This document shows positions 1-64,000 of a stretch of DNA of 64,000 nt, in pieces. Source of the stretch: Saccharopolyspora soli (lineage in GTDB: Bacteria; Actinomycetota; Actinomycetes; Mycobacteriales; Pseudonocardiaceae). How positions within the stretch are numbered: the first letter of the stretch is position 1; the number at the start of each line of letters is the position of its first letter. The stretch spans positions 1-64,000 of the forward strand of contig NZ_JALBWV010000008.1 in the NCBI RefSeq assembly GCF_022678645.1, written 5' to 3'. Made by a program: the position numbers and the translations under genes. The notes beneath the pieces are model-generated. The model had not been told where the DNA came from. It searched no databases and saw only the letters and a program-made list of their open reading frames with translations.

Positions 1-89
1 CGCGAACCAGCCACGAGAAACCACGCGACGGGAGATTGGGCTGGACGCGACCACCACTGTGAATCGCGGAGAGGCGGACCAGTCATGAC
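1..89 (+). repeat. 140-bp family repeat, copy 1 (cut by window edge)
   Basis: Positions 1-77 are identical to 141-217, a spacing of 140 bases, and a third copy lies near 55.0 kb. The copy ends with GAGGCGGACCAGTCATGAC. Its last codons read in frame to a TGA at 86-88, which overlaps the ATG at 85-87. It is therefore the end of a small ORF coupled to whatever starts at 85. The GTCATGAC at 82-89 recurs at 259-266, as a target duplication would. Confidence 0.85.
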
Positions 90-266
90 GCTCCCTGTGT
101 CAACTTCAGTCCTCGCGAACCGCACCTCAGGGGACCGTGACGCGAACCAGCCACGAGAAACCACGCGACGGGAGATTGGGCTGGACGCGACCACCACTGT
201 GAATCGCGGAGAGGCGGGCCAGGGAGAGGCGGGCCAGGGAGAGGCGGACAGGGGGCCAGTCATGAC
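90..266 (+). repeat. 140-bp family repeat, copy 2 (expanded, reads into next gene)
   Basis: This copy lies between two GTCATGAC direct repeats (82-89 and 259-266). It matches the copy at 54995-55134 along its length but is 177 bases long, because a 15-base unit near its end is repeated three times with a few extra bases. Since 177 is a multiple of three, the small ORF that starts at 85 no longer ends here and runs in frame into the amidohydrolase at 262. The other complete copy forms a separate small ORF. Confidence 0.8.
209..253 (+). repeat. 15-bp tandem repeat, three units
   Basis: Three consecutive units of GAGAGGCGGGCCAGG (209-223, 224-238, and a diverged 239-253). They read as five-residue Glu-Ala-Gly-Gln-Gly repeats in the frame of the downstream gene. 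The single-unit version is seen in the copy at 55.1 kb, so this is a local expansion, probably by replication slippage. Confidence 0.85.
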
Positions 267-1221
267 CACCGGCAGGATCGATACCCACCACCACATCGTC
301 CCGCCGATGTGGGCGGACGCGTTGGGCGCGAGCGGGTACTTCGGCGGGCAGGCCACGCCCGCGTGGAGCCCGGCCGCCGCGCTGGAGCTGCTCGACGAAC
401 TCGGCATCGACACGGCCGTGGTCTCGGTAGGCAGGCCGGGTGTGCACCTGGGTGGCACCGACGCCGCGGCCCGTGCGTTGGCCAGGCAGGTCAACGAGTT
501 CGCCGCGGACCTGGTCCGCGAGCACCCCGGTCGGTTCGGCTTCTTCGCGTCGGTGCCGCTGCCCGATGTGGACGGTTCGCTGGCCGAGGTCGGCTACGCG
601 CTCGACGAGCTGAACGCCGACGGCGTGATCCTGCTGGCCAATGTGGACGGTACCTACCTGGGCGACCCGGCGTTCGACCCGCTGATGACCGAGTTGGACC
701 GGCGCGGGACGGTGGTGTTCGTCCACCCCACCGCACCGCCTGGTCCTGCCGTGCCGGGCGTGCCCGCGTTCAGCGCGGATTTCCTGCTCGACACCACCCG
801 CGCGGCGCTGAACCTGGTGCGCCACGGCGTGGTGGCCCGGCTGCCGCGGCTGCGCATGATCCTCTCCCACGCGGGCGGTTTCGTGCCGTATGCGGCCCAC
901 CGGATGGCCAGCCTGACCGAGGGCGCGGCCGGACACGTCGTCACCCGCGAGAACTTCCTGCGCGATTTGCGGACCTTCTACTTCGATACGGCGCTGTCGG
1001 CCAACCCGCACACGCTGCCCAGCCTGCTCTCGTTCGCCGACCCCGACCGCGTGCTCTACGGCAGCGACTGGCCCTACGCGCGCGGCGACAACGCCCAGTA
1101 CTTCACCGCCCAGCTGGATGCCTACCCGTTGACTGAAACCCAGCGCACCGCGATCAACCGGGACAACGCGCTCGCCCTCCTCCCTCGGGTGGCCAACGTC
1201 TCCGCAACGAGCTTTTCCTAG
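262..1221 (+). CDS. Amidohydrolase, ACMSD-like (amidohydrolase 2 family)
   Basis: A 319-residue metal-dependent hydrolase or decarboxylase with the amidohydrolase TIM-barrel fold. Near the N-terminus it has DTHHHIVPP (metal-binding HxH around residues 9-11). It also has VFVHP in mid-protein, SHAGGF further on and YGSDWPYA near the C-terminus, the usual metal and catalytic positions. I chose ATG 262 because the HxH motif follows at once; the ORF is open upstream to ATG 85, but those 59 residues are repeat sequence. It is the first gene before an ABC importer, so it probably acts on the imported compound. The substrate cannot be read from the sequence. The 5' end may now be translated as a longer fusion. 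Confidence 0.88.
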   Translation: MTTGRIDTHHHIVPPMWADALGASGYFGGQATPAWSPAAALELLDELGIDTAVVSVGRPGVHLGGTDAAARALARQVNEFAADLVREHPGRFGFFASVPLPDVDGSLAEVGYALDELNADGVILLANVDGTYLGDPAFDPLMTELDRRGTVVFVHPTAPPGPAVPGVPAFSADFLLDTTRAALNLVRHGVVARLPRLRMILSHAGGFVPYAAHRMASLTEGAAGHVVTRENFLRDLRTFYFDTALSANPHTLPSLLSFADPDRVLYGSDWPYARGDNAQYFTAQLDAYPLTETQRTAINRDNALALLPRVANVSATSFS

Positions 1222-1310
1222 CCACCACAACGAAATCCCCGTACTCCAGCGTCGGCTGGAGGTGTTTCGTCCGCACCCTGACTCGTTTCACCGGCGAAAC
1301 GGAGCCAACC

Positions 1311-2297
1311 GTGAAGTATCGATGCAAGGCGGTGTGCCTGCTGCTCACCGCAGCGGTCTTCCTGCTCAGCGGGTGCGGGGCGCTGAGCGCGACCAACGTC
1401 CCCGGCAGCGGGGCGGCCGAGGGCGGCTTGGTGCCGATCACCGCCGGGGTGGCCGCCTCGCAGTCGTCCACGGCCGTGCTCGTGGGCCTGCAACGCGGCT
1501 TGTTCGCGCGCAACGGCATCCACCTCACCCTCGGCCGCGCGGCCACCGGCGCCGGTGCGATCACGCAGGTCATCAACGGTCAGCAGCAGGTCGCCCTCGG
1601 CGGCATCTCGCCGGTCGTGATCGCGGCGGGCTCACGCATCCCGGTGCAGATCGTGTCGGGTGCCGTCGCCGATCGACCCTCGCCGCAGGGGGCGCAGTAC
1701 CAGACCATGGTCGCGGGCGGCAGCCCGATCCGCTCCTTCCGCGACCTCGCGGGCAAGACCGTCGCGGTCAACTCCCTCAAGTGCTGCTGGGAGTTCTGGA
1801 TCCGGGAGGCCATCGAGAAGGACGGGGGCGACCCGTCTTCGGTCCACCTGGTGCAGCTGACCTTCCCCGACCAGCTCACCGCGCTCGAACAGGGCAAGGT
1901 CGACGCGATCAGCACCGCACAGCCGTACGCGACCGCGTTGCGGCAGAAGGGCTATCGGGACATCGGCGACTCACCGGCGGTCGCCTACGACGACCCGAAC
2001 GCCGACAACACGGTGTTCTACATGGCCAAGTCCTTCATCGACCAGCATCCCGGCATCGTGGAAAGGTGGCGAAAGGCGGTGCGCGAGTCCAGTGAGTACG
2101 CCAACGCACATCCCGACGAGACCCGCAAGGCCATCGTGCAGCAGACCTCGGCCGATCCCGCGCTCGTGGCGATGGCGCCGCTGCCGTTCTACACCGCCGA
2201 GGTGAACCGGCAGGTCATCGAGAAGGAAGCGGCCTTCGCCGTCAAATACGGCGTGCTCGACGTCGTGCCCGCCTACGAAACCTATGTCGTGCCATGA
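1311..2297 (+). CDS. ABC transporter substrate-binding lipoprotein (SsuA/NMT1-like)
   Basis: 328 residues. The N-terminus has two basic residues, a hydrophobic stretch and a lipobox ending in LLSGC, so it is exported and lipid-anchored. The body follows the SsuA/TauA/NMT1 pattern: an early ITAGVAASQSSTAVLVGLQRG stretch, then DLAGKTVAVNS introducing the second lobe. GTG 1311 is preceded by GGAG. Its stop overlaps the next permease start by 4 bp, so it is translationally coupled to its own importer. Family members bind sulfonates, nitrate, aromatic acids, pyrimidine precursors and other small anions; the ligand here is unknown. Confidence 0.9.
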   Translation: MKYRCKAVCLLLTAAVFLLSGCGALSATNVPGSGAAEGGLVPITAGVAASQSSTAVLVGLQRGLFARNGIHLTLGRAATGAGAITQVINGQQQVALGGISPVVIAAGSRIPVQIVSGAVADRPSPQGAQYQTMVAGGSPIRSFRDLAGKTVAVNSLKCCWEFWIREAIEKDGGDPSSVHLVQLTFPDQLTALEQGKVDAISTAQPYATALRQKGYRDIGDSPAVAYDDPNADNTVFYMAKSFIDQHPGIVERWRKAVRESSEYANAHPDETRKAIVQQTSADPALVAMAPLPFYTAEVNRQVIEKEAAFAVKYGVLDVVPAYETYVVP

Positions 2298-3151
2298 ATA
2301 CCGAGCCGACCGCCACGAAGCTGGCCACCGCGCCCGCCGCGTTTGACGCCAGGACAGACTCCGCCGCACCCGGCCGCCATGCCGCGAAGCCGTGGCTGCT
2401 GCGCGGACTCCCGTGGCTGACCACCATCGCCGTCCTCGCGTTGTGGGAACTGTGCGCGCGTACCGGGTTGTTCCCCCCAGAGGTGCCCGCGATCAGCAGC
2501 ATCGGCTCCGCGTTCGGTCAGTTGGCGCCAACTGCGGGGTTCGCCGATGCCTTGGTGACCACACTCGAACAGTTCGCCGTCGGCCTGACCGGTGGTGCCG
2601 TCGCCGGGCTCGCGCTCGGTGTCGCGCTCGGCGCGGTGCCATTGCTGCACCGCCTCGCGCACTACCTGCTCGACTTCCTGCGCTTCGTGCCCGCCGTGGT
2701 GTACCTGCCGTTGCTGCTGCTGTTGCTCGGCGCCGGGCCACGAGTGTCCACATTGCTCGGCATGGTGGGTGCGTTGTGGCCCATGCTTTTCCAGACCCTC
2801 TACGGGGTCAGCGGCATCAACGACGTGCTCCGCGACACCGCCCGCGTGTTCGGACTGCGACCGCTGCAACGGCTGTGGCACGTGGTGCTCCCGGCCGTGC
2901 TGCCGTTCGTGGCGACTGGCGTGCGGCTCGCCGCGTCCCACGTGCTGGTCGTGGTGGTTGCCGTGGAGATCATCGCTTCGGTGCGCGGAATCGGCGCCGA
3001 CATCGCCGTTTACGCGTCCAACGCCGTCTACCCGCGGATGTACGCGCTGGTGTTCGTCGTCGGCGTGCTCGGTGTCCTGGTCAACGTGGGGCTGCTCGCG
3101 CTGGAACGTCGTGTGCTGCGCTGGCACGTCGCCTATCGGGAGGAGGCATGA
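2294..3151 (+). CDS. ABC transporter permease (SsuC/TauC-like), first of two
   Basis: 285 residues with about six membrane segments after a polar N-terminus of about 35 residues. The cytoplasmic loop that contacts the ATPase (the EAA-type loop) lies around residues 175-205, with GVSGINDVLRDTARVFGL followed by LQRLWHVVLPAVLPF. ATG 2294 overlaps the upstream stop and its own stop overlaps the next start, so the importer genes form one tightly coupled unit. Two different permease genes in one SsuABC-type operon suggest a heterodimeric channel, whereas a homodimer is usual. Confidence 0.9.
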   Translation: MNTEPTATKLATAPAAFDARTDSAAPGRHAAKPWLLRGLPWLTTIAVLALWELCARTGLFPPEVPAISSIGSAFGQLAPTAGFADALVTTLEQFAVGLTGGAVAGLALGVALGAVPLLHRLAHYLLDFLRFVPAVVYLPLLLLLLGAGPRVSTLLGMVGALWPMLFQTLYGVSGINDVLRDTARVFGLRPLQRLWHVVLPAVLPFVATGVRLAASHVLVVVVAVEIIASVRGIGADIAVYASNAVYPRMYALVFVVGVLGVLVNVGLLALERRVLRWHVAYREEA

Positions 3152-3942
3152 TGGCCGTCGTCACGCAGCCGCGCAGGGCAGGGCGCAAGGTCGCGGCGTG
3201 GCTCGTCTCGCTCGTCGTACCGGTGGCGGCGCTGCTCGCCTGGTGGTTCGCGTCGGCGGGCAGCACGTCACCGTTCTGGCCGTCGCTTCGCTCGATTCTG
3301 GCGTCGTTCCAACAGTTGTGGTTGTTCAGCCGGTTCACCTCCGACGTGCTCCCGAGCCTCACCCGGATGCTGATCGGCTACGTGGCAGCGGTGCTGATCG
3401 GCATCGCGCTGGGTGTCCTGTTCGGACGGTCGCCGGTGTTGCACCGGGCGTTCGACCCGATTCTGCAGTTCTGCCGGGCCCTGCCAGCCACTGCGCTGGT
3501 GCCGGTGAGCATCGTGCTGCTCGGGATCGGCGACACACCGAAGATCGTGCTCACCGCGTTCGTCACGGTCTTTCCCGTGCTGCTCAACACCATCGACGGA
3601 GTGCGGGCGGTCGACCAGGAGCTGGCGGACACCGCCCGCTCCTACCGGCTGACGCGCGCGCAGCGGGTGCTGCACGTGCAGTTGCCTGCCGCCGCGCCGA
3701 ACATCCTCGCCGGGATGCGCATCGCGTTGACCGTCGCGTTCGTGATGATGGTCGTCACCGAACTGGTGGCGGCGACCAACGGGATCGGGTTCGTGACGCT
3801 GCAAGCGCAGCAGAGCTTCGAGGTTTCGGAGATGTGGGCGGGCATGCTGCTGCTCGGCATCCTCGGCGTCCTCTTCAACGGTGCGTTCGTGCTCGTCGAA
3901 CGCCGCCTGCTGCGCTGGTACACAAAGGACCGGGAGAGCTGA
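3148..3942 (+). CDS. ABC transporter permease (SsuC/TauC-like), second of two
   Basis: 264 residues with an N-terminal hydrophobic segment and about five more. The ATPase-contact loop reads TIDGVRAVDQELADTARSY followed by VLHVQLPAAAPNI. The start is ATG 3148 (Met-Met), overlapping the TGA of the first permease and preceded by GGAGG. It is related to the upstream permease but clearly diverged, so this is an old duplication or a true two-permease importer. The ATPase gene follows after one base. Confidence 0.9.
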   Translation: MMAVVTQPRRAGRKVAAWLVSLVVPVAALLAWWFASAGSTSPFWPSLRSILASFQQLWLFSRFTSDVLPSLTRMLIGYVAAVLIGIALGVLFGRSPVLHRAFDPILQFCRALPATALVPVSIVLLGIGDTPKIVLTAFVTVFPVLLNTIDGVRAVDQELADTARSYRLTRAQRVLHVQLPAAAPNILAGMRIALTVAFVMMVVTELVAATNGIGFVTLQAQQSFEVSEMWAGMLLLGILGVLFNGAFVLVERRLLRWYTKDRES

Positions 3943-3943
3943 C

Positions 3944-4726
3944 ATGCTGACCGTGGAACATCTCAAGAAGTCCTACCGCTCGGCGGGTGGCGAGCTGGAG
4001 GTGCTCAAGGACATTTCGTTCACCGTGCGGGCTGGCGAGTTCCTCACCATCGTCGGCCCGTCCGGTGCGGGCAAGACCACCTTGCTGCGGTGCCTGTCCG
4101 GCCTGCTGCCGCGATCCGGGGGAAAGGTCGCGCTCACCGAGACGGGCAAGGTGATCGAGAGCCCGCCGCCCGAGGTCGCTTGCGTCTTCCAGGATTACAG
4201 CCGGTCGCTCATGCCGTGGTCGAAGGTCAGCCGCAACGTCGCGATCCCGCTGAAGAACAAGATCCGCGACCGGACGGCCCGGCGCGAAGTGGTGCGGCAG
4301 GCGCTGGACGAGGTCGGGCTCGGCGCGTTCGGTGACAACTACCCGTGGCAGCTCTCCGGTGGGATGCAGCAGCGGGTGGCCATCGCGCGGGCCATCGCCT
4401 ACCGGCCGCAGTTCCTGATCATGGACGAACCGTTCGCGTCGGTCGATGCCCAGACCAGGGCTGATCTCGAAGACCTGGTGCTGCGGGTGCGCCACGACGC
4501 CGGGCTGACGATCGTGCTCGTCACCCACGACATCGACGAGGCCGTGTACCTCGGCGACCGGGTGATCGTGATGTCCAGCCGCCCGACGACCGTGCTGCGG
4601 ACCCTCGACGTCGACCTGCCCAGACCTCGCAGCCAGGTGACGACCAAAGCCCTGCCGAGGTTCACCGAGCTGCGCACCGAAGTGCTCACCTTGATCAGCG
4701 GCGCGAACGCGGGAGCGGCCCGATGA
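3944..4726 (+). CDS. ABC transporter ATP-binding protein (SsuB/TauB-like)
   Basis: 260 residues, the normal length for the family. Walker A GPSGAGKTT is at residues 38-46, the signature LSGGMQQRVAIARA and Walker B LIMDEPFASVDAQTR are in the second half, and the switch histidine follows in VTHDIDEAVYL. It powers the importer encoded by the three preceding genes. Its stop overlaps the start of the M24-fold gene (ATGA), which ties transport to the enzymes that follow. Confidence 0.93.
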   Translation: MLTVEHLKKSYRSAGGELEVLKDISFTVRAGEFLTIVGPSGAGKTTLLRCLSGLLPRSGGKVALTETGKVIESPPPEVACVFQDYSRSLMPWSKVSRNVAIPLKNKIRDRTARREVVRQALDEVGLGAFGDNYPWQLSGGMQQRVAIARAIAYRPQFLIMDEPFASVDAQTRADLEDLVLRVRHDAGLTIVLVTHDIDEAVYLGDRVIVMSSRPTTVLRTLDVDLPRPRSQVTTKALPRFTELRTEVLTLISGANAGAAR

Positions 4727-5925
4727 GCGGAACCGAACTGTCCGAACGGCTGAACCACCCGGTCAGCACTGCCGAGCGGAACCGCCGGTGGGACGCGATC
4801 CGCGAGGGCATGACCGCCCGCGGTCTCGACGTGCTGGTCGCGCAGACCAACAACGACTACGTCGGCGGCTACATCCGCTACCTCACCGATGTTCCGGCGA
4901 CCAACGGCTATCCGGTGACCGTGGTGTTCCCCCGAGAGGAACCCATGACGGTCATCCGCCACGGTGCGCGGGGCGAGGACCTGGATATCGATCCCGAGCA
5001 CGACCCGGTTCTGCGCGGCGTCGGCCGGGCGCTCGCCAGCCCGTACATGAGCTCGGTGTCCTACACCCGGTACGACGGGGCCGAGCTCGCACTCGACGCG
5101 CTGCGGCCGTTCGCCACCGGCAGCATCGGCTGGGTCGGCACGGGCACGATCCCCATGGCTTTTGGGGAATACCTGCGGCGCGAGCTGCACGCGGCCACGT
5201 TCACCGAGGCCGCCGACGTCGTCGACAACGTGCGCGCGGTGAAGTCCGAAGAGGAGCTGAACCTCGTCCGCGCCACCGCGAAGCTGCAGGACGCGGCGAT
5301 CGCGGCGGCGTTCGAAGCACTTCAACCGGGCATGCGGGACAGCGACGTCGCCGCCGTCGCACAGCACACCGCGCAGTCGCTGGGCAGCGAGCAAGGCATC
5401 TACTGGTGCGTCTCGACCCCGCTCGGCGAGCCAGGTCGGATCGCGCATCCGCACAGCCAGCACCGCGTGATCCGCAAGGGCGACGCGTTCCACCTCATGG
5501 TCGAGGTGAACGGGCCGGGCGGGATGTACACCGAGATAGGCCGTTCGGGCATCCTCGGCGAGGTACCGGCCCGCATCGCCGAGGAGTACGAATTCTGCTT
5601 GCAAGCGCAGCGGTTCTGCTACGGCCTCCTGCGGCCCGGTGCCGCACCGGCCGACGTCTGGGCCGAGTACAACCAGTACCTGCGCGACAACGGGCGGCCG
5701 GAGGAGCTGCGGCTGCACTGCCACGGCCAGGGCACCGATCTGGTCGAGCGGCCGCTGATCCGGGCCGAGGAGACGATGCCGCTGGCGGCGGGCATGAACA
5801 TCGCCTGCCACCCGCGGTACGTGCTCGACGGCTTCTGCCACTGGGTGTGCGACAACGTCATCATCGGCGACGGCGGCGTGGAGGAGTTGCACAAGTTCGA
5901 CAAGCGCCTCGCCAAGCTCGGCTGA
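4723..5925 (+). CDS. M24-fold (creatinase/aminopeptidase P-like) protein
   Basis: 400 residues: an N-terminal creatinase-type domain (about 1-160) and a C-terminal pita-bread domain. The usual metal ligands of M24 peptidases look changed. The two Asp positions appear as Glu in LMVEVNG and YTEIGR, the His is kept in CHGQGTD, and the two late Glu positions fall in NIACHPRY and HWVCDNVI. The protein is therefore more likely a creatinase-type or other non-peptidase hydrolase/lyase than a typical metallo-aminopeptidase. This alignment is by eye. The gene is coupled by 4-bp overlaps to the ATPase before it and the dehydrogenase after it. Confidence 0.8.
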   Translation: MSGTELSERLNHPVSTAERNRRWDAIREGMTARGLDVLVAQTNNDYVGGYIRYLTDVPATNGYPVTVVFPREEPMTVIRHGARGEDLDIDPEHDPVLRGVGRALASPYMSSVSYTRYDGAELALDALRPFATGSIGWVGTGTIPMAFGEYLRRELHAATFTEAADVVDNVRAVKSEEELNLVRATAKLQDAAIAAAFEALQPGMRDSDVAAVAQHTAQSLGSEQGIYWCVSTPLGEPGRIAHPHSQHRVIRKGDAFHLMVEVNGPGGMYTEIGRSGILGEVPARIAEEYEFCLQAQRFCYGLLRPGAAPADVWAEYNQYLRDNGRPEELRLHCHGQGTDLVERPLIRAEETMPLAAGMNIACHPRYVLDGFCHWVCDNVIIGDGGVEELHKFDKRLAKLG

Positions 5926-6824
5926 TGGTCCACGAGGTCGTGGCCGCAGGCCCGGACGAGGCGCTGTCCGCACTGCGAGCGGCAGCGCCGGGCCTGATCC
6001 GGGCTGTCCCCGTCCCCGCACGGGGCACGCCGGGCGCGGCTGCGGCGTTGCACGAGGTCGAGTTCCTCGTGCTCGACCACGATCGCACCGACCTGCTCCC
6101 GCTGCTGGCGGACCTGCCCGCGTTGCGGGTGGTGCAGACGTTGATCGCTGGCACCGACTGGCTCGAACCGCACCTGCCGGAGCGGGTGCGGGTCACCCGT
6201 CCGGTCGGAGCGCGGGACAACGCGGTCGCCGAGTGGGTGGCGTCTGCGTTGCTGGGACTCGCCAGCGGACTGCTGCCCGCCGTGCGCGACCAGCAGCACC
6301 GGCGGTGGCGCCGTGCGGTGAGTTCCGAACTGGCCGGTGCCCGCGCGGTGCTCGTCGGGGCGGGCCCGATCGGGTTGCGGACCAAGGACAAGCTCATCGC
6401 GCTCGGGGTGGACGTGACCCTGGTCGCCCGCCGGGGTGGCGACGGCGTGCACCCGGTCGCGGATCTGGACGAGCTCGTGGTCGACGCCGACGCGGTGGTG
6501 CTGCTGGTGCCCGCGACTGCCGAGACCGCAGGACTGGCAGGAGCGCACCTGCTGTCCCGAATGCCAGACGGGGCTGTGCTGGTCAACGCGGCTCGTGGCA
6601 CGGTGGTCGATACCGCGGCGCTGACCGCCGAAGTGCTCTCGGGACGACTACTGGCGGTGTTGGACGTCACCGACCCGGAACCGCTGCCCCGAAACCATCC
6701 ATTGTGGACGGCGCCGGGCTGTTTCCTCTCGCCGCACGTGGCCGGTGTGACGCGTCAGGGCAGAGCACGAGCCGTCGACGCAGCCGCGCGCCAACTGGCC
6801 CGGTATGCCCGAGGAGCGCTTTGA
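5925..6824 (+). CDS. D-2-hydroxyacid dehydrogenase family protein
   Basis: 299 residues. The nucleotide-binding fold starts with VLVGAGPIGLRTKDK. The three catalytic positions of the family are recognisable: Arg in LVNAARGTVVD, Glu in DVTDPEPLP and His in LSPHVAG. It should interconvert a 2-keto acid and a D-2-hydroxy acid with NAD(P). ATG 5925 overlaps the M24-fold stop by one base. It is the last gene of the operon, and a hairpin follows before the convergent regulator. The N-terminal substrate domain is short (about 120 residues), as in the shorter glyoxylate/hydroxypyruvate-type members. Confidence 0.88.
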   Translation: MVHEVVAAGPDEALSALRAAAPGLIRAVPVPARGTPGAAAALHEVEFLVLDHDRTDLLPLLADLPALRVVQTLIAGTDWLEPHLPERVRVTRPVGARDNAVAEWVASALLGLASGLLPAVRDQQHRRWRRAVSSELAGARAVLVGAGPIGLRTKDKLIALGVDVTLVARRGGDGVHPVADLDELVVDADAVVLLVPATAETAGLAGAHLLSRMPDGAVLVNAARGTVVDTAALTAEVLSGRLLAVLDVTDPEPLPRNHPLWTAPGCFLSPHVAGVTRQGRARAVDAAARQLARYARGAL

Positions 6825-6849
6825 ATCCGCGGCGCATTTCCGCACTGTT

Positions 6850-6867
6850 CCAGGGTCGTCACCCTGG
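6850..6867. terminator. Short hairpin between convergent genes
   Basis: CCAGGGT, four loop bases, ACCCTGG: a perfect 7-bp stem with no T-run. It lies between the dehydrogenase (plus) and the PucR-type regulator (minus), where a two-way terminator is expected. Confidence 0.45.
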
Positions 6868-6972
6868 CGTCTAGATGATCCTGATTGGGCCGCAGCCGCG
6901 ATACCCCACGCGTCGGCGGGGTGGACTGCCGCAAGCGCGCAGCGCTCAGCCCACGAGCTTTGAATCAATCAG

Positions 6973-8187
6973 CTAGGCGGGTGTTCCCGTGCTGTCCAGG
7001 CCGACACGTCGCACCGAGCGGACCGCCAGCAGGGCGGTGGCGAGATCTTTCGGGCGGGTCAAGTCGAGCCCGGAGAGTTCTTCGAAGCGCCGCAGGCGGT
7101 TCAGAATGGTGTTGCGATGGCAGTAGAGCCGTCGCGCTGTCTCGGTGGGCGACCCCGAGCCTTCGAGGTGGACCTGCAACGTCTCCAGCAGGCGGCGGCG
7201 CTCGGATTCCTTGATCGAGGCGAGGCCGTCGAGCAGGGCGGCGCCGAGGTAGTCGCTGATCTCGCGGGCGCCACCGACGAACGCGGACGGGATGTCGTCA
7301 GCGGCGAACACCACGTCGCAGCTCTTCGGGTGGGTCGAGTCGCGGGCGGCGTCGGCCAGCCACACCTGGCGCCGGGTGTCCTGCAGCGAAAGGTAGGGTG
7401 GGCTGACACCAGCTCGGGTGCGCAGGATGCGGCGCAGGCAGTCGGCCAGTTGTTGCGGGTTCTTCTCCAGCGCCACGATCCCGGTGAGCACGTCGCTGTC
7501 CAGCGACCAGACCGAATGCGCCCCGTTCTCCCGGAGCGCATCCTCGGGCCGGATGAGCTCGGCATGCCGGTCCGCTCGAACCACGACGTACGGGCCGTGC
7601 TCGCCCAGCCCGTAGCGCGCTGCGACCTTGCGCGCCACCGTGCTAACCGGACCGGTCCCGTACAGCAGTTCCTCGAACAGCGACCGCAGGTCCCGTTCGC
7701 GTTCCTCGGCGAGCTCGGCCTCCGCCTCGCGGTACACCTCGCTGATGCGGACGGAGATCTCGTCCACGACGTGCCAGAGCGGCAGGACGAACTCCGTCCA
7801 GTACTGCCGGACCTTGGGCGGGCGGCTTTCCAGCCAGGTGATCAGAAGTTCCCAGACGATCCGGAAGTCGATGCGGAACGCGCGCAGCAGTGTGTCCAGG
7901 CCGACTCCCTGTCGAGCGCGCCGCCGACCGAGATCCGCCAGCGCGCGGTCCAACTCGGCGGTGTCGAGTCCCGCGAGTTTGGCCAGCAGCAGCGTCACCG
8001 TCTCGTGACACGCTTGTCGCAGATCCTCCGCGGGCACCAGTTCTTGGTACGAAGGCTCGCTGGCGCTGGTTTCCGCCGCGGCCATGTCGCCGAGTTCGGA
8101 GACCCGAGCGAGCATGGCGTGTGCTGCCTGGGTCAGGGAAGCCTCGTATCCGGAAGCACCGCCATCGAACGAACTGTGCACGAGCAC
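6973..8187 (-). CDS. PucR/CdaR-type transcriptional regulator
   Basis: 404 residues. The C-terminal 60 residues carry the PucR-type helix-turn-helix, including ETARRLYCHRNTILNRLRR. The long N-terminal part is typical of the sensing half of this family, with a helical region around 60-180. PucR-type proteins respond to small nitrogen compounds. It is divergent from the aminotransferase-permease-pxp genes, with a 265-bp shared upstream region, so it probably controls that cluster. GTG 8187 is the first start; GTG 8181 is an alternative. Confidence 0.85.
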   Translation of the reverse strand: MLVHSSFDGGASGYEASLTQAAHAMLARVSELGDMAAAETSASEPSYQELVPAEDLRQACHETVTLLLAKLAGLDTAELDRALADLGRRRARQGVGLDTLLRAFRIDFRIVWELLITWLESRPPKVRQYWTEFVLPLWHVVDEISVRISEVYREAEAELAEERERDLRSLFEELLYGTGPVSTVARKVAARYGLGEHGPYVVVRADRHAELIRPEDALRENGAHSVWSLDSDVLTGIVALEKNPQQLADCLRRILRTRAGVSPPYLSLQDTRRQVWLADAARDSTHPKSCDVVFAADDIPSAFVGGAREISDYLGAALLDGLASIKESERRRLLETLQVHLEGSGSPTETARRLYCHRNTILNRLRRFEELSGLDLTRPKDLATALLAVRSVRRVGLDSTGTPA

Positions 8188-8452
8188 AATTTAGCGCTGC
8201 GTAGGTTGGGAATCCACCTCTTGTTTTGTTGTCCTCCGGGTTGCTTGGATTTCGACACCCGCACAGCGCGCTGCGGCAGGCGACCGGCACGGGAGTGCGG
8301 TCCTGGCCACGGAGCGCAACTGCGACGCGGGCCGCCGATGTCCTGCGGAGGTCCCGAGGGCAACACAGCGGACGAACTAGGCGAAAGCGGCACCGAAAAC
8401 GTCGGTTCGTGTCCGTTCGTTCACCCGGAGTGACTTGGAGGCGCGGATACAC

Positions 8453-9712
8453 ATGGGCAGCTACTGGCATCCCTTCGCGGACATGGCGTCCATCGCCGAC
8501 ACCGGCGAATTGGTCATCGACTCGGGTGAAGGCGCCTACGTGGTCGACGAATCCGGGCGGCGTTACTTCGACGCGGCGGGTGGGCTCTGGTACTGCAGCG
8601 TTGGATACGGCCGGGCGGAGATCGCCGAAGCCGCCGCGGCGCAAATGCGTCGAATGTCCGCTTATTCCAATTTCGGTGACTTCGCCACCCGCCCGACGCT
8701 GGACCTCGCCGAGCGGGTCGCCGCCCTAGCGCCGGTACCCGATGCCAAGGTGTTCTTCACCAGCGGCGGCTCGGATTCCGTCGACACCGCGGTGAAGCTG
8801 TCGCTGCGCTACTGGGCGGAACGCGGCGAACCGGATCGGAACGTGATCATCGTCCGGGAACACGCGTACCACGGGATGCACGTGGGTGGGACCGGGCTGG
8901 CCGGAATTCCGGACAATCGGACCGGTTACCCCGAACTGTTGCCGAGCGTGGTTCGGGTCGCCTACGACTCGGCGGAAGAACTCGACGCGGAAATCCAGCG
9001 AATCGGACCGAACCGCGTCGCGGCGTTCTTCTGCGAGCCGGTGATCGGTGCGGGCGGTGTTCGGCCGGTGCCGCAGTCCTACCTTACCGCCGCCAGGGAG
9101 GTCTGCCGCCGCACCGGCGTGCTGTTCGTCGCCGACGAAGTGATCTGCGGCTTCGGCCGGTTGGGCGAATGGTTCGCCAGCACCCGGTTCGCCCTCGAAC
9201 CCGACATCATCACCTGCGCCAAGGGGCTCACCTCCGGATACCTGCCGATGGGCGCGGTGATCGTCTCCGGTGCCGTGGCCGAGCCCTTCTTCACCCGTCG
9301 CGGTGTGCTGTGGCGGCACGGGTACACCTATTCCGGCCACGCCACGGCCGCCGCCGTGGCGCTGGCCAATCTGGACATCCTGGAGCGGGAGGGCCTGGTG
9401 GGCCGGGTTGGCGAGCTGGAACAGCAGCTGACCCGGTCCCTCGCACCGCTTGCTGGCCACCGGCTGGTCAACGAAGTGCGTTCCGGTGTCGGGTTGCTCG
9501 CCGCCATCGAACTCGATCCGGCCGCCGTCCAAGCGAAGCCCGGACTTCCCTCGCAGATCATCGCGGAACTCCGCGAACGCGGTGTGGTGACCCGTTTCCT
9601 CGCCGGATCGGCATTGCAGGTGTCACCCGCGTTCGTCACCGACGAAGCCGATTTGAAGATCTTGGCGACCGCGGCGGTGGAGGCGCTGGACGCGGCCGCG
9701 AGCCAGCTCTGA
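8453..9712 (+). CDS. Class III (omega-type) aminotransferase, PLP-dependent
   Basis: 419 residues. The PLP-fold landmarks are present: FTSGGSDSVDTAVKL near residue 105, the cofactor-binding DEVICGFGRLG, and the Schiff-base lysine in ITCAKGLTSGYLPMGA. HPFADM near the start is common in omega-amino acid:pyruvate aminotransferases. ATG 8453 is preferred over TTG 8435, since GGAGG at 8437-8441 lies just ahead of it. It stands at the head of the pxp cluster, so it may transaminate an amine or omega-amino acid linked to lactam breakdown, such as 4-aminobutyrate from pyrrolidone. The substrate is an inference. Confidence 0.9.
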   Translation: MGSYWHPFADMASIADTGELVIDSGEGAYVVDESGRRYFDAAGGLWYCSVGYGRAEIAEAAAAQMRRMSAYSNFGDFATRPTLDLAERVAALAPVPDAKVFFTSGGSDSVDTAVKLSLRYWAERGEPDRNVIIVREHAYHGMHVGGTGLAGIPDNRTGYPELLPSVVRVAYDSAEELDAEIQRIGPNRVAAFFCEPVIGAGGVRPVPQSYLTAAREVCRRTGVLFVADEVICGFGRLGEWFASTRFALEPDIITCAKGLTSGYLPMGAVIVSGAVAEPFFTRRGVLWRHGYTYSGHATAAAVALANLDILEREGLVGRVGELEQQLTRSLAPLAGHRLVNEVRSGVGLLAAIELDPAAVQAKPGLPSQIIAELRERGVVTRFLAGSALQVSPAFVTDEADLKILATAAVEALDAAASQL

Positions 9713-9819
9713 AGCCTGCTGGACAAGCAAATGAATCGACAACGGCGTCGCCACAACGGAAACCGAACCTAGTACTTTCGGCCCGTGCTCCTCGGGTCAG
9801 CGGAAAAAGCGGAGGTAGC

Positions 9820-11517
9820 ATGTCATCCAGCGCCGAAGCGGAAGGACCGGGTACACCACCCCGTTCGAACCTGAAGGCTTCCTTGATCCCCAAGGGCGCG
9901 GAGGCCCGCCGCGAGGCAGCCGAGGACTACGCGCTGCGGAAGGTTCCGGAGCACTGGAAGCGCCCGTCGCTCAGCTTCGCGATGTCGTTGAGCGGCCTGA
10001 CCTCGTCGGTGTTCTTCCTGGCCCTCGGCGGGCAGTTGGCCCTGCTGTTCGGTTTTCCCTCCGCGATGGCCGCCTTCGCCGTCGCCACCGTGCTCGGTTG
10101 GCTCGGCTCCGCGGTGATCGCCCGAGTCACCGCGATGACCGGGCTCGACCTGGATCTGATCACTCGCGGCAGCGGATTCGGTTTCCTCGGCTCCGCGGTC
10201 ACTTCCCTGATCTACGGGCTGAACTGGTTGATGTACGCGGCGATCGAGGCCGCCTACCTCGGCACCGCCCTGCATTCCCAGTGGCCGGTGCTGCCCTCCT
10301 GGGTGTGGTTCTTGATCTGCGCTTCCATCTCGGTGCCGATCTGCTGGTACGGATTCACCCAGAACGACTTCGTGCAGCGCTGGCTGAGCCCGATCTTCGT
10401 GATCGGCCTGTTCTGGCTGCTGATCTCGGGAATCCAGCACGGAACGGCCGAACCTTCCTTCAGCACACCGGGTTTCAGCGTGGTCGGTTTCGCGGGTGCG
10501 CTCGGTGCGCTGCTGCCCAACGTGGTCATCCAGGTGCTCGGCACCGGCGACTTCTCCAGGTTCATCCGCAAGTCCGAAGTGAAACGCGCCATGATCGTGG
10601 GACCGTTCGTGGTCATCGCCGCGGTCTACCTCGTCTCGTTCCCGATCGGCGCGACGCTGGCGCTCTACACCCGAAGCGACAACCCGGGCGACTACATCAA
10701 CGGACTGCTGGGCATGTTCGGCATCATCTGGGTCCTCGCGACCCAGTTGCGCATCAACAACATGAACTACTACAGCGCGTCGCTGTCGCTGGCCAACTTC
10801 GCCGCCCGGATCCTGCACTGGGTGCCCGGTCGGCGGTTCTGGGTCCTGATCACCGGCGTGGTCGCCTTCATCGGCGCTGTCCTCCACGTCGAGGAGCACC
10901 TCGTGTCGGTGGTCAGCTTCATGGGCATCTTCTGCCTGGCCTGGCTCGGTGTGCTGATCGCCGACATCTGCGTGATCAGGCCGAAGCGGCGCGGCACGCT
11001 GCACGTCGAGCACCGTCGCGGATACCTGGCCAGCTGGGGAGTTCCGGCGCTGAGCAGCTTGTTGGTCGGCGCCGCGGTGGGCGCGATCCTGTCGCTGGGT
11101 GGGATTCCGACCACCGAATCCGGTGCGCTGCTCGGTGATGTCGTGGCGTTCGGGGTTGGATTTCTGGGGCCGATCCTGGTGGAGTGGCTCACCGGTAGCC
11201 GCATGGCGCGGCTCGTCCGGCAACCGGATCCGAACTGGATCGACGACCACTCCCGAAACGACGAGGAGCTGGAACGCGACGAGAACATGCTGCCCTGCGG
11301 CAACTGCGGGGAATCTGTCATGCGGCAGGACCTCGTGACCTGCCCGGTCACTGACAGCCACGTGCTGTGCTCTGTGTGCTGCGGCGCGCACCGCACCTGC
11401 GGGGAACGGTGCAAGACCGAGTCGTTCGTGCCGTCCGACGACGAGATCAGGCGGCACCTGGCGGTTGTCGCGGTCACCAACGGTGCCGACCTGAAGGGAT
11501 CCGAGAAGCAGGCGTGA
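9820..11517 (+). CDS. NCS1-like permease with C-terminal cysteine-rich domain
   Basis: 565 residues. About twelve membrane segments (roughly residues 50-460) resemble the NCS1 nucleobase/hydantoin permeases, with GLTSSVFFLALGGQLA and NNMNYYSASLSLANF. A cytoplasmic tail follows with eight cysteines between about residues 492 and 531: PCGNCGE, VTCPV, VLCSVCCGAH and RTCGERCK. This looks like a zinc-binding module, which NCS1 carriers do not normally have. The start has GGAGG at 9811-9815. It sits directly before pxpBCA, so the cargo is likely 5-oxoproline, a hydantoin or a related ring compound. Confidence 0.88.
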   Translation: MSSSAEAEGPGTPPRSNLKASLIPKGAEARREAAEDYALRKVPEHWKRPSLSFAMSLSGLTSSVFFLALGGQLALLFGFPSAMAAFAVATVLGWLGSAVIARVTAMTGLDLDLITRGSGFGFLGSAVTSLIYGLNWLMYAAIEAAYLGTALHSQWPVLPSWVWFLICASISVPICWYGFTQNDFVQRWLSPIFVIGLFWLLISGIQHGTAEPSFSTPGFSVVGFAGALGALLPNVVIQVLGTGDFSRFIRKSEVKRAMIVGPFVVIAAVYLVSFPIGATLALYTRSDNPGDYINGLLGMFGIIWVLATQLRINNMNYYSASLSLANFAARILHWVPGRRFWVLITGVVAFIGAVLHVEEHLVSVVSFMGIFCLAWLGVLIADICVIRPKRRGTLHVEHRRGYLASWGVPALSSLLVGAAVGAILSLGGIPTTESGALLGDVVAFGVGFLGPILVEWLTGSRMARLVRQPDPNWIDDHSRNDEELERDENMLPCGNCGESVMRQDLVTCPVTDSHVLCSVCCGAHRTCGERCKTESFVPSDDEIRRHLAVVAVTNGADLKGSEKQA

Positions 11518-11543
11518 AGCAGCAGGAGAAAGGAGCGGACCGC

Positions 11544-12350
11544 ATGGGCTACGAACGTGCCGTGTTCCGATCGCTCGGTGACCTGGAGTTGGCCGTCGAG
11601 TTCGGTGACCGGATCGATCTCGCCCTGAACTTCCGAGTGCTCGCACTGCAACGCGCGTTGCGGGCGGCCGACGTGGCCGGGGTGCGGGAGACCGTGCCCA
11701 CGCATCGATCGCTGGGCGTGGTCTACGACCCGATGCAGATCCGCCGCCGCGAGCTGGAAGCCGTCATCACCGAACTGGTCGACGACCTCGCCGAACTGAC
11801 CGAGTTCCCCTCCAGGCTGCTGACGATCCCGATCTGGTACGACGATCCGTGGTCCCAGAGCTGCGCGCGGGAACACGGCGTGCCGAACAACATCGAATAC
11901 CTCGCGGAGGCCCACGGCATTTCCGCGGCCGAGGTGATCGCCCGGCACTCCGGTGTGCTGCACTGGGTGTCCGCGGTGGGCTTCCAACCCAGTACCTACC
12001 AGGCCGTGCCGCTGGGCGAGATGCGGTTGTCCGGACCGAAGTACGAGCGGCCTCGCAAGTGGACGGATCCCGGCATCGTGTGCCTGGCCGGGAACATCAC
12101 GTCGTACTACCCGGTGCGCAGTCCCGGTGGCTACCAGTTGCTCGGGCGTACCCCGCTTGACCTGTTCGACCCGCTGCAACGCAACGCGGTGTTCGCCGAC
12201 GGGCCGGTCCTGCCGCGAGTGGGCGACCGGCACCGGTACGTGGCCATCGACGGCGACCAGTACCACGCGATCCGCGCCCAGGTGGAGGATGGCACTTACG
12301 AGTACCAGATCGAGGATGGCGTGCACCGGCTGGAGGAAGACCATGCCTGA
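11544..12350 (+). CDS. pxpB: 5-oxoprolinase subunit PxpB (KipI-like)
   Basis: 268 residues, cyclophilin-like fold of the KipI/PxpB family. Family features: an early LGDLELAVEFGD, mid-protein VPNNIEYLAEAHG, and a C-terminal region with SPGGYQLLGRTPLDLFD. With PxpC it forms the part of ATP-dependent 5-oxoprolinase related to allophanate hydrolase and the urea-carboxylase C-region. ATG 11544 has GGAG upstream; GTG 11514 is in frame but less well placed. Its last bases overlap pxpC by 8 bp. Confidence 0.92.
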   Translation: MGYERAVFRSLGDLELAVEFGDRIDLALNFRVLALQRALRAADVAGVRETVPTHRSLGVVYDPMQIRRRELEAVITELVDDLAELTEFPSRLLTIPIWYDDPWSQSCAREHGVPNNIEYLAEAHGISAAEVIARHSGVLHWVSAVGFQPSTYQAVPLGEMRLSGPKYERPRKWTDPGIVCLAGNITSYYPVRSPGGYQLLGRTPLDLFDPLQRNAVFADGPVLPRVGDRHRYVAIDGDQYHAIRAQVEDGTYEYQIEDGVHRLEEDHA

Positions 12351-13359
12351 CAACGGCAAACTCGAAGTGGTTCGGCCGGGTGTGATGACCACCGTGCAGG
12401 ACCTCGGCCGCGGTGGCTACCTGGCCGAGGGAATCCCGCCGTCGGGCGCCTTCGACGCGACCGCCTTGAAGCTGGCGAATCTGTTGGTGGGCAACGAGGT
12501 GGGGGAGCACGTCCTGGTGGGCGGGGATCCCGGAGCCGCCGGATTGGAGATGGCGCTGCGCGGGCCGCGGCTGAAGGTGCTGTCGGACAGCGTCATCGCG
12601 GTCACCGGTGCGGACCTGCAACCGGCGGTCAACGGCCAACCGATCGACATGTGGACCGCGATCGACGTCCGCGCTGGCGAGGAGATTTCCTTCGGCGTGG
12701 CGCGGCACGGCGTGCGAGCTTATCTCGCGGTGGCGGGCGGAATCGATGTCCCGACGGTCCTCGGCAGCCGCTCGACCAACGTGCGTGCCGGTATCGGTGG
12801 TGTCGAAGGGCGGGCGCTCAAGGCCGGGGACGTCCTGCCCATCGGCACCGGGGGAACTCCGGCAGACCTCGCGGGCCGACGCATCCGCGCGGATCGAATT
12901 CCGGGCTACGGCATACCAGCGGAACTGCGCGTCGTTCTCGGACCGCAGGACCACCTGTTCACCGCGGACAGCGTGCGAACCTTCCTGGACACCGACTGGA
13001 AGCTGTCGACCACATCGGACCGGATGGGCTGTCGGTTCATCGGACCGGCGCTGGACTTCCAGCCCCGGCCGGACTACCTGGTGGAGCAGGCTGGCGCTGA
13101 TCCGTCCAACATCGTCGACGACTCGATCTGCATCGGATCCATCCAGGTGCCCAGCGGGCTGGAACCGATCGTGATGGGTGTGGACGGCCCCAGCCTCGGT
13201 GGCTACGCCAAGATCGCGACCGTGATCAGTCCCGACCTGTCCCGGCTGGCCCAGCTCCGTCCCGGCGAAGTCGCGCGGTTCTGCGCGATCGATCCGGACG
13301 AAGCGCATGAGCTGCATGTTGCCGCCCGCGGCGTGGGCACCGCGGCCGATCTCGCGTGA
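12343..13359 (+). CDS. pxpC: 5-oxoprolinase subunit PxpC (KipA-like)
   Basis: 338 residues of the KipA/PxpC family. It opens with LEVVRPGVMTTVQDLGR, then GIPPSGAFD, and has YLAVAGGIDVPTVLGSRST in the middle and IVMGVDGPSLGGYAKIA late, all typical. It is the partner of PxpB in ATP-driven opening of the 5-oxoproline ring to glutamate. The 8-bp overlap with pxpB and the 18-bp gap to pxpA give the order B-C-A. Confidence 0.93.
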   Translation: MPDNGKLEVVRPGVMTTVQDLGRGGYLAEGIPPSGAFDATALKLANLLVGNEVGEHVLVGGDPGAAGLEMALRGPRLKVLSDSVIAVTGADLQPAVNGQPIDMWTAIDVRAGEEISFGVARHGVRAYLAVAGGIDVPTVLGSRSTNVRAGIGGVEGRALKAGDVLPIGTGGTPADLAGRRIRADRIPGYGIPAELRVVLGPQDHLFTADSVRTFLDTDWKLSTTSDRMGCRFIGPALDFQPRPDYLVEQAGADPSNIVDDSICIGSIQVPSGLEPIVMGVDGPSLGGYAKIATVISPDLSRLAQLRPGEVARFCAIDPDEAHELHVAARGVGTAADLA

Positions 13360-13377
13360 AGATGACCTGGAGGAGTC

Positions 13378-14172
13378 GTGAACTGGAAGATCAACATCAA
13401 CTCCGACATGGGCGAGGGATACGGGCGCTGGCAACTCGGTCCCGACGAAGAGCTGATCTCGCTCGTACCGACCGTGAACATCGCGTGTGGTTTCCACGCT
13501 GGTGACCCGCGCATCATGCACCGGGTCACCGCCGCCGCTGTCGTCGCGGGAGCGGACATCGGTGCACACGTCGCACTGCCGGATCTGCGGGGCTTCGGTC
13601 GCCGCCCGTTGGCCATCGCCCCGGAGGACCTCCGGGATGACGTGCTGTACCAGCTCGGCGCGCTGGACGCCTTCGTCCGGGCTGAGGGTGGTGTGCTGCG
13701 GCACGTGAAGCCGCACGGTTCGCTCTACGCGATGTGCGGGCGGGACGAGGACTACGCGCGGGCGCTGCTGGAAGCGGTCGCCGGTTACAACAAGGATCTC
13801 GTGGTGATCGTGGGGCAGGGCTGGCCGCAGCGGTTGGCCGCCGAGTACGGCTTGACGGTCGTCTACGAGGGATACATCGACCTGGAGTACCAGCCGGACG
13901 GATACCCCAGAGTCGAGTCCGCCAAGTTGCCCTACGACCCGGACGACGTGGTGCGCCGAGCGATCGGCATCGTCAAAGCGCGCAGTGCCAAGGCGTTGGA
14001 CGGTTCGGAACTCGAAATCCTGACGCCCACGCTGTGTCTGCACGGTGACATGCCGAACGTGCTGGAAGTCGCGCACCGGGTGCGCGAGCGGCTCGCCGAG
14101 GAAGAGGTCGAGATCGTCGGTTTGGCCGCTGCGTTGGAGTCCTGGGATCCCGCGTTCACCGGAGCGGACTGA
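13378..14172 (+). CDS. pxpA: 5-oxoprolinase subunit PxpA (LamB/YcsF family)
   Basis: 264 residues of the LamB/YcsF family. Near the N-terminus are ININSDMGEGYGRW and VNIACGFHAGDPRIM, both hallmark stretches, and a conserved VKPHGSLYAM lies near residue 120. It is required with PxpB and PxpC for 5-oxoprolinase activity in characterised bacteria. GTG 13378 follows GGAGG at 13370. The stop overlaps the ATG of the biotin carboxylase gene by one base. Confidence 0.94.
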   Translation: MNWKININSDMGEGYGRWQLGPDEELISLVPTVNIACGFHAGDPRIMHRVTAAAVVAGADIGAHVALPDLRGFGRRPLAIAPEDLRDDVLYQLGALDAFVRAEGGVLRHVKPHGSLYAMCGRDEDYARALLEAVAGYNKDLVVIVGQGWPQRLAAEYGLTVVYEGYIDLEYQPDGYPRVESAKLPYDPDDVVRRAIGIVKARSAKALDGSELEILTPTLCLHGDMPNVLEVAHRVRERLAEEEVEIVGLAAALESWDPAFTGAD

Positions 14173-15515
14173 TGATCGATTCCTTGCTGGTGGCCAACCG
14201 CGGCGAGATCGCTCGACGGATCATCCGCACGGCCAATCGACTGGGAATCCGCACCGTGGCCGTGTATTCGGAGCCCGACGAGAACTTGCCGCACGTGCGC
14301 GAGGCAGACGAGGCCGTACTCCTCGGTCCGGCTCCGCCAGCCGCGTCCTACGCCAACATCACCGCGCTGCTGGACGCGGCGCGGCGCACCGGGAGCCAAG
14401 CGGTGCACCCCGGCTACGGCTTCCTCAGCGAGGACGCCAAGTTCGCGCAGCAAGTGCAGGAGAGCGGACTGCTGTGGATCGGTCCGGACCCCTTCGTCAT
14501 CGAGCAGATGGGCGACAAGGTAAACGCTCGCAACATCGCGATGAGTGCCGGGGTTCCCGTCGCCCGTGGTAGCGTCGAGCCGCCTGGAGACGTCGCGGAG
14601 GCAGCGGCCATCGCCGCCGACATCGGGTATCCGGTGATGCTCAAGGCGGCCGCGGGCGGCGGCGGGACGGGCATCTTGCAGGTCGCCGACGAGGCTGGCT
14701 TGCGGGCCGGGTTCGAGCGGCTGCAAGCCTACGCCGGACGGATGTTCGACAGCCCCAAGCTGATCGTCGAACGGTTCTTCCCGCGCGCCCGCCACGTCGA
14801 GGTCCAGATCCTCGGACTGGCGGATGGGCGGGTCCTGGCACTGGGTGAGCGGAATTGCTCGGTGCAACGACGCAACCAGAAGGTGGTCGAGGAAGCACCG
14901 TCTCCGGGACTTCCCGACGAGTTGCGGCGGCGGATGGTGGCCGCCGCTGTCCGGCTGGGCGAGGCGGTCGGTTACCGCAATGCCGGAACGGTTGAATTCC
15001 TGGTCTCCGGTGCGGAATTCGTCTTCCTGGAGATGAACACCCGGCTGCAGGTCGAACATCCGATCACCGAGCGGGTTTTCGGCGTCGACCTGGTCGAGCA
15101 GCAGCTCCGGATCGCCGCCGGGCTGGCTCCGTCGGTAGACGTGGCGGCGTTGACCCCGGTTGGCCATGCGATCGAACTTCGGGTCAACGCGGAAGATCCG
15201 GTGCGCTTCCTGCCTGGTCCGGGCGCGATCGTCGAATGGCAACAGCCTGCCGACCCCGAGGTGCGGGTGGACGCCGGATACGGACCGGGCACAACCGTGA
15301 CACCGCACTACGACCCGTTGCTGGCGAAGGTGGTGGTGCACGGCGCCGACCGCGCGGAAGCACTGCGGAAGGCCGCCGCAGCGGTGGCTGATTTCCGGAT
15401 CAGCGGACCGAAGCACAATCTGCCCTTCCTGGCCCACCTGCTGGCCACCCCGGAGTTCGCCAGCGGCGATTACGGAACTGACATCGTCACCCGCATCCAG
15501 TCGAAGGAGACGTGA
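14172..15515 (+). CDS. accC: Biotin carboxylase (AccC-like)
   Basis: 447 residues, full length for a biotin carboxylase subunit. The N-terminal LLVANRGEIARRIIRT, the ATP-grasp glycine-rich loop KAAAGGGGTGILQV, and EMNTRLQVEHPITE in the active site are all present. It uses ATP and bicarbonate to carboxylate biotin on the small carrier encoded next. No carboxyltransferase gene is nearby. This supports a role with PxpABC, which resembles the urea/allophanate carboxylase-hydrolase family, more than ordinary acetyl-CoA carboxylase. That role is an inference. Confidence 0.9.
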   Translation: MIDSLLVANRGEIARRIIRTANRLGIRTVAVYSEPDENLPHVREADEAVLLGPAPPAASYANITALLDAARRTGSQAVHPGYGFLSEDAKFAQQVQESGLLWIGPDPFVIEQMGDKVNARNIAMSAGVPVARGSVEPPGDVAEAAAIAADIGYPVMLKAAAGGGGTGILQVADEAGLRAGFERLQAYAGRMFDSPKLIVERFFPRARHVEVQILGLADGRVLALGERNCSVQRRNQKVVEEAPSPGLPDELRRRMVAAAVRLGEAVGYRNAGTVEFLVSGAEFVFLEMNTRLQVEHPITERVFGVDLVEQQLRIAAGLAPSVDVAALTPVGHAIELRVNAEDPVRFLPGPGAIVEWQQPADPEVRVDAGYGPGTTVTPHYDPLLAKVVVHGADRAEALRKAAAAVADFRISGPKHNLPFLAHLLATPEFASGDYGTDIVTRIQSKET

Positions 15516-15736
15516 GCGCCATGACCGAAATCGTCGCCGACATCACGGCAAACGTGTGGAAAGTCGTCGTCAGCACAGGGGAGTCGGTGCAGCCCGGCGA
15601 CACCGTCGCGATCCTGGAATCCATGAAGATGGAAATCCCGGTCGTCGCGGAGGAACCCGGCACCGTGTCGGAGATCAAGGTGACCGAAGGCGGCACGGTC
15701 GACGAAGGCGACGTCATCGCCATCCTGACCGCCTGA
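15512..15736 (+). CDS. Biotin carrier protein (BCCP domain)
   Basis: 74 residues, a single biotinyl domain. The biotin-accepting lysine is in ESMKMEIPV, with the two flanking half-barrels VWKVVVSTGESVQPGD and GTVSEIKVTEGGTVDEGD. GTG 15512 overlaps the biotin carboxylase stop by 4 bp; ATG 15521 is an alternative that gives 71 residues. It is last in the pxp operon and would carry carboxybiotin from the carboxylase to an acceptor enzyme, presumably the Pxp complex. Confidence 0.9.
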   Translation: MSAMTEIVADITANVWKVVVSTGESVQPGDTVAILESMKMEIPVVAEEPGTVSEIKVTEGGTVDEGDVIAILTA

Positions 15737-15824
15737 CCCCTCGCCACTGCCTCCCCGGGTTAGTGCTGGACGACCAAGGTGCGCCGTTGTTCAACGGCCA
15801 TGTGCCGATGAAGTGAGGCGGTCG

Positions 15825-15857
15825 TTCCGATCCGCCGGGTGGTCCGGCGGGTCGGAA
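15825..15857. terminator. Two-way terminator hairpin
   Basis: TTCCGATCCGCCGG, five loop bases, CCGGCGGGTCGGAA: a 14-bp stem with one G-T pair. It separates the pxp operon (plus) from the convergent phoD gene (minus, stop at 15871). Confidence 0.7.
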
Positions 15858-15870
15858 TCGTCGGTGCTGG

Positions 15871-17454
15871 TCAGGCTTTTTGGGCTCCGGGCCTGCCGTT
15901 CTCGACCACGAATGATGCGAACTTCGACTCGGGCGCGTCCGGTGTGCTGACCGTGCTCACCATCCGCAGGTCGGCGGTGAACTCGCCACGGTCGACCTGG
16001 CAGCGGACGTAGCCGCGCCGGTCGCCGTCGAAGAACTTGATGTGCGGGTTGTACTTGATCATCGGCCCGTAGTACGGGCCGTAGACCTCGCCATCGCCGT
16101 TGGAGGAGATGGAGGTGCCGACGAACTCCGTGGCCACCACGGGGGAGGACGGCTGGTCGAAGTCCTGGAGGATGTCGTTGACGAACGTCGAGTGCCAGTC
16201 GCCGGTCACCACCACGGGGTTGCTGACGTCGTGGCGCACCCAGGCGTCGGTGAGCCGGTTGCGCGCGGCGGGGAAGCCGTCCCACGCGTCGTGCCACAGC
16301 CGGTCGCCGTCGGTGCCGTCGTGGTCGAGGCGGGCAAGCATCACGTTGCTGCCCAAGATGTTCCAGGTCGCTTCGGACGCCGCGAGTCCCGAGTAGAGCC
16401 AGCGTTCCTGTTCGAAACCGAGCATCGTGATGTCGGGAGCGTAGGCGGCGGGGCACGCGTCGGCCTCGCCCCAGCCGCACGGCGGCACGCTGCGGTACTG
16501 GCGGCCGTCGACGACGTCGAGCTGGGCGAGATTTCCCCATTGCAGTCGGCGGTAGATGCGCGGCCCACCGGCGCTGTCCGGCCGCGCGGGCGCGCGCACC
16601 GGCTGGTGCTCGTACCAGGCTTGGTAGGCCGCCGCGCGCAGCGCGCTGATGTCGCCAGCCTGTTCCTGCTGGGTGTTGGCGTAGTCGTTCTTCACCTCGT
16701 GGTCGTCCCAGGTGACCAGCCACGGGAAGCGGGCGTGCGCGAGCTGGAGTTCCGGATCGCTCTTGTAGAGCGCGTACTGCATGCGCCAGCGTTCAAGGTC
16801 CTCCGGCGCCTTGCGGAGGACGCCCGGTGTGCCGGTCGCTCGGTAGCCGCCGTCAGCGGGAATGCCGCCCTCGTAGACGTAATCTCCCAGGTGCAGCACG
16901 AGGTCCAGGTCCTCGTCCGCCATGTGGCGGTAGGACGGGTAGTAACCGGCCGCCCAGTCCTGGCAGGAGGCGAAGGCGAAGGCGAGCGAGCCGGTGGTCG
17001 CCTGCGGTGGGGGTGCGGTTCGGGTGCGTCCGACCGGCGAAATGTCGCCGCGGTAGCGGAAGCGGTAGAACCACTCGCGGTCGGGCTGGAGGCCCTCGGC
17101 CTCGACGTGCACCGAGTGCGCCAGCTCGGGCAGCGCCCAGGCGTCGCCGCTGCGCTCGATGCGACTGAACCCCTCGTCGCGGGCGATCTGCCACTCGACG
17201 GGCACCGGCTTCGGCTGCATTCCCCCGCCCGGCACGAACGGGTTCGGCACCAGTCGCGTCCAGAGCACCACGCCGGACGACGTGGGGTCGCCACTCGCGA
17301 CGCCGAGGCGGAACGGGTAGTCGCCGCCATCCGGCCGGGTCGTGGCGGCAGCGGAGCCGACGGGGAGCTGGGCGAGGGCGGCGGCGCTCGCCACGGCGGA
17401 AACGGCGGTGAGGAAGCGACGCCGGTCGACGTCGGCGAAGTTGGCTCTGTTCAC
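15871..17454 (-). CDS. phoD: Alkaline phosphatase D (PhoD), Tat-exported
   Basis: 527 residues. The N-terminus carries a twin-arginine signal DRRRFLTAVSAVAS, an alanine-rich hydrophobic core and a likely cleavage near residue 36. The mature enzyme starts with an Fn3-like domain and continues into the PhoD phosphodiesterase/monoesterase domain, with AFASCQDW, LHLGDYVYEGG and VTWDDHEVKNDYAN supplying metal ligands. It should release phosphate from organic esters outside the cell. It is a single-gene unit; phosphate control would be usual for the family, and a possible weak PHO-type repeat lies upstream. Confidence 0.93.
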   Translation of the reverse strand: MNRANFADVDRRRFLTAVSAVASAAALAQLPVGSAAATTRPDGGDYPFRLGVASGDPTSSGVVLWTRLVPNPFVPGGGMQPKPVPVEWQIARDEGFSRIERSGDAWALPELAHSVHVEAEGLQPDREWFYRFRYRGDISPVGRTRTAPPPQATTGSLAFAFASCQDWAAGYYPSYRHMADEDLDLVLHLGDYVYEGGIPADGGYRATGTPGVLRKAPEDLERWRMQYALYKSDPELQLAHARFPWLVTWDDHEVKNDYANTQQEQAGDISALRAAAYQAWYEHQPVRAPARPDSAGGPRIYRRLQWGNLAQLDVVDGRQYRSVPPCGWGEADACPAAYAPDITMLGFEQERWLYSGLAASEATWNILGSNVMLARLDHDGTDGDRLWHDAWDGFPAARNRLTDAWVRHDVSNPVVVTGDWHSTFVNDILQDFDQPSSPVVATEFVGTSISSNGDGEVYGPYYGPMIKYNPHIKFFDGDRRGYVRCQVDRGEFTADLRMVSTVSTPDAPESKFASFVVENGRPGAQKA

Positions 17455-17869
17455 CGGGAATGTCTAACCGGCCACGGTTGAGCCAAGGCCACGTCAAGAT
17501 GAACCATTCGACACGGCAGTGCCAACGGTGGCGTCGAGCCCGTGGTGATACCGGCTTTTCGGCCCGGTCGGCTACTCCGTGGTCGGATTCGTGCGAACTC
17601 ACTCGATGAAGGCCGTGTGATCAGCGCCGTAGCCGTCCTCATAGGACGGGCCGTGGCGATGACCACGGTTTTGCCACGGGATTTGCCGATGGTGCGGCGC
17701 ATCCGCGGGGACCGGGCAGGGCGTGGGATGGCGCGCGACCACCCCCTGCCCTGTCCGGCGCACCCCCAGCGGTTCCTCGATTCCACGATCATGGAATCCT
17801 CGACAGACGGTAGTCTCGAATGAGAGAATTCGTCAAACAGCGTGGTGGCGTGCGTCCGGTGGCTTCGGA
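17455..17869. other. 415-bp divergent spacer, phoD and XRE gene
   Basis: No gene recognised; short ORFs here lack convincing starts or family resemblance. On the minus strand around 17506-17471, 11-base units (GGTTCATCTTG and, 22 bases on, GCTCAACCGTG) loosely resemble actinobacterial PHO-box units. The middle unit does not fit, so this is weak. A palindrome at 17779-17798 lies before the XRE gene. Confidence 0.4.
17779..17798. promoter_or_regulatory. Palindrome upstream of XRE regulator, possible operator
   Basis: GATTCCA, six bases, TGGAATC: perfect 7-bp arms about 80 bases before the XRE gene start. Its position suits self-control by that regulator. Only the symmetry supports this. Confidence 0.4.
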
Positions 17870-17878
17870 GTGAGTGCG

Positions 17879-18280
17879 ATGGCAGATCCAGGGTCTGCGT
17901 TGGCCGAGCGGCTGGCGTGGCTGCGGGAGAACTTCCCTGACCCTGAGACGGGGCAGCCGTACGAGGTCAAGGTCATGAGCGCGGCGACGGGCATTTCCCT
18001 GTCGCAGCTCTACAAGATCCTTTCCGGGGAGTCGCCGAATCCTGGTTGGCAACACCTGAAGGCGCTGGCAGCGTTCTTCAAGGTTCCGCTGGACGCCTTC
18101 GACGACGGCGAACACGGCGAGAAGATCCGGGCTCAGCTGGCCACGCTGGTGGAACTTCGCGCGCTGAAGGAGGGCGGCGTGGAGTCGGTGAGCCTGCGCG
18201 GGCTGACTCCAGCCCAGGCGGACCGCATCCGTGGCGTGGTGGAAGACCTGCGCCGTTCGAACGCCGTTGATTACGATTAG
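17879..18280 (+). CDS. XRE-family transcriptional regulator
   Basis: 133 residues. The helix-turn-helix spans about residues 28-70 with MSAATGISLSQLYKILSG. This is followed by LAAFFKVPLDAFDD, typical of one-domain Cro/CI-like actinobacterial regulators of BldD-like size. The C-terminal 50 residues hold a short helical part with ALKEGGVESVSLRGL. ATG 17879 is chosen; GTG 17870 is in frame. It heads a three-gene set with an ImmA/IrrE-like peptidase and a MAB_1171c-type membrane protein. Confidence 0.88.
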   Translation: MADPGSALAERLAWLRENFPDPETGQPYEVKVMSAATGISLSQLYKILSGESPNPGWQHLKALAAFFKVPLDAFDDGEHGEKIRAQLATLVELRALKEGGVESVSLRGLTPAQADRIRGVVEDLRRSNAVDYD

Positions 18281-18281
18281 A

Positions 18282-18297
18282 CGTGACCATGGTCACG
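18282..18297. promoter_or_regulatory. Perfect 16-bp palindrome between XRE and peptidase genes
   Basis: CGTGACCATGGTCACG, fully symmetric, begins two bases after the XRE stop and lies 45 bases before the peptidase start. A regulator dimer site is the simplest reading; the XRE protein upstream is the obvious candidate. Confidence 0.55.
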
Positions 18298-18341
18298 GGT
18301 CGGGCGCGGAGTCGTTACGCTGTGTGCGGTTGGTGCTGGCC

Positions 18342-18917
18342 ATGAGCGATCATCAACGCGTGACGACCTCCGATCACCGCGATCTGGCGGTGCGCTGCCA
18401 GGAACTGGCGGCCGCGTTACCGCTGCCGTCACCGTGGGATCTGGACACGTTCATCGCTGAGCTGTCCGAGGCGCGCGGGCGGCCGATCGAGCTGCGCCGA
18501 GTGTCCACAGCGGAGTCCGACAATCCGTGCGGTGCGCTGGTGTCGTTGGAAGATCGCGACGTGATCGGCTACATGCCCAGCACTCCACTGCACGAGGAAC
18601 ACATCGTCTTGCACGAGGTCGGGCACCTGGTGTGCGGGCACTCGGATACCAAGCTCGCCGATTCACCGATGGTGGCGGCGCTGGTGCCCGACCTGCCGCC
18701 AGAGCTGATCCAGAGCGTGCTGGGCCGCTCGGCGTTCGACGCCACCGCTGAGCGGGAAGCCGAACTGGTCGCGAGCCTGTACCTGTACCGGGCAGGCCGC
18801 GCGCCCGCGCCGATCCGCGGTGTCCGCAAGCTGGACGCGCGAACCGGCCGCACGCTGCGCGAGATCCAAGCGACGTTCGACAGCACACGGCGTCGCGGCC
18901 CGGAGAAACGCCGATGA
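18342..18917 (+). CDS. ImmA/IrrE-like metallopeptidase
   Basis: 191 residues with the zinc-protease motif HEVGH at about residues 91-95 (context VLHEVGHLVCGH). An acidic REAELVASLYLYRA downstream could give the third ligand. ImmA/IrrE-type peptidases cleave or antagonise partner regulators, often XRE proteins encoded next door, as here. There is no signal peptide, so it acts in the cytoplasm. Its stop overlaps the start of the membrane-protein gene (ATGA), so the two are co-translated. Confidence 0.85.
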   Translation: MSDHQRVTTSDHRDLAVRCQELAAALPLPSPWDLDTFIAELSEARGRPIELRRVSTAESDNPCGALVSLEDRDVIGYMPSTPLHEEHIVLHEVGHLVCGHSDTKLADSPMVAALVPDLPPELIQSVLGRSAFDATAEREAELVASLYLYRAGRAPAPIRGVRKLDARTGRTLREIQATFDSTRRRGPEKRR

Positions 18918-20107
18918 CCAGCATCGTCCTGCAAGGCGTGGGGATCGTTGCGGTGCTGGCGGCGGCCGTGAAGCTCATCCAGTCCCGCAAGGCGCTGACC
19001 CCGAGCGTGCGCTATCTGTGCGGCGCGATCGGTTGTGTGGGACTGTCGGCTGCCCTCGTGGCCCCGACTTCGCTGACGTGGGTTTCCACCTGGGAACCGA
19101 TGCCCAACTTCGGCCGACTGGTAGCCAACATCCTGGCCATGTTCGCGGCGTGGTGCGTTCACGGTTTGCTGGCGTACCTGGTCCACGAGGCGCACCGCGC
19201 GCAGCGCGTGGTGCGCGGTCAGGCTGTGGTGGTCACCGTTGCCGCGGCTGCAATGGTGGCGCTGCTGCTGGTCGCCGATATCCCGTACCACCCGGAGTTC
19301 CTGGCCGCGTTCGCCGACCGTCCTGCGGTGGCCGCCTACCTCACCGTGTTCGCGTTCTACATCGGGTGGGCCACCGTCGCATTCGGCGTATTCCTGTACC
19401 GCTACATCGCCCAGAGTCGCCGGGTGTGGCTGCGCGCGGGGCTGCGCACGATCCAGGCCGGGTGCGTGGCCTCGGCAGGGTGGGCGGTGCTCAAGATCGT
19501 TGCTGCCATGCGCGCGGTGAGCGGGCATTCCCCTGGAGGACTGGATCAAGTGGCGGGCGGCTGCGCGGCAGCGTGCGTGGCGTTGGTGGCCGTCGGCGCC
19601 ACCATGCCGGTGTGGGGCCCGGTCACGGCGGTTCCGATCGCCTGGGCACGGGCCCGCTACCAGGTCCGGAGGCTGCACCCGCTGTGGCGGAGACTGGCGG
19701 AGGAGCTACCGCAGATCACGCTGCCCGCAGGGGTGTACGCGCAGGAAGCCGCGCAGTTCGCGCTGTACCGGCGGGTGGTGGAGATCCGGGACGCGCAACT
19801 GGTGTTGCGTTCCTACATCCACCCCGAGGTGAGCACTTGGGCTCGTGAGGCCACCGTCGCGGCTGGCCTCGGTGAACAGCAGGCGCACCAGGTGGTGGAG
19901 GCCGCCTGCCTGGCGGCCGCGCTGGACGCGCACGAAGCTGGTCACCAACGGCAATCCGAGCCGGACGAGACAAACGCGCCGTTTCGAGGAGTGGCCTCCG
20001 AGCCGCAGGCCGAGGCCCGCTGGCTGATCCAGGTCCGCAGCGCATTCGAAGGCTCACCGATCGTGGCGACAGTACGGGCCCGAGCTCGCGCCGAACTGGC
20101 AGCCTAG
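18914..20107 (+). CDS. MAB_1171c-type membrane protein (putative transporter)
   Basis: 397 residues: about seven membrane segments in the first 250 residues, then a soluble helical tail with WRRLAEELPQITLP and RRVVEIRDAQLVLR. This matches the actinobacterial MAB_1171c family, whose function is unknown and which is often encoded beside an XRE regulator and an ImmA/IrrE-like peptidase. The 4-bp overlap with the peptidase supports a functional triad. One possibility is a membrane sensor or sink that controls cleavage of the regulator; this is speculation. Confidence 0.82.
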   Translation: MTSIVLQGVGIVAVLAAAVKLIQSRKALTPSVRYLCGAIGCVGLSAALVAPTSLTWVSTWEPMPNFGRLVANILAMFAAWCVHGLLAYLVHEAHRAQRVVRGQAVVVTVAAAAMVALLLVADIPYHPEFLAAFADRPAVAAYLTVFAFYIGWATVAFGVFLYRYIAQSRRVWLRAGLRTIQAGCVASAGWAVLKIVAAMRAVSGHSPGGLDQVAGGCAAACVALVAVGATMPVWGPVTAVPIAWARARYQVRRLHPLWRRLAEELPQITLPAGVYAQEAAQFALYRRVVEIRDAQLVLRSYIHPEVSTWAREATVAAGLGEQQAHQVVEAACLAAALDAHEAGHQRQSEPDETNAPFRGVASEPQAEARWLIQVRSAFEGSPIVATVRARARAELAA

Positions 20108-20130
20108 CTACCCGCATCGAAGGCAGGCGC

Positions 20131-20760
20131 TCAAACCAGGGCTGCGAACAAGCCGCCGCCCACCAGGGCGCCCACGACGGCGCCCCACGTGACCTGTGCG
20201 GTGGTGTGATCGTTGATCTGCACCCGTGACCACGAGATCGCCGCCACGAGGAGCATCAAGGCCCAACAGGCCGGGTGGTAGATCAGAGCGAGGATGACCA
20301 CCGCTCCGGAAGCCACTGCCGAGTGCATGGAGATCTTCCACCGCACGGTGATGCCGCCCGTGACGAATAGGCTGGCGATCATGGCGATGTCCAGGGCGAT
20401 CAGCAGCCAAGGCGCGCCTAGGAGCACCAGCAGACCCAGTCCGACCAGGCTCATGGTGATCAGCGCGACGAACGGCACGAACCGACCGGCGCGGTTGCGC
20501 ACGTGATGGCTGTCCCACCGCCCTGTTTTCGCTCCCCACACGATCACGCCCATGGGCAGGACGCTGCTGGTGGCTGACACCAGCAGGCCCCAACCGAGCG
20601 CGGGGCCGAAGCGGTGGGTCGCCTGCCAGGCCACGGCGAGCGGGAGCAACACGACGATCACCCAAGGCGCGCAGACCTCGGTGAGGACGCGCGCCGCACG
20701 GTCCTTGCCGGACTGCGCGACCGGTGCGGCGGGGGTGGCCTCGGGTGCTGCGTTGGTCAT
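20131..20760 (-). CDS. PAP2-like membrane phosphatase family protein
   Basis: 209 residues with five or six membrane segments. Late in the protein KISMHSAVASGAVV resembles the SGH motif of lipid phosphatases, and WSRVQINDHTTAQV the Arg/His motif, though the first phosphatase motif (KxxxxxxRP) is not clear. It could be a phosphatidic-acid-type phosphatase or a degenerate relative. ATG 20760 is chosen for GAGGA just upstream; an ORF extends 23 residues further. It is convergent with the MAB_1171c-type gene and divergent from the MazG-like gene. Confidence 0.75.
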   Translation of the reverse strand: MTNAAPEATPAAPVAQSGKDRAARVLTEVCAPWVIVVLLPLAVAWQATHRFGPALGWGLLVSATSSVLPMGVIVWGAKTGRWDSHHVRNRAGRFVPFVALITMSLVGLGLLVLLGAPWLLIALDIAMIASLFVTGGITVRWKISMHSAVASGAVVILALIYHPACWALMLLVAAISWSRVQINDHTTAQVTWGAVVGALVGGGLFAALV

Positions 20761-20909
20761 GGCGTCCTCGAAGTACTGGGGCAAGCTAGCTGGCAGTGTC
20801 ACACATGCCCGACCGGAGTCATCGTGCACGTCTGCCTTGCACGTGTGCGTGGAGCCGCGCTTGCACCGCCGCGCAAACCAATCCGCGCACCTTCCTAAGC
20901 TGCGGAGTT

Positions 20910-21221
20910 GTGGATCTCAAGGAACTGACCGAAGAGGTTGAAGCCGTGTCGGCGGTCTACGCGCACAGGCACGGCATCGAGCGGACCCCGGAGTGGTTCG
21001 TGTTGAAACTGCAGGAGGAGGTCGGCGAGCTGACCCAAGCCTTCCTCATGAGCACCGGGCAGGCGCGGGACAAGGGCAAGACCCTGCCGGAGTTGAACGC
21101 GGACTTCCGCGCGGAAATCGCCGACGTCCTGTGCCAAACCCTGTTGCTCGCTCGCCACCACGGCATCGATCTGGAGGCCGCGGTAGCGGACAAATGGTTG
21201 ATACGGGGATCCAACTCCTAA
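20910..21221 (+). CDS. MazG-like nucleotide pyrophosphohydrolase
   Basis: 103 residues. KLQEEVGELTQAFL supplies the ExxE pair and EIADVLCQTLLLA the second acidic set of the all-alpha NTP-pyrophosphatase fold. It probably cleaves a non-standard nucleotide triphosphate to the monophosphate. GTG 20910 is the start that removes an unrelated extension. The C-terminal residues after KWL differ from what I expect, and the transposase relic begins just beyond, so a few terminal residues may have been replaced. Confidence 0.82.
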   Translation: MDLKELTEEVEAVSAVYAHRHGIERTPEWFVLKLQEEVGELTQAFLMSTGQARDKGKTLPELNADFRAEIADVLCQTLLLARHHGIDLEAAVADKWLIRGSNS

Positions 21222-21229
21222 ACCGCGCA

Positions 21230-21780
21230 ACCCCCGCTGCTGCCAGATGAATGATTCCGGGCCGTGGCTCTCGCTGTTGGTCAGTGGCCGGTGGATCGGT
21301 GCGTTGGTGGTGTCGTTGTGCCAGATCGAGGCGGTGAGCGCAAGCAGTCGTTGCAGGATGCGGACGCAGACACCGACGACGGTGCGACCGCCGTGGCGTT
21401 CGAGGTCGAGCTGGGCCTTGAGGGTCTGGTTGATCGACTCGACAGCGTGCCGCAACGGTTTGAAAAGGGCGGTGCCGGGGCGTTCGGCTTCACCTTTGCT
21501 GGCGAACCCGATAGGCGGGCCACCCAGGGTCGCGATCAGATGCAGCCGCAGTCCCCAGAAGTAGCGTGAATGTGAGGCGTAGTACCGGTATTCGGCCCAT
21601 CCGGCCAGCTCGGAGCGCTTGCATCACCGCCAACGTCACCAGCTCGGCATCGGTCAGCCGCGGCGCGAAACCGACCGGCGGACGCCACTGCCAGGTCCGG
21701 GCGATGCTTCAACAGGTCGTCGGTGGTGAGTTAGAGAGCGGTAGCAAGGGTGTCGATATCATTTGCTCACAACTTTGATC
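21230..21780 (-). pseudogene. Broken IS982-family transposase
   Basis: Reading from 21780 down gives pieces of an IS982 transposase in several frames. First is DTLATAL then a stop codon, with TTDDLLKHRPDLA beyond. After a frameshift comes PRLTDAELVTLAVMQA, then SRYFWGLRLHLIATLGG, then after a large deletion RHAVESINQTLKAQLDLERHGGR and RILQRLLALTASIWHN-like residues. Total length is about half of a normal element, with at least one stop, one frameshift and two internal deletions. It cannot be active. I could not define the terminal inverted repeats. Confidence 0.8.
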
Positions 21781-22051
21781 TATGACACCCTCGCGCGACA
21801 TCGCGGCCTCGACACGCGGAATCAATTCCCGCGCAATATATTCCGTCAATCAGAGGCCTGCACCTTCGACGGCGGCAATGCGGTACGCCTCCTCGGTTCT
21901 GCTAACCTGGCGCTCGTGACTGCCGGGTCGGCTGTAGGCCGCGCACAGACGGGGTTCCCGGCCGCGCGGTGAGCGCGGCGCGGGCCAGAGGCCCCCCGCC
22001 CTCCGAACGCATCCCAACGATCTCTCGGGACTGCGAAAGGAGGTGAAATCA

Positions 22052-22297
22052 ATGTCTTCTCGTGAGGTTTCGCTTGCCGAATGGCAGGCATTCCGGGAAG
22101 GGCACGAGGTCGGCGCCGTCGTCGACGCGACTGTGGTTTCGGTTGTTCCGTTCGGCGCGTTCGTCGAGGTCGCGCCCGGAATCCATGGTTTGCTGCACAA
22201 GGATTCATGGGACCAGACCCCACAAGTCGGTGAGTCGATGCCGGTTCGCATCGCAGAATGGGGACCGCCGCGACTGAGCGTCGCTCCCGCCCGATAA
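22052..22297 (+). CDS. Small S1-domain RNA-binding protein
   Basis: 81 residues making up one S1 (OB-fold) domain: VGAVVDATVVSVVPFGAFVE followed by GIHGLLHKDSW. It should bind single-stranded RNA. A near-perfect ribosome-binding site, AAAGGAGGTGA (22036-22046), suggests strong translation. There is no operon partner; the upstream 270 bases hold the edge of the IS982 relic and the promoter, and a strong hairpin follows. Free-standing S1 domains of this size occur in actinomycetes, but their roles are mostly unknown. Confidence 0.85.
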   Translation: MSSREVSLAEWQAFREGHEVGAVVDATVVSVVPFGAFVEVAPGIHGLLHKDSWDQTPQVGESMPVRIAEWGPPRLSVAPAR

Positions 22298-22300
22298 CAC

Positions 22301-22337
22301 CTGGTGTGGGGCCAGGTTCAGGCTGGCCCCACACCAG
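22301..22337. terminator. Strong hairpin terminator
   Basis: CTGGTGTGGGGCCAG, seven loop bases, CTGGCCCCACACCAG: a perfect 15-bp stem just after the S1-domain gene. Confidence 0.75.
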
Positions 22338-22600
22338 CAATCGTAGGCGGTCACACAACCAACCCCGTCACCCACCAACACTCGCGACCGGCCCGCCATA
22401 CACACCAACCCCTTGGAATAACTCATCTAGTCGCGCCGAAGCCTGCTCGGCGCCGGTGAAAGTCGGCGTAGGGCGCGCCTTCCGCCGCCGCGTCGACCGC
22501 GAGTTCGCCGCGAGCCCGCAGCGCGCGGTCCGGTGGACCACGGTCGGGCGGGCAGCCGGTCGAGCAGTGCGTTGATGGGCAGCCTGCCAGGACGTGTCGA
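22338..22600. other. Spacer between S1 gene and hyuB end
   Basis: No intact gene. On the minus strand about 22590-22432, stretches such as LPINALLDRLP and RGELAVDAAAEGAPYADFHR look gene-like but fall in different frames without a start. This could be the tail of a lost gene downstream of hyuB. The family is not identifiable with confidence. Confidence 0.3.
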
Positions 22601-24352
22601 CTAGGTCCCCTGCCCCATACCGCGCAGTGTGCGGGTGCGTTCCTCGTCTACCCGGTAGGAGCTCGGCGGGCGCACCCGTGCGTCGGCCGGACCGATGTAG
22701 TCGACGACCACCCCGTAATGCTCGCGCGCGGCGTCGATTCCGACGTATCCGTTCACGACGTCGTCCAGCACTTGCGGCACCGGTCGCCGCCGCGGGTCGC
22801 CGAAGCCGCCCCCTCCTGGGAACCGCAGTCGCACGCGGGTTTCAGGCCCCAGCCGCACGAGTTGCTTGCGCGGCAGGGTCTCGCCGGTGGCCAGGTCGAC
22901 GAATTCCCCTGCCGCGCCCGGTTTTCCGCCTTCGGCACCCAGGGCTGGGTGCAGCACCCGGTCGACGTTCGCGTTGACGCTCCAGCCGGAAGCACCGCGG
23001 CGGCGGACGTCCACGACCTGCCCCAGCCCGCCCCGGTGCAGCCCCGGTCCACCGGAGTCGGGGCGCAGTTCCCGCCTTTCCTGCACCAGCGGCGTCAACG
23101 CCTCCAGCACCTCGGTCGGTGCGGCGCGCACTCCGGTGGGGAAGCCGGTGGTGGTCAGCCCGTCCTGACGCGGTCGACCGCCGCTGCCGCCCGCGCCGAA
23201 GACGGTCAGGGTGAACGGTTCCGCCTCGTCGACGTCGGCTCCTCGCCACACCGTCATCCAGAGGGCGTCGGCGCTGGGCGCGGGGAGACGACCGCCCAGT
23301 GCTGGGCGCAGTGCCTCGAACAGCAGGCTCGGCAGGAAGTGGCCGACCAGGTGGCGGGAGGCGACCGGCGCCGGGTCGATGCAGTTGAGCACCGAGCCGC
23401 GCGGGGCGGTCACCTCGATCGGCCGGAAGGAACCCGCGTTGTGCGGAACCTCCGGCGCGAGTGCCGCTTTGAACGCGAAGGACGTGTAAGCGTGCGTGTA
23501 GTTGAGCACCACGTTGACGCCGTAGCGCGACTGCGGCGAGGAGCCCGCGTAGTCCACTTTGGCCGAATCACCGTCGATGGTGACCTTGACCTGCAGGCGC
23601 AATTCCTCGTCACCGAAGCCGTCGGTGCGCAGTTGGCCGGTGTAGTCCCCGTCGGGCAGGTCGGCCAGCGCAGCGCGCAACGCCGCCTCCGAGCGACGCA
23701 TGATCTCCGCCGCGACCTCGTCGACGCCGTCGAGTTCGAACTCGTCCATCAGCCGCAGCAGGCTTCGCGCCCCGACCTCGTTGCCAGCCACCTGCGCGTA
23801 GATGTCGCCCATCGTCTCGTCCGGGGTGCGGACGTTGCTGCGGATGATCTGCTCCAGCACCGGGTCCGGCCTACCCGCGTGCCGCAGCTTCAGGATGGGC
23901 AGCCGCAGGCCCTCCTCGAACACCTCGGTTGCCGCCGCGGACAGGATCCGCCCGCCGATGTCCGGGGCGTGGCAACAGCTGGCGAACCAGGCGACCAGCC
24001 GCCCAGCGCGGAACACCGGGGTCGCCACCGTGAGATCGTTGATCTGCCCGGAGGTCATCCACGGGTCGTTGGTGATCAGCACGTCCCCGTCGGCAAGCGC
24101 GTCCGGCGGGAAGGCGGCGGTGACGTGCCGCATGCCGGTGGCCATCGCGTTGATGTGGCCGGGCGTGCCGCCGGTGGACTGCCCGATCATCAGGCCCCGC
24201 GAGTCGAACACCGCGCAGGCCAGGTCCAGCGACTCCCGCACCACCGGGCTGAAGGCGGTCCCGACCAGCGCGGCTTGCTGCTCGTTGAGCAGCGAGTGCA
24301 GCCGGTTCGCGACCAGTCCGACGACGATCGGGTCGAGATGCCGTTGGGTCAC
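22601..24352 (-). CDS. hyuB: Hydantoinase/oxoprolinase B-subunit family protein
   Basis: 583 residues of the HyuB family. Seen are the early LNEQQAALVGTAFSPVVRES, GGTPGHINAMATGM, ITNDPWMTSGQINDLTV and HAPDIGGRI, and near the C-terminus RFPGGGGFGDPRRR. With HyuA it forms an ATP-dependent ring-opening enzyme acting on hydantoins, 5-oxoproline or related amides; some members are acetone or acetophenone carboxylases. GTG 24352 is preceded by GGAGG and overlaps the stop of a 24-codon mini-ORF inserted between it and hyuA. Confidence 0.92.
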   Translation of the reverse strand: MTQRHLDPIVVGLVANRLHSLLNEQQAALVGTAFSPVVRESLDLACAVFDSRGLMIGQSTGGTPGHINAMATGMRHVTAAFPPDALADGDVLITNDPWMTSGQINDLTVATPVFRAGRLVAWFASCCHAPDIGGRILSAAATEVFEEGLRLPILKLRHAGRPDPVLEQIIRSNVRTPDETMGDIYAQVAGNEVGARSLLRLMDEFELDGVDEVAAEIMRRSEAALRAALADLPDGDYTGQLRTDGFGDEELRLQVKVTIDGDSAKVDYAGSSPQSRYGVNVVLNYTHAYTSFAFKAALAPEVPHNAGSFRPIEVTAPRGSVLNCIDPAPVASRHLVGHFLPSLLFEALRPALGGRLPAPSADALWMTVWRGADVDEAEPFTLTVFGAGGSGGRPRQDGLTTTGFPTGVRAAPTEVLEALTPLVQERRELRPDSGGPGLHRGGLGQVVDVRRRGASGWSVNANVDRVLHPALGAEGGKPGAAGEFVDLATGETLPRKQLVRLGPETRVRLRFPGGGGFGDPRRRPVPQVLDDVVNGYVGIDAAREHYGVVVDYIGPADARVRPPSSYRVDEERTRTLRGMGQGT

Positions 24353-24423
24353 GATGCCTCCACAGCGTCTTGCGGGACACCCGCACCCGGTCGGCCCCGC
24401 AAGCGGGGAGAATTGTCACTCAC
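24349..24423 (-). CDS. 24-codon coupled mini-ORF (71-bp element) between hyuA and hyuB
   Basis: A 24-residue ORF starting GTG at 24423, which overlaps the hyuA stop (GTGA), and ending TGA at 24349, which overlaps the hyuB start (GTGA). The peptide begins [19 protein letters not shown]. Its sister at 27501-27575 keeps the frame despite base changes. Ribosomes finishing hyuA could restart here and again at hyuB. Whether the peptide has a role of its own is unknown. Confidence 0.5.
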   Translation of the reverse strand: MSDNSPRLRGRPGAGVPQDAVEAS

Positions 24424-24432
24424 GGGGCCTCC
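24362..24432 (-). repeat. 71-bp family repeat, copy A
   Basis: On the minus strand the unit runs from GGAGGCCCCGTGAGTGACAAT to CAAGACGCTGT. It is followed by another GGAGG at 24361-24357, so GGAGG stands at both edges. It contains an inverted repeat, CTTGCGGG and CCCGCAAG, 19 bases apart. Removing exactly 71 bases joins hyuA and hyuB through GAGGAGGCATCGTGACC, giving a single GTGA overlap. Copies B and C lie at 27492-27633 in the opposite orientation. Confidence 0.88.
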
Positions 24433-26540
24433 TCGGGCTGCAGGTCGATGACGATGCTGCCGTCCTTGCCGACTCGGCAGCGCATGCCCGGCGCCAGCAC
24501 CAGGGTTGCCTCCCGCTCCTCGACCAGGGCCGGACCGCGCAGCACCGAGTCCGGCGCCAGCAGGTAGCGGTCGTAGACCGGGGTGTCGACGTAGCCGCCG
24601 GACTGTGGGAAGTACGCGGCGCGGTGGCCGATCAGCGCATCGCGGGAGCCGCTGGTGGGGCGCAACCGCATTCGCGCATCGGATTCGGGGCCGCGGGTGG
24701 TCAGCCGCCAGCTCAGCACCTCGATCGCGACGTCGTGCGGCGCGACGTCGCCGAACCGGAGTCGGTACTGCTCGGCGAAGTTGCGGCGCACCTGCGCGTG
24801 CCAGTTCGAGCCGACCGGCGGGACGGGTACTTCGATTTCGCTGCCTTGGCCGACGAAACGCATCTCCAGGCTGCGGCTGTGCGACATTTCGCCGTCGGCG
24901 ACACCGGAATCCCGCAGGATCTCCGCGCCGTCGCGCTCCATCCCGGCGAACAACTCCCGTGCCCGTTCGACGCTGACGGTGGAGAGCTCGGCGTGCCAGG
25001 ACGACACCAGGTCGATGGACATCGGCGCGGACAGGAAACCCAGCGCGCTGAGCACCCCGGCCGCCGGTGGCGCGATCACCGCGGGCGAACCGAGCGCCCG
25101 AGCGACGCCCGGTCCGTGCAGCGGACCGTTGCCGCCGGAGACGAACAGCGCGAGCCTGCGGGGGTCCTGGCCGCGCTCGACGGCGTGCACCCGCGCTGCG
25201 GCGGCCATGTTTTCGTTGACGGTGGCGTGGACCCCCCACGCTGCCTCGGGAACGGTGATCCCCATCGGTTCGGCGATCTGCTCTTCGATGGCGCGGGAGG
25301 CGGCCGCGGCGTCCAGTTCCATCTGGCCACCGAGGAAACTGCCCGGATCCAGGTAGCCGAGCACCAGGTCGGCGTCGGTGACGGTGCAGGCGGTCCCGCC
25401 CCGCCCGTAGCAGACCGGGCCGGGTTCGGACCCGGCCGAATCCGGGCCGACGGTGAGCAGGCCCAGCGGGTCGACTCGGGCGATGGACCCGCCACCGGCG
25501 CCGATCTCGATCATGTCGATGACCGGCGCTCGCACCGGCAGTCCCGAACCGGCGCGCAGCCGGTAGACGCGGTCGACCTCGAACGTGTGGGTCACCAGCG
25601 GGCGGCCGTCCTCGACGGTGCACAGCTTCGCCGTGGTGCCACCCATGTCGAAGGCCATCTGGTCGGGCCGGTCGGCGGCCCGGCCGAACGCCACAGCGCC
25701 GAGCGCACCCCCCGCCGGACCGGATTCCAGCATCCGGATCGGGAACCGCCGGGCGGTGTCCACTGTGGCCACTCCGCCGTTGGACAGCATGATCAGCGGA
25801 TCGTGCCGCAGCCCGAGCCGCCGCAGCCGGTGCCGCAGGTCGGCCAGGTAGTCGTCCACCAGGGCCTGCACGTAGACGTTCGCGATCGTGGTGGACGTCC
25901 GCTCGTACTCCCGGATCTCCGGGTTCACCTCGCTGGACAGGGCGATCTCCATGCCAGGCGCCACCGCGGCGAACACCTCGCGGGCCAGCTGCTCGTGCGC
26001 GGGGTTGCGATAGCTGTGCAGGAACGAGATGGCGACGGCCTCGATCCCCGCTTGGGCCAGCTCGACGGCGAGCCCGGCGAGGTGGTCGGTGTCCAGCGCG
26101 GTGACCGCGGTGCCGTCGGCGAGGATCCGTTCCCGGACGCCGAACCGCAGGTGGCGCGGCACCAGCGGGCGGGGCAGCTCCAGTTCGAGGTCGTAGAGGT
26201 CGTAGCGGTGTTCGCGGGCCATCTCCACGACGTCCCGAAAGCCTTCGGTGGTGATCAGCGCGGTGCGGGCGCCTTTTCGTTCGATCAGCGCGTTGGTGAC
26301 CAGCGTCGTGCCGTGCACCACGGTGCTGACCGAGGCCGGGTCGAGGGCATGCGCGGCGAGCGTGTCGCGCAGCAGCGCCTCGACTGCGGCGGCCGGTTCG
26401 GCGTGCGTGGTGAGCGCCTTGCCGATCGCGACGATGCCCTCGTCGTCGAGAATGCACAAATCCGTGAAGGTGCCGCCGATGTCGACACCGACGCGCAGCT
26501 GGGGGAGGGGCATGCGACTTCCGTCCGGCACGCGAGACAT
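24420..26540 (-). CDS. hyuA: Hydantoinase/oxoprolinase A-subunit family protein
   Basis: About 706 residues, normal for HyuA. The N-terminal actin/hexokinase-like phosphate loop is RVGVDIGGTFTDLCIL. Further on come VVHGTTLVTNALIERKG, QMAFDMGGTTAKL and IEIGAGGGSIA, with VSGGNGPLHGPGVAR late, all typical. ATG 26540 or ATG 26513 is the likely start; longer ORFs run into the divergent regulator region. It should activate the ring compound with ATP. The last residues (EEAP) come from the inserted 71-bp repeat; without it the protein would end EEAS. Confidence 0.92.
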   Translation of the reverse strand: MSRVPDGSRMPLPQLRVGVDIGGTFTDLCILDDEGIVAIGKALTTHAEPAAAVEALLRDTLAAHALDPASVSTVVHGTTLVTNALIERKGARTALITTEGFRDVVEMAREHRYDLYDLELELPRPLVPRHLRFGVRERILADGTAVTALDTDHLAGLAVELAQAGIEAVAISFLHSYRNPAHEQLAREVFAAVAPGMEIALSSEVNPEIREYERTSTTIANVYVQALVDDYLADLRHRLRRLGLRHDPLIMLSNGGVATVDTARRFPIRMLESGPAGGALGAVAFGRAADRPDQMAFDMGGTTAKLCTVEDGRPLVTHTFEVDRVYRLRAGSGLPVRAPVIDMIEIGAGGGSIARVDPLGLLTVGPDSAGSEPGPVCYGRGGTACTVTDADLVLGYLDPGSFLGGQMELDAAAASRAIEEQIAEPMGITVPEAAWGVHATVNENMAAAARVHAVERGQDPRRLALFVSGGNGPLHGPGVARALGSPAVIAPPAAGVLSALGFLSAPMSIDLVSSWHAELSTVSVERARELFAGMERDGAEILRDSGVADGEMSHSRSLEMRFVGQGSEIEVPVPPVGSNWHAQVRRNFAEQYRLRFGDVAPHDVAIEVLSWRLTTRGPESDARMRLRPTSGSRDALIGHRAAYFPQSGGYVDTPVYDRYLLAPDSVLRGPALVEEREATLVLAPGMRCRVGKDGSIVIDLQPEEAP

Positions 26541-26556
26541 GAGCCCGACGGTAAGG

Positions 26557-26569
26557 ATCGTCGGACGAT
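26557..26569. promoter_or_regulatory. GntR operator 1 (ATCGTCGGACGAT)
   Basis: Perfect 13-base palindrome in the 88-bp gap between the divergent hyuA and gntR starts. The same sequence, with two extra matching bases (GG) on its left, recurs at 27356-27368 ahead of the MFS gene. Two identical palindromes flanking one regulator gene strongly suggest its binding site. Confidence 0.75.
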
Positions 26570-26628
26570 TCGGCAAGGCTCTGGGACAATCGGAGGCGGC
26601 ATCGAGGCCGGGCGAGCGGAGTGGAGAA

Positions 26629-27345
26629 GTGACTTTCGACGGGGCAGTGCGGCCCAGCGAGCAGGTGCGGTCCGAGACCGCCGGGCTGACGCGGGAGAGC
26701 AGCGCCAGCCGGGTGGCCGATGCGCTGCGCGCCGGGATCATCGAGGGCCGCTACGAGCCGGGGACCCGGCTGTCGGAGGAACGCGTCCGGGAGGACCTCG
26801 GCGTTTCCCGCAGCACCCTGCGGGAGGCGTTCCGGCTGCTGATCCGGGAGCGCCTGCTCGTGCACGAGCTCAGTCGCGGCGTGTTCGTCCGGCAGTTGAG
26901 CAGGGACGACATCTCCGATCTGTACCGGGTGCGGCGGGTCGTCGAATGCGCGGCGTTGCGGCAGGTGGAGGTGCTGACCCCGGCGGGCCTGCGGCGGATG
27001 AGCGCGGCGATCGAGGACGGTCGGCGCGCCGAGCGGGAGGGGCAGTGGTCGCAGGTGGCGGCGGCCAGCATCCGCTTCCACGAGGCGCTGGTCGGGTTGG
27101 CCGACAGCCCGCGGTTGGACGGCCTGATCACCGAGGTGCTGGCCGAATTCCGGCTCGCCTACGCCTTCATGCACGACACGTCGGCATTCCACCAGCACTT
27201 CCTGCGGCGGCATCCGGCCATCGCCGACGCGGTGCGCGCGGGCGACCTCGACGGCGCGGCGGGCCTGCTGGACACCTACCTGCGCGACGCCGAACGAGAG
27301 GTGCTGGGCAGCTATGCCACCCCGGAACGTCGAAGTCGCCGATGA
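26629..27345 (+). CDS. GntR/FadR-family regulator
   Basis: 238 residues. The winged helix is at about residues 22-85, with DLGVSRSTLREAFRLLIRERLL. A FadR-type all-helical ligand domain follows (FHEALVGLADSPRLDGL, then HPAIADAVRAGDLDGA). GTG 26629 follows GGAG. It is divergent from hyuA-hyuB and upstream of an MFS permease, and the ATCGTCGGACGAT palindrome lies before each of these units, so it probably represses all of them and itself. Confidence 0.9.
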   Translation: MTFDGAVRPSEQVRSETAGLTRESSASRVADALRAGIIEGRYEPGTRLSEERVREDLGVSRSTLREAFRLLIRERLLVHELSRGVFVRQLSRDDISDLYRVRRVVECAALRQVEVLTPAGLRRMSAAIEDGRRAEREGQWSQVAAASIRFHEALVGLADSPRLDGLITEVLAEFRLAYAFMHDTSAFHQHFLRRHPAIADAVRAGDLDGAAGLLDTYLRDAEREVLGSYATPERRSRR

Positions 27346-27355
27346 TCCTTGCTGG

Positions 27356-27368
27356 ATCGTCGGACGAT
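27356..27368. promoter_or_regulatory. GntR operator 2 (ATCGTCGGACGAT)
   Basis: Identical to the palindrome at 26557-26569. It lies 86 bases before the GTG at 27442, the probable original start of the MFS permease gene. Confidence 0.75.
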
Positions 27369-27441
27369 AATCTATGGTCCCACGTGACCTGCGGCACGCC
27401 GATGGCGTAGCGCCGGGTTCCCCCAACCTCCGGGAGGTCCC

Positions 27442-27504
27442 GTGTCCGCCAGTTCAGCCGGAACGAAACTCGATGCGCCGGTATCGGCAGAGGAGGCCCC
27501 GTGA
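27442..27504 (+). pseudogene. Original 5' end of MFS gene, now a 20-codon ORF
   Basis: GTG 27442 has a good GGGAGG site and opens 20 codons ([20 protein letters not shown]) ending at TGA 27502. Deleting the two 71-bp repeat units (142 bases) fuses this reading frame exactly with the MFS body ([12 protein letters not shown]). So it looks like the true N-terminus, cut off by repeat insertion. Its stop overlaps the GTG of the first repeat unit. Confidence 0.6.
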
Positions 27505-27562
27505 GTGACAATCTTTCCTGCTTGCGGGGCGGACCGGGTGCGGGTGTCCCGCAAGAGACTGT
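27492..27562 (+). repeat. 71-bp family repeat, copy B
   Basis: First of two tandem units, GGAGGCCCCGTGAGTGACAAT to GCAAGAGACTGT, 71 bases to the next GGAGGCCCC. It has the CTTGCGGG/CCCGCAAG inverted repeat. It differs from copy C at four positions and more from copy A in the stretch after GACAAT. Confidence 0.9.
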
Positions 27563-27575
27563 GGAGGCCCCGTGA
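27501..27575 (+). CDS. 24-codon coupled mini-ORF in the first tandem repeat
   Basis: Starts GTG 27501 overlapping the stop of the 20-codon ORF (GTGA) and ends TGA 27573-27575 overlapping GTG 27572 of the MFS gene (GTGA). The peptide [19 protein letters not shown] plus VEAP is the sister of the one between hyuA and hyuB. This leaves a chain of three overlapping reading frames at the MFS start. Confidence 0.5.
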
Positions 27576-27633
27576 GTGACAATCTTTCCTGCTTGCGGGG
27601 CCGACCGGGTGCGGGTGTCCCGCAAGACACTGC
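27563..27633 (+). repeat. 71-bp family repeat, copy C
   Basis: Second tandem unit. It supplies GGAGG and the GTG start now used by the MFS gene, and encodes that protein's first residues. Unlike copies A and B it is not followed by GGAGG; it ends at CACTGC and runs straight into the permease coding sequence. Confidence 0.9.
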
Positions 27634-28888
27634 GATCCTGCGCCGGGCGACGCTCGGCGCCACCATCGGCAGCGTCGTCGAGTGGTTCGACATCGCCGTC
27701 TACGCGTACCTCGCCACCGCGATCGGCGCCGCGTTCTTCCCCGCCGAGGACCCGACGACGTCGCTGCTGAGCTCCTTCGCGGTGTTCGGATCCGCGTTCG
27801 TGGTCCGGCCGCTGGGCGGAATCTTCTTCGGTGCCCTCGGTGATCGGATCGGGCGACAGCGCACCCTCGCCTGGGTGATCATCCTCGTCTCCGGCGCCAC
27901 CCTGTGCATCGGACTGCTGCCCGGATACTCGGCCGCCGGGGTGGCAGCCCCGGCGATGCTGGTGTTCTTGCGCCTGCTGCAAGGGTTTTCCGCTGGCGGG
28001 GAGATGGGCGGCGCGTCCGCGTTCGTCGCCGAGTTCGCCCCGGCCAGGCGGCGCGGCTACCTGGTGTCGCTGGTGGAGATGGGGTGCATCCTCGGCTTCC
28101 TGCTCGGCTCCGTCGTGGTGTTGCTGCTCAACGTCTGGCTCACCGACGAGCAGATCGTGGGCTGGGGTTGGCGCATCCCGTTCCTGCTCGCCGCCCCGCT
28201 CGGCCTAGTCGGCCTCTACATCCGGTCGCGGCTGGAGGAGACGCCGGAATTCGTCGCGTTGCGCAGCCGGGGCGAGCTGGCCCGCAATCCGCTGCTGGAG
28301 TCGGTCCGGTACCACTGGCGCGCGATCCTGAGCGTGGCGGGTTACTCCTTGTTCCAGAACGCCGCGTTGTACGCGATCCTCACCTACGTCCCGAGTCACC
28401 AAGCCAAGATCCTCGGTTACCCCGCTGTCGTCGCTTCGGTGTCGTCCGTGGTCAGCATGTGCGTGATCTGCGCGCTGATCCCGGTGATGGGGGCGGTTTC
28501 GGACCGCTTCGGCCGCCGCCCGGTGCTCGGTGGGTCCTGCCTGGCGGCCCTGGTGCTGTCCTATCCGCTGTTCTGGCTGATGGGGCAGGACAACGCGGTT
28601 CTCGCGGTGCTCGCGCACGTCGGGCTCGGGGTGGTCCTCGCGGTGTTCCTCGGCCCGACGCTGGCGGCGATGAACGAGCTGTTCGCGACTCGGGTGCGCT
28701 ACGGCGGTTTCTCGCTGGGCTACAACATGTCGGTGGCGGCCTTCGGTGGAACCGCGCCGTTCCTGATCACCTTGCTCGTGGCCGGTTCCGGCAACCACGC
28801 CGCACCCGCGTTCTACATCATGGCCGCTGCGGTGGTGACGCTGCCGGTGGTGCTGGCGACTCGGGAGACGGCTCCAGCCCGGCATTGA
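27572..28888 (+). CDS. MFS transporter, metabolite:proton symporter (MHS) type
   Basis: 438 residues with twelve membrane segments. It carries MHS-family marks: [16 protein letters not shown] at the first helix, [18 protein letters not shown] in the first loop, and [20 protein letters not shown] in mid-protein. It imports an organic acid or amino-acid derivative, probably the substrate of HyuAB, since both lie under the same palindromic operator. The present start GTG 27572 and about the first 20 residues are encoded by a 71-bp repeat unit; the likely original N-terminus is at 27442. It is convergent with the next gene, 17 bp away. Confidence 0.9.
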
Positions 28889-28905
28889 CAGTCCGAAGTG
28901 GATGT

Positions 28906-30462
28906 TCACGCTGTGACGGTTCGGGAGCGGTCCACACCGGATGCCGCCCGCCGGTTCTGCCGCCGCCCGATGAGGGCGAATGCCAAGCCGGTCAGTCCGA
29001 ATGCGGCCAGCGGCACGAGTTGCGTCAGCTCGTAGGCGAGTCGCTGGCCTTCGAACCCGGTTGGCAACGAGTCATCGGGGCTTCCCGTGGTTCCGAACCA
29101 TCCCACTCCCAGGCCCGGCCACACCAGCTGCGCCAAGGTGTAGACGACGATCGCCGTCGTGAGCAGCGAGGCGACAACACCGCCGAGCCGTCCGCCCGGC
29201 ACGGTGAACGGGCGTGGCACGTTCGGGAACTTGCGGCGGAGCACCGGAAGCGTTGGGAACAGCAGCATGTAGGCGACCATCGTCATCGAGATCGCGAGGT
29301 TCAAACCGGCGCTGAAGTACTTTCCGCTGTCGCCGCCGGAAATGTTCAGCGCGGCGATCATGACGGCCGTGGCGAGAACGCCAGCGAGTACGTTGATCCG
29401 CACCGGAGTCCCGCGCTTTTCCGACAGCACACCGAAGAACCGCGGCCCAGCCCCGTCCGCGCAGGCGGTGGCCTGGGCACGGCTTTCCCCGAGCGCCCAG
29501 GACACCCCGCTGGTGAACAGGGCGACGATGAGCCCGACCGCCGAAATCACCCCGACGACAGCACCGAATCCAGTCAGCTGGATCGTTCCGTCGGGCAGCA
29601 CCTCGCCGCCGTAGACGGTGAAGACGGCCTTGCACGCGTCGATGAAACCGCCCAGGCTGCTGACCTGGTCACCCGGCAGGACCAGCAGGATACCGGCGAC
29701 CGGGGCGGCCACCATGAGGAAGGACGTAGCGCCGGAACGAAGCACGGCCAGCGGGATCGCCCGCTGCGGCTGGTCCATCTCCTCGGCGGCGGAGCTGGAC
29801 AGCTCGAAGCCGACGAAGGTGAACACGATGACCGGGACCAGAGCGATGAACCCGGTGTAGGTGGGCGTGAAGTCGCCCCAGTCCAAGGTTTGCACGCCAC
29901 GTTGGATGCCGTAGATGACCGTCGAGATGAAGAAGAATCCGAGCAGAATCATGCGTGCCAACGCCCCGGCTGCCGGTACCCAGCGGCCCACGTCGAGCGA
30001 CACCGACGTGCACAGCACGCCGACCCAGATGAACAACAGGCCCGCGACGTAGGTCCAAGTCCCGGAGAGCGGATGGACGAACGTCGAGAAGGTCTCCATC
30101 GCGACGACGCACAACGTGCCGCCGACCCAGACCGGATTGGACAGCCAGTAGATCGCCTGCACGACTCCCGCGACCAGTCGGCCGAACGCCAGCCGGGTCC
30201 AGGTGTACTGCCCGCCCTCCAGCGGGAAAGTCGCACTCAGCTCGGCCACGATGAGCCCGTAGGGAACGAAGAACAACGCTGCCAGGACCAGCAGCCACGT
30301 GAAGGCTTCATGGCCGGAGGCGGCCAGCGATCCGATCGTGTCCAGACCGACGAGCGAGCACAGCAGCAGGAAGAAGGCGTCGAACCGACTCAGACTCCGC
30401 CTGAGCTTCGCTTTGTTCGCGCGCAGGAAATCCGTGTCACCGGTCGCGATCGGTTCGGGCAC
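28906..30462 (-). CDS. APC-superfamily amino acid permease
   Basis: 518 residues, twelve or more membrane segments. The first helix region reads FDAFFLLLCSLVGLDTIGSL, followed by ELSATFPLEGGQYTW, a stretch typical of glutamate/GABA or other amino-acid carriers. FTFVGFELSSSAAEEM in helix 6 is also characteristic. GTG 30462 is chosen for GGGAGG immediately upstream. It is divergent from the TetR gene, and a CTAACTG-type operator lies in between, so it is probably controlled together with the amino-acid dehydrogenase at 31.3 kb. Confidence 0.9.
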   Translation of the reverse strand: MPEPIATGDTDFLRANKAKLRRSLSRFDAFFLLLCSLVGLDTIGSLAASGHEAFTWLLVLAALFFVPYGLIVAELSATFPLEGGQYTWTRLAFGRLVAGVVQAIYWLSNPVWVGGTLCVVAMETFSTFVHPLSGTWTYVAGLLFIWVGVLCTSVSLDVGRWVPAAGALARMILLGFFFISTVIYGIQRGVQTLDWGDFTPTYTGFIALVPVIVFTFVGFELSSSAAEEMDQPQRAIPLAVLRSGATSFLMVAAPVAGILLVLPGDQVSSLGGFIDACKAVFTVYGGEVLPDGTIQLTGFGAVVGVISAVGLIVALFTSGVSWALGESRAQATACADGAGPRFFGVLSEKRGTPVRINVLAGVLATAVMIAALNISGGDSGKYFSAGLNLAISMTMVAYMLLFPTLPVLRRKFPNVPRPFTVPGGRLGGVVASLLTTAIVVYTLAQLVWPGLGVGWFGTTGSPDDSLPTGFEGQRLAYELTQLVPLAAFGLTGLAFALIGRRQNRRAASGVDRSRTVTA

Positions 30463-30511
30463 TAGTCCTCCCTGGTCGGACTTCGGTAGCGAACGATCCG
30501 TTCCACAGCTG

Positions 30512-30535
30512 CTAACTGAATGATCAAGCAGTACG
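30512..30535. promoter_or_regulatory. TetR operator 1 (CTAACTG-N10-CAGT)
   Basis: CTAACTGAATGATCAAGCAG then TACG. It shares CTAACTG, TGA and CAGT at the same spacing with the more symmetric site at 31218-31241. It lies in the divergent region between the permease and tetR. Confidence 0.65.
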
Positions 30536-30596
30536 AGGGGCCCAAGACTGCGACGCAGGTCCCACGATGTCAACCCTGACGGGTAGATTCATCGTC

Positions 30597-31196
30597 ATGC
30601 CACGCGTGAAGAAAGAAGTCGGCGCCCGTCGCGAGGAGATACTGACGACCACGCTCGATTTGATCACTGAGCGCGGGGTCAGCGGGCTGCGCGGCAGTGA
30701 CGTCGCGGTTCGTCTCAACGTCAGCACGGCCTTGGTCTTCTACCACTTCGAATCGCTCGACAACCTCATCATGAGCGCGTTCCGCCATGCCACCGAACGA
30801 GATCTCGGCCGGCTCGACAACCTGCTGGCAGAGGCGGACGGCAGTGTGACCGAGCGACTGCGCACGGCGTTGAACGAGTACGGCCCGACCGGCGCCGCTC
30901 CAAGTTGGCGGTTGTGGATCGAGGGATGGTCGGCGTCGCTGCGAGATTCCGAACTGCGCGGGGTCATACGCACGCTCGACAGCCGCTGGCGCGCTGTTGT
31001 CACCGACCTCATCGGGCAAGGGGTTGCGGCCGGGGAGTTTCGGACCGCGGATCCGCGGGGGGCGGCCTGGCGGCTCACGGCGATGCTCGACGGATTGGCC
31101 GTGCAGCGGGTCGCCTTCGACGAGGCCGTGTCGAAAACTGATGTGGCGAACTGGATTGCCACCGCCCTCGCGGCGGAGCTCGGGCTCACCGCTTGA
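30597..31196 (+). CDS. TetR-family transcriptional regulator
   Basis: 199 residues. The N-terminal helix-turn-helix is LRGSDVAVRLNVSTALVFYH; the remaining helices form the ligand and dimer part, with a Trp-rich WRLWIEGWSASL stretch. ATG 30597 is preferred; ATG 30567 would add ten residues. It sits between an amino-acid permease (divergent) and an amino-acid dehydrogenase (same strand). Matching CTAACTG-type palindromes lie before both, so it should control uptake and deamination of one amino acid. Confidence 0.88.
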   Translation: MPRVKKEVGARREEILTTTLDLITERGVSGLRGSDVAVRLNVSTALVFYHFESLDNLIMSAFRHATERDLGRLDNLLAEADGSVTERLRTALNEYGPTGAAPSWRLWIEGWSASLRDSELRGVIRTLDSRWRAVVTDLIGQGVAAGEFRTADPRGAAWRLTAMLDGLAVQRVAFDEAVSKTDVANWIATALAAELGLTA

Positions 31197-31217
31197 CCCG
31201 CCACCTGGGCGCTGCTA

Positions 31218-31241
31218 CTAACTGTCTGACGATTCAGTTAG
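31218..31241. promoter_or_regulatory. TetR operator 2 (CTAACTG-N10-CAGTTAG)
   Basis: CTAACTG, ten bases, CAGTTAG: perfect 7-bp arms lying 13 bases before the dehydrogenase start and partly overlapping where a promoter or leader would be. It matches operator 1 at 30512. Confidence 0.75.
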
Positions 31242-31254
31242 CCCGGAGGCGATC

Positions 31255-32490
31255 GTGACGCTCACCCTGCCGCATGCCCTCACCGCGAATGCCGCTGCGG
31301 CCGATGTCCCGTTCTTCGAGGTCAGCTGGCACGACCCCGAGTCGAGCGCGACGGGTTACCTGGTGATCGATCGCCTCGTGCGCGGCCTGTGCAGTGGCGG
31401 TCTGCGAATGCGCGCCGGTTGCACCGCGACCGAGGTGCGGGGGCTCGCGCGGGGCATGACCCTCAAAGAGGCCATCCACTACGAGCCGGGGGCGCGATAC
31501 GTGCCCTTGGGCGGGGCCAAGGGCGGAATCGACTTCGACCCGTACGATCCCGCCGCGGAGGGTGTGCTGGAGCGCTACCTCGCCGCGATGGCTCCGCTGA
31601 TCGAACGGCGGTGGACCATGGGGGAGGACTTCGGGGTCCGCCAGGACGCAGTTGACCGTGCTATCGAGAAGATCGGCCTGACCAGTTCGGTGCAGGCCGC
31701 CCATCAGGCTGTTGCGGACCTGCCCGCCGCGAAACAACGCATGGCCACCGCATTCACGTCCGATGTGGACGGTGTCCGACTCGACGAATTGGTGGGCGGC
31801 TTCGGCGTCGCCGAGGCGGCGCTCGCCGCGCTCGGACACCGCGGTATGAACCCGGCGGCCACCACCGCATTCATCCAGGGGTTCGGTTCGATGGGCGGTG
31901 CTTCGGCGCGATACCTCGCGCGCGCCGGTGTTCGGATCGTCGGGATCGCCGACGTCCACGGCGTCGTGGCGAACCAAGCCGGACTCGACGTCGAGCGGCT
32001 CCTGCTGACCCGCGACCGCAGCGGAACCATCGACCGCACCCAGCTGCGCCACACCGACCGCATCGAGCCGGGGGAGCGATGGCTGGACATCCCCGCCGAC
32101 CTGCTCGTCCCCGCGGCGACGTCGTACTGCGTCAATGCGGACAACCAAGACCGAGTTCAAGCACGCGTGATCGCGGAGGCGGCGAACATGCCCATCACTC
32201 CGGAAGCGGAGGAGGCGCTCGGCGCGCGCCGGGTGACCGTCTCGCCCGACTTCCTGGCGAACTCGGCGACCAACGCGTGGTGGTGGTGGGTCCTGTTCGG
32301 CGACATCGACGGGAGCCCCGCGCAATCGTTCACGAAGATCGCGGATCGAATCGGCGCCCTGAGCGAGCAGATGTTCAACCGCGCCGACGACGAGGGAACC
32401 ACAACTCGGACAGCGGCATTCGCGATGGCCAGCGAACGACTGGCGGAACTGACCGCGCGGTTCGGTCACGTCACAACCCCGACACGTTAG
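31255..32490 (+). CDS. Glu/Leu/Phe/Val dehydrogenase family protein
   Basis: 411 residues. The substrate domain has the catalytic-lysine region YVPLGGAKGGIDFDP, and TMGEDFGVRQ follows. The NAD(P) fold contains FIQGFGSMGGASARYLA. It oxidatively deaminates an amino acid to its keto acid, or the reverse. GTG 31255 lies after GGAGG. The neighbouring permease and shared operator suggest a catabolic role. Specificity is not evident; the sequence departs from ordinary glutamate dehydrogenases in the C-terminal part (NAWWWWVLFGDIDG). Confidence 0.9.
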   Translation: MTLTLPHALTANAAAADVPFFEVSWHDPESSATGYLVIDRLVRGLCSGGLRMRAGCTATEVRGLARGMTLKEAIHYEPGARYVPLGGAKGGIDFDPYDPAAEGVLERYLAAMAPLIERRWTMGEDFGVRQDAVDRAIEKIGLTSSVQAAHQAVADLPAAKQRMATAFTSDVDGVRLDELVGGFGVAEAALAALGHRGMNPAATTAFIQGFGSMGGASARYLARAGVRIVGIADVHGVVANQAGLDVERLLLTRDRSGTIDRTQLRHTDRIEPGERWLDIPADLLVPAATSYCVNADNQDRVQARVIAEAANMPITPEAEEALGARRVTVSPDFLANSATNAWWWWVLFGDIDGSPAQSFTKIADRIGALSEQMFNRADDEGTTTRTAAFAMASERLAELTARFGHVTTPTR

Positions 32491-32516
32491 CGGGTGCGCG
32501 GATCGACTGGTGTTTC

Positions 32517-32870
32517 CTACAGTGCGAACAGCTTTCGCGCGTTGCCGCCAAGGATGTTGTGCTTGGCCACCTCGTCGAGGAAGGGGATGGCCATGACGCG
32601 GCCGGGCAGGTCGAAGTCCCAGTGCGGCCAGTCCGAGGAGTAGAGCAACGTGTTCGGGGCGTCCATGGCGCGGAAGGTGGATTCCAGCAGGTTCACGTCC
32701 GTGATTTCCATGGGCTGCGAGGTGTAGTACATCTGCCGCATGTAGTCGCTGGGGAGTTGGCGCAGCAGCGGCGCCGCGGACTGCCGCATGAGGTACTCGT
32801 GGTCGAGGCGCGCATCATGAACGGGATCCAGGCCAGGCCGCTTTCGATCCAGATGACCTTAGGGACGACT
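32517..32870 (-). pseudogene. Amidohydrolase C-terminal fragment, frameshifted
   Basis: The C-terminal third of an ACMSD-like amidohydrolase. VIWIESGLAWIPFMM is in one frame, then after about one lost base near 32815 LDHEYLMRQSAAPLL and LLYSSDWPHWDFD (the family SDWPH motif) run in another to the stop at 32517. The N-terminal two thirds, with the metal-binding HxH, are absent. It ends where an IclR fragment on the other strand begins, so a deletion joined the two. Confidence 0.8.
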
Positions 32871-33097
32871 ACCTGCGCGAAGTCGCGCGCGACGTCGGAC
32901 GAGGCTGGGCGGTCAGCAACCAGGAGATCGACGAAGGGGTCTGGGCGGCCTCCGCCCCGGTCACCGAGGTGGGCCGCACAGTCGCCGCAGTCTCCGCACC
33001 ATGCCTCGCTTTCCGACTGGACGAGAAGAAACGAGCCCTCGTCATCGACCTCGTCCAGAAAACCGCGTTGCAGATCTCCAACGCCCTCGGGGCCTGA
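32850..33097 (+). pseudogene. IclR-family regulator C-terminal fragment
   Basis: In the frame ending at TGA 33095 the sequence reads DYLREVARDVGRGWAVSNQE, IDEGVWAASAPVTEVGR and VAAVSAPCLAFRL. This is the ligand-domain end of an IclR regulator. There is no helix-turn-helix and no start codon. IclR genes often lie next to amidohydrolase or aromatic genes, so this and the preceding fragment are probably remains of one lost cluster. Confidence 0.75.
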
Positions 33098-33134
33098 TGC
33101 ATCCGGCAACCGGTGTTCTGGCGCACCAAGATCA

Positions 33135-33545
33135 GGACGAAGAAGGCTCAATTGGATTGGTCACCGAGCGGGACGCGTCTGCGTACCGTTTGGTGTCAAG
33201 CTGCTGCCAGCGTGCGAGCCCGTGCGGAACGTAGGGGAGGGCTTTGCCGAGGAATCTGATATTTTCGTCCTGATGGTTCTGTAGCCGATTGCTGAGGTCC
33301 ATGATTTCGGTTATGCAAAGGTCGAGTATCTTCCTGGCCGCTGTTACCGCCTCCTCAAGTGAATAGTCGTTGTGGTAGGCGAGGACTGCGGGCAGGGTGA
33401 GTGCCAGCCGTGGCTCCGGTTCGCTGGTGAAGCTCAAGATGTCATTGAAAAATCCCGTAGCTCGACCACTGCAAGAGGCTGGTACCGCAGAACAGTAGGA
33501 GCCCGCCAGCCTGGTCATGTTGAAAGTTCTGCGATGTTGAACGCC
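33135..33545 (-). pseudogene. Class I terpene synthase C-terminal relic
   Basis: On the minus strand RRTFNMTRLAGSYCSAV, then after an apparent short deletion GFFNDILSFTSE (the NDxxSxxxE magnesium-binding motif), then NDYSLEEAVTAARKILD and a terminal ARWQQLDTKRYAD-like region with the RY pair. These are the last parts of a bacterial terpene cyclase. The aspartate-rich N-terminal half is missing, so it cannot be active. Confidence 0.75.
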
Positions 33546-33580
33546 CACCCACGCGCGGGCCGGTCGCCCGAGCAGATGGA

Positions 33581-33626
33581 GTCGTGAGTGCGTAACCGGG
33601 CTCCAACCCGGTTGCGCACTCACGAC
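33581..33626. terminator. 20-bp-stem hairpin
   Basis: GTCGTGAGTGCGTAACCGGG, six loop bases, CCCGGTTGCGCACTCACGAC: one G-T pair in 20. It lies directly downstream of the Nudix gene (minus strand, stop 33642) and would stop its transcript. Confidence 0.75.
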
Positions 33627-33641
33627 TGCTTGCTGGGGTGT

Positions 33642-34106
33642 TCAGAAGCCGTAGGTGGTTATTCGGGGGAGGGTTTTGGTTTGGAGGTGTTGGAGGATGT
33701 AGTGCTCGTGGGGGACCGTGGGGTTCGGTAGTTCTTCCAGGGGGAACCATTGCAGGTCTGCTGCTTTGTCGGGTTCGGCTCGGTGGGGGTGGCCCGTCCA
33801 GCTGCGGCATTCGAAGAAGAAGTCGACCCGTTCGTTCAGCGGTTTGCTGTCGCCCTGGGTTCGGTGCATTACCGATAGCGGTACCAGGTCCTCGGCCGCG
33901 ATCGCGATGCCCAGTTCTTCAGCTGCTTCCCGGCATGCCGCTTCGACGACCGATTCGCCGGATTCGACGTGGCCTGCTACGGCCATTGCCCAGTGGCCGT
34001 CCATGTAGCCGGTGTCCTGTCGGAGTTGGAGCAGCACTTGCTCGCCATCGTCGGATCTGCGGAGCGCGACGTAGACGGATGGAACGACCTGGAATCGATC
34101 AGCCAT
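33642..34106 (-). CDS. Nudix hydrolase
   Basis: 154 residues. The Nudix box is complete: GHVESGESVVEAACREAAEELGI (read in two parts, GHVESGE then REAAEELGI) around residues 45-67. The upstream YMDGHWAMAVAGH is like that of many 8-oxo-dGTP or general NDP-X pyrophosphatases. ATG 34106 is taken in preference to a longer ORF to 34181 without support. It is a stand-alone gene. Confidence 0.88.
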   Translation of the reverse strand: MADRFQVVPSVYVALRRSDDGEQVLLQLRQDTGYMDGHWAMAVAGHVESGESVVEAACREAAEELGIAIAAEDLVPLSVMHRTQGDSKPLNERVDFFFECRSWTGHPHRAEPDKAADLQWFPLEELPNPTVPHEHYILQHLQTKTLPRITTYGF

Positions 34107-34297
34107 GGAAGCGACTTTAGAGCAACGCAGCCGCGCCAAGAAGTCCACAGTGGAAGATCCGCCCGCGATGTGGCGCAGCACGGGAGTGGGCTCCTGCCAT
34201 TGCTCCTTGAGGTGCGCGTTCGATGCATCTGCCTCGGGAGAGGCCGGGCGGGTGCTAGAACGTTGACTCGCGATGAGCGCAGGAGAGGAGACCGTTC

Positions 34298-34841
34298 GTG
34301 CTCGGTACGGGGACGGCGTCCCGCATCACCATTCGCGCGTTGTGCGCGGCAATCGCGATACCCCTCGGCTTGCTGCTGGCGGCATGTGGTTCGTCCCCGC
34401 CGACGGGCGGCGCGGAGTCGACCACCGCGACCCAGCAGAGCCCTGGTGAGTCCGGCGGCGACGTGTACAGCCAGCAGATCCTCGTTTCTCGCGCTGATGG
34501 GCAGTTCGACTGGGTCACGGTGTTCATCGTGCGCAAGCCGGACGACGACCTGGCGATCGTGGACGCGGGAAGATCTGGACGACTTCCGCGCGAACAACAA
34601 CCTCTTCAGCGAGGACGACGAGATCACCTTGCCGAAGGACTTCCCCTCGATCGACACGACGGGAGACATCGAACTGATCACGGTTTCGGGTCACACCAGC
34701 ACATCCTGGATGTGGTGGCTGTCGGGCGGAATCGTCTTGGTGGCGATCATCGGCGGCGGTGGATTCCTCTGGATGCGTGCGAGCGGTCGGAATCCCCGAG
34801 CTGCGGCTCCGGACACAGGCCCGCAAGGGCCTGCACCGTAG
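34298..34841 (+). pseudogene. Lipoprotein/membrane protein gene with +1 frameshift
   Basis: GTG 34298 follows AGGAGAGGAG and opens a lipoprotein signal (IPLGLLLAACGS) and a polar region to IVDAG near residue 91. After the GGG at 34567-34569 the sensible frame shifts: EDLDDFRANNNLFSEDDEIT, then a membrane segment WWLSGGIVLVAIIGGGGFLW and a short tail to the stop at 34839-34841. Removing one G gives a continuous protein of about 180 residues. It is either a real mutation or a sequencing error in a G-run. No family recognised. Confidence 0.6.
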
Positions 34842-34937
34842 GGCGCCGTTGCTCGACCACTGCCGCTGGCCGCGGGTCAGGATCCGTACGATTATGTGCT
34901 CCACATCACAACCGCGAGATCGGGTGGGGTCGGGACG

Positions 34938-35333
34938 TCAGAGCGTGAGGGACGCCCAGCCGCCACCCTCGGCGAGCAGCGTCTGCACGCCCTTGGCGTG
35001 GTCCGCGAACCCGGCGAGGTCGCTGTGCAGCAGCGCGGTGCGTTCGCTGTCCAGCGGCGCGGTGTCGCCCTGCCACAGCTCGCACGTCCAGCTCGCGGCC
35101 GGGTACATCGACCGCAGCAGCCCGACGACCTTGGCGGACTCGGAACCACCCGCGGCCAGGTAGTCCGAAAGTATTTCGTCACACGTCGCCATCAGTTCCC
35201 GCAGGCCGTGCACCGCTTCGCCGGGGCTGCCGTCCCAGTCGGCGCTAGGCCAAGCGGACGAGCTGAGCGCGAGCCACAACCGCCACCCAGCGATCAGCTC
35301 CTCGTGGTCCCGTGGCGTCCACTGCCCGTCCAT
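34938..35333 (-). CDS. Hypothetical protein, 131 residues
   Basis: I do not recognise the family. It is soluble, with Trp-rich acidic stretches (MDGQWTPRDHEELIAGWRLW) and predicted helices, and no signal or membrane segment. ATG 35333 is chosen; the ORF extends to a TTG at 35351. Codon use fits a real gene (G/C third positions). It stands alone, convergent with the frameshifted lipoprotein gene. Confidence 0.65.
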   Translation of the reverse strand: MDGQWTPRDHEELIAGWRLWLALSSSAWPSADWDGSPGEAVHGLRELMATCDEILSDYLAAGGSESAKVVGLLRSMYPAASWTCELWQGDTAPLDSERTALLHSDLAGFADHAKGVQTLLAEGGGWASLTL

Positions 35334-35500
35334 ATCCCGAGTGTGCGCCAATTCCGGTGTTCCGGACGGATGGCATTGCTCACTTTCGCGACAGCTCGGC
35401 GGAACCAGAACTGAACGCCCGCGTTCCCGAGGGCATCAGCTCGGGCTGTCGGTGCCCACAGTGGACGGATCGGCCGCGGGGTTCCCTGTGGGGGCGGCCA

Positions 35501-36160
35501 CTACTCACCGTCCTCCGGGTTCATGCCGAGCAGGGGCAGGCATGGGGCGAGGCCGTCGACGTGGACGGGGATGGTGCGGTGCTGTTCCCAAGCCGACCGG
35601 GTGAGGCGGAGCCGACGTTCGATCGCCAGGGTTCCGCGGATCACACGACGGTTGATGCCGTCGGATTGGTACCCGAACCTGCCGGAAACTGCCTGCGAGG
35701 CGACGTTGTGCTCGAACGCACTGGAGACGGCCTCCGCCGCGTCCAACTCGGCGAAGGCCAGGTGCAGGACCGCGGCCCGCATCTCGGTGCCGATCCCGCG
35801 TCCCTGATGACGTTGTCCCAACCAGGAGCCGGTGTGCACCTCGTGGGTGATGGCGAGGTCTCGCGCGCCGATGGTCTGCTGCCCCACGATGACACCCTCG
35901 TGGAAGACCGTGAGGTCCAGCGACCAGTCCTGCGGCGTCCAGTTCCCCAACTGCCGCCAGTGGTGCTGGACGACGCTTCGGGCGACGTCCGCGGGTGGCT
36001 GGTCGGTCCACGGGACCGAGAAGGGCATGACGTCGGGATCGTGGATACCGCCAGCCGCCAGATCGGCCAGCGAACCGAGTTCCTCCGGGGACGGCAGGCG
36101 AAGTTCGAGGCGCGGTGTCCTCAGCCGCAGCCCGAGCAATGGGAAGTGGTCAACGAGCAT
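35501..36160 (-). CDS. GNAT acetyltransferase (RimJ/RimL type)
   Basis: 219 residues. RLRTPRLELRLPSPEEL opens as in RimJ/RimL-like enzymes, and the acetyl-CoA loop is GQRHQGRGIGTEMRAAVLHLA, followed by a SAFEHNVASQAVSGRFGYQ motif for the acceptor site. It should transfer an acetyl group to an amine such as a protein N-terminus or small molecule. The divergent kinase-like gene starts 26 bp away. Confidence 0.88.
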   Translation of the reverse strand: MLVDHFPLLGLRLRTPRLELRLPSPEELGSLADLAAGGIHDPDVMPFSVPWTDQPPADVARSVVQHHWRQLGNWTPQDWSLDLTVFHEGVIVGQQTIGARDLAITHEVHTGSWLGQRHQGRGIGTEMRAAVLHLAFAELDAAEAVSSAFEHNVASQAVSGRFGYQSDGINRRVIRGTLAIERRLRLTRSAWEQHRTIPVHVDGLAPCLPLLGMNPEDGE

Positions 36161-36186
36161 GGCCCCATCCTGATCGGTAGGCGGCG

Positions 36187-36822
36187 ATGGAGCACGTCCA
36201 TTTCTTGAGCATCACCGGGCCGCGCGCTGGTGCGCGCCTGCGGTCGCTGCGCTGTCGAGGGCTTGGACTTTCGGTCGTGGCGTGCGTGGGGAGCGGGGAC
36301 ACGCGGCTGGTCGTGTTGCGCGGTCCTTCGGGTTCGGGCAAATCCTCGACGGCACGCCGGTTGCGGGCTCATCTCGGGCGTGGTGTCGCGCTCGTCGAGC
36401 AGGACTACCTTCGGCGGGTCGTGCTCAAGGAGCGGGATGTGCCTGGCGGGGCGAACATCGAGCTGATCTCCGCGACCGCGCGATTCGCCCTCGACCGCGG
36501 GTGGCACGTCATCGTCGACGGCATCATGTACGCCGAGCGCTACCGGGAGATGCTCGATCAGCTGCGGCGTGATCATCTCGGCAGCAGTGCGTTCTACTAC
36601 TTCGATGTGGCCTGGGAGGAGACGCTGCGGCGTCACGAAACTCGGCCCCAGGCCGCCGAATTCGGCGTCGAGGAGATGCGGGGGTGGTATCGCGACGCCG
36701 ATCTGCTGGGTTTCGTCGCGGAGCGCACGATTCCCCAGGTATCGACGCTGGATGAGACCGTGACCCGCATCCTGCGCGAGGCGTTCGGCGGGCAGGGCGG
36801 GGGAGGCCGCGCCGAGAAGTGA
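36187..36822 (+). CDS. P-loop kinase-like protein (AAA_33 type)
   Basis: 211 residues from ATG 36187. The P-loop is LRGPSGSGKSSTARRL at about residues 44-59, with VALVEQDYLRR and WHVIVDGIMYAERYREML matching the predicted-kinase/zeta-toxin-like family. The first 30 residues look less conserved; a GTG near 36277 could be the true start. It probably phosphorylates a small molecule; the substrate is unknown. Confidence 0.78.
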   Translation: MEHVHFLSITGPRAGARLRSLRCRGLGLSVVACVGSGDTRLVVLRGPSGSGKSSTARRLRAHLGRGVALVEQDYLRRVVLKERDVPGGANIELISATARFALDRGWHVIVDGIMYAERYREMLDQLRRDHLGSSAFYYFDVAWEETLRRHETRPQAAEFGVEEMRGWYRDADLLGFVAERTIPQVSTLDETVTRILREAFGGQGGGGRAEK

Positions 36823-36912
36823 TCGCGCCAGACCCCTGGCGTTCGGAGTTAGGGTGCTCCCCGCAGTCGGTTCAGTTGCGTCGTCATCGCCGCCGAACGT
36901 TGGGAGTAGGCC

Positions 36913-38001
36913 ATGTCAGCACAGCCATCCACCGCGACCTCTGCCGCGACAGCCGGGCAGGCGCCAGCCTCGATGCCGTTGCTTCCCACCTCGCTGGTCG
37001 GCAGTTACGCGCAGCCTGAGTGGCTGATCGACCGCGCGAAGCTCGCCGGTCGGTTCCCGCCCCGGGTCCGCGCCCGCGAGCTGTGGCGGATCGAACCCGA
37101 ACACCTGGCCGAGGCCCAGGACGACGCCACGATCCTCGCGATCCGCGCTCAGGAGGACGCCGGGCTCGACATCCTGACCGACGGGGAGATCCGGCGGGAG
37201 AGCTACTCCAACCACTTCGCCACCGCCCTCGACGGCGTCGACATCGACAACCCCGGCACGGCGCTGGACCGCAGCGGCCATCCCAATCCGGTGCCGCGCA
37301 TCGTCGGACCGATCGCGCGTCGGTATCCGATCGAGGTCGACGACCTGCGTTTCCTGCGCGCCCACACCGATCGCCCGGTGAAGATGACCGTGCCGGGTCC
37401 GTTCACCATGTCCCAGCAGGCGCAGAACGACCACTACCCGGACGCGGAGGCCGCCGCGATGGACTACGCGGCCGCCGTGAACGCCGAGATCAAGGACCTG
37501 CACGCCGCGGGCGCGGACATCGTGCAGATCGACGAGCCGTACATGCAGGCGCGGCCCGACGCCGCCCGCGCCTACGGGCTGGCGGCGCTCAACGCCGCCC
37601 TCGACGGAGTCAGCGGCGTGACGGCCGTGCACATCTGCTTCGGCTACGCGGCGATCATCCACGCGCGGCCCGAGGGGTACTCGTTCCTTCCCGAGCTGGC
37701 GGGCTGCCCGGTGGACCAGATCTCCATCGAGACCGCCCAGTCCGGACTGGACCTCGGGGTGCTCGCCGATCTCACCGACAAGACGATCATCCTCGGGGTG
37801 CTCGACCTGTCCGACCCCGAGGTCGAGAGCATCGACACCGTGGCCGAGCGCACCCGTCGGGCGTTCGATTGGGTCGGGCCGCAGCAGGTGGTCATGGCCA
37901 CTGACTGCGGGATGAAGTACCTGCCGCGGGAGTCCGCGTTCGGCAAGCTGCGTGCGATGGCCCAGGCAGCGGCGCTGCTGCGGCGCGAACTCAACGGCTG
38001 A
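36913..38001 (+). CDS. MetE C-terminal-like (cobalamin-independent methionine synthase family) protein
   Basis: 362 residues, equal to the catalytic C-terminal half of MetE. It keeps the zinc-site residues in AVHICFGY (His, Cys), SIETAQSGLD (Glu) and MATDCGMKYLP (Cys), and the start LPTSLVGSYAQPEWL is typical. Such short proteins transfer a methyl group from a donor other than the polyglutamated folate, for example methylcobalamin-linked or small donors, and in actinomycetes they can serve specialised pathways. A strong terminator follows, so it forms its own unit. Confidence 0.87.
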   Translation: MSAQPSTATSAATAGQAPASMPLLPTSLVGSYAQPEWLIDRAKLAGRFPPRVRARELWRIEPEHLAEAQDDATILAIRAQEDAGLDILTDGEIRRESYSNHFATALDGVDIDNPGTALDRSGHPNPVPRIVGPIARRYPIEVDDLRFLRAHTDRPVKMTVPGPFTMSQQAQNDHYPDAEAAAMDYAAAVNAEIKDLHAAGADIVQIDEPYMQARPDAARAYGLAALNAALDGVSGVTAVHICFGYAAIIHARPEGYSFLPELAGCPVDQISIETAQSGLDLGVLADLTDKTIILGVLDLSDPEVESIDTVAERTRRAFDWVGPQQVVMATDCGMKYLPRESAFGKLRAMAQAAALLRRELNG

Positions 38002-38012
38002 CCGCGCACCGG

Positions 38013-38068
38013 GATCTCCGGCCGAGGTCGACAGTCCACAGCTGGCGAGCTCGGCCGGAGATCTTTTT
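38013..38068 (+). terminator. Intrinsic terminator after MetE-like gene
   Basis: GATCTCCGGCCGAG, 23 loop bases, CTCGGCCGGAGATC: a perfect 14-bp stem followed at once by TTTTT. A textbook Rho-independent terminator. Confidence 0.9.
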
Positions 38069-38334
38069 GGGCAGTACGCCGGAAATTCGACCGCAGTGGC
38101 GCACGCTGCCGGTACAACGGCGGCGGATTCGAACATTTCGCCACGTTGGTCGCTGCGTGAACTCAGCCGCGTCGCCACGGATAAAAACCGCAAATCGAGA
38201 GGTTATTCGATGGAGCGGAATTTGGTACCGAGTTTATTCCTCTCTTAGGTATTTGCTGGTTAACATCCGATGACGCGGACCGTCGCCGGAGCTACGGATG
38301 CGGTCCGGCAACGCGAACCTGATGCGAGGTCCCC

Positions 38335-39174
38335 GTGGCGGTAGCACGACTGACAGGTTCCGGCGGCGGTGCGCCGCCAGCGGCTTCCGCCTTCCCGCAG
38401 ATGCTCGCCCTGTCGAACGTCAGCAAGCGGTTCACCGTGGACGATCGGGAGTTCGTCGCGGTGACGGATGTGAACCTGGACATCGCCGCTGGCGAGTTCG
38501 TCTGCGTGGTGGGTCCGAGCGGATGTGGCAAGAGCACCCTGCTGATGATGATGGCGGGCCTGCTCGCCCCGAGCTCCGGCCGGATCGAGATGGCGGGGAC
38601 CGAGGTCACCTCGCCCGCGCCGTCGCGGGGCGTGGTGTTCCAGGAGGGCGGCGTCCTGCCGTGGCGCACGGTGCTGCGCAACGTCACCTACGGTCTGGAA
38701 CTCCAGGGGTCCGGCACCCGGTCCGAACGGATCGGCCGCGCGCGCGAATACCTCCGCATGGTCGGCCTGGCCGACTTCGAGAACCGGCTGCCCAAGGAAC
38801 TTTCCGGTGGCATGCGGCAGCGGCTGGCGATCGCGCAGAGCCTGGTCTGCGATCCGCAGGTGTTGCTGATGGACGAACCCTTCGGCGCGCTCGACGCGTT
38901 CACCAGGGAGTCGTTGCAACTGGCCTTGCTCGACATCTGGGAGAACCAGCGGACCACGGTGTGCTTCGTGACGCACAGCGTGGATGAGGCGGTGATCCTC
39001 GCCGACCGGATCGTGGTGATGGCCGCCCGACCGGGTCGGGTGGCGATGGAGGTCTCGGTGCCGCTGGCCCGACCCCGGACGGCCGAGGTCCGGGCGACGG
39101 AGGAGTTCCAAAAGATTCGCCAGGTCGTCTGGCAGGCGATGAACGACCAGTCCGTGGTGGGCAGCGATGAGTGA
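38335..39174 (+). CDS. ABC transporter ATP-binding protein (SsuB/TauB-like)
   Basis: 279 residues. Walker A VGPSGCGKSTLL at about residue 61, Q-loop VVFQEGGVLPW, signature ELSGGMRQRLAIAQS, Walker B VLLMDEPFGALDAFTRE, switch VTHSVDEAVIL. GTG 38335 gives a 22-residue polar N-terminus; ATG 38401 would start right at the domain. It is first in an importer operon and overlaps the permease by 8 bp. The 266-bp gap upstream is AT-richer than its surroundings and should hold the promoter. Confidence 0.92.
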   Translation: MAVARLTGSGGGAPPAASAFPQMLALSNVSKRFTVDDREFVAVTDVNLDIAAGEFVCVVGPSGCGKSTLLMMMAGLLAPSSGRIEMAGTEVTSPAPSRGVVFQEGGVLPWRTVLRNVTYGLELQGSGTRSERIGRAREYLRMVGLADFENRLPKELSGGMRQRLAIAQSLVCDPQVLLMDEPFGALDAFTRESLQLALLDIWENQRTTVCFVTHSVDEAVILADRIVVMAARPGRVAMEVSVPLARPRTAEVRATEEFQKIRQVVWQAMNDQSVVGSDE

Positions 39175-40030
39175 CACGACCGAGAGCGCACAGCTCACCG
39201 CGACGCGACCTTCCGAACAGGTCGTAAGCACCTCCGCGGGATCGCCCCGAGCGCGCAAGGCTTGGCGCCGCGTTGGCATCGCCGCGTTTCGGCTCACGCC
39301 GTTCGTCCTAATCCTGGCCCTGTGGGCGGCCGGGTCCGCGCTCGGTCGGCTCGATCCCCTGGTGATTCCCGCGCCGAGCCGCGTCGCTGCCGCACTGTGG
39401 GACGAACTGTTCATCAACGGATCAATGTGGACGGACATCGCATCGACCATGTACCGGGTGGTCGTCGGGCTCGTCCTCGGCGTGGTGGTCGGCGTGCTCA
39501 TCGGTGTCCTGATGGGACAGTCCCGAGTCCTCTCGCACCTGTTGGATCCGCTGATCTCGTTCACCTTCCCGATGCCCAAGTTGGCCCTGCTGCCGCTGCT
39601 GATCCTCTGGCTGGGCATCGGCGAACCGTCGAAGATCGCGATGGTGCTGCTCGGCACGTTCTTCCCGATGGCGGTGAACACCTACACCGGCGTCACCGGG
39701 GTGAACCGGGTGCTGGTGTGGAACGCCCGAACCCTCGGCGCCAGCCGCCGCCAGATCCTGTGGACGGTGGTGCTGCCGTCGGTGACGCCGCACATCCTCA
39801 GCGGTATTCGGGTGGCCACCGGCATTTCGTTCGTGCTCGTCGTCGCCGCCGAGATGATCTCCGCCAACGACGGTCTCGGCTACTCGATCGTCTTCTGGCA
39901 GCGCAACTTCCGCCCCGACATCATGCTGGCCGGAATCCTGGTCACCGCAGTGCTGGGCTTCGTCCTGGACCGGCTGATCAGTCGCGCTTCGTCGCGGCTG
40001 CTGGCCTGGCAGGACTCCTCCGCGCTGTGA
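39167..40030 (+). CDS. ABC transporter permease (SsuC/TauC-like)
   Basis: 287 residues with six membrane segments after a polar 40-residue N-terminus. The ATPase-contact loop is in YTGVTGVNRVLVWNARTLGA followed by RQILWTVVLPSVTPHI. It belongs with the ATPase before it and the binding protein after it. Confidence 0.91.
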   Translation: MSDTTESAQLTATRPSEQVVSTSAGSPRARKAWRRVGIAAFRLTPFVLILALWAAGSALGRLDPLVIPAPSRVAAALWDELFINGSMWTDIASTMYRVVVGLVLGVVVGVLIGVLMGQSRVLSHLLDPLISFTFPMPKLALLPLLILWLGIGEPSKIAMVLLGTFFPMAVNTYTGVTGVNRVLVWNARTLGASRRQILWTVVLPSVTPHILSGIRVATGISFVLVVAAEMISANDGLGYSIVFWQRNFRPDIMLAGILVTAVLGFVLDRLISRASSRLLAWQDSSAL

Positions 40031-40074
40031 ACCCGTCCGCGCAGCGCACGAAACCCCCTGTGGAGGCCCGAACC

Positions 40075-41142
40075 ATGCCCGTGAACGCAACGAGGGGTCT
40101 CGCCGTCGTCGTCACGCTGTGCCTGCTGGCGCTCTCCGGCTGCGTGTCGCCTGGTTCGAGTCGGGAGATCAAGCTGGGGTACGCATCGTCGTCGCCGATC
40201 GCCACCATCCTCGCCGCCCAGCAGCGGCACAGCTGGCAGGGGCACGGGCTCGACGTCTCGCTGGAGAACGTCAACGACGTGGGGCTGTCGACCAGTCTGC
40301 TCAGCGGGAACCAGGTCCAGTTCGCGCATTCCGCGCCGACCACCGTGTTCGCCGCGGTCTCGCAGGGCGCCCCCGTCACCATCCTCGCGGGCCTGGGCTT
40401 CGGCCAGGGCGAGCACCAGGGCGGCTACCTCGCGGCCCCGGCGTCCAGCGGGATCGCCAAGCTGGCGGATCTGCGGGGCAAGAAGGTGGCGCTGACCGGC
40501 ATCGGTACCAGCTACGACTTCTACCTGCGGGCCAAGCTGGCCGGGGTCGGGCTGACCGTGGGCAAGGACGTGCAGTTCGTCCCGGTGCCCTATCCGCAGA
40601 TGATCGGCGCGTTGGCGACGAAGCAGGTCGACGCCGCAGTGCTGCTGGCGGTGGACTACGCGAAACTGCGCGCCAGGGAACCGGTGAACGTGCTCGCCAC
40701 CTCCGCCGACCTGGCCAACGCCCCGATCGAATACACCTCGTGCATCGTCGCCCGGACCGACTGGCTGGTCGATCACCGGCAGCAGGCGGTCGACTTCCTG
40801 GCTGGGCTGCTCGAAGCGGAGAAGTGGCTGCAACAGGACATCGCGCAGAACCAGGGGCAGCAGGCGCGGGCGCTGCTGCAACCGATCCTCCGGTACGACG
40901 CGCCCACCATGGACTCCTTCTACACCTACCGGCTCAGCGACATCGGTCAGGAACCGGAGCTGGCGAACCTGCTGGGGATGCCTCGTGACTTCGTCCAACC
41001 CGCGATCGAAGCGCTGCGGGCAGGTGGCGGTCTCAAAGGGCCGGTGCACGTCAACTACGAAAACACCGTTGACCTGTCCTATCTACGAGAGGCGTATCAA
41101 AAGGCCGGGTTGACCTGGAACGACTCGGCGAAGTTCCACTGA
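40075..41142 (+). CDS. ABC substrate-binding lipoprotein (NMT1/SsuA-like)
   Basis: 355 residues with a lipobox LLALSGC near residue 20. The binding-protein fold follows: IKLGYASSSPIATILAAQ, GAPVTILAGLGFG, and DLRGKKVALTGIGTSYDFYL starting the second lobe. ATG 40075 is chosen because it gives a proper signal peptide and GTGGAGG lies nine bases upstream; GTG 40027, which overlaps the permease stop, is in frame but would bury the signal. The ligand is unknown, presumably the substrate or precursor of the lyase encoded next. Confidence 0.9.
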   Translation: MPVNATRGLAVVVTLCLLALSGCVSPGSSREIKLGYASSSPIATILAAQQRHSWQGHGLDVSLENVNDVGLSTSLLSGNQVQFAHSAPTTVFAAVSQGAPVTILAGLGFGQGEHQGGYLAAPASSGIAKLADLRGKKVALTGIGTSYDFYLRAKLAGVGLTVGKDVQFVPVPYPQMIGALATKQVDAAVLLAVDYAKLRAREPVNVLATSADLANAPIEYTSCIVARTDWLVDHRQQAVDFLAGLLEAEKWLQQDIAQNQGQQARALLQPILRYDAPTMDSFYTYRLSDIGQEPELANLLGMPRDFVQPAIEALRAGGGLKGPVHVNYENTVDLSYLREAYQKAGLTWNDSAKFH

Positions 41143-41160
41143 ATGCTTGCGGAGGATGCA

Positions 41161-42141
41161 ATGGGCTCGGACTACGTTTCCAACAGCCTGCACGTGACCC
41201 TGATGACGCCGTTCGACGAGTCGGAGAAGGTGGACACGGCGGAACTGGCCAGGCAGGTGGCGCAAACCGAGCGGGTCGACCTCGACTTGCCGGTGGTGCC
41301 GATCATCAACGCCGAGGCGGGCGAAATCTACACGCTGGAACGCGAGGAACTGGTCGCCAACGTGACCGCGGCAGTCGAGGTCGCCAACGGACCGGTGGTG
41401 GCCGGGGTGGTCGGCCGCACGACGGCGGAGGCGATCGCGGTGGCGAGGGATGCTCTGGCATGTGGTGCTGCGGCGCTTTTCGTGCTCCCGCCCTACGGTT
41501 CCGCCGACATCACGACGTCGTGGAACGCGGCCCGGTACCCGGAGGTCGTCGCGGACTACTTGGGCAAGGTCGCGGACAGCGTGGGAGACGTGCCGCTGAT
41601 CGTGCACCCGACCGGGCCGCGCACCCCTGAGTACGGCATCGGCTGGCCCGTCGAGACGATCGAGGCCGTGCTGGATCGGGTGCCGACGGTCGCTGGCTGG
41701 AAGATGACCTATTCCTACGAGGGGTATCGCCGGGTCGCGCGTTTCCTGCGGGCGGAGGCGCCGCAGGTGGCGATCCTGCCGTCCAGCGCCGTGCGCTACC
41801 ACGAGAACCTGGCGAACCGGCAGCTCGACGGAGCGTGCTCCGGATCGTTCTGCTACGCGCTGGAACCGATGCTCGAACACATCCGGCTGTGGCGGGCTGG
41901 CGAGGTGGACGCGGCGACCAAGCTCTGGCAGTCCGGACTGGCCGCCCTGCACGAGTACGTCTACTCGGACTACTCGCGCCTGCACATCCGCTACAAGCTG
42001 GCCACCTGGATCGCCGGGAAGATCTCGTCGCCGCTGATGCGAGACCCGATGCCCGCCCCGCTACCCGACGAGGTGCACCGGCTGTACGAGCTGATGTCCG
42101 CAGCTGGCCTGGCGAACCGCACCCCAGCAGACCTCGATTAG
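41161..42141 (+). CDS. DapA-family (dihydrodipicolinate synthase/NAL) lyase
   Basis: 326 residues of the class I aldolase DHDPS/N-acetylneuraminate-lyase superfamily. The Schiff-base lysine is in VAGWKMTYSYEG (about residue 178). LHVTLMTPFDESEKVD opens the barrel and NAEAGEIYTLEREEL is the early loop with GE. ATG 41161 follows GGAGG exactly; ATG 41143 lies upstream. It shares an operon with an SsuABC-like importer, so it likely cleaves or condenses an imported keto or hydroxy acid. The true reaction is not readable. Confidence 0.88.
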   Translation: MGSDYVSNSLHVTLMTPFDESEKVDTAELARQVAQTERVDLDLPVVPIINAEAGEIYTLEREELVANVTAAVEVANGPVVAGVVGRTTAEAIAVARDALACGAAALFVLPPYGSADITTSWNAARYPEVVADYLGKVADSVGDVPLIVHPTGPRTPEYGIGWPVETIEAVLDRVPTVAGWKMTYSYEGYRRVARFLRAEAPQVAILPSSAVRYHENLANRQLDGACSGSFCYALEPMLEHIRLWRAGEVDAATKLWQSGLAALHEYVYSDYSRLHIRYKLATWIAGKISSPLMRDPMPAPLPDEVHRLYELMSAAGLANRTPADLD

Positions 42142-42169
42142 CTGCACCCCGCAGAGTGAAAGAGATGGA

Positions 42170-42216
42170 GTGAGGGGCACCCTTCACCAACTTACTTGGT
42201 AAAGGGTGCCCCTCAC
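42170..42216. terminator. Two-way terminator between convergent operons
   Basis: GTGAGGGGCACCCTT ... AAGGGTGCCCCTCAC, a perfect 15-bp stem extended by ACCAA/TTGGT toward the loop. It lies between the DapA-family gene (plus) and the permease gene ending at 42234 (minus). Confidence 0.85.
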
Positions 42217-42233
42217 GCCTCACCTGAATGGGG

Positions 42234-43079
42234 TCAGGCGCCGTCGCCGCGGCCGGTGATCGCCTTGTTCCAGGGGGCGATTCGGCGTTCGGCTACGCCG
42301 ATCAGCCAGGTCAGGATCAGGGCTCCGGCCATCAGGACCACCACCGCCGCGAACATCCGGTCCGGTTCGAAGGTGTGCCCGGCCTCGACGATCACACCGC
42401 CCAGCCCGCCGAGCGCGGTGAAGAACTCGGCGATGACGATTCCGATGACCGCCTTGCCGACACCGATGCGCAGTCCCGTCATGATCGACGGGATGACCGA
42501 GGGCAGCACGATCGAGCGCAGGATCATCCGCTGCGGCGCGCAGAACGCGGTTCCGACCTCGGTGAGCGTGCGCGGGATCGCCTGCACTCCGTTCCAGGTG
42601 TTGATGATCACGGCGAAAACGGTCATCGTCATGACGATCGCGGTCTTGACCGTGTCCTCCAGGCCGAACCACAGCACGAACACCGGGGTCAGCGCGATCA
42701 TCGGCAGCGAGTAGCCCGCCACCACCAGCCAGCCGATCGCTGCCTCGACCACCCGGAAACGTCCGATCAGCAACCCGATCGGGATTCCGGCGACCGCGGC
42801 GAGCGCGTATCCGCTGAGGAACGGCTTGGCCGTCGCGCCCACCGCCTCGCCGAGCGTGCCGTCCTGCGCCATCTCGACCAACGCCGTGAACACCCGCGAA
42901 GGCGGTGCCGCGAGGATCGGGTTGAGCGACCGGCCGACGATTTCCCACACCACCAGCAGCACGATCACCGAGCCGAGCGTGACGAGCCGGTCGCGGAGTC
43001 CGTACCTGCGGACTCGGGCCACCGGCGCGTTCTCCGCGTCGACCAGCGGATCCTGGGTGGTAGTCGTTGCGGTGCTCAT
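42234..43079 (-). CDS. ABC transporter permease (SsuC/TauC-like)
   Basis: 281 residues, six membrane segments. The ATPase-contact loop is WNGVQAIPRTLTEVGTAFCA followed by MILRSIVLPSVIPSI. ATG 43079 overlaps the ATPase stop by 4 bp. It is the last gene of the minus-strand aromatic-acid operon. Confidence 0.91.
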   Translation of the reverse strand: MSTATTTTQDPLVDAENAPVARVRRYGLRDRLVTLGSVIVLLVVWEIVGRSLNPILAAPPSRVFTALVEMAQDGTLGEAVGATAKPFLSGYALAAVAGIPIGLLIGRFRVVEAAIGWLVVAGYSLPMIALTPVFVLWFGLEDTVKTAIVMTMTVFAVIINTWNGVQAIPRTLTEVGTAFCAPQRMILRSIVLPSVIPSIMTGLRIGVGKAVIGIVIAEFFTALGGLGGVIVEAGHTFEPDRMFAAVVVLMAGALILTWLIGVAERRIAPWNKAITGRGDGA

Positions 43080-43930
43080 CGCGAGCCCTCCTCTGGTGCC
43101 AGGTCCCGCTTTCCGTGGATCAGCTGGTAGAGCTCGTGCCGCCGTTGCATGAACCGCGTCGAGCCGCGCCGCTGCTCGATGGGCAGCGACCGGTCCAGGC
43201 TGGTGTCCAGCACCTCCTGCACCCGACCGGGATTCGGCAACATCGCGACGACCCGGTCGGCGAGCAGGACCGACTCGTCGAGGTCGTGCGAGACGAAGAT
43301 GATCGTCTTCCCGGTGCGCTCCTGGATGTCGAGCAGCTCGGCCTGCATGGTTTCCCGGGTCTGCGCATCGAGCGCCGAGAACGGTTCGTCCATGAGCAGC
43401 AGCTCCGGGTCGATCGCCAGCGCACGCGCGATCCCGACCCGCTGGCGCATCCCGCCGGAAAGCTCGTCCGGCCGCCGGTCCGCGGCGTGCGACAGGCCCA
43501 CGAGTTCCAAGCAGCGGTCGGCGACCTCCCGGCGTTCGGCGCGTCCCATGCCGCGCGCTTGCAGGCCGAACTCGACGTTGCCCCTGGCGGTGCGCCACGG
43601 CAGCAGTTCGGCGTGCTGGAAGACGATGCCGCACTTGGGGTCGCAGCCGTCGACCGGCCGACCGCCGACGGTCACCGTCCCACTGGTCGCCGTTTCCAGG
43701 CCCATGATGATGCGCAGCAGGGTGGTCTTCCCGCAGCCGCTGTGCCCGGTGAGCGCCACGATCTCACCGGCGGCCACCTCGAAGGACACGTCGCTGAGCG
43801 CGTCCACCCGCTGCTTGCTGCCGAAGGTCTTCGAGACGTGCGAGACGACGACGCCCGCGGCGGTGGAAGCCGACGCCTCGGCCGGTTCCGCGGCACGCTC
43901 GTCGACGGCGAGTCGGTCATTTGGCGCCAT
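43076..43930 (-). CDS. ABC transporter ATP-binding protein (SsuB-like)
   Basis: 284 residues from ATG 43930. Walker A LTGHSGCGKTTLL, signature ELSGGMRQRVGIARA, Walker B LLLMDEPFSALDAQTRE, switch VSHDLDESVLL. The start lies inside the last codons of the binding-protein gene (14-bp overlap); a TTG at 43954 would be a longer alternative. It forms one importer with the genes on either side. Confidence 0.92.
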   Translation of the reverse strand: MAPNDRLAVDERAAEPAEASASTAAGVVVSHVSKTFGSKQRVDALSDVSFEVAAGEIVALTGHSGCGKTTLLRIIMGLETATSGTVTVGGRPVDGCDPKCGIVFQHAELLPWRTARGNVEFGLQARGMGRAERREVADRCLELVGLSHAADRRPDELSGGMRQRVGIARALAIDPELLLMDEPFSALDAQTRETMQAELLDIQERTGKTIIFVSHDLDESVLLADRVVAMLPNPGRVQEVLDTSLDRSLPIEQRRGSTRFMQRRHELYQLIHGKRDLAPEEGSR

Positions 43931-44942
43931 AGTAGGTCTCCGGAACGGAACCAATCTTCGCGATCGCTTTCTGGCGGAAGCTGTCGTCGACGAGTTGGTT
44001 GATATCGACAGGTGTTTTCGACAATCCGAGGCGCTGCTGCAACTGCGCGACGTACTGGATCTGCTTCACCGGGATGGCACCGTTGGAGGACAGGTAGCCG
44101 CCGTCCTTGTACTCGGTGTACGTCGAGGTGATCTCCTCGGAATCCGCTGGGATGTTCAGCGTTTTCGCGGTCAGCGCGTTGGCCTCGTCCTCGTGGTCGA
44201 GGGCGTAGCGGACCCCCTCGACCAGTCCGGCGAGCAGGCCGACGACCTGGTCCGGTGCGCGGTTGAGCACGTCCTCGCGGGCGATTACGGCGTACCGCGG
44301 GTAGTCCGGCACCACGTCCTTGGCCTTGGCGAGCACCCGGATGTTGTCCTTGCCCGCCTGCGCGATGAAGTCCAGCGGTGACGACGCGGCGTCGGCTCGC
44401 CCGGACACCACCGCCTTGTAGCGGTCCGGTGAACCACCGGAGTTGACGAACTTGACCGTGTCGAGGTCCACTCCGGACTTGCTGAGCATTTCCTTGGCGA
44501 TCAGCGCCGGGAGCGCAGTGGGCGTGGAGATCCCGACGGTGGCCCCCTGGAGGCTGTTCAGCGAGGGCCGGTCCGGCTTGCCGTAGAGGACGTAGTTGAG
44601 GCCGGGCATCGTCGATCCGATGAACTTGATCGGCGCGCCCTTCTCCTTGGCCAGCAACGCTTCGCTCGGATTGCCCTGGATCACGTCGACCTGTCCGGAC
44701 AGCAGCGCGGGAAAAGCCTGCTGCGCGCTGTTGAACTGGACGAACTCGACCTTGACCCCGTACTTGTCGAACAGCCGCTTCTCCTGCGCCATCAACAGAT
44801 AACCCGCGTCGGTGCCGGGTTCGTAGACGCCGTACTTGATGACCGACGCGTCGCCGGACTGGCCGCCGGAACCGCAGCCGGTCAACAGGCTGATCAGCGC
44901 CAGCAGTGCGAGCGCGCATCGGGTGATAGTCGCGTACCTCAT
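43917..44942 (-). CDS. ABC substrate-binding lipoprotein (SsuA/NMT1-like)
   Basis: 341 residues. A signal with lipobox LISLLTGCGSGG near residue 22, then KYGVYEPGTDAGYLLMAQE and the lobe-two start SLQGATVGISTPTALPA. ATG 44942 overlaps the UbiD gene stop by 4 bp, so the binding protein is translated directly after the decarboxylase. This placement suggests the ligand is the carboxylated aromatic handled by UbiD or the monooxygenase. Confidence 0.9.
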   Translation of the reverse strand: MRYATITRCALALLALISLLTGCGSGGQSGDASVIKYGVYEPGTDAGYLLMAQEKRLFDKYGVKVEFVQFNSAQQAFPALLSGQVDVIQGNPSEALLAKEKGAPIKFIGSTMPGLNYVLYGKPDRPSLNSLQGATVGISTPTALPALIAKEMLSKSGVDLDTVKFVNSGGSPDRYKAVVSGRADAASSPLDFIAQAGKDNIRVLAKAKDVVPDYPRYAVIAREDVLNRAPDQVVGLLAGLVEGVRYALDHEDEANALTAKTLNIPADSEEITSTYTEYKDGGYLSSNGAIPVKQIQYVAQLQQRLGLSKTPVDINQLVDDSFRQKAIAKIGSVPETYYGAK

Positions 44943-46423
44943 GCTCTCCGCTCCTCTTCGAACGGTCCGTGCCCGAGGCGATCAAGCACCGCGGAGAACT
45001 TCTCCGCCACCTTCGCCCGCAACTGCGGGCTCGCCTCCGCTACGGGAGGGAATTCGGCCAGCCGCTCGAACGGCCGCACCGCTGTGATCAGGGCGCGCGA
45101 ATTGCGCGTCACGCCGCGCGGGATGCGGGGATCCAGCGGGCCGCTCCAAGCGCCGCGCACGATCTCGATGTCCTCCACCGGGTCGCACCGGGTGGACATC
45201 GCCCAGACCACGTCGAACATGTTCGTCGGATCGATGTCCTCGTCGACGACCACCACGAAACGTCCGAGGTAGGAACCGGACTGGCAACCGGCGGCGAGCA
45301 GCGCGGCCTGCTTGGCGTGTCCGGCGTACGCCTGCTTGATCGAGATGACGTTGAACAGGCGAGCGGCACCGGCTTCGTGGCACCACACGCCCTGCACGCC
45401 GGAGAGCCCGGCGCGTTCCACCTCGTCCCAGATCATGCCGGACTTCATCACGCACTTGCTGTAGGAGAAGTTCGACGGCGGACGGATCGGTGAGGCGACG
45501 GTGAGGATCGGGTCGGTGCGGTGGTAGATGCGCCGGATGCGCACCACCGGTTGATCGCTGCGGCCACCGGCGTAGTAGCCGGTGAACTCCCCGAAAGGCC
45601 CTTCCGGTGCGGTGTCTCCGGGGTGGAGCTCGCCTTCCAGCACCAGTTCGGCGTGCGCTGGCATGGGCAACCCGTGCAGCTCGGACCGGACCACCTCGAA
45701 GGGGCGGCCGCGATGTCCACCGGCGTAGTCGAATTCCGACAGCCCGTACCGCAGTTCGTTGCCCGCCGCGAGGAACAGCAGCGGGTCGTGTCCGCAGGAG
45801 ATCAGCACCGGGCAGGGTTCGCCCCGGCTGAAGTACTTGTCCCGGATCTGCCGTCCCTGCTTGCCGGGCGACGTCCACAGGCCGACCCGGTCGGGACCGT
45901 GCACCTGGACGCGGTAGGTGCCCGCGTTGATCCAGTGGTCGTCCGGATCGGCCATGATCACCAGGTCGTCGGTGCCGATGTACCGGCCGCCGTCGAGTTC
46001 GTGCAGCAGCGGTGCCTGGAAGGCGGTGACGTCCACCTCGTCGTCCCGCAGCACGTTCTCCAGGATCGGGCCGGTGTCCACGTACTCCGGCGCGATGGGT
46101 TCGTGCTGCTTCATCCGGTCCCGGTAGCTGCGCACCACGTCCATCGGGTGGTCCGGGGTCGGCAGGCCCATCGTGAGCGCCAGCCGACGAGCGGAGTTGG
46201 TCGCCCCGGAGAACACCCGGCGTCCCTTGTCCGCCCCGACCACGTCGTCGAAGAGGACGGCGGGACCACCTTCCCCGGCCCGGTGGGCGATCAGCTCGAC
46301 GAGCGTGCCCAGCTCCAGGTCGAGGTCGACGCCCGGAACGCGGACGAGCTCACCCGCCTTGTCGATCCTGTTGATGAGATCGCGCAGGTCGACATGTGGT
46401 TCGTCGTACTCGTTGTATGCCAT
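44939..46423 (-). CDS. UbiD-family (de)carboxylase
   Basis: 494 residues, full length for UbiD. An N-terminal LRDLINRIDKAGELVRV, a mid-protein INAGTYRVQVHGPDRVGLW stretch, and the catalytic region EGPFGEFTGYYAGG with the acid/base glutamate are all as in the prenyl-FMN decarboxylases. It would reversibly decarboxylate an aromatic or unsaturated acid and needs prenylated FMN from a UbiX protein, encoded in the same operon at 48.4-49.0 kb. The downstream importer overlaps its stop. Confidence 0.93.
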   Translation of the reverse strand: MAYNEYDEPHVDLRDLINRIDKAGELVRVPGVDLDLELGTLVELIAHRAGEGGPAVLFDDVVGADKGRRVFSGATNSARRLALTMGLPTPDHPMDVVRSYRDRMKQHEPIAPEYVDTGPILENVLRDDEVDVTAFQAPLLHELDGGRYIGTDDLVIMADPDDHWINAGTYRVQVHGPDRVGLWTSPGKQGRQIRDKYFSRGEPCPVLISCGHDPLLFLAAGNELRYGLSEFDYAGGHRGRPFEVVRSELHGLPMPAHAELVLEGELHPGDTAPEGPFGEFTGYYAGGRSDQPVVRIRRIYHRTDPILTVASPIRPPSNFSYSKCVMKSGMIWDEVERAGLSGVQGVWCHEAGAARLFNVISIKQAYAGHAKQAALLAAGCQSGSYLGRFVVVVDEDIDPTNMFDVVWAMSTRCDPVEDIEIVRGAWSGPLDPRIPRGVTRNSRALITAVRPFERLAEFPPVAEASPQLRAKVAEKFSAVLDRLGHGPFEEERRA

Positions 46424-46486
46424 CGGACCGCTCCTTTGCGGTAGGCGTCACCAACACGGCTGCTGCGGCCGTGCCGCAGGCGAACT

Positions 46487-47719
46487 TCACGGCACATCCC
46501 GGAAAGCGTCCCTGGAGTAGCCCGCCACCTGCTTGTACCGATCCGAGATCTCGGCGAGCTCGCGTTCGCTGATCACCTCGTCGATGTGCTGGAACGGCTG
46601 ATCTCCGGTGCGGCTCCAGACCTCCCGCAGGATCGCGTCCGGCGGATTGGTCCGGTTCATCCGCACGACCTCGCCGGTGGCTGGCAGCCGGACCTGCTCG
46701 TAGCTGGCCAACGCGGCCACCGGATCGCCACCGGATTCCAGCGCGGTGCGCAGCGCGTGCGCGTCCAAAATGGCCTGACCGGCGCCATTGGATCCGCGCG
46801 GCACCATGGGATGCGCGGCGTCGCCGAGCAGCGTGACGCGGTCGAACGACCACTTTTCCAACGGGTCCTGATCGACCATCGGGTACTCCAGCACGGTGTC
46901 CGAAGCACGCAGCAGGGCCGGTACGTCGAGCCAGTCGAAGTGCCAGTCGTCGAACGCCGAGGCGAAATCTTCGAGCTGGCCCACGCGATTCCAGTCCCGG
47001 GTCAGGTGCCGCGGTGTCTCGATCTCCACGACCCAGTTGACGAGTTGGCTCCCGGCCTCGTCGATGTTCTCCCGGATCGGGTAGACGACCAGCTTCCCGG
47101 TGGTGAACCAGCCAGCCCGCACCATGCTCGCCCCGGAGAGGAACGGCTTCCACCGCGCGACGCCCCGCCACATGTTGATGCCCGAGTAGCGGGGCTCGCC
47201 CTCCGCCGGGTACAGCTGCTTGCGGATCGCCGAGTGGACGCCGTCGCAGCCGATGAGGACGTCCGACCGCAACCGCGTCGTCCCAGTCGGTCCCTCCAGC
47301 TCGGCGTCGACGCCGTGGGCGTCCTGGGCGAAACCCACGCAGCGCTGGCCGGTCTGGACGCTGTCCGCTCCCAGGCGTTCGCGCACGGCGTCGAGCAGCA
47401 CCTTCTGCAGATCACCCCGGTGCAACGAGAGCTGCGGGTAGTCGTAACCCGCGTACCGGCCGTTGGGCTCGCGGTGCACGAGTTGACCGAAGCGGTTGAA
47501 GAACACCGACTCCTTGGTGGTCACCCCGACCTCTTCGAGCCGGTCGGCGACGCCGAGCGCGGTCAGGATCCGCATCGCGTGCGGCAGAACGTTGATTCCG
47601 ACGCCGATTCCGGCAATGCTCTCGGCCGCCTCGACGACCGTGCAGTCGATGTTCGCCTCGTGCAGCTCCAGCGCCAGGGTGAGTCCGCCGATGCCAGCGC
47701 CAACTATCGTCACGTTCAA
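46487..47719 (-). CDS. FAD-dependent monooxygenase (salicylate-hydroxylase-like)
   Basis: 410 residues. FAD-binding GAGIGGLTLALELHEANID at the N-terminus, the second motif DVLIGCDGVHSAIRKQL (DG), and LLGDAAHPMVPRGSNGAGQA late, all standard for group A aromatic hydroxylases. The start is TTG 47719 or GTG 47713. Placed between UbiX and UbiD, it likely hydroxylates, or hydroxylates with decarboxylation, an aromatic acid. A phenolic or heteroaromatic substrate is an inference. Confidence 0.91.
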   Translation of the reverse strand: MNVTIVGAGIGGLTLALELHEANIDCTVVEAAESIAGIGVGINVLPHAMRILTALGVADRLEEVGVTTKESVFFNRFGQLVHREPNGRYAGYDYPQLSLHRGDLQKVLLDAVRERLGADSVQTGQRCVGFAQDAHGVDAELEGPTGTTRLRSDVLIGCDGVHSAIRKQLYPAEGEPRYSGINMWRGVARWKPFLSGASMVRAGWFTTGKLVVYPIRENIDEAGSQLVNWVVEIETPRHLTRDWNRVGQLEDFASAFDDWHFDWLDVPALLRASDTVLEYPMVDQDPLEKWSFDRVTLLGDAAHPMVPRGSNGAGQAILDAHALRTALESGGDPVAALASYEQVRLPATGEVVRMNRTNPPDAILREVWSRTGDQPFQHIDEVISERELAEISDRYKQVAGYSRDAFRDVP

Positions 47720-47894
47720 GGCGTGACCTTTCTCGACAAATCGCGGTCGTGTGCTGTGCCGCCGCTGTCGTCGGATGCTCGATTCTCAGTGCTGCCAACC
47801 TAGATCGGTCGCCCGGTGGTTGGAATGGCTCGCGTCGAAGATTCCGCACGGTCGAACACCGCGGATGAAGTGCCTGTTCAGCGAGGTAGCCGCG

Positions 47895-48353
47895 CTACCT
47901 CTCGGCCGTGCCGGTGCGCAGCAGCTCCAGCACGCTCCTGGTACGCGCCCAGTGCTCCATTTCCACGATTTCGGCGGTTGCCTGGAAACCGATCGGCGAC
48001 AGCGGGATCCCCAACGAATCGCGCTTGTGCCACACCAGATCGAACACGCACCCGAGCAGGCCGTCCTGATCGGTGGTCGTGCTGGTTCGCAGCTTGGCGT
48101 AATGGGCCACCTCGCCGTGCACCGCGATCAGGGTCGCCCGGCCGCGGCGCCGGATGTTCTCCCGAGTCTGCGTGCTGGCCACGACGGCGAGGATCGCGCT
48201 GCGGTCGGCGTTGATGTCCAGTTCCGCCCGCGACAGCAACGCCACGTGCGGGAACCCGTCCTCGTCCACGGTCAGCAGCGGGAAAGCCTGCTCGTCGACG
48301 TGGATGTCCGGCCAGCCCAGCAGCAGATCGGCGAGATCTTCCGGCACGATCAT
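47895..48353 (-). CDS. Flavin-binding split-barrel (pyridoxamine-oxidase-like) protein
   Basis: 152 residues of the pyridoxamine-5'-phosphate-oxidase-like fold: FPLLTVDEDGFPHVALLSRA, then STQTRENIRRRGRATLIAV. It is commonly an FMN- or F420-binding protein. ATG 48353 overlaps the UbiX stop (ATGA), so the two are co-translated. It may hold flavin for UbiX or the monooxygenase, or reduce the substrate; its role is not evident. Confidence 0.82.
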   Translation of the reverse strand: MIVPEDLADLLLGWPDIHVDEQAFPLLTVDEDGFPHVALLSRAELDINADRSAILAVVASTQTRENIRRRGRATLIAVHGEVAHYAKLRTSTTTDQDGLLGCVFDLVWHKRDSLGIPLSPIGFQATAEIVEMEHWARTRSVLELLRTGTAER

Positions 48354-49006
48354 GACGTCCACCGCCGGAATGTCGAGTTCTTGATCCCGAACTGGTCGAG
48401 GACCTTGCCGCTGATGTGCCGCAGCAGATCCTCGATCGTCTCCGGGTAGTGGTAGAACGCCGGAACCGGCGGCAGCACCGTCGCCCCGGCGAGGGTGACG
48501 GTCTCCATGTTCTTGATGTGTACGTAGTTCAACGGCGTCTCGCGGGTGACCAGGACCAGCGGCCGCCGTTCCTTCAGCGTGACGTCCGCGGCCCTGGAGA
48601 CCAGGTTGTCCGAGTTCCCGGTGGCCACCGCCGCGAGCGTGCGCATCGAGCAGGGGATGACGACCATGCCCATGGTGGGGAAGGAACCGGAGGAGATCGC
48701 GGCGGCCATGTCGCGCCAGTCGTAGACGACGTCCGCAAGTTTCTCGACCTCCAGCGGATCGCGGCGCAGTTCCAGTTCGATGCTGCGCCGCGCGCCCTCG
48801 GAGAGCACCAGATGCGTCTCGAAACTGGGCAGTTCGCGCGCCACTTCGAGGAATGTCATCCCCAGCTGGGGCGCGCTGGACCCGGACATTCCCACTACCA
48901 GCCGCGGAACTTCCTCGCCCGCCCCCGCTGTCAGCGTGCGTGTCGCGCTTTTGCCGGACGCGCCGTGGTTTTCGGCGTCGTTCGGCTGTGCTGTTGCCGG
49001 TGTCAT
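48350..49006 (-). CDS. UbiX-family flavin prenyltransferase
   Basis: 218 residues. After a polar N-terminus of about 35 residues comes LVVGMSGSSAPQLGMTFLEV (flavin site), VVIPCSMRTLAAVATGNSDN, and RRPLVLVTRETPLNYVH with the dimethylallyl-phosphate-binding residues. It makes prenyl-FMN for the UbiD enzyme downstream. It is first in the operon, divergent from an IclR regulator. Confidence 0.93.
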   Translation of the reverse strand: MTPATAQPNDAENHGASGKSATRTLTAGAGEEVPRLVVGMSGSSAPQLGMTFLEVARELPSFETHLVLSEGARRSIELELRRDPLEVEKLADVVYDWRDMAAAISSGSFPTMGMVVIPCSMRTLAAVATGNSDNLVSRAADVTLKERRPLVLVTRETPLNYVHIKNMETVTLAGATVLPPVPAFYHYPETIEDLLRHISGKVLDQFGIKNSTFRRWTS

Positions 49007-49106
49007 CGTTGACCTCGCTGTCGTCCGGTACCCCTGCCGCGTCGCGGCACGGGCCGGACTCGTTCCGGCCGCCCAGCGACCGGCGGTGGTCCGGACAGCG
49101 TAGTAA

Positions 49107-49119
49107 GAGCATATTGCTC
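49107..49119. promoter_or_regulatory. GAGCATATTGCTC palindrome, possible IclR site
   Basis: GAGCA, TAT, TGCTC in the 143-bp gap between divergent UbiX and iclR starts, 31 bases before the iclR GTG. Placement and symmetry suggest a regulator site. Confidence 0.5.
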
Positions 49120-49149
49120 AACGGAACAACGCAACTTTAGGATTCGACG

Positions 49150-49917
49150 GTGCGGAACGAGTCGGCGAGCAATGACCGGACCAGCGCCGCTACCTCGGTC
49201 GACAAGGCCCTCGCGCTCGTGTTGCTGATCAACGAAGTGCAGCAGATCCGGGTCAGCGAGGCGGCCGAGGCGCTGGGCGTCGCCAGGTCGACGGCGCATC
49301 GGCTGCTCACGCAGTTGCGCGCGCGTGATTTCGTGGTGCAGGACGGTCAGCGGGTGTACCGGCCGGGCCCGGCGCTGGAGCAGCTCAACTCCACCCCGGT
49401 CCGACGCCTCGACCTGCGCCGCGAGTTGCACGACCACTTGCTCAGCTGCAGTCGACAGGTCAGCGAGACGGTCCACCTCATGGTGTTGGAGGGCAACGGA
49501 GTCCGGTTCGTCGACGGGGTGGAAGGTCCGCATGCGCTGCGGGTCGGACTGCGCACCGGGGTGATCCTGCCAGCGCACTGCACCGCTGGCGGAAAGGCAT
49601 TGCTCGCGTCGCTGTCGCTGGACGCGCTGAAAGCGCTCTACCCGCGTGGGTTGCCGCGCACGAACGGCAACGCCGTGACGACCGTCGCGGCACTCAGCCG
49701 ACAGCTCGCCACCGCTCGCCGTCGTGGCTACGCCACCAACATCGAGGAGAGCGAGCGCGGCATCACGGCAGTGGGTGCCCCGATCACAGATGCCCGGCAC
49801 CGCACCGTGGGCGCGATGGCCATCGCGGTGCCCACCGCGCGCTGCCCGCGCAGCCGCATCGGCGAACTGGTCGAGGAACTGCTCCGCGCGAGCAGCGCTG
49901 CTTCCAAGGCGCTGTGA
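49150..49917 (+). CDS. IclR-family transcriptional regulator
   Basis: 255 residues. The winged helix is in the first 80 residues (ALGVARSTAHRLLTQLRARDF), and the effector domain includes CTAGGKALLASLS and YATNIEESERGITAVGAPI, typical of IclR. GTG 49150. IclR proteins often sense aromatic acids; this one is divergent from the UbiX-UbiD-monooxygenase operon and probably controls it. Confidence 0.92.
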   Translation: MRNESASNDRTSAATSVDKALALVLLINEVQQIRVSEAAEALGVARSTAHRLLTQLRARDFVVQDGQRVYRPGPALEQLNSTPVRRLDLRRELHDHLLSCSRQVSETVHLMVLEGNGVRFVDGVEGPHALRVGLRTGVILPAHCTAGGKALLASLSLDALKALYPRGLPRTNGNAVTTVAALSRQLATARRRGYATNIEESERGITAVGAPITDARHRTVGAMAIAVPTARCPRSRIGELVEELLRASSAASKAL

Positions 49918-50017
49918 GCCGTGGGATGCGGCGCGGCTGCTGACTCCCAGCCGCACGGATCACCGGAACCGCCGCGTAGCGGTGTGTGATGGCGAGAACG
50001 CGTACTGTCACGGATCA

Positions 50018-50036
50018 CATTAATTAATAAATAATG
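50018..50036. promoter_or_regulatory. AT-rich palindrome before sugar operon
   Basis: CATTA, nine A/T bases, TAATG, followed directly by TTGACC (50037-50042), a possible -35. The A/T run stands out in this GC-rich region and lies about 90 bases before the sugar-binding protein gene. A GntR (57.1 kb) operator or promoter element is possible. Confidence 0.45.
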
Positions 50037-50122
50037 TTGACCCGGCGGCATGCGGCGCGCAAAACTTGGTGCCCAGTGGCCTGACCTCCTGTCGGGCGTC
50101 GTGGATCGCTGAGGAGAAACGG

Positions 50123-51118
50123 ATGGGCGCAACGAGGCGTCGTGGCGGCAGTGCTGCCCTGGCGCTGGCGGTGGTCGCGCTGCTCGCGCTGGTCGCGGCC
50201 TGCGGCAGCAAGGTGGGGGAGAACGGCCGGTTCGGCGTCGTCTACATGGACGCGCAGGGTTTCTACGCCGGGGTCAAAGCGGGCATGCAGCAGGAGGTGG
50301 CGGCGCTCGGGCGCGAGCCGCAGCTGCTCCAGCTCAACGCGCAGGGTGACGCGTCCAAGGAGAGCACCTTCGTCGACCAGGTGAGCGCCGCGAAGGTCGA
50401 TGCGCTGATCCTCTCGCCCGCGTCGGCGACCGCCTCGGTGCCCGCGATCAAGCTCGCGCACGAGTCCGGCATTCCGGTGATCTGCTACAACACCTGCATC
50501 TCGGACGAGGCCGCCCGCGAGTTCGTCTCCGCCTACGTGCTCGGCGACCCGACCCGCTTCGGCGGCCTGCTCGGCGAGCGCGCCGCCGACTACTTCCTCT
50601 CCGTCGGCAAGCCGAACCCCAAGATCGCGGTCGTCAACTGCGAGTTCGTGGAGGTCTGCATCCAGCGCAGGCACGGTTTCGAACAGGCCCTGCACGCCAA
50701 GTTGCCCGGCGCGGAAATCGTTGCCAACCAAGAGGGTTCGACCATCGACGAGGCGGTGGACGTCGCCGAGCGGATCCTCACCGCGCATCCCGACGTCGAT
50801 GCCTTCTTCGGCGAGGCCGGTGGGGCCACGATGGGCGCTGTCCGGGCCGTGCAATCCAGGAACAAGGTCGGCCAGACCGTGGTGTTCGGCGGCGACATGT
50901 CCACCGAGGCCGCACAGGCGCTCGCGGCCGACGACGTGCTCAAGGGCGTCGTTGACATCTCCGGAATCGCGGTGGGCCAGCTCGCCGCCAAGGCCGCCGA
51001 GCAGGTCCGCACCGGCGAGCTGGCCACCTACACGGTCGTCCCAGCACCGATCGAGCTCTACGCGACCCCGCAGCAGGGCGCGGACTGGTTGCGAGCGCAC
51101 CCCGACGGCGTGCCGTGA
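50123..51118 (+). CDS. Sugar ABC transporter substrate-binding lipoprotein (RbsB-like)
   Basis: 331 residues. A twin-basic N-terminus, hydrophobic core and lipobox LALVAACGS. The periplasmic-binding-protein-like fold includes FVDQVSAAKVDALILSPASA and the hinge stretch IPVICYNTC; the C-terminal half has VVFGGDMSTEAAQALAADD. ATG 50123 follows GAGGAG. With the ATPase and permease it forms a ribose-type importer. The associated galactonate dehydratase suggests a hexose or sugar acid. Confidence 0.91.
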   Translation: MGATRRRGGSAALALAVVALLALVAACGSKVGENGRFGVVYMDAQGFYAGVKAGMQQEVAALGREPQLLQLNAQGDASKESTFVDQVSAAKVDALILSPASATASVPAIKLAHESGIPVICYNTCISDEAAREFVSAYVLGDPTRFGGLLGERAADYFLSVGKPNPKIAVVNCEFVEVCIQRRHGFEQALHAKLPGAEIVANQEGSTIDEAVDVAERILTAHPDVDAFFGEAGGATMGAVRAVQSRNKVGQTVVFGGDMSTEAAQALAADDVLKGVVDISGIAVGQLAAKAAEQVRTGELATYTVVPAPIELYATPQQGADWLRAHPDGVP

Positions 51119-51162
51119 TCGCTGCGCCGCTACTGAAAACCCTTGCCAGTGAAGGAGAAGCT

Positions 51163-52668
51163 GTGACTGCCGACGTCACCGAACCCGTCGTCGTGGTCGA
51201 CGGCGTCACCAAGCACTACCCCGGTGTGCGCGCGCTGACCGATGCCGACCTGGCCATCCGACCGGGCGAGATCCGCGCGCTGCTCGGCCGCAACGGCGCG
51301 GGTAAATCGACACTCATCCGCGCACTGTCCGGAGTGGAGGGCGTTGACAAGGGCAGTATTGCCGTGGCTGGTGAACGGCTCGGCGAGGGCGGTGTGCGCC
51401 GCGCCGTCGAGCTCGGGATCAGCACCGTGCACCAAGAACTGAGCTTGGTGGCCGAACTGAGCGTCGCCGAGAACATGTACCTCGGCCGCTGGCTGCGGCG
51501 CGGGCAGGCCATCGACTATGCCGCGATGCGCAAGGGCGCGGCGGAGGTCTTCGAGCGGCTGGGCATCGACATCGACCCCGCCGCCCCTGTCGGCTCGCTG
51601 TCGCTGGCCGCGCGTCAGCTGGTGGAGATCTGCCGGGCGGTGCGCGAACAGCCGCGGCTGCTGATCCTCGACGAGCCGACCAGCGCGCTGGCCGCCGCCG
51701 AAGTGGACGTCGTGCTCGACACCGTCACCCGCATCGCCTCGGCGGGCGTGGCCGTGCTCTACGTGAGCCATCGACTGGAGGAGATCCGCCGGATCGCGCA
51801 CAGCGCCACGGTCATGCGGGACGGCCGCATCGTCGACACGGTCGACATCGGGGCGGCCGACACCGCGCACATCGTGTCGCTGATGCTCGGCGACAGCGCG
51901 ACGCAGGTCGAGCGGCCGCCGGAGCGGGACGTCGACCGCACCGGGCTCCCGCTGCTGTCGGTGCGCGGGCTCGCCGTGCCGCCGAAGGTGGTCGACGTGT
52001 CGTTCGACGTGTTCGCTGGCGAAGTCCTCGGGCTCGGCGGCCTGATGGGCTCGGGCCGCACCGAGGTGTTGCGCGCCATCGCCGGGTTCACCCCGGCCAC
52101 CTCCGGGACGGTCAGCGTGGACGGCCGCGAGATCGGCAATCCCAGTGCTGCGGTGATGAAACGGCTCGGCGTCGGCATGACGCCGGAAGACCGCAAGAAC
52201 GAGGGAGTCGTGCCGCTGCTGGGTGTTGACGAGAACCTGGTGCTGTCCAAATTCGACTCGGTCAGCTCGGGGCCGACCGTGTTGCCCGGCAAAGTGCGCG
52301 CAGCGGCGGGGAAACTCATCGCGCGGCTGTCGATCGCGACGGCCTCGGCCCGCACGCCGATCGTGAACCTCAGCGGCGGAAACCAGCAGAAGGCCGTGAT
52401 CGGCAGGTGGCTGCACGCGGGCAGCCGCGTTCTCCTGCTCGACGAACCGACCCGAGGCGTCGACGTGCAGTCCAAGGCCGAGATCTACCGGCTGGTGCGG
52501 GAACTCGCCGACAACGGAGCCGCGATCGTGTTCGTCTCCGGCGAACTGGAGGAGCTTCCCCTGGTGTGCGACCGAGTCCTCGCACTTCGCGAAGGGCGCG
52601 TCGTGGGCGAGCTGATCGGAAGCGACCTGACCACAGATTCAGTGCTCTCCGCCGCGATGGCGGCGTGA
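51163..52668 (+). CDS. Sugar ABC transporter ATPase, two-domain (RbsA/MglA-like)
   Basis: 501 residues with two ABC domains. The first has Walker A LLGRNGAGKSTLIRAL and Walker B LLILDEPTSALA. The second has GLMGSGRTEVLRAI (a P-loop variant without Lys-Thr, as usual), LSGGNQQKAVIGRWL and LLLDEPTRGVDVQSKAEIY. GTG 51163 follows GGAG; GTG 51115 overlaps the binding-protein stop and is also possible. Confidence 0.92.
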   Translation: MTADVTEPVVVVDGVTKHYPGVRALTDADLAIRPGEIRALLGRNGAGKSTLIRALSGVEGVDKGSIAVAGERLGEGGVRRAVELGISTVHQELSLVAELSVAENMYLGRWLRRGQAIDYAAMRKGAAEVFERLGIDIDPAAPVGSLSLAARQLVEICRAVREQPRLLILDEPTSALAAAEVDVVLDTVTRIASAGVAVLYVSHRLEEIRRIAHSATVMRDGRIVDTVDIGAADTAHIVSLMLGDSATQVERPPERDVDRTGLPLLSVRGLAVPPKVVDVSFDVFAGEVLGLGGLMGSGRTEVLRAIAGFTPATSGTVSVDGREIGNPSAAVMKRLGVGMTPEDRKNEGVVPLLGVDENLVLSKFDSVSSGPTVLPGKVRAAAGKLIARLSIATASARTPIVNLSGGNQQKAVIGRWLHAGSRVLLLDEPTRGVDVQSKAEIYRLVRELADNGAAIVFVSGELEELPLVCDRVLALREGRVVGELIGSDLTTDSVLSAAMAA

Positions 52669-52715
52669 ATGCTTGTCGCTGGACTCGTTTTGCGTAGCGG
52701 TGCAGGTGGCGGAAC

Positions 52716-52802
52716 CTCAGACGCCTTCTCGACTCCGGGATCCCCGACTTATGTATGTCCGATACGCGGTGTCGGGGCTGTCCTCGCGAGAAGACGTCTG
52801 AG
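52716..52802. repeat. 87-bp imperfect palindrome inside the sugar operon
   Basis: Outer arms CTCAGACGCCTTCTCG and CGAGAAGACGTCTGAG (one mismatch in 16) enclose inner arms CCCCGAC and GTCGGGG. It fills most of the 222-bp gap between the ATPase and permease genes, where sibling genes overlap. Partial similarity continues outside (AGCGGTGCA appears on both sides). It looks like a small palindromic insertion element (MITE/REP type), and as RNA it would form a long hairpin able to weaken read-through. Confidence 0.7.
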
Positions 52803-52890
52803 AACCCGCAGCGGTGCAAGTGCCGTAGGTCGGCTGCGCCGCTTCAAAACAAGAACAAAGACAGTCTTTGAAACCGAGTTGAGGACGACA

Positions 52891-53889
52891 ATGACCGTTA
52901 CCCAGACCAAGCCGGAGCAACGGGTCGGCAGCAAGCCCCGCGCGGGGCGCTCGCTCAACGAGATCGGCCTTATCGCGGCGATCGTGGTGCTCTACATCGT
53001 GCTCGGCAGCACGGCGGCCGGGTTCCTGAGCCTGGACAACCAGCTCGGCATCCTGCGGGACGCCGCCACCGTGGGCATCGCCGCGTGGGGCGTCACGCTG
53101 GTGATCATCGCGGGCGAGATCGACATCAGCATCGGTCCGGCGGTGGCGTTCTCCTCGGTGTTGGTGGCCAAGGGCGCCGCGGAGTGGGGGCTGGGCATCG
53201 GCCTGGCCATCCTCCTCACCCTCGTCGCGGGCGCGGCGTGGGGCGCGTTGGCCGGATGGCTCCGGGCGCGCTTCGACGTGCCGTCGTTCATCGCGACGCT
53301 CGGTGTGTGGAGCGCACTGGGCGGGTTGGGCTTGTACCTCACCGACGCGCTTCCCGTGGTGCTGCCGGAAAACGGGCTGATGGACGTGCTGGGCGGCAAC
53401 ATCCTCGGCATCCCGACGCCAGCGATCGTGATGGTGGTGCTGTTCTTCGTCTTCGCCTACGTCGCCCGCTACACCGGATACGGCCGATCCGTCTACGCCG
53501 TCGGCGGCAACGCCCCGGCCGCCCGCATGGCCGGGATCAACCTCGCCAGGGTTCGGGTGCTGCTGTTCGCCACCACCGGTGTGTTGTCGGCGATCACCGG
53601 AGTACTGCTGGCCGCGCGGTTGGGATCGGGCAACGGCGGCGCCGCATCCGGGTTGGAGTTCGACGTGATCGCCGCGGTCGTCATCGGCGGCACGGCGCTT
53701 TCGGGCGGGCGCGGCTCGATGCTGGGCACGCTGTTCGGCGTCGTGTTCATCACCGTGATCAGCAACGGGTTGGTGCTGCTCGGGGTGGATTCGTTCCTGC
53801 AGAACGTGGTGCGCGGCGTGATCATCGTGGTCGCGGTGCTGGTGAACGTCGTGCTCACCAAGCGCGCCCGCGCGACGAGGGAGACCTGA
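52891..53889 (+). CDS. Sugar ABC transporter permease (RbsC-like)
   Basis: 332 residues with eight to ten membrane segments. LVIIAGEIDISIGPAVAFSS, FIATLGVWSALGGLG and the late ATPase-contact region YAVGGNAPAARMAGINLARV followed by GGTALSGGRGSMLGT are hallmark RbsC stretches. ATG 52891 follows TTGAGGACG. It is separated from its ATPase by a palindromic element, which is unusual. Confidence 0.92.
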   Translation: MTVTQTKPEQRVGSKPRAGRSLNEIGLIAAIVVLYIVLGSTAAGFLSLDNQLGILRDAATVGIAAWGVTLVIIAGEIDISIGPAVAFSSVLVAKGAAEWGLGIGLAILLTLVAGAAWGALAGWLRARFDVPSFIATLGVWSALGGLGLYLTDALPVVLPENGLMDVLGGNILGIPTPAIVMVVLFFVFAYVARYTGYGRSVYAVGGNAPAARMAGINLARVRVLLFATTGVLSAITGVLLAARLGSGNGGAASGLEFDVIAAVVIGGTALSGGRGSMLGTLFGVVFITVISNGLVLLGVDSFLQNVVRGVIIVVAVLVNVVLTKRARATRET

Positions 53890-54992
53890 TGGGAGAGGAG
53901 ACAGTGGTGTCCGGCGAGATCATGCAGGGCGTGTACCTGCCAGGCGACTCCACCGCGGTGCTGCGCGGGCTGGCGGTGCCGGAGCCGGGGCCGGGTCAGG
54001 TGCTCGTCGAGGTGGGCGCCTCGGGGATCTGCGGTTCCGACATCGGCTACATCTACCACGAGCACAAGGGGCATCGCGGCGTCGACGGTCCGGCCTACCG
54101 GGGTGTGGTCGCCGGGCACGAGCCCGCCGGGCGGATCGTCGCCGCCGGGCCGGGCTGCACCCGCTTCGGCGTGGACGACCGGGTGATCGTCTACCACATC
54201 GCGGGCTGCGGCCGGTGCGACAACTGCCGTCGCGGCTACTTCATCAGCTGCACCGCGCCGCAGCGGCAGGCATACGGCTGGCAGCGCGACGGCGGGCACG
54301 CGCACTACGTGCTCGCCGAGGAGTCCACCTGCGTTCCGCTGCCAGACCGGTTGTCCTATGTGGATGGTGCGTTGATCGCCTGCGGTTTCGGCACCGCGTA
54401 CGAGGGACTGCGGCGAATCGGGGTCAACGGCGAAGGTGACCTGCTCGTGGTCGGGCTCGGCCCGGTGGGGCTGGCGGCCGGGATGATCGGCAAGGGCATG
54501 GGCGCTCGGCGGGTGGTCGGCGTCGAGCTGTCCCCGCAGCGCCGCGAGTGGGCGGACCAGTTGGGCGTGTTCGACGCGACCGTGGCACCCGAAGCGGACG
54601 CCGAGGCGACGGCGGCCCTGGTCGCCGACGTGCTGCACGCGCCGGGCGCGGTCACCACCATCGACTGCTCCGGCTCCCGCGCGGGCCGGGCCACGGCCAT
54701 CGCCGGTGCCGCCGAGTGGGGTCGGGTGTCCCTCGTCGGCGAGGGCGGCACGCTGGAGACCGAGGTGTCGGACGCGTTGCTGCACAAGCAGTTGACGCTG
54801 TACGCATCGTGGGTGACTTCGCTGACGGCGATGACCGAACTGGCGGAGAACCTGGACCGCTGGAACCTGCGTCCGGAGACCGTGGTCAGCGACCGGTTCC
54901 CGTTGGAGGCGGCCGACCCGGCCTACGCGCTGGCCGCCGGGGCCAGCCGGGGCAAGGTCGTGCTGCTGCCCTCCCCGGAGCTGCGGTCGTGA
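53889..54992 (+). CDS. Zinc-dependent alcohol/sugar dehydrogenase (MDR family)
   Basis: 367 residues. The catalytic zinc region has GASGICGSDIGYIYHEHKG and VVAGHEPAGRI, the structural zinc cysteines are in GCGRCDNCRRGYFISC, and the NAD fold has LLVVGLGPVGLAAGMI. It would oxidise a sugar or sugar alcohol to the keto or lactone form. ATG 53889 overlaps the permease stop by one base. At its 3' end an inserted 140-bp repeat now separates it from the next gene. Confidence 0.91.
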   Translation: MGEETVVSGEIMQGVYLPGDSTAVLRGLAVPEPGPGQVLVEVGASGICGSDIGYIYHEHKGHRGVDGPAYRGVVAGHEPAGRIVAAGPGCTRFGVDDRVIVYHIAGCGRCDNCRRGYFISCTAPQRQAYGWQRDGGHAHYVLAEESTCVPLPDRLSYVDGALIACGFGTAYEGLRRIGVNGEGDLLVVGLGPVGLAAGMIGKGMGARRVVGVELSPQRREWADQLGVFDATVAPEADAEATAALVADVLHAPGAVTTIDCSGSRAGRATAIAGAAEWGRVSLVGEGGTLETEVSDALLHKQLTLYASWVTSLTAMTELAENLDRWNLRPETVVSDRFPLEAADPAYALAAGASRGKVVLLPSPELRS

Positions 54993-55132
54993 GCGGCACC
55001 GTGTCAACCTCAGTCCTCCTCAACCGCTCCCCAGGGGACCGTGACGCAAACCAGCCACAAGAAACCACGCAACGGGAGATTGTGCTGGACGCGACCACCA
55101 CTGTGAATCGCGGAGAGGCGGACCAGTCGTGA
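54989..55132 (+). CDS. 47-codon coupled mini-ORF (140-bp element)
   Basis: GTG 54989 overlaps the dehydrogenase stop (GTGA), and the TGA at 55130-55132 overlaps the GTG at 55129 of the next gene (GTGA). The 47-residue peptide begins MSGTVSTSVLLNRSPGDRD and ends with TVNRGEADQS. A closely similar peptide is encoded near position 85-230. It is very polar, with no known domain. Ribosomes could pass from gene to mini-ORF to gene. Confidence 0.5.
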   Translation: MSGTVSTSVLLNRSPGDRDANQPQETTQREIVLDATTTVNRGEADQS

Positions 55133-55134
55133 GC
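54995..55134 (+). repeat. 140-bp family repeat, copy 3
   Basis: Flanked by GTCGTGAGC on both sides (54986-54994 and 55126-55134), a 9-base direct duplication. The body matches positions 90-266 with about 90% identity apart from the expansion there. Removing 140 bases restores GCGGTCGTGAGCCGCGG, in which the dehydrogenase TGA and the next GTG overlap directly. Confidence 0.9.
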
Positions 55135-56328
55135 CGCGGGCCACGGGTGGAGCGGCACGCCGGAGGCGAAGTGCTCTGGCTCGACAACGGATTGCTGCGC
55201 CTCGGTCTCGTCCCATTGCTCGGTGGGCGGCTGCTTTCCCTCCGCCTTATGTCCGATGTGGACGAACGGGAACTGCTGTGGCGCAACGACAAGCTGCTCA
55301 CCGACGAGTTGATGCCACGCCCGGGTCACGTGCACAGGCCGCAGTCGGGCAGCCTCGGCGACTGGATCAACTACGGCGGTGACAAGACCTGGCCCGCGCC
55401 GCAGGGCTGGGACGACGAAAACCAATGGGCGGGCCCACCCGATCCGGTGCTCGACTCAGGGCCGTACACGACGAAGATCCGGCAGGATGCCGAGCTGGCC
55501 GCGGTCACCCTGACCAGCGGCGACGATCCCCGCACCGGGCTGCGGCTGACCCGGCGGTTCGAGCTGCGCCGGGACCAGTGCTCGTACCGGCTGGAACTGA
55601 CCGCCCAGAACACCAGCGAACGCACGGTGCGCTGGTCGCTGTGGAACGTCACGCAACTGGCGGCCAAGGGAGCAGGTGGCACGTACGTGGCGAGCCCGCC
55701 GCAGGTGACCCGCCTGCTGGCCGGAACCGGGTATCCCGACTGGTCGGAGCTGCCCGGTGATCGGGTGCACATCCCGCACCGCGACGTGGTCGGCAAGCTC
55801 GGTTTCCCCGCCGCCACCGGATGGCTGGCCCACACCGGGGGCGGGGCGACGCTGACGCAGTCGTTCACCGTCGACGACGCGGCCGAGTACCCCGACGCCG
55901 GGTCGCGGGTGGAGGTGTGGCTGGAGTGCCCGCTTCCGGAACCGCTCGCGACGCTGGGTGACCTCGACCCGCCAGCGCGGATCGTCGAATGCGAGGTGCT
56001 CGGCCCGCTCACCACGCTGGCGCCGGGGGAGCGGACCACGCTGGCACTGGACTGCGCGGTCACGCCCGGCACTGCGGCCGTGCACGACGTGACGCCTGCG
56101 GGGCACTGGACTCGGCCCGCCGAGCTGCGGGCGGAACGGCTGGTCGGCGAGTTCGTCGCCTACCGCGATGGCGAGCTGGCGACGGGGCAGGGGTCTACCA
56201 CGGTTCGTGCGGGTCAGACGACGACACTGGATTTGCCCGCCGCCGACGGGGAGCGGGCGCTGGAACTCACCGACAGCACAGGGCAACGCATGCACGCGGG
56301 CGTTGCGCGCACGAAGGCGGGGCGATGA
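55129..56328 (+). CDS. DUF4380-like carbohydrate-binding protein
   Basis: 399 residues. LRLGLVPLLGGRLLSLRL, INYGGDKTWPAPQGWDDENQ, and beta-rich sequence throughout resemble the DUF4380 group of galactose-mutarotase-like proteins. It may bind or epimerise a sugar, but no function is established for the family. GTG 55129 is retained in the target duplication of the 140-bp repeat. It overlaps the SDR gene by 4 bp. Confidence 0.78.
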   Translation: MSRGPRVERHAGGEVLWLDNGLLRLGLVPLLGGRLLSLRLMSDVDERELLWRNDKLLTDELMPRPGHVHRPQSGSLGDWINYGGDKTWPAPQGWDDENQWAGPPDPVLDSGPYTTKIRQDAELAAVTLTSGDDPRTGLRLTRRFELRRDQCSYRLELTAQNTSERTVRWSLWNVTQLAAKGAGGTYVASPPQVTRLLAGTGYPDWSELPGDRVHIPHRDVVGKLGFPAATGWLAHTGGGATLTQSFTVDDAAEYPDAGSRVEVWLECPLPEPLATLGDLDPPARIVECEVLGPLTTLAPGERTTLALDCAVTPGTAAVHDVTPAGHWTRPAELRAERLVGEFVAYRDGELATGQGSTTVRAGQTTTLDLPAADGERALELTDSTGQRMHAGVARTKAGR

Positions 56329-57080
56329 GCGGACGGCTGGACGGAAAGGTCGCGGTGGTGACCGGCGCGGCCCAGGGCATCGGCGCGGCCACCGCGCTAC
56401 GGCTCGCCGCCGACGGCGCGGCCGTCGCGGTGTTGGACATCGCCGAGCGCGGGCACGAGGTCGCCGAGCGGATCATCGCCGAGGGTGGCAGGTCCGTCGC
56501 GGTGCGCTGCGACGTCAGCTCCGAGGCGGACTGGGCTGACGCGGTCCAGCGCTGCCGCGCCGAGCTGGGACCGGTGGACGTGCTGGTCAGCAACGCCTAC
56601 ACGGTCGACGTCTTGCCTGCCCACGAGACGAGCCTCGCCTCGTGGGAGCGGCAGCTTTCGGTGAACCTCACCGGCGCCTTCCTCGGCTTCCGCGCGTGCC
56701 TCGCCGACCTGTCGCGCAACCGCGGCGGATCGGTCGTGCTGACTTCGTCGGTGCACGCGCTCGTCGGGCTGCCGGGCAGGCCGGCGTATGCGGCGAGCAA
56801 GTCCGCGCTGACCGGACTGGCCCGCCAGCTCGCCGTCGAGTACGGCACCGTGCTGCGCGTCAACTCCGTGCTGCCGGGGCCGGTGCTCACCGCGGCCTGG
56901 GACGACATCAGCGAGGCCGATCGGCAGCGCAGTGCGGAGGAGACGGTCGTGAAAAGGTTGGGCACGCCGGACGAGATCGCGGCGGCCATCGCCTTCCTCG
57001 CCAGCGACGAGGCGTCGTTCATCACGGGTGCCGCGTTGACCGTGGACGGCGGCTGGAGCGTCTACAAGATGTCGTCGTGA
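56325..57080 (+). CDS. Short-chain dehydrogenase/reductase
   Basis: 251 residues. Cofactor motif VTGAAQGIGAATALRLA, DVLVSNAY in place of the usual NNAG, the catalytic Ser in SVVLTSSVHALVG, and YAASKSALTGLARQLA (YxxxK). The C-terminus TGAALTVDGGWSVY is typical of classical SDRs. In this operon it probably oxidises a sugar or sugar acid. ATG 56325 overlaps the DUF4380-like stop. Confidence 0.92.
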   Translation: MSGRLDGKVAVVTGAAQGIGAATALRLAADGAAVAVLDIAERGHEVAERIIAEGGRSVAVRCDVSSEADWADAVQRCRAELGPVDVLVSNAYTVDVLPAHETSLASWERQLSVNLTGAFLGFRACLADLSRNRGGSVVLTSSVHALVGLPGRPAYAASKSALTGLARQLAVEYGTVLRVNSVLPGPVLTAAWDDISEADRQRSAEETVVKRLGTPDEIAAAIAFLASDEASFITGAALTVDGGWSVYKMSS

Positions 57081-57108
57081 CGGCGTCGCCGATGGGGAGG
57101 AGTGGTTC

Positions 57109-57834
57109 ATGAGTGGCTACAGCGGGCGGGGTGTGCACGGGCAGACCGTGGCCACGCTCGGTGCGCGCATCGTGTCCGGGAAGATCGCGCCGGGCGACGT
57201 GATCGACCTCGGGGCGCTCGGCCATGACCTGGACGTGAGCATGACCGCGCTGCGCGAAGCCATGAAGGTGCTGGCGGCCAAGGGACTCGTGGAGGCGCGG
57301 CAGAAGCGGGGCACCTACGTGCGCGCCCGCGAGCACTGGAACCTGCTGGACAGCGACGTGATCCGGTGGCGCAGCGAGGCTGGCGACACCGCCGCCGTGC
57401 TGCGCGACCTCGCCGAGGTGCGCGCGGTCGTCGAACCAGCAGCGGCGTCGATGGCCGCGTTGCGCCGCGACGAGCGCGACCTCGCTGAGCTGGACGCCGC
57501 GCTGGCCGCGATGCGCGACGCGGTCGGCGCGGGCGCGCGGGCCGAAGTGGCGGCTGACCTGCGCTGGCACCGCGCCCTCCTGCGGGCCACCCACAACGAG
57601 ATGCTCGCCCGGATGGATGTGTTCACCGAACCGGCCCTGCGGTTGCGCGACGCGCTCGTGCACGAGGCAGGTTCTGACGACCCGGTGCCAAGCCACGCCG
57701 TCGTCGTGGCGGCCGTCCGCGACAGCGACCCGGACGCGGCGGCTGCGGCCGTGACGTCGTTGCTGGAAAAGGCGACCCGCGACGTGGCGGACGTGATCGG
57801 CGAAACCGAAGAGAAAGCGAAGCACACCGAGTGA
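57109..57834 (+). CDS. GntR/FadR-family regulator
   Basis: 241 residues. The winged helix is in the first 75 residues (IAPGDVIDLGALGHDLDVSM, TALREAMKVLAAKGLVEARQ); the FCD-type ligand domain follows with DLRWHRALLRATHNEMLARM carrying metal-binding residues. It is similar in plan to DgoR-type repressors of galactonate use, which fits the next gene. Its stop overlaps the dgoD start (GTGA). Confidence 0.9.
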   Translation: MSGYSGRGVHGQTVATLGARIVSGKIAPGDVIDLGALGHDLDVSMTALREAMKVLAAKGLVEARQKRGTYVRAREHWNLLDSDVIRWRSEAGDTAAVLRDLAEVRAVVEPAAASMAALRRDERDLAELDAALAAMRDAVGAGARAEVAADLRWHRALLRATHNEMLARMDVFTEPALRLRDALVHEAGSDDPVPSHAVVVAAVRDSDPDAAAAAVTSLLEKATRDVADVIGETEEKAKHTE

Positions 57835-58976
57835 AGATCAGCTCCGTAGAGACTTTCCTGGTGCCGCCGAGGTGGCTGTTCTGCCGGGTGGCCACCGACG
57901 AAGGCATCGTCGGCTGGGGCGAACCCGTGGTGGAGGGACGGGCGGAGACTGTCCGCGCGGCGGTGGACGAGCTGTCCGAGTTGCTCATCGGGCGGGACCC
58001 GCGCCGCATCGAGGACGCGTGGCAGCTGATGACCAAAGCCGCGTTCTACCGAGGCGGCCCGGTGCTCTCCAGCGCCGTCGCCGGGCTGGACCAGGCGCTG
58101 TGGGACATCCTCGGCAAGTCCCTGGACGTGCCGGTGCACCAGCTGCTGGGCGGTGCCGTGCGCGACGAGGTCCGCGTCTACGGCTGGATCGGCGGGGACG
58201 AGCCCTCCGCGGTCGCCGAGGCGGCCGCGGAGCAGGTCGAAGCCGGGCTGACGGCGGTGAAGATGAACGCCTCCGGTCGGGCGGGCCGAATGCCGGACCG
58301 CGCGGAGATCGGCGGCATGGTGGCCAGGCTCGCCGCGGTGCGCGAGGTGCTCGGCGACTCCCGCGATGTCGCTGTCGACTTCCACGGCCGCTTGGGGGTC
58401 GCCGCCGCGCGCCGGGTGATGCCGGAGCTGGCGCCGCTGCACCCGTTGTTCGTGGAAGAGCCAGTGCTGCCGGAGTACGCGCATCGTCTTGACGACGTCG
58501 TCTCGGCCAGCACCGTCCCGGTGGCGTGCGGTGAGCGGCTCTATTCGCGAACGGATTTCCTGCCCGCGCTGCGGGCCGGGATCGCGGTCGCGCAGCCGGA
58601 CCTCTCCCACGCGGGCGGCATCTCCGAGGTGCGCCGAATCGCTTCGCTCGCCGAGACCTTCGACGCGCTGCTGGCGCCGCACTGCCCGCTCGGCCCGCTC
58701 GCGCTCGCGGCCAGCCTGCAGGTGGCGTTCGCAACCCCGAACTTCCTCATCCAGGAGCAGAGCATCGGCATCCACTACAACACCGATGCCGAACTGCTCG
58801 ACTACGTGCTCGACCGCGAGCCGTTCGCCTTCCCGCACGGTGCGATCAGGCGTTGGGACGCCCCAGGACTCGGGGTGCACATCGACGAGGAGGCCGTGCG
58901 CAAGGCCAGCGCACGAGGCCACCGCTGGCGGCCACCGGTGTGGCGCCACGAGGACGGCTCGTTCGCCGAGTGGTGA
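57831..58976 (+). CDS. dgoD: D-galactonate dehydratase (enolase superfamily)
   Basis: 381 residues, same length as DgoD. It matches that family along its length: VGWGEPVVEGRAETVRAAV, YRGGPVLSSAVAGLDQALWD, VDFHGRLG and FVEEPVLPE for metal ligands, LSHAGGISEVRRIA, LAPHCPLGPLALAA with the catalytic His, EQSIGIHYN, and the C-terminal WRPPVWRHEDGSFAEW. It dehydrates D-galactonate to 2-keto-3-deoxygalactonate. No kinase or aldolase follows in the window, so the later steps must be elsewhere. Confidence 0.92.
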   Translation: MKISSVETFLVPPRWLFCRVATDEGIVGWGEPVVEGRAETVRAAVDELSELLIGRDPRRIEDAWQLMTKAAFYRGGPVLSSAVAGLDQALWDILGKSLDVPVHQLLGGAVRDEVRVYGWIGGDEPSAVAEAAAEQVEAGLTAVKMNASGRAGRMPDRAEIGGMVARLAAVREVLGDSRDVAVDFHGRLGVAAARRVMPELAPLHPLFVEEPVLPEYAHRLDDVVSASTVPVACGERLYSRTDFLPALRAGIAVAQPDLSHAGGISEVRRIASLAETFDALLAPHCPLGPLALAASLQVAFATPNFLIQEQSIGIHYNTDAELLDYVLDREPFAFPHGAIRRWDAPGLGVHIDEEAVRKASARGHRWRPPVWRHEDGSFAEW

Positions 58977-58983
58977 GCGTGCC

Positions 58984-59031
58984 GGACCTGCTGCCCAGGC
59001 ATCCGCCGAGCTGATCCGGGGCAGCAGGTCC
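58984..59031 (+). terminator. Terminator after dgoD
   Basis: GGACCTGCTGCCC ... GGGCAGCAGGTCC, a perfect 13-bp stem with a 22-base loop, starting 8 bases after the dgoD stop. Confidence 0.8.
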
Positions 59032-59358
59032 AACTTGCTGAGGTGTTGCCGAGCCCAGGATTTGATCGATCGTCTCCTGTGGACCGCCTACCGAATTCTA
59101 ACCGGGTTTTTCGTCACCGTGCAGCCAGATTCTCGACGGTTCATTCGGGCGATGGGGCGGCTCAAGGTCGTCTGGCCCGCGGCTTCCACCGGTCTTAGAG
59201 TCGGTGCTGGCGCCTGCTTCGACTGTTGCCGAATGTCGCGAACACGCTGTGTGGCGCAGGTAGCGGATGCGCGCCAGCGCGCAGCTTCGAACCGAAAGCA
59301 CTGATCAGCAACGGCTTCAGGCGTGTCCGAAGAGCTGCCGTCACCAGAGGAGTGAGTG
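59032..59358. other. Spacer before manganese catalase
   Basis: 327 bases with no gene recognised. It should hold the catalase promoter; I could not fix a clear -10/-35 pair. Confidence 0.4.
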
Positions 59359-60312
59359 ATGTTCTTCCACGTCCAGCGGATGATCAACGAGATCGTGCCC
59401 GACGAGCCGGATCCGGCTGCTGCCAACGCCCTGCAGGAGGGACTGGGCGGCCAGTTCGGCGAAATGCGAACGATGATGCAGTACCTGTTCCAGAGCTTCA
59501 ACTTCCGCGGAGCGGAGGGCAAACCCTATCGGGATCTGTTGTACGGAATAGGTACCGAGGAGATCAGCCACGTGGAGCTGATCGCCACCACGATCGCGCG
59601 GTTGACCGATGGTTCGCCGCGGTACCGCGGCGAGAAACGCGAGCCGCTGGACCAGCCAGCGGCCGGTGGTGGTACGCCGTTGTCGAATGCGTTGTCGGAA
59701 GGCAACATCCACCACTTCCTCGTCGGCGCCCAAGGCGCGCTGCCGGTCGACGCGGTCGGCAACCCCTGGTCCGGGTCCTACATCTACGCCAGCGGCAACC
59801 TGGTGCTCGACCTGCTGTACAACCTGATGCTGGAGTCCACCGGCCGGTTGCAGAAGTGCCGCATCTACGAGATGAGTTCCAACCGGACGGCGCGGTCGAC
59901 GGTGGCGTACCTGATCGTGCGCGACCAGGCGCACGAGAACGCCTACGCCAAGGCGCTGGAAAGCCTCGGGGTCAAGTGGGGCAAGACGCTGCCGATCCCG
60001 AAGACCAGCGCCGAGCGGTACCCGGAGGTCGCGGCGCTCCTGGAGCGGGGCTTGCACAACAAGCAGTACACGTTCAACCTGGACAACCTCTCCGAGGCGG
60101 CGAAGGTCTTCCAGGGGACCTCGCCATCCGCGCGCAACGGCGAAGTCCTGCGGATGGCGCAGGCACCCGAGGGCGTCCCCATGGACATCGCCCCGGAACG
60201 TCCCGAGGAGTTCAGCCCCGGCCTGGATCCCGAACTCGTCGAGCTCATCCAGGCCACCGCGGAGATGGAGATGGCGGCAGCCGAAGAGCCGGTCCGCTAC
60301 GGCCCGGCATAG
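59359..60312 (+). CDS. Manganese catalase
   Basis: 317 residues of the non-heme catalase family. FFHVQRMINEIVPDEPDP opens it. The four-helix bundle supplies manganese ligands: Glu in GGQFGEMRTMMQYLFQ, Glu and His in IGTEEISHVELIATTI, and a second Glu/His set in LIVRDQAHENAYAKALE. It breaks down hydrogen peroxide in the cytoplasm. ATG 59359 follows AGAGGAG; a GTG just before it is in frame. It is a single-gene unit ended by a perfect palindrome. Confidence 0.93.
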   Translation: MFFHVQRMINEIVPDEPDPAAANALQEGLGGQFGEMRTMMQYLFQSFNFRGAEGKPYRDLLYGIGTEEISHVELIATTIARLTDGSPRYRGEKREPLDQPAAGGGTPLSNALSEGNIHHFLVGAQGALPVDAVGNPWSGSYIYASGNLVLDLLYNLMLESTGRLQKCRIYEMSSNRTARSTVAYLIVRDQAHENAYAKALESLGVKWGKTLPIPKTSAERYPEVAALLERGLHNKQYTFNLDNLSEAAKVFQGTSPSARNGEVLRMAQAPEGVPMDIAPERPEEFSPGLDPELVELIQATAEMEMAAAEEPVRYGPA

Positions 60313-60324
60313 CGAGGGACCCCG

Positions 60325-60352
60325 AGGTGGGCGACCGGCCGGTCGCCCACCT
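60325..60352. terminator. 28-bp perfect palindrome, two-way terminator
   Basis: AGGTGGGCGACCGG directly followed by its complement CCGGTCGCCCACCT. It sits between the convergent catalase and PstS-like genes. Confidence 0.8.
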
Positions 60353-60377
60353 GCGAGTCCTGTTCGGTGCTGCGCCT

Positions 60378-61949
60378 TCACTCATCGGTCGGGCGGCACA
60401 GCACCGGGTTCGCAAGCTCGGCACAGGGGCGGTTGCCGTAGGAGCGGACGATGTCGCTGCCGACCTGGTTGGTCAGGTAGCGCATGAAGCTGGCCGCCAG
60501 CGAACTGGCGTCGGGTTCACCGAAGGTGTAGGCGTATTCGGTCTGCCAGAACGGATAGGCCCCGTGGTCGGCCGCCTCCAGGGTCGCGTCCTGGCCGTCG
60601 ATGCGGACGCGTAGCAGGTCCGCGCGATCTTCGGCGGCCCGCAGTTCGCTGTAGCCGATGGCACCGGAGGTGTTGGCGACGGCGTCCAGCATGCTACCGG
60701 TGTCGGCGCGTCGGCAGCGGACGACCTCGCCGCGCAGGTTGTCGTTGATGGTCTCCAGGCAGTCGTTGGAGTTCTCGCCGGGTTCCACCACGCCGTCGAG
60801 GATCCGCTGCTCCAGGGTCGCTCGGGTGCCCGAGAGGGCTTCCCGGTCGACGATGCGAACCGGCACGTCGTTTCCGCCCACCTCGCGCCAGTTGGTGATC
60901 CGCCCGCTGAAGACGTCCCTGACCTGCGCGAGGGTGAGGTCCTGGACACCGGCATCCCGGTTGATGACGATCGAGAACAGCAGGAACGCCATCGGGCGCG
61001 GCAGCAGTTCGGGGAGCCGGTCGCCCTTGGTGCCGTCGGAGAACGCCACCATTTCCGGCGACCGCGTGCGGTTGAGCAGGTCGAGTCCCTGGGCACTGCC
61101 GTGCATGTCGAAGGCGAAATTGCTGTCGGGGCAGGATCGCGCGTACGTGTCGGCGGCCTCCCGCAGGACCGGCTCGAAGGCGGTGGATCCGGAGATGGTG
61201 AGATTTCCGGTGGCGCAGTCCAGCGGGGCCGATCGCCCACTGGTGAGTTCGAAGATGAACGGCTCGGCGAGACCGACCATCAGCAGGAAGCAGACCAGCG
61301 CGACGACCCAGCGAGGTGTTCCGGTCTGACCCTTGGTCTTGTGCACCTTCCCGCTGCCCACCCCGCCGCTGATGGTCGCGACGACCTCGGGATCCGGGAA
61401 TCCGCTCTCGGTGACGGTAGCGGGTTCCAGCGCGAAGCCTTCCGAGCGTTCCAGCACGACCAGGACCTTGTAGTGGTCGGAGCTGTTCAACTTGACCTTG
61501 GGCAGTTCGACGAGCCCGACCGTCTGCCCGGCCTCGTCGAGGTTCGACTTGCCCAGCCCCGGCGCGTTCTTGTCGAAGTACTTCGCCAGCGTCGGGTCGC
61601 TGAGATAAGTCACCACGACTCCGGCGACCCGGCGACCGGGAAACCTGATGCGGATACCCACGGGTGTGTTCTCGGGGAACGCGTAGTCGGATTCGGCGAT
61701 GTTGGTGGTGCCGATGTTCTCGATGCGCAACAGGACGAACGACGGGTCGGTCAGCGGCTCGCCGTTTTCCCGTTCCAACCGCTGCCACGCCCCGGCATGC
61801 TCGGAGTCGACCGCAGTGGGGGCGGTGTCCATCTGCACCCGGTAGCCCAGCCGCTTGCGGCCGACGAGCGCGAACTCCCACAGGAAGGCGATGATCGGAA
61901 CAAGCACACCGGTGATCGCGAGGATGAGCTCCCAGGGGATATTGGCCAC
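60378..61949 (-). CDS. Membrane protein with PstS-like phosphate-binding domain
   Basis: 523 residues. A first membrane segment (ILAITGVLVPIIAFLWEFA) is followed by a soluble domain of about 180 residues with no family I recognise, a second membrane segment WVVALVCFLLMVGL near residue 225, and then a PstS-type binding domain: LTISGSTAFEPVLREAADTY, DVFSGRITNWREVGGNDVPV, DREALSGTRATLE. It looks like a membrane-tethered phosphate sensor or scavenger and not a transporter lipoprotein; no pst genes are near. GTG 61949 is chosen for GGAG upstream. Confidence 0.78.
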   Translation of the reverse strand: MANIPWELILAITGVLVPIIAFLWEFALVGRKRLGYRVQMDTAPTAVDSEHAGAWQRLERENGEPLTDPSFVLLRIENIGTTNIAESDYAFPENTPVGIRIRFPGRRVAGVVVTYLSDPTLAKYFDKNAPGLGKSNLDEAGQTVGLVELPKVKLNSSDHYKVLVVLERSEGFALEPATVTESGFPDPEVVATISGGVGSGKVHKTKGQTGTPRWVVALVCFLLMVGLAEPFIFELTSGRSAPLDCATGNLTISGSTAFEPVLREAADTYARSCPDSNFAFDMHGSAQGLDLLNRTRSPEMVAFSDGTKGDRLPELLPRPMAFLLFSIVINRDAGVQDLTLAQVRDVFSGRITNWREVGGNDVPVRIVDREALSGTRATLEQRILDGVVEPGENSNDCLETINDNLRGEVVRCRRADTGSMLDAVANTSGAIGYSELRAAEDRADLLRVRIDGQDATLEAADHGAYPFWQTEYAYTFGEPDASSLAASFMRYLTNQVGSDIVRSYGNRPCAELANPVLCRPTDE

Positions 61950-62069
61950 GACCGACTCCGTCCGCACGAGCAACAGATGGGGTCGTCAACCTATGGAGCT
62001 TTCGAGGGCTGCTACGCCCACTTCACCGACCAATTCCCCCGCAGTTCATCAGTTGTTCCCTCAAGTGAT

Positions 62070-62102
62070 CGCTCGCCGGGCCGATTCCCGGCCCGGCGAG
62101 CG
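62070..62102. terminator. Terminator hairpin after isoaspartyl peptidase gene
   Basis: CGCTCGCCGGGCC, seven loop bases, GGCCCGGCGAGCG: a perfect 13-bp stem downstream of the minus-strand gene that ends at 62131. Confidence 0.8.
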
Positions 62103-62130
62103 CGATAGGCGGTCCGCCGCGCGGCTGATT

Positions 62131-63171
62131 TCAGTTGCGGTAGAAGCGCGTCTCGATGTCGCCGGAGTCGGTGACCCAGGCGTACTTGACGGTGCCGATG
62201 CGGGGCACGGTGAAGTCACCGTTGCGGTCCAACGCGATCAGCGCACCATCGCCGCCGACGCGGGCGACCCGGTCGATCGCGGCCTGCGCCGCTCGGGTCA
62301 CGTCCAGGTTCCGGTGCTCCATCTGCACCGCCACCTCGCGCGCCGCGTTCGCCCGGATGAACGCCTCGCCGGTACCGGTGCCGGAGACGGCGACGAACTG
62401 GCTGTCGGCGTAGGTTCCGGCCCCGGCGATCGGTGAGTCGCCGATCCGGCCGACCATCTTGTTGGTCAGGCCACCGGTCGAGGTGGCCGCGGCGAGGTCA
62501 CCGTGCGAGTCGACGGCGATCGCGCCGACCGTGCCGTGCTCCTCCTCGCTGACGCTGGCGGTCTTCTTGGCCTCCAGCAACGAATCCCAGCGTTCCTGCG
62601 TCCAGTAGTAGTCCTGGGTCACCGTCTCGATGCCGCGGCTGGCGGCGAAATCGTCCGCACCTTCACCGGCGATCAGCACGTGCGGTGTTTCGTCCATCAC
62701 CAGCCGCGCGGCCTTGATCGGGTTCTTGACGTTCTCCACTCCGGCGACGGCGCCCACGTCAAGATTCCGTCCGTCCATGATGGACGCGTCGAGCTGGTTC
62801 TCGCCATCGGTGTTGAACACCGCGCCGCGACCGGCGTTGCACAGCGGGTTGTCCTCCATCACGACGACGGCGGCCTGCACCGCGTCGACGGCTCGCCCGC
62901 CGCTGTCCAACACGCGGTAGCCAGCCTGGACGGCCTGCTGGAACATTTCCTCGTACGCTGCCCCGAGTTCGGGAGGGGTTTCCGCGCGGTCCAGTGCACT
63001 AGTTCCACAGTGGACGGCGAGGCTGACGTTGTGCGCTTCGGCTTCGGACGGGCGATCTGCGGGCTTGAGAGCCCACCCGGAACTGGCGCTCGACACGCCG
63101 AGAACCAGCACTGGTACGGCTAGCACGCAGCTCAGCACGGCCAGGCTGCGCCGCTTGGCACCGCTGGACAT
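62131..63171 (-). CDS. iaaA: Isoaspartyl peptidase/L-asparaginase (N-terminal nucleophile), exported
   Basis: 346 residues. A Sec-type signal (SLAVLSCVLAVPVLVLGVSS) ends near residue 35. The Ntn-hydrolase body has SGGRAVDAVQAAVVVMEDNP, CNAGRGAVF, and the autocleavage/nucleophile threonine in EEEHGTVGAIAVDSHG, with GRIGDSPIAGAGTYAD after it. It self-cleaves into two chains and removes isoaspartyl or asparagine-linked groups. Export is unusual, since many relatives are cytoplasmic, but it also occurs in other actinomycetes and in glycosylasparaginase types. Confidence 0.9.
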   Translation of the reverse strand: MSSGAKRRSLAVLSCVLAVPVLVLGVSSASSGWALKPADRPSEAEAHNVSLAVHCGTSALDRAETPPELGAAYEEMFQQAVQAGYRVLDSGGRAVDAVQAAVVVMEDNPLCNAGRGAVFNTDGENQLDASIMDGRNLDVGAVAGVENVKNPIKAARLVMDETPHVLIAGEGADDFAASRGIETVTQDYYWTQERWDSLLEAKKTASVSEEEHGTVGAIAVDSHGDLAAATSTGGLTNKMVGRIGDSPIAGAGTYADSQFVAVSGTGTGEAFIRANAAREVAVQMEHRNLDVTRAAQAAIDRVARVGGDGALIALDRNGDFTVPRIGTVKYAWVTDSGDIETRFYRN

Positions 63172-63364
63172 CGGGTCTCCTCCCCGGTCATTTGCTACCT
63201 GGGATTACTCGAACAGAGTCCGACTGGTCGAACAAGGCCCGAACGGTGGAATATGGTCCGAAGTCGGCGCAGCCTTCGGGCGTGAATATCCTCAGTGGAC
63301 AGTGTCCTCGAGTGCGGATGTCCGGCGGGGCGCTGAGCGCCCGGCCGAACACTTGCTGGTCCCG

Positions 63365-63619
63365 TCACGGGCTGGCGCCAGCGAAACCCGCCAGCATCAT
63401 CAACGTGAGCACCAGCAGCACGGCGAACACGGTCAGCGGCGGGCCGAGAACCGTGCGCGCGACGGCCATCAGCCCCTCGACCGCGCGGCGCAGCACGACC
63501 GCGGCGGCGATCAGGGCGATCACGATGCCGACCAGCATTCCTTGCAGGACACCGGATAGCGGTGCGGCGGCGATCAGGGGATCGGTTGCGGCCAGCACCG
63601 CCGGAGGTATTGTGTACAC
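63365..63619 (-). CDS. Small membrane protein, 84 residues
   Basis: Two hydrophobic segments (GMLVGIVIALIAAAVVL and LTVFAVLLVLTLMMLAGFA) separated by a short basic loop. GTG 63619 follows GGGAG at good spacing, which removes an unrelated longer ORF. No family recognised; it might be a holin-like or accessory membrane peptide, but nothing in the sequence shows this. Confidence 0.6.
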   Translation of the reverse strand: MYTIPPAVLAATDPLIAAAPLSGVLQGMLVGIVIALIAAAVVLRRAVEGLMAVARTVLGPPLTVFAVLLVLTLMMLAGFAGASP

Positions 63620-63788
63620 GGCGAGCTCCCTTGTTCGTGGGTGGTAACCCGGATTGCGGGGTTCGTTACTCGCGCAGCACCCCCGGTCGCGACCAAACGA
63701 TGTCCGGGGGTGTCTGCGTTTCAGTCGGCGATCCGCCGACCGCGTGCTCTCCGTTGAGCGAGGTGGGACCACCTCCCCACATGGCGGT

Positions 63789-63805
63789 TTCACTACTTCA
63801 GTGAA
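63789..63805. promoter_or_regulatory. Operator-like site 1 (TTCACT-N5-AGTGAA)
   Basis: TTCACTACTTCAGTGAA: perfect 6-bp arms. It shares the pattern TTCAC-N7-GTGAA with a second site 137 bases downstream. Confidence 0.55.
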
Positions 63806-63925
63806 TCTTCGCCACGATGGTGAAACGCGACGCGATCAGATTACGACTACACTCTGTGAGAGGTCAACGTCTGAACGGCGTTTTGGCTTGCTGTGCCGAA
63901 GAAAGAGTGCCAGTATGCGCTGGTC

Positions 63926-63942
63926 TTCACTGCTTTGGTGAA
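63926..63942. promoter_or_regulatory. Operator-like site 2 (TTCAC-N7-GTGAA)
   Basis: TTCACTGCTTTGGTGAA, same spacing and partly the same inner bases as site 1. It lies about 40 bases before the start at 63984, and a further TGGTGAAATT half-site follows directly. Confidence 0.55.
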
Positions 63943-63983
63943 ATTTGGTGAAATTTTGGAGTCCAAGTGAAGGAGACGGCGTG

Positions 63984-64000
63984 ATGGCTCGATCCGGGAG
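63984..64000 (+). CDS. Start of a gene cut by the window edge
   Basis: ATG 63984 (or GTG 63981) after AAGGAGA at 63970-63976. Only five codons are visible (MARSG), so the product cannot be named. Confidence 0.45.

Follow-up and report, generated by a model that had tools for sequence, protein, structure and literature searches.

Two unrelated families of small repeats at translation initiation regions of Saccharopolyspora soli, probably MIRU-type mobile elements

Repeat copies and their neighbours in the window

The window, which is the whole 64,000-nucleotide stretch of DNA analysed here (G000:C173:1-64000), contains copies of two short repeats, F1 and F2, the first F1 copy being cut by the start of the contig. 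The copies and adjoining features are as follows.

1..84, plus strand: F1 copy a, right part only, as the contig begins within the copy; right-hand ATGA at 85-88
85..261, plus strand: F1 copy b, 177 nt net (0 modulo 3), ATG start, in-frame fusion to an amidohydrolase gene starting at 262
208-247, plus strand: 15-bp expansion in F1 copy b
24349..24423, minus strand: F2 copy, mini-ORF of 75 nt, GTGA overlap at both ends, net 71
24393..24429, minus strand: F2 hairpin, arm 24429-24417 pairing with arm 24405-24393
27501..27575, plus strand: F2 copy, first of a 71-bp tandem pair, mini-ORF of 75 nt
27572..27633, plus strand: second F2 copy, right border approximate, in-frame fusion to an MFS transporter gene (27572-28888)
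53889..54992, plus strand: zinc-type alcohol dehydrogenase gene, 5′ neighbour of F1 copy c; start at 53889 inferred
54986..54994, plus strand: left 9-bp flank repeat of F1 copy c, GTCGTGAGC
54989..55132, plus strand: F1 copy c, mini-ORF of 144 nt (47 aa), GTGA overlap at both ends, net 140
55126..55134, plus strand: right 9-bp flank repeat of F1 copy c, GTCGTGAGC
55129..56328, plus strand: DUF4380 gene, 3′ neighbour of F1 copy c, its GTG at 55129 lying within GTGA

The stop codon TGA of the alcohol dehydrogenase gene (54990-54992) lies within the GTGA of F1 copy c, the flanks of which had no match in four sister species. The minus-strand F2 copy separates the genes for hydantoinase A (stop codon 24422-24420) and hydantoinase B (start at 24352), and its hairpin arm at 24429-24417 comprises the end of the Shine-Dalgarno sequence, the spacer and the GTG start codon. 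The GTG of the F2 copy at 27501-27575 overlaps the stop codon of an upstream partner that is merely a 20-codon ORF (27442-27504). The genes flanking the copies in the window are of mixed functions, and no Rfam match at gathering score was found within the window.

A reading made from the sequence alone had proposed that complete copies carry GTGA at both ends, with net lengths of 140 and 71. This rule describes the copies at 54989-55132, 24423-24349 and 27501-27575, but not that at 85-261 (ATG, 177 nt, fusion) or that at 27572, which is fused to the transporter gene; outside the window it applies to most copies, but not to all.

Genome-wide distribution, reading frame and empty sites

Both repeats proved to be real, unrelated, genome-wide families, as had been supposed. 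In the DNA fetched from this genome, F1 (~140 bp, mostly 137-164) is present as 82 distinct copies and F2 (mostly 71-77 bp) at 42 core places. The 3′ motif of F1 gave 87 genome matches at up to 3 mismatches, part of which are expansions inside single copies, against 0 for a reversed-pattern control, and the F2 core gave 38 against 0 for its control; the repeats are therefore not due to chance. Tandem arrays are frequent among the copies. F1 matches occur in 8 of 249 genomes, and there are bursts in copy number in single species. Two of the eight genomes lie outside the family; the match in one (G096) is the end of an IS110 element, and that in the other (G105) was not recovered with two exact patterns. 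F1 DNA had no match in the plasmid collection.

On its 5′ side, F1 forms a 4-nt TGA/NTG overlap in 41 of the 52 copies with a clear upstream gene (the remaining 30 of 82, in which this gene is not clear, are left out of the count), compared with 82 of 321 same-strand gene pairs in the background. The upstream junction of F2 is a 4-nt overlap in 13 of 22 clear cases and a 1-nt overlap (TGATG) in five, which departs from the 4-base overlap of the sequence-only reading. The right ends of the 82 F1 copies adjoin a gene start in another frame in 60 cases and form in-frame fusions in 10; in the rest, another F1 follows (7), or antisense coding sequence (3), the contig end (1) or another context (1) is found. 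Altogether, 70 of 82 F1 copies lie at a gene start or are fused to one. The repeats are not restricted to the inside of operons: some copies precede genes that have no overlapping upstream gene.

In the 65 F1 copies whose downstream frame is clear, the net length is 2 modulo 3 in 48, 0 in 11 and 1 in six, and the copies of the 0 class are mostly in-frame fusions. For F2 it is 2 modulo 3 in 17 of 29; these fair counts (48/65 and 17/29) are lower than other tallies, which are partly true by construction. The 2 modulo 3 class is thus predominant, as predicted, but is not the sole surviving one, given the 11 of 65 F1 copies at 0 modulo 3. The peptides of the mini-ORFs had no Pfam or NCBIfam match, and the F1 peptide is neutral, with no selection detected; a function of the peptide was rejected on these grounds.

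Joined empty sites were found in sister species for 11 of 22 F1 sites and 9 of 15 F2 sites, which bears out the proposed insertion into stop/start overlaps, and the junctions of eight aligned F1 sites are free of gaps. The target of F1 is GCATGAG, that is, the start codon plus its neighbours, and the left and right flanks are alike over these 7 bp. Identity between the flanks is in excess at positions -2, -1, 0 and +4 around TGA (80 copies), and a target bias is present at the same positions when measured against 82 element-free overlaps; all seven positions from -2 to +4 agree in just 21 of 80 copies, and six (-1 to +4) in 47 of 80. The flanks of F2 are alike over 15-16 bp. Where the empty site of an F2 copy is known, the host gene itself supplies the right-hand Shine-Dalgarno sequence, and at most of these sites the left spacer is unlike the native one. 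The idea that each element brings a Shine-Dalgarno sequence for the next gene is consequently retained for F1 and not supported at these F2 sites.

It is very unlikely that the copies arose without transposition, through recombination or template switching at short homologies (GGAGG...ATGA) together with tandem duplication. The frequency of tandem arrays and the initiation-region sequence common to the flanks would suit such an origin, and quasi-palindrome correction could make the F2 hairpin perfect; however, the F1 copies are dispersed, the junctions at the eight aligned sites are gap-free, the target preference of F1 exceeds the needs of gene starts, and the asymmetry of G-U and A-C in the F2 arm, described below, speaks against plain DNA copying.

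The terminal sequence shared by F1 and IS110 elements

The left end of F1 matches the right end found in IS110-family elements of three other genera, where it directly follows the transposase stop codon (18 of 18 nt in G096 of family f10, 17 of 18 in Rhodococcus sp. WAY2 and 18 of 18 in Nonomuraea gerenzanensis). The IS110 end in question reads TTGACACAGGGC-ACTCA, and five more distant IS110 elements agree at 10-13 of 18 nt in an ungapped count. The IS110 elements of WAY2 and of a Streptomyces (L464) are, like F1, inserted in GCATGAG stop/start junctions and in the same orientation. Because IS110 elements with the same or a related end occupy the same type of overlap, the stop/start rule of F1 probably arises as a side effect of how the target is chosen. 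IS110 recombinases are RNA-guided. By eye, GCATGAG is present in the noncoding regions of the WAY2 and L464 elements, and that of the Nonomuraea element contains GACTGAG, which is the element's own target; the heptamer may therefore serve as the guide.

F1 differs from the IS110 subgroup in its interior and in having no transposase gene. When its interior was aligned with the noncoding regions of the WAY2 and Nonomuraea elements, 147 and 202 of 300 shuffles scored at least as high, so that no IS110-type noncoding guide RNA was recognized inside F1. The draft genome of S. soli itself gave three IS110 matches, and since the fetched loci had no F1 or F2 match, no present mover was seen in it. The search for transposases covered IS110 and Y1 only, and the IS110 fragment had no match in phages. 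The locus of the sole Y1 gene likewise had no F1 or F2 match, and a Y1/REP-type transposase was rejected as the mover because no copies neighbour this gene.

The terminal sequence and target of F1 make an IS110-type element without a transposase the most likely reading. F1 would be mobilised in trans by an IS110-type recombinase with a guide RNA, and would enter GCATGAG in the IS110 orientation, carrying the terminal sequence of the subgroup; we infer both the movement in trans and the RNA guidance. It is unlikely that a classical transposase moves F1 and duplicates 7 bp of target, with the IS110 end captured or similar by chance. The excess flank agreement over 7 bp, the difference between the F1 interior and IS110 noncoding DNA and the failure to see such an IS110 in this genome speak for it, but it accounts poorly for the finding, in three genera, of the same 18-nt end next to the stop codon of an IS110 transposase, for the match in target, orientation and restored start codon, and for the lack of terminal inverted repeats in F1.

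The F2 hairpin and the relation to known elements

On the sense strand, F2 folds a hairpin that covers its own ribosome-binding site. The two arms of this hairpin covary from copy to copy (0 of 20,000 permutations), and covariation of the internal arm is seen both with the left flank and with the right flank on the host side (0 of 5000 permutations in either case). The hairpin tolerates G-U on the sense strand, and G-U and A-C are asymmetric. In F1, no such covarying hairpin beyond z -2.5 was found in 18 windows per flank, and there are no inverted repeats of at least 8 bp. F2 lies at the stretch from the Shine-Dalgarno sequence to the start codon, and because it folds its own copies of both into an mRNA hairpin, ribosomes coming from upstream are probably the main source of initiation at its mini-ORF; the hairpin may gate this initiation.

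The covariation and the G-U tolerance, as well as the 70 of 82 F1 copies at or fused to gene starts, could also be understood if the repeats were regulatory leader cistrons retained for control of the downstream gene, with the hairpin as the regulatory part. This is quite unlikely, because the flanking genes in the window are functionally mixed, the F1 peptide is without selection and F1 without a covarying hairpin, bursts in copy number occur in single species, and sister species have empty sites.

F1 and F2 are thus probably two unrelated, small, non-autonomous mobile elements of MIRU type at translation initiation regions. Insertion would split one stop/start overlap into two with the mini-ORF in between; the peptide would be a by-product, and what is kept would be either an open frame from which the ribosome moves on to the gene behind it or a fusion in frame. 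Because the mini-cistron forms at a gene start, translation of the operon would continue, and the upkeep of downstream translation, which the sequence-only reading had put forward as the logic of insertion, is supported. It is possible, although doubtful, that the two families are mobile cistrons of IS110-type descent which seek start codons under RNA guidance, and that MIRUs perhaps have the same origin. F1 would then borrow an IS110 recombinase and a GCATGAG guide, and F2 would bring its guide along in the form of the internal arm, which is complementary to the target's initiation region. This possibility gains from the identity of the F1 end with an IS110 end; for F2, the covariation of the arm with both flanks and the likeness of these flanks over 15-16 bp leave room for it.

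Small dispersed non-autonomous repeats include REP/BIME, MITEs and Rickettsia palindromic elements, which F1 and F2 resemble in that F2 is partly palindromic and 10 of the 82 F1 copies are fused in frame to a gene. Unlike these, F1 and F2 are coupled mini-cistrons at translation starts, and F1 has no terminal inverted repeats of at least 8 bp as in MITEs. The closer likeness is to mycobacterial interspersed repetitive units (MIRUs), reportedly the subject of Supply et al. in 1997. To our knowledge MIRUs are without dyad symmetry, as is F1, whereas F2 has a strong hairpin. MIRUs are described as repeats that seem to be mobile, insert at start codons and carry an ORF coupled at -4 nt to the gene at the site (PMC12548453). 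F1 and F2 likewise are short dispersed repeats that seem to move and that lie at start codons, and their small ORF overlaps the ends of the neighbouring ORFs in the same orientation. Since MIRUs are described in the same terms, the statement that no such class was known was wrong. The MIRU length of 40-100 bp given in PMC2734929 includes F2 (mostly 71-77), whereas F1 is longer (mostly 137-164); the likeness is one of description. IS900 of the IS110 family, according to PMC8141618, targets CATGNNNNNNTCTCCTT, a start codon plus Shine-Dalgarno sequence; it is set beside F1 and F2 by this description, and differs in being autonomous. A literature search at the level of listings turned up no publication dealing with repeats of this kind in Saccharopolyspora or Pseudonocardiaceae.

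MIRU-type elements would thus extend beyond mycobacteria, with two unrelated families in Pseudonocardiaceae. The present data provide a target motif, base-exact empty sites, retention of the frame rather than the peptide and, in IS110 recombinases, a candidate mover for F1. With this candidate and the target data, how the elements find stop/start junctions becomes directly testable, and the shared IS110 end points to a route by which such elements may move. F2 is a natural case of a hairpin that covers the element's own ribosome-binding site. For annotation this means that mobile DNA would account for many of the 47-aa 'proteins' and N-terminal extensions of these genomes.

Dispersal of the two repeats and their place at gene starts

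The window covers the opening 64 kb of contig C173, part of a draft genome of 9.35 Mb and 184 contigs, and carries copies of both F1, a repeat of about 140 bp, and F2, an unrelated repeat of 71-77 bp, which form mini-ORFs at gene starts.

Copies of F1 and F2 in the window
1-88, F1 copy, truncated at the contig start
85-261, F1 copy
54989-55132, F1 copy c
27501-27575, F2 copy
27572-27633, F2 copy
24423-24349, minus strand, F2 copy

Both repeats are dispersed through the genome, chance being excluded by controls without a match: the 3′ motif of F1 has 87 genome matches (up to three mismatches) versus 0 in the control, and the F2 core 38 versus 0. The fetched loci hold 82 distinct F1 copies and 42 F2 core places, numbers that are lower bounds because the repeats break the assembly. 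Arrays of F1 and F2 hold contig ends at window position 1 and in C133, C163, C166 and C23 of the same genome. At single junctions in L158, L022/L038, L025/L159, L139 and L155, F1 and F2 stand head to tail, as if each insertion provided a fresh target. Near its 3′ end, F1 can be expanded in frame by 12 bp (GGAGGCGGAACT) or by about 23 bp (right ends of, for example, L027, L020 and L129). A 20-codon ORF at 27442-27504 ends on the F2 start; F2 may have split the MFS gene at an internal GAGGAGG, which would make this ORF the gene's original N-terminus.

The elements insert at initiation regions, with the frames of translation upheld. In a gene placement by a codon model trained on the window genes, the right side of the 82 F1 copies is a gene start in another frame in 60, an in-frame fusion in 10, another F1 in 7, antisense in 3, and a contig end and another context in 1 each. 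On the left, among 52 clear F1 cases (30 unclear copies being left out), the upstream gene overlaps by 4 nt in 41 and by 8 nt in 2, ends before the element in 8 and reads into it in 1; for F2, among 22 clear cases (20 of 42 left out as unclear), the overlap is 4 nt in 13, 1 nt in 5 and 8 nt in 2, and two genes end before. The background in the 72 named loci is a 4-nt overlap in 82 of 321 same-strand gene pairs. A recognised start lies at 60 of 81 F1 matches in these loci, and a 4-nt overlap is present in 35 of the 36 F1 with an assigned upstream gene, assignment being restricted to near the start. Judged from the downstream coding frame alone, the net length is 2, 0 and 1 modulo 3 in 48, 11 and 6 of 65 F1 copies (17 of 82, weak or without data, left out) and in 17, 5 and 7 of 29 F2 copies (13 of 42 left out); among 76 single F2 copies of a wider set the classes number 54, 12 and 10. 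The sequence-only reading, in which complete copies have a stop/start overlap at both ends and a net length of 2 modulo 3, describes the majority of copies and not all of them; the placement that the counts show is at the start of genes, for the most part at an overlap. Within 22 F1 copies of 144 nt, divergence at the three codon positions is 0.106, 0.113 and 0.109, and the ratio of nonsynonymous to synonymous rates is 0.91; the frame is preserved and the F1 peptide is neutral.

Targets and empty sites

The F1 target was derived from 80 non-tandem copies with a mini-ORF that terminates in NTGA (43 from the own genome and 37 named; 7 tandem copies dropped). Left and right flanks agree above permutation at -2, -1, 0 and +4 around TGA (p 0.0007, 0.0007, 0.015 and 0.0002), and weakly so at -3 and +7. 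The same four positions are biased to G, C, A and G relative to 82 element-free 4-nt overlaps (p 0.004, 1e-5, 2e-6 and 1e-8), with no difference at -14 to -3. The target of F1 is therefore GCATGAG. Copy c is flanked by a 9-bp repeat, GTCGTGAGC. For F2 (90 arrays, of which the order search supplied 46), excess flank agreement lies at -13, -11, -10, -8, -7, -5 to 0, +3 and +4, spanning the whole initiation region; some mis-anchored rows (L380, L388, L406) weaken this signal, and a few arrays that break off within a further copy (L387, L416, L428, L451) strengthen it.

Empty sites had been predicted in sister strains, and were recovered for part of the copies. Of 27 eligible F1 sites, 22 had their flanks joined and compared with four sister genomes: a match spans the junction at 11, spans it only with gaps or at 73-77% identity at another 2, and is absent at 9. 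The flanks of copy c had no match. Of ten aligned F1 sites, eight show no gap around a single NTGA in two or more sisters; one differs upstream by 11-12 nt, and another has two differences of 3 nt. Nine of 15 joined F2 sites matched across, among them the hydantoinase site of the window at 73%; eight of the nine were aligned, some with small upstream length differences, and a tenth site, L041, aligns across with its start codon absent. Where an F2 copy has a known empty site, the right flank retains the native sequence, but the left spacer does so in some copies only, which would fit duplication of the target and entry into a matching site equally well.

Some sister junctions hold other DNA. 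At the F1 site L122, the sister G007 carries a different insert, which contains internal repeats and resembles F2 at one end (L320, G007:C1:8914900-8915420). The F1 site L013 is occupied by a small palindrome in G007 (L326) and by other DNA of roughly 0.7 kb in G020 (L327). At the F2 site L119, two sisters have degenerate F2-like mini-cistrons still leading to ATGA (L321, L322).

The hairpin of F2

An internal arm of F2 pairs with the Shine-Dalgarno end, the spacer and the start codon. Over 47 copies, the duplex with the own arm averages -18.3 kcal/mol versus -13.7 with permuted arms, a value reached by 0 of 20,000 permutations. Nine of the 13 pairs vary in both partners over an alignment of 20 copies, in which 88.8% of cells are paired versus 30-48% when the arms are slid. 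Non-Watson-Crick cells comprise 143 G-U and 15 A-C, versus 2303 and 914 for shuffled partners (Fisher p 1.6e-8), counted in 124 of 149 arm pairs that are not independent, with A-C taken from the per-position table (an alternative total of 22 includes letter pairs). This excess of G-U points to sense-strand pairing, with mRNA as its simplest setting. At eight sites compared with native sequence, the own left flank is the best fit to the arm in 5 and equal or worse in 3; among four single folds, z is near -2 in two and not in the others. A similar scan of 49 F1 copies found no such hairpin.

Relation to IS110 elements and to MIRUs

The left end of F1 is shared with IS110 elements. In G096, a genome of another family, an IS110-family transposase fragment has a 21-nt exact match to it immediately after its stop codon. 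The end also stands behind the IS110 genes of Rhodococcus sp. WAY2 (17/18 nt) and Nonomuraea gerenzanensis (18/18 nt), and a diverged form (TTGACTCAGGAAACTCATG) is present in three Streptomyces elements; identity is 13/18 nt in Mesorhizobium and 11/18 nt in Pseudonocardia. The genes on either side of the WAY2 element, which is interrupted by an IS3, end in GCATGAG and start with GTGAGC, respectively; the element has the orientation of F1 and likewise restores a start codon. At the Streptomyces element L464, the upstream stop lies within GCATGAG and the downstream gene starts ATGAGC. Read by eye, the stretch between left end and transposase gene contains CCGGCATGAGTT in WAY2, CAGCATGAGTT in L464 and CAGACTGAGTT in Nonomuraea, where the target is GACTGAG. 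F1 thus agrees with this IS110 subgroup in end, orientation, target and start-codon logic. Its interior has no similarity to theirs. PMC11187229 states that a noncoding RNA sets the target of IS110-type elements, and PMC8141618 that IS900 targets the start codon and Shine-Dalgarno sequence. F1 would probably be mobilised in trans by an IS110-type recombinase, and F2 would be gated by its hairpin. The three IS110 loci of the own genome have no F1 match. At one (L331, 1445-1490, C165), the stretch before the gene (GCGGGTGT...AAAACGCTGG-GAGG) slightly resembles the 3′ end of F2; an F2 profile search of this stretch gave no match.

Among the matches listed for the exact F1 core pattern, 49 of 72 stretches are in Saccharopolyspora; the others are in Actinophytocola, Actinosynnema, Amycolatopsis, Kibdelosporangium and Labedaea. 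Within the genus, F1 was found in 19 of 22 genomes (1-45 matches each, at most about 40 candidates scored) and F2 in 18 of 22 (36 matches in the own genome, 1-10 in others). Two genomes (G015, G021) have 0 F1 but 10 and 9 F2, and four (G001, G008, G010, G012) have at least 39-43 F1 but 2-4 F2; the two families therefore spread independently. In the order, blastn with the best three candidates per genome matched F1 in 8 of 249 genomes, 6 of them within the family, and a covariance model with the best 17 per genome matched F2 in 81 of 249 at E ≤0.001. Strong F2 matches occur across numerous genera of the family and also in f8, a different family of this order (G235, E 1.5e-24, 5 matches); many of the remainder are weak. 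Two F2-type elements in G235 (L381, L410) have a net length of 74.

The sequence-only reading knew of no such class, a view that does not hold, since the review PMC12548453 describes mycobacterial interspersed repetitive units (MIRUs) in terms matching its rule (further MIRU facts appear in PMC2734929 and PMC4213456). F1 and F2 resemble MIRUs in their way of working. What is new is the occurrence of two unrelated families outside mycobacteria, the target and IS110 end of F1, and the F2 flank agreement over the whole region together with a covarying hairpin. The spread of both families would be tolerated because operon expression is kept.
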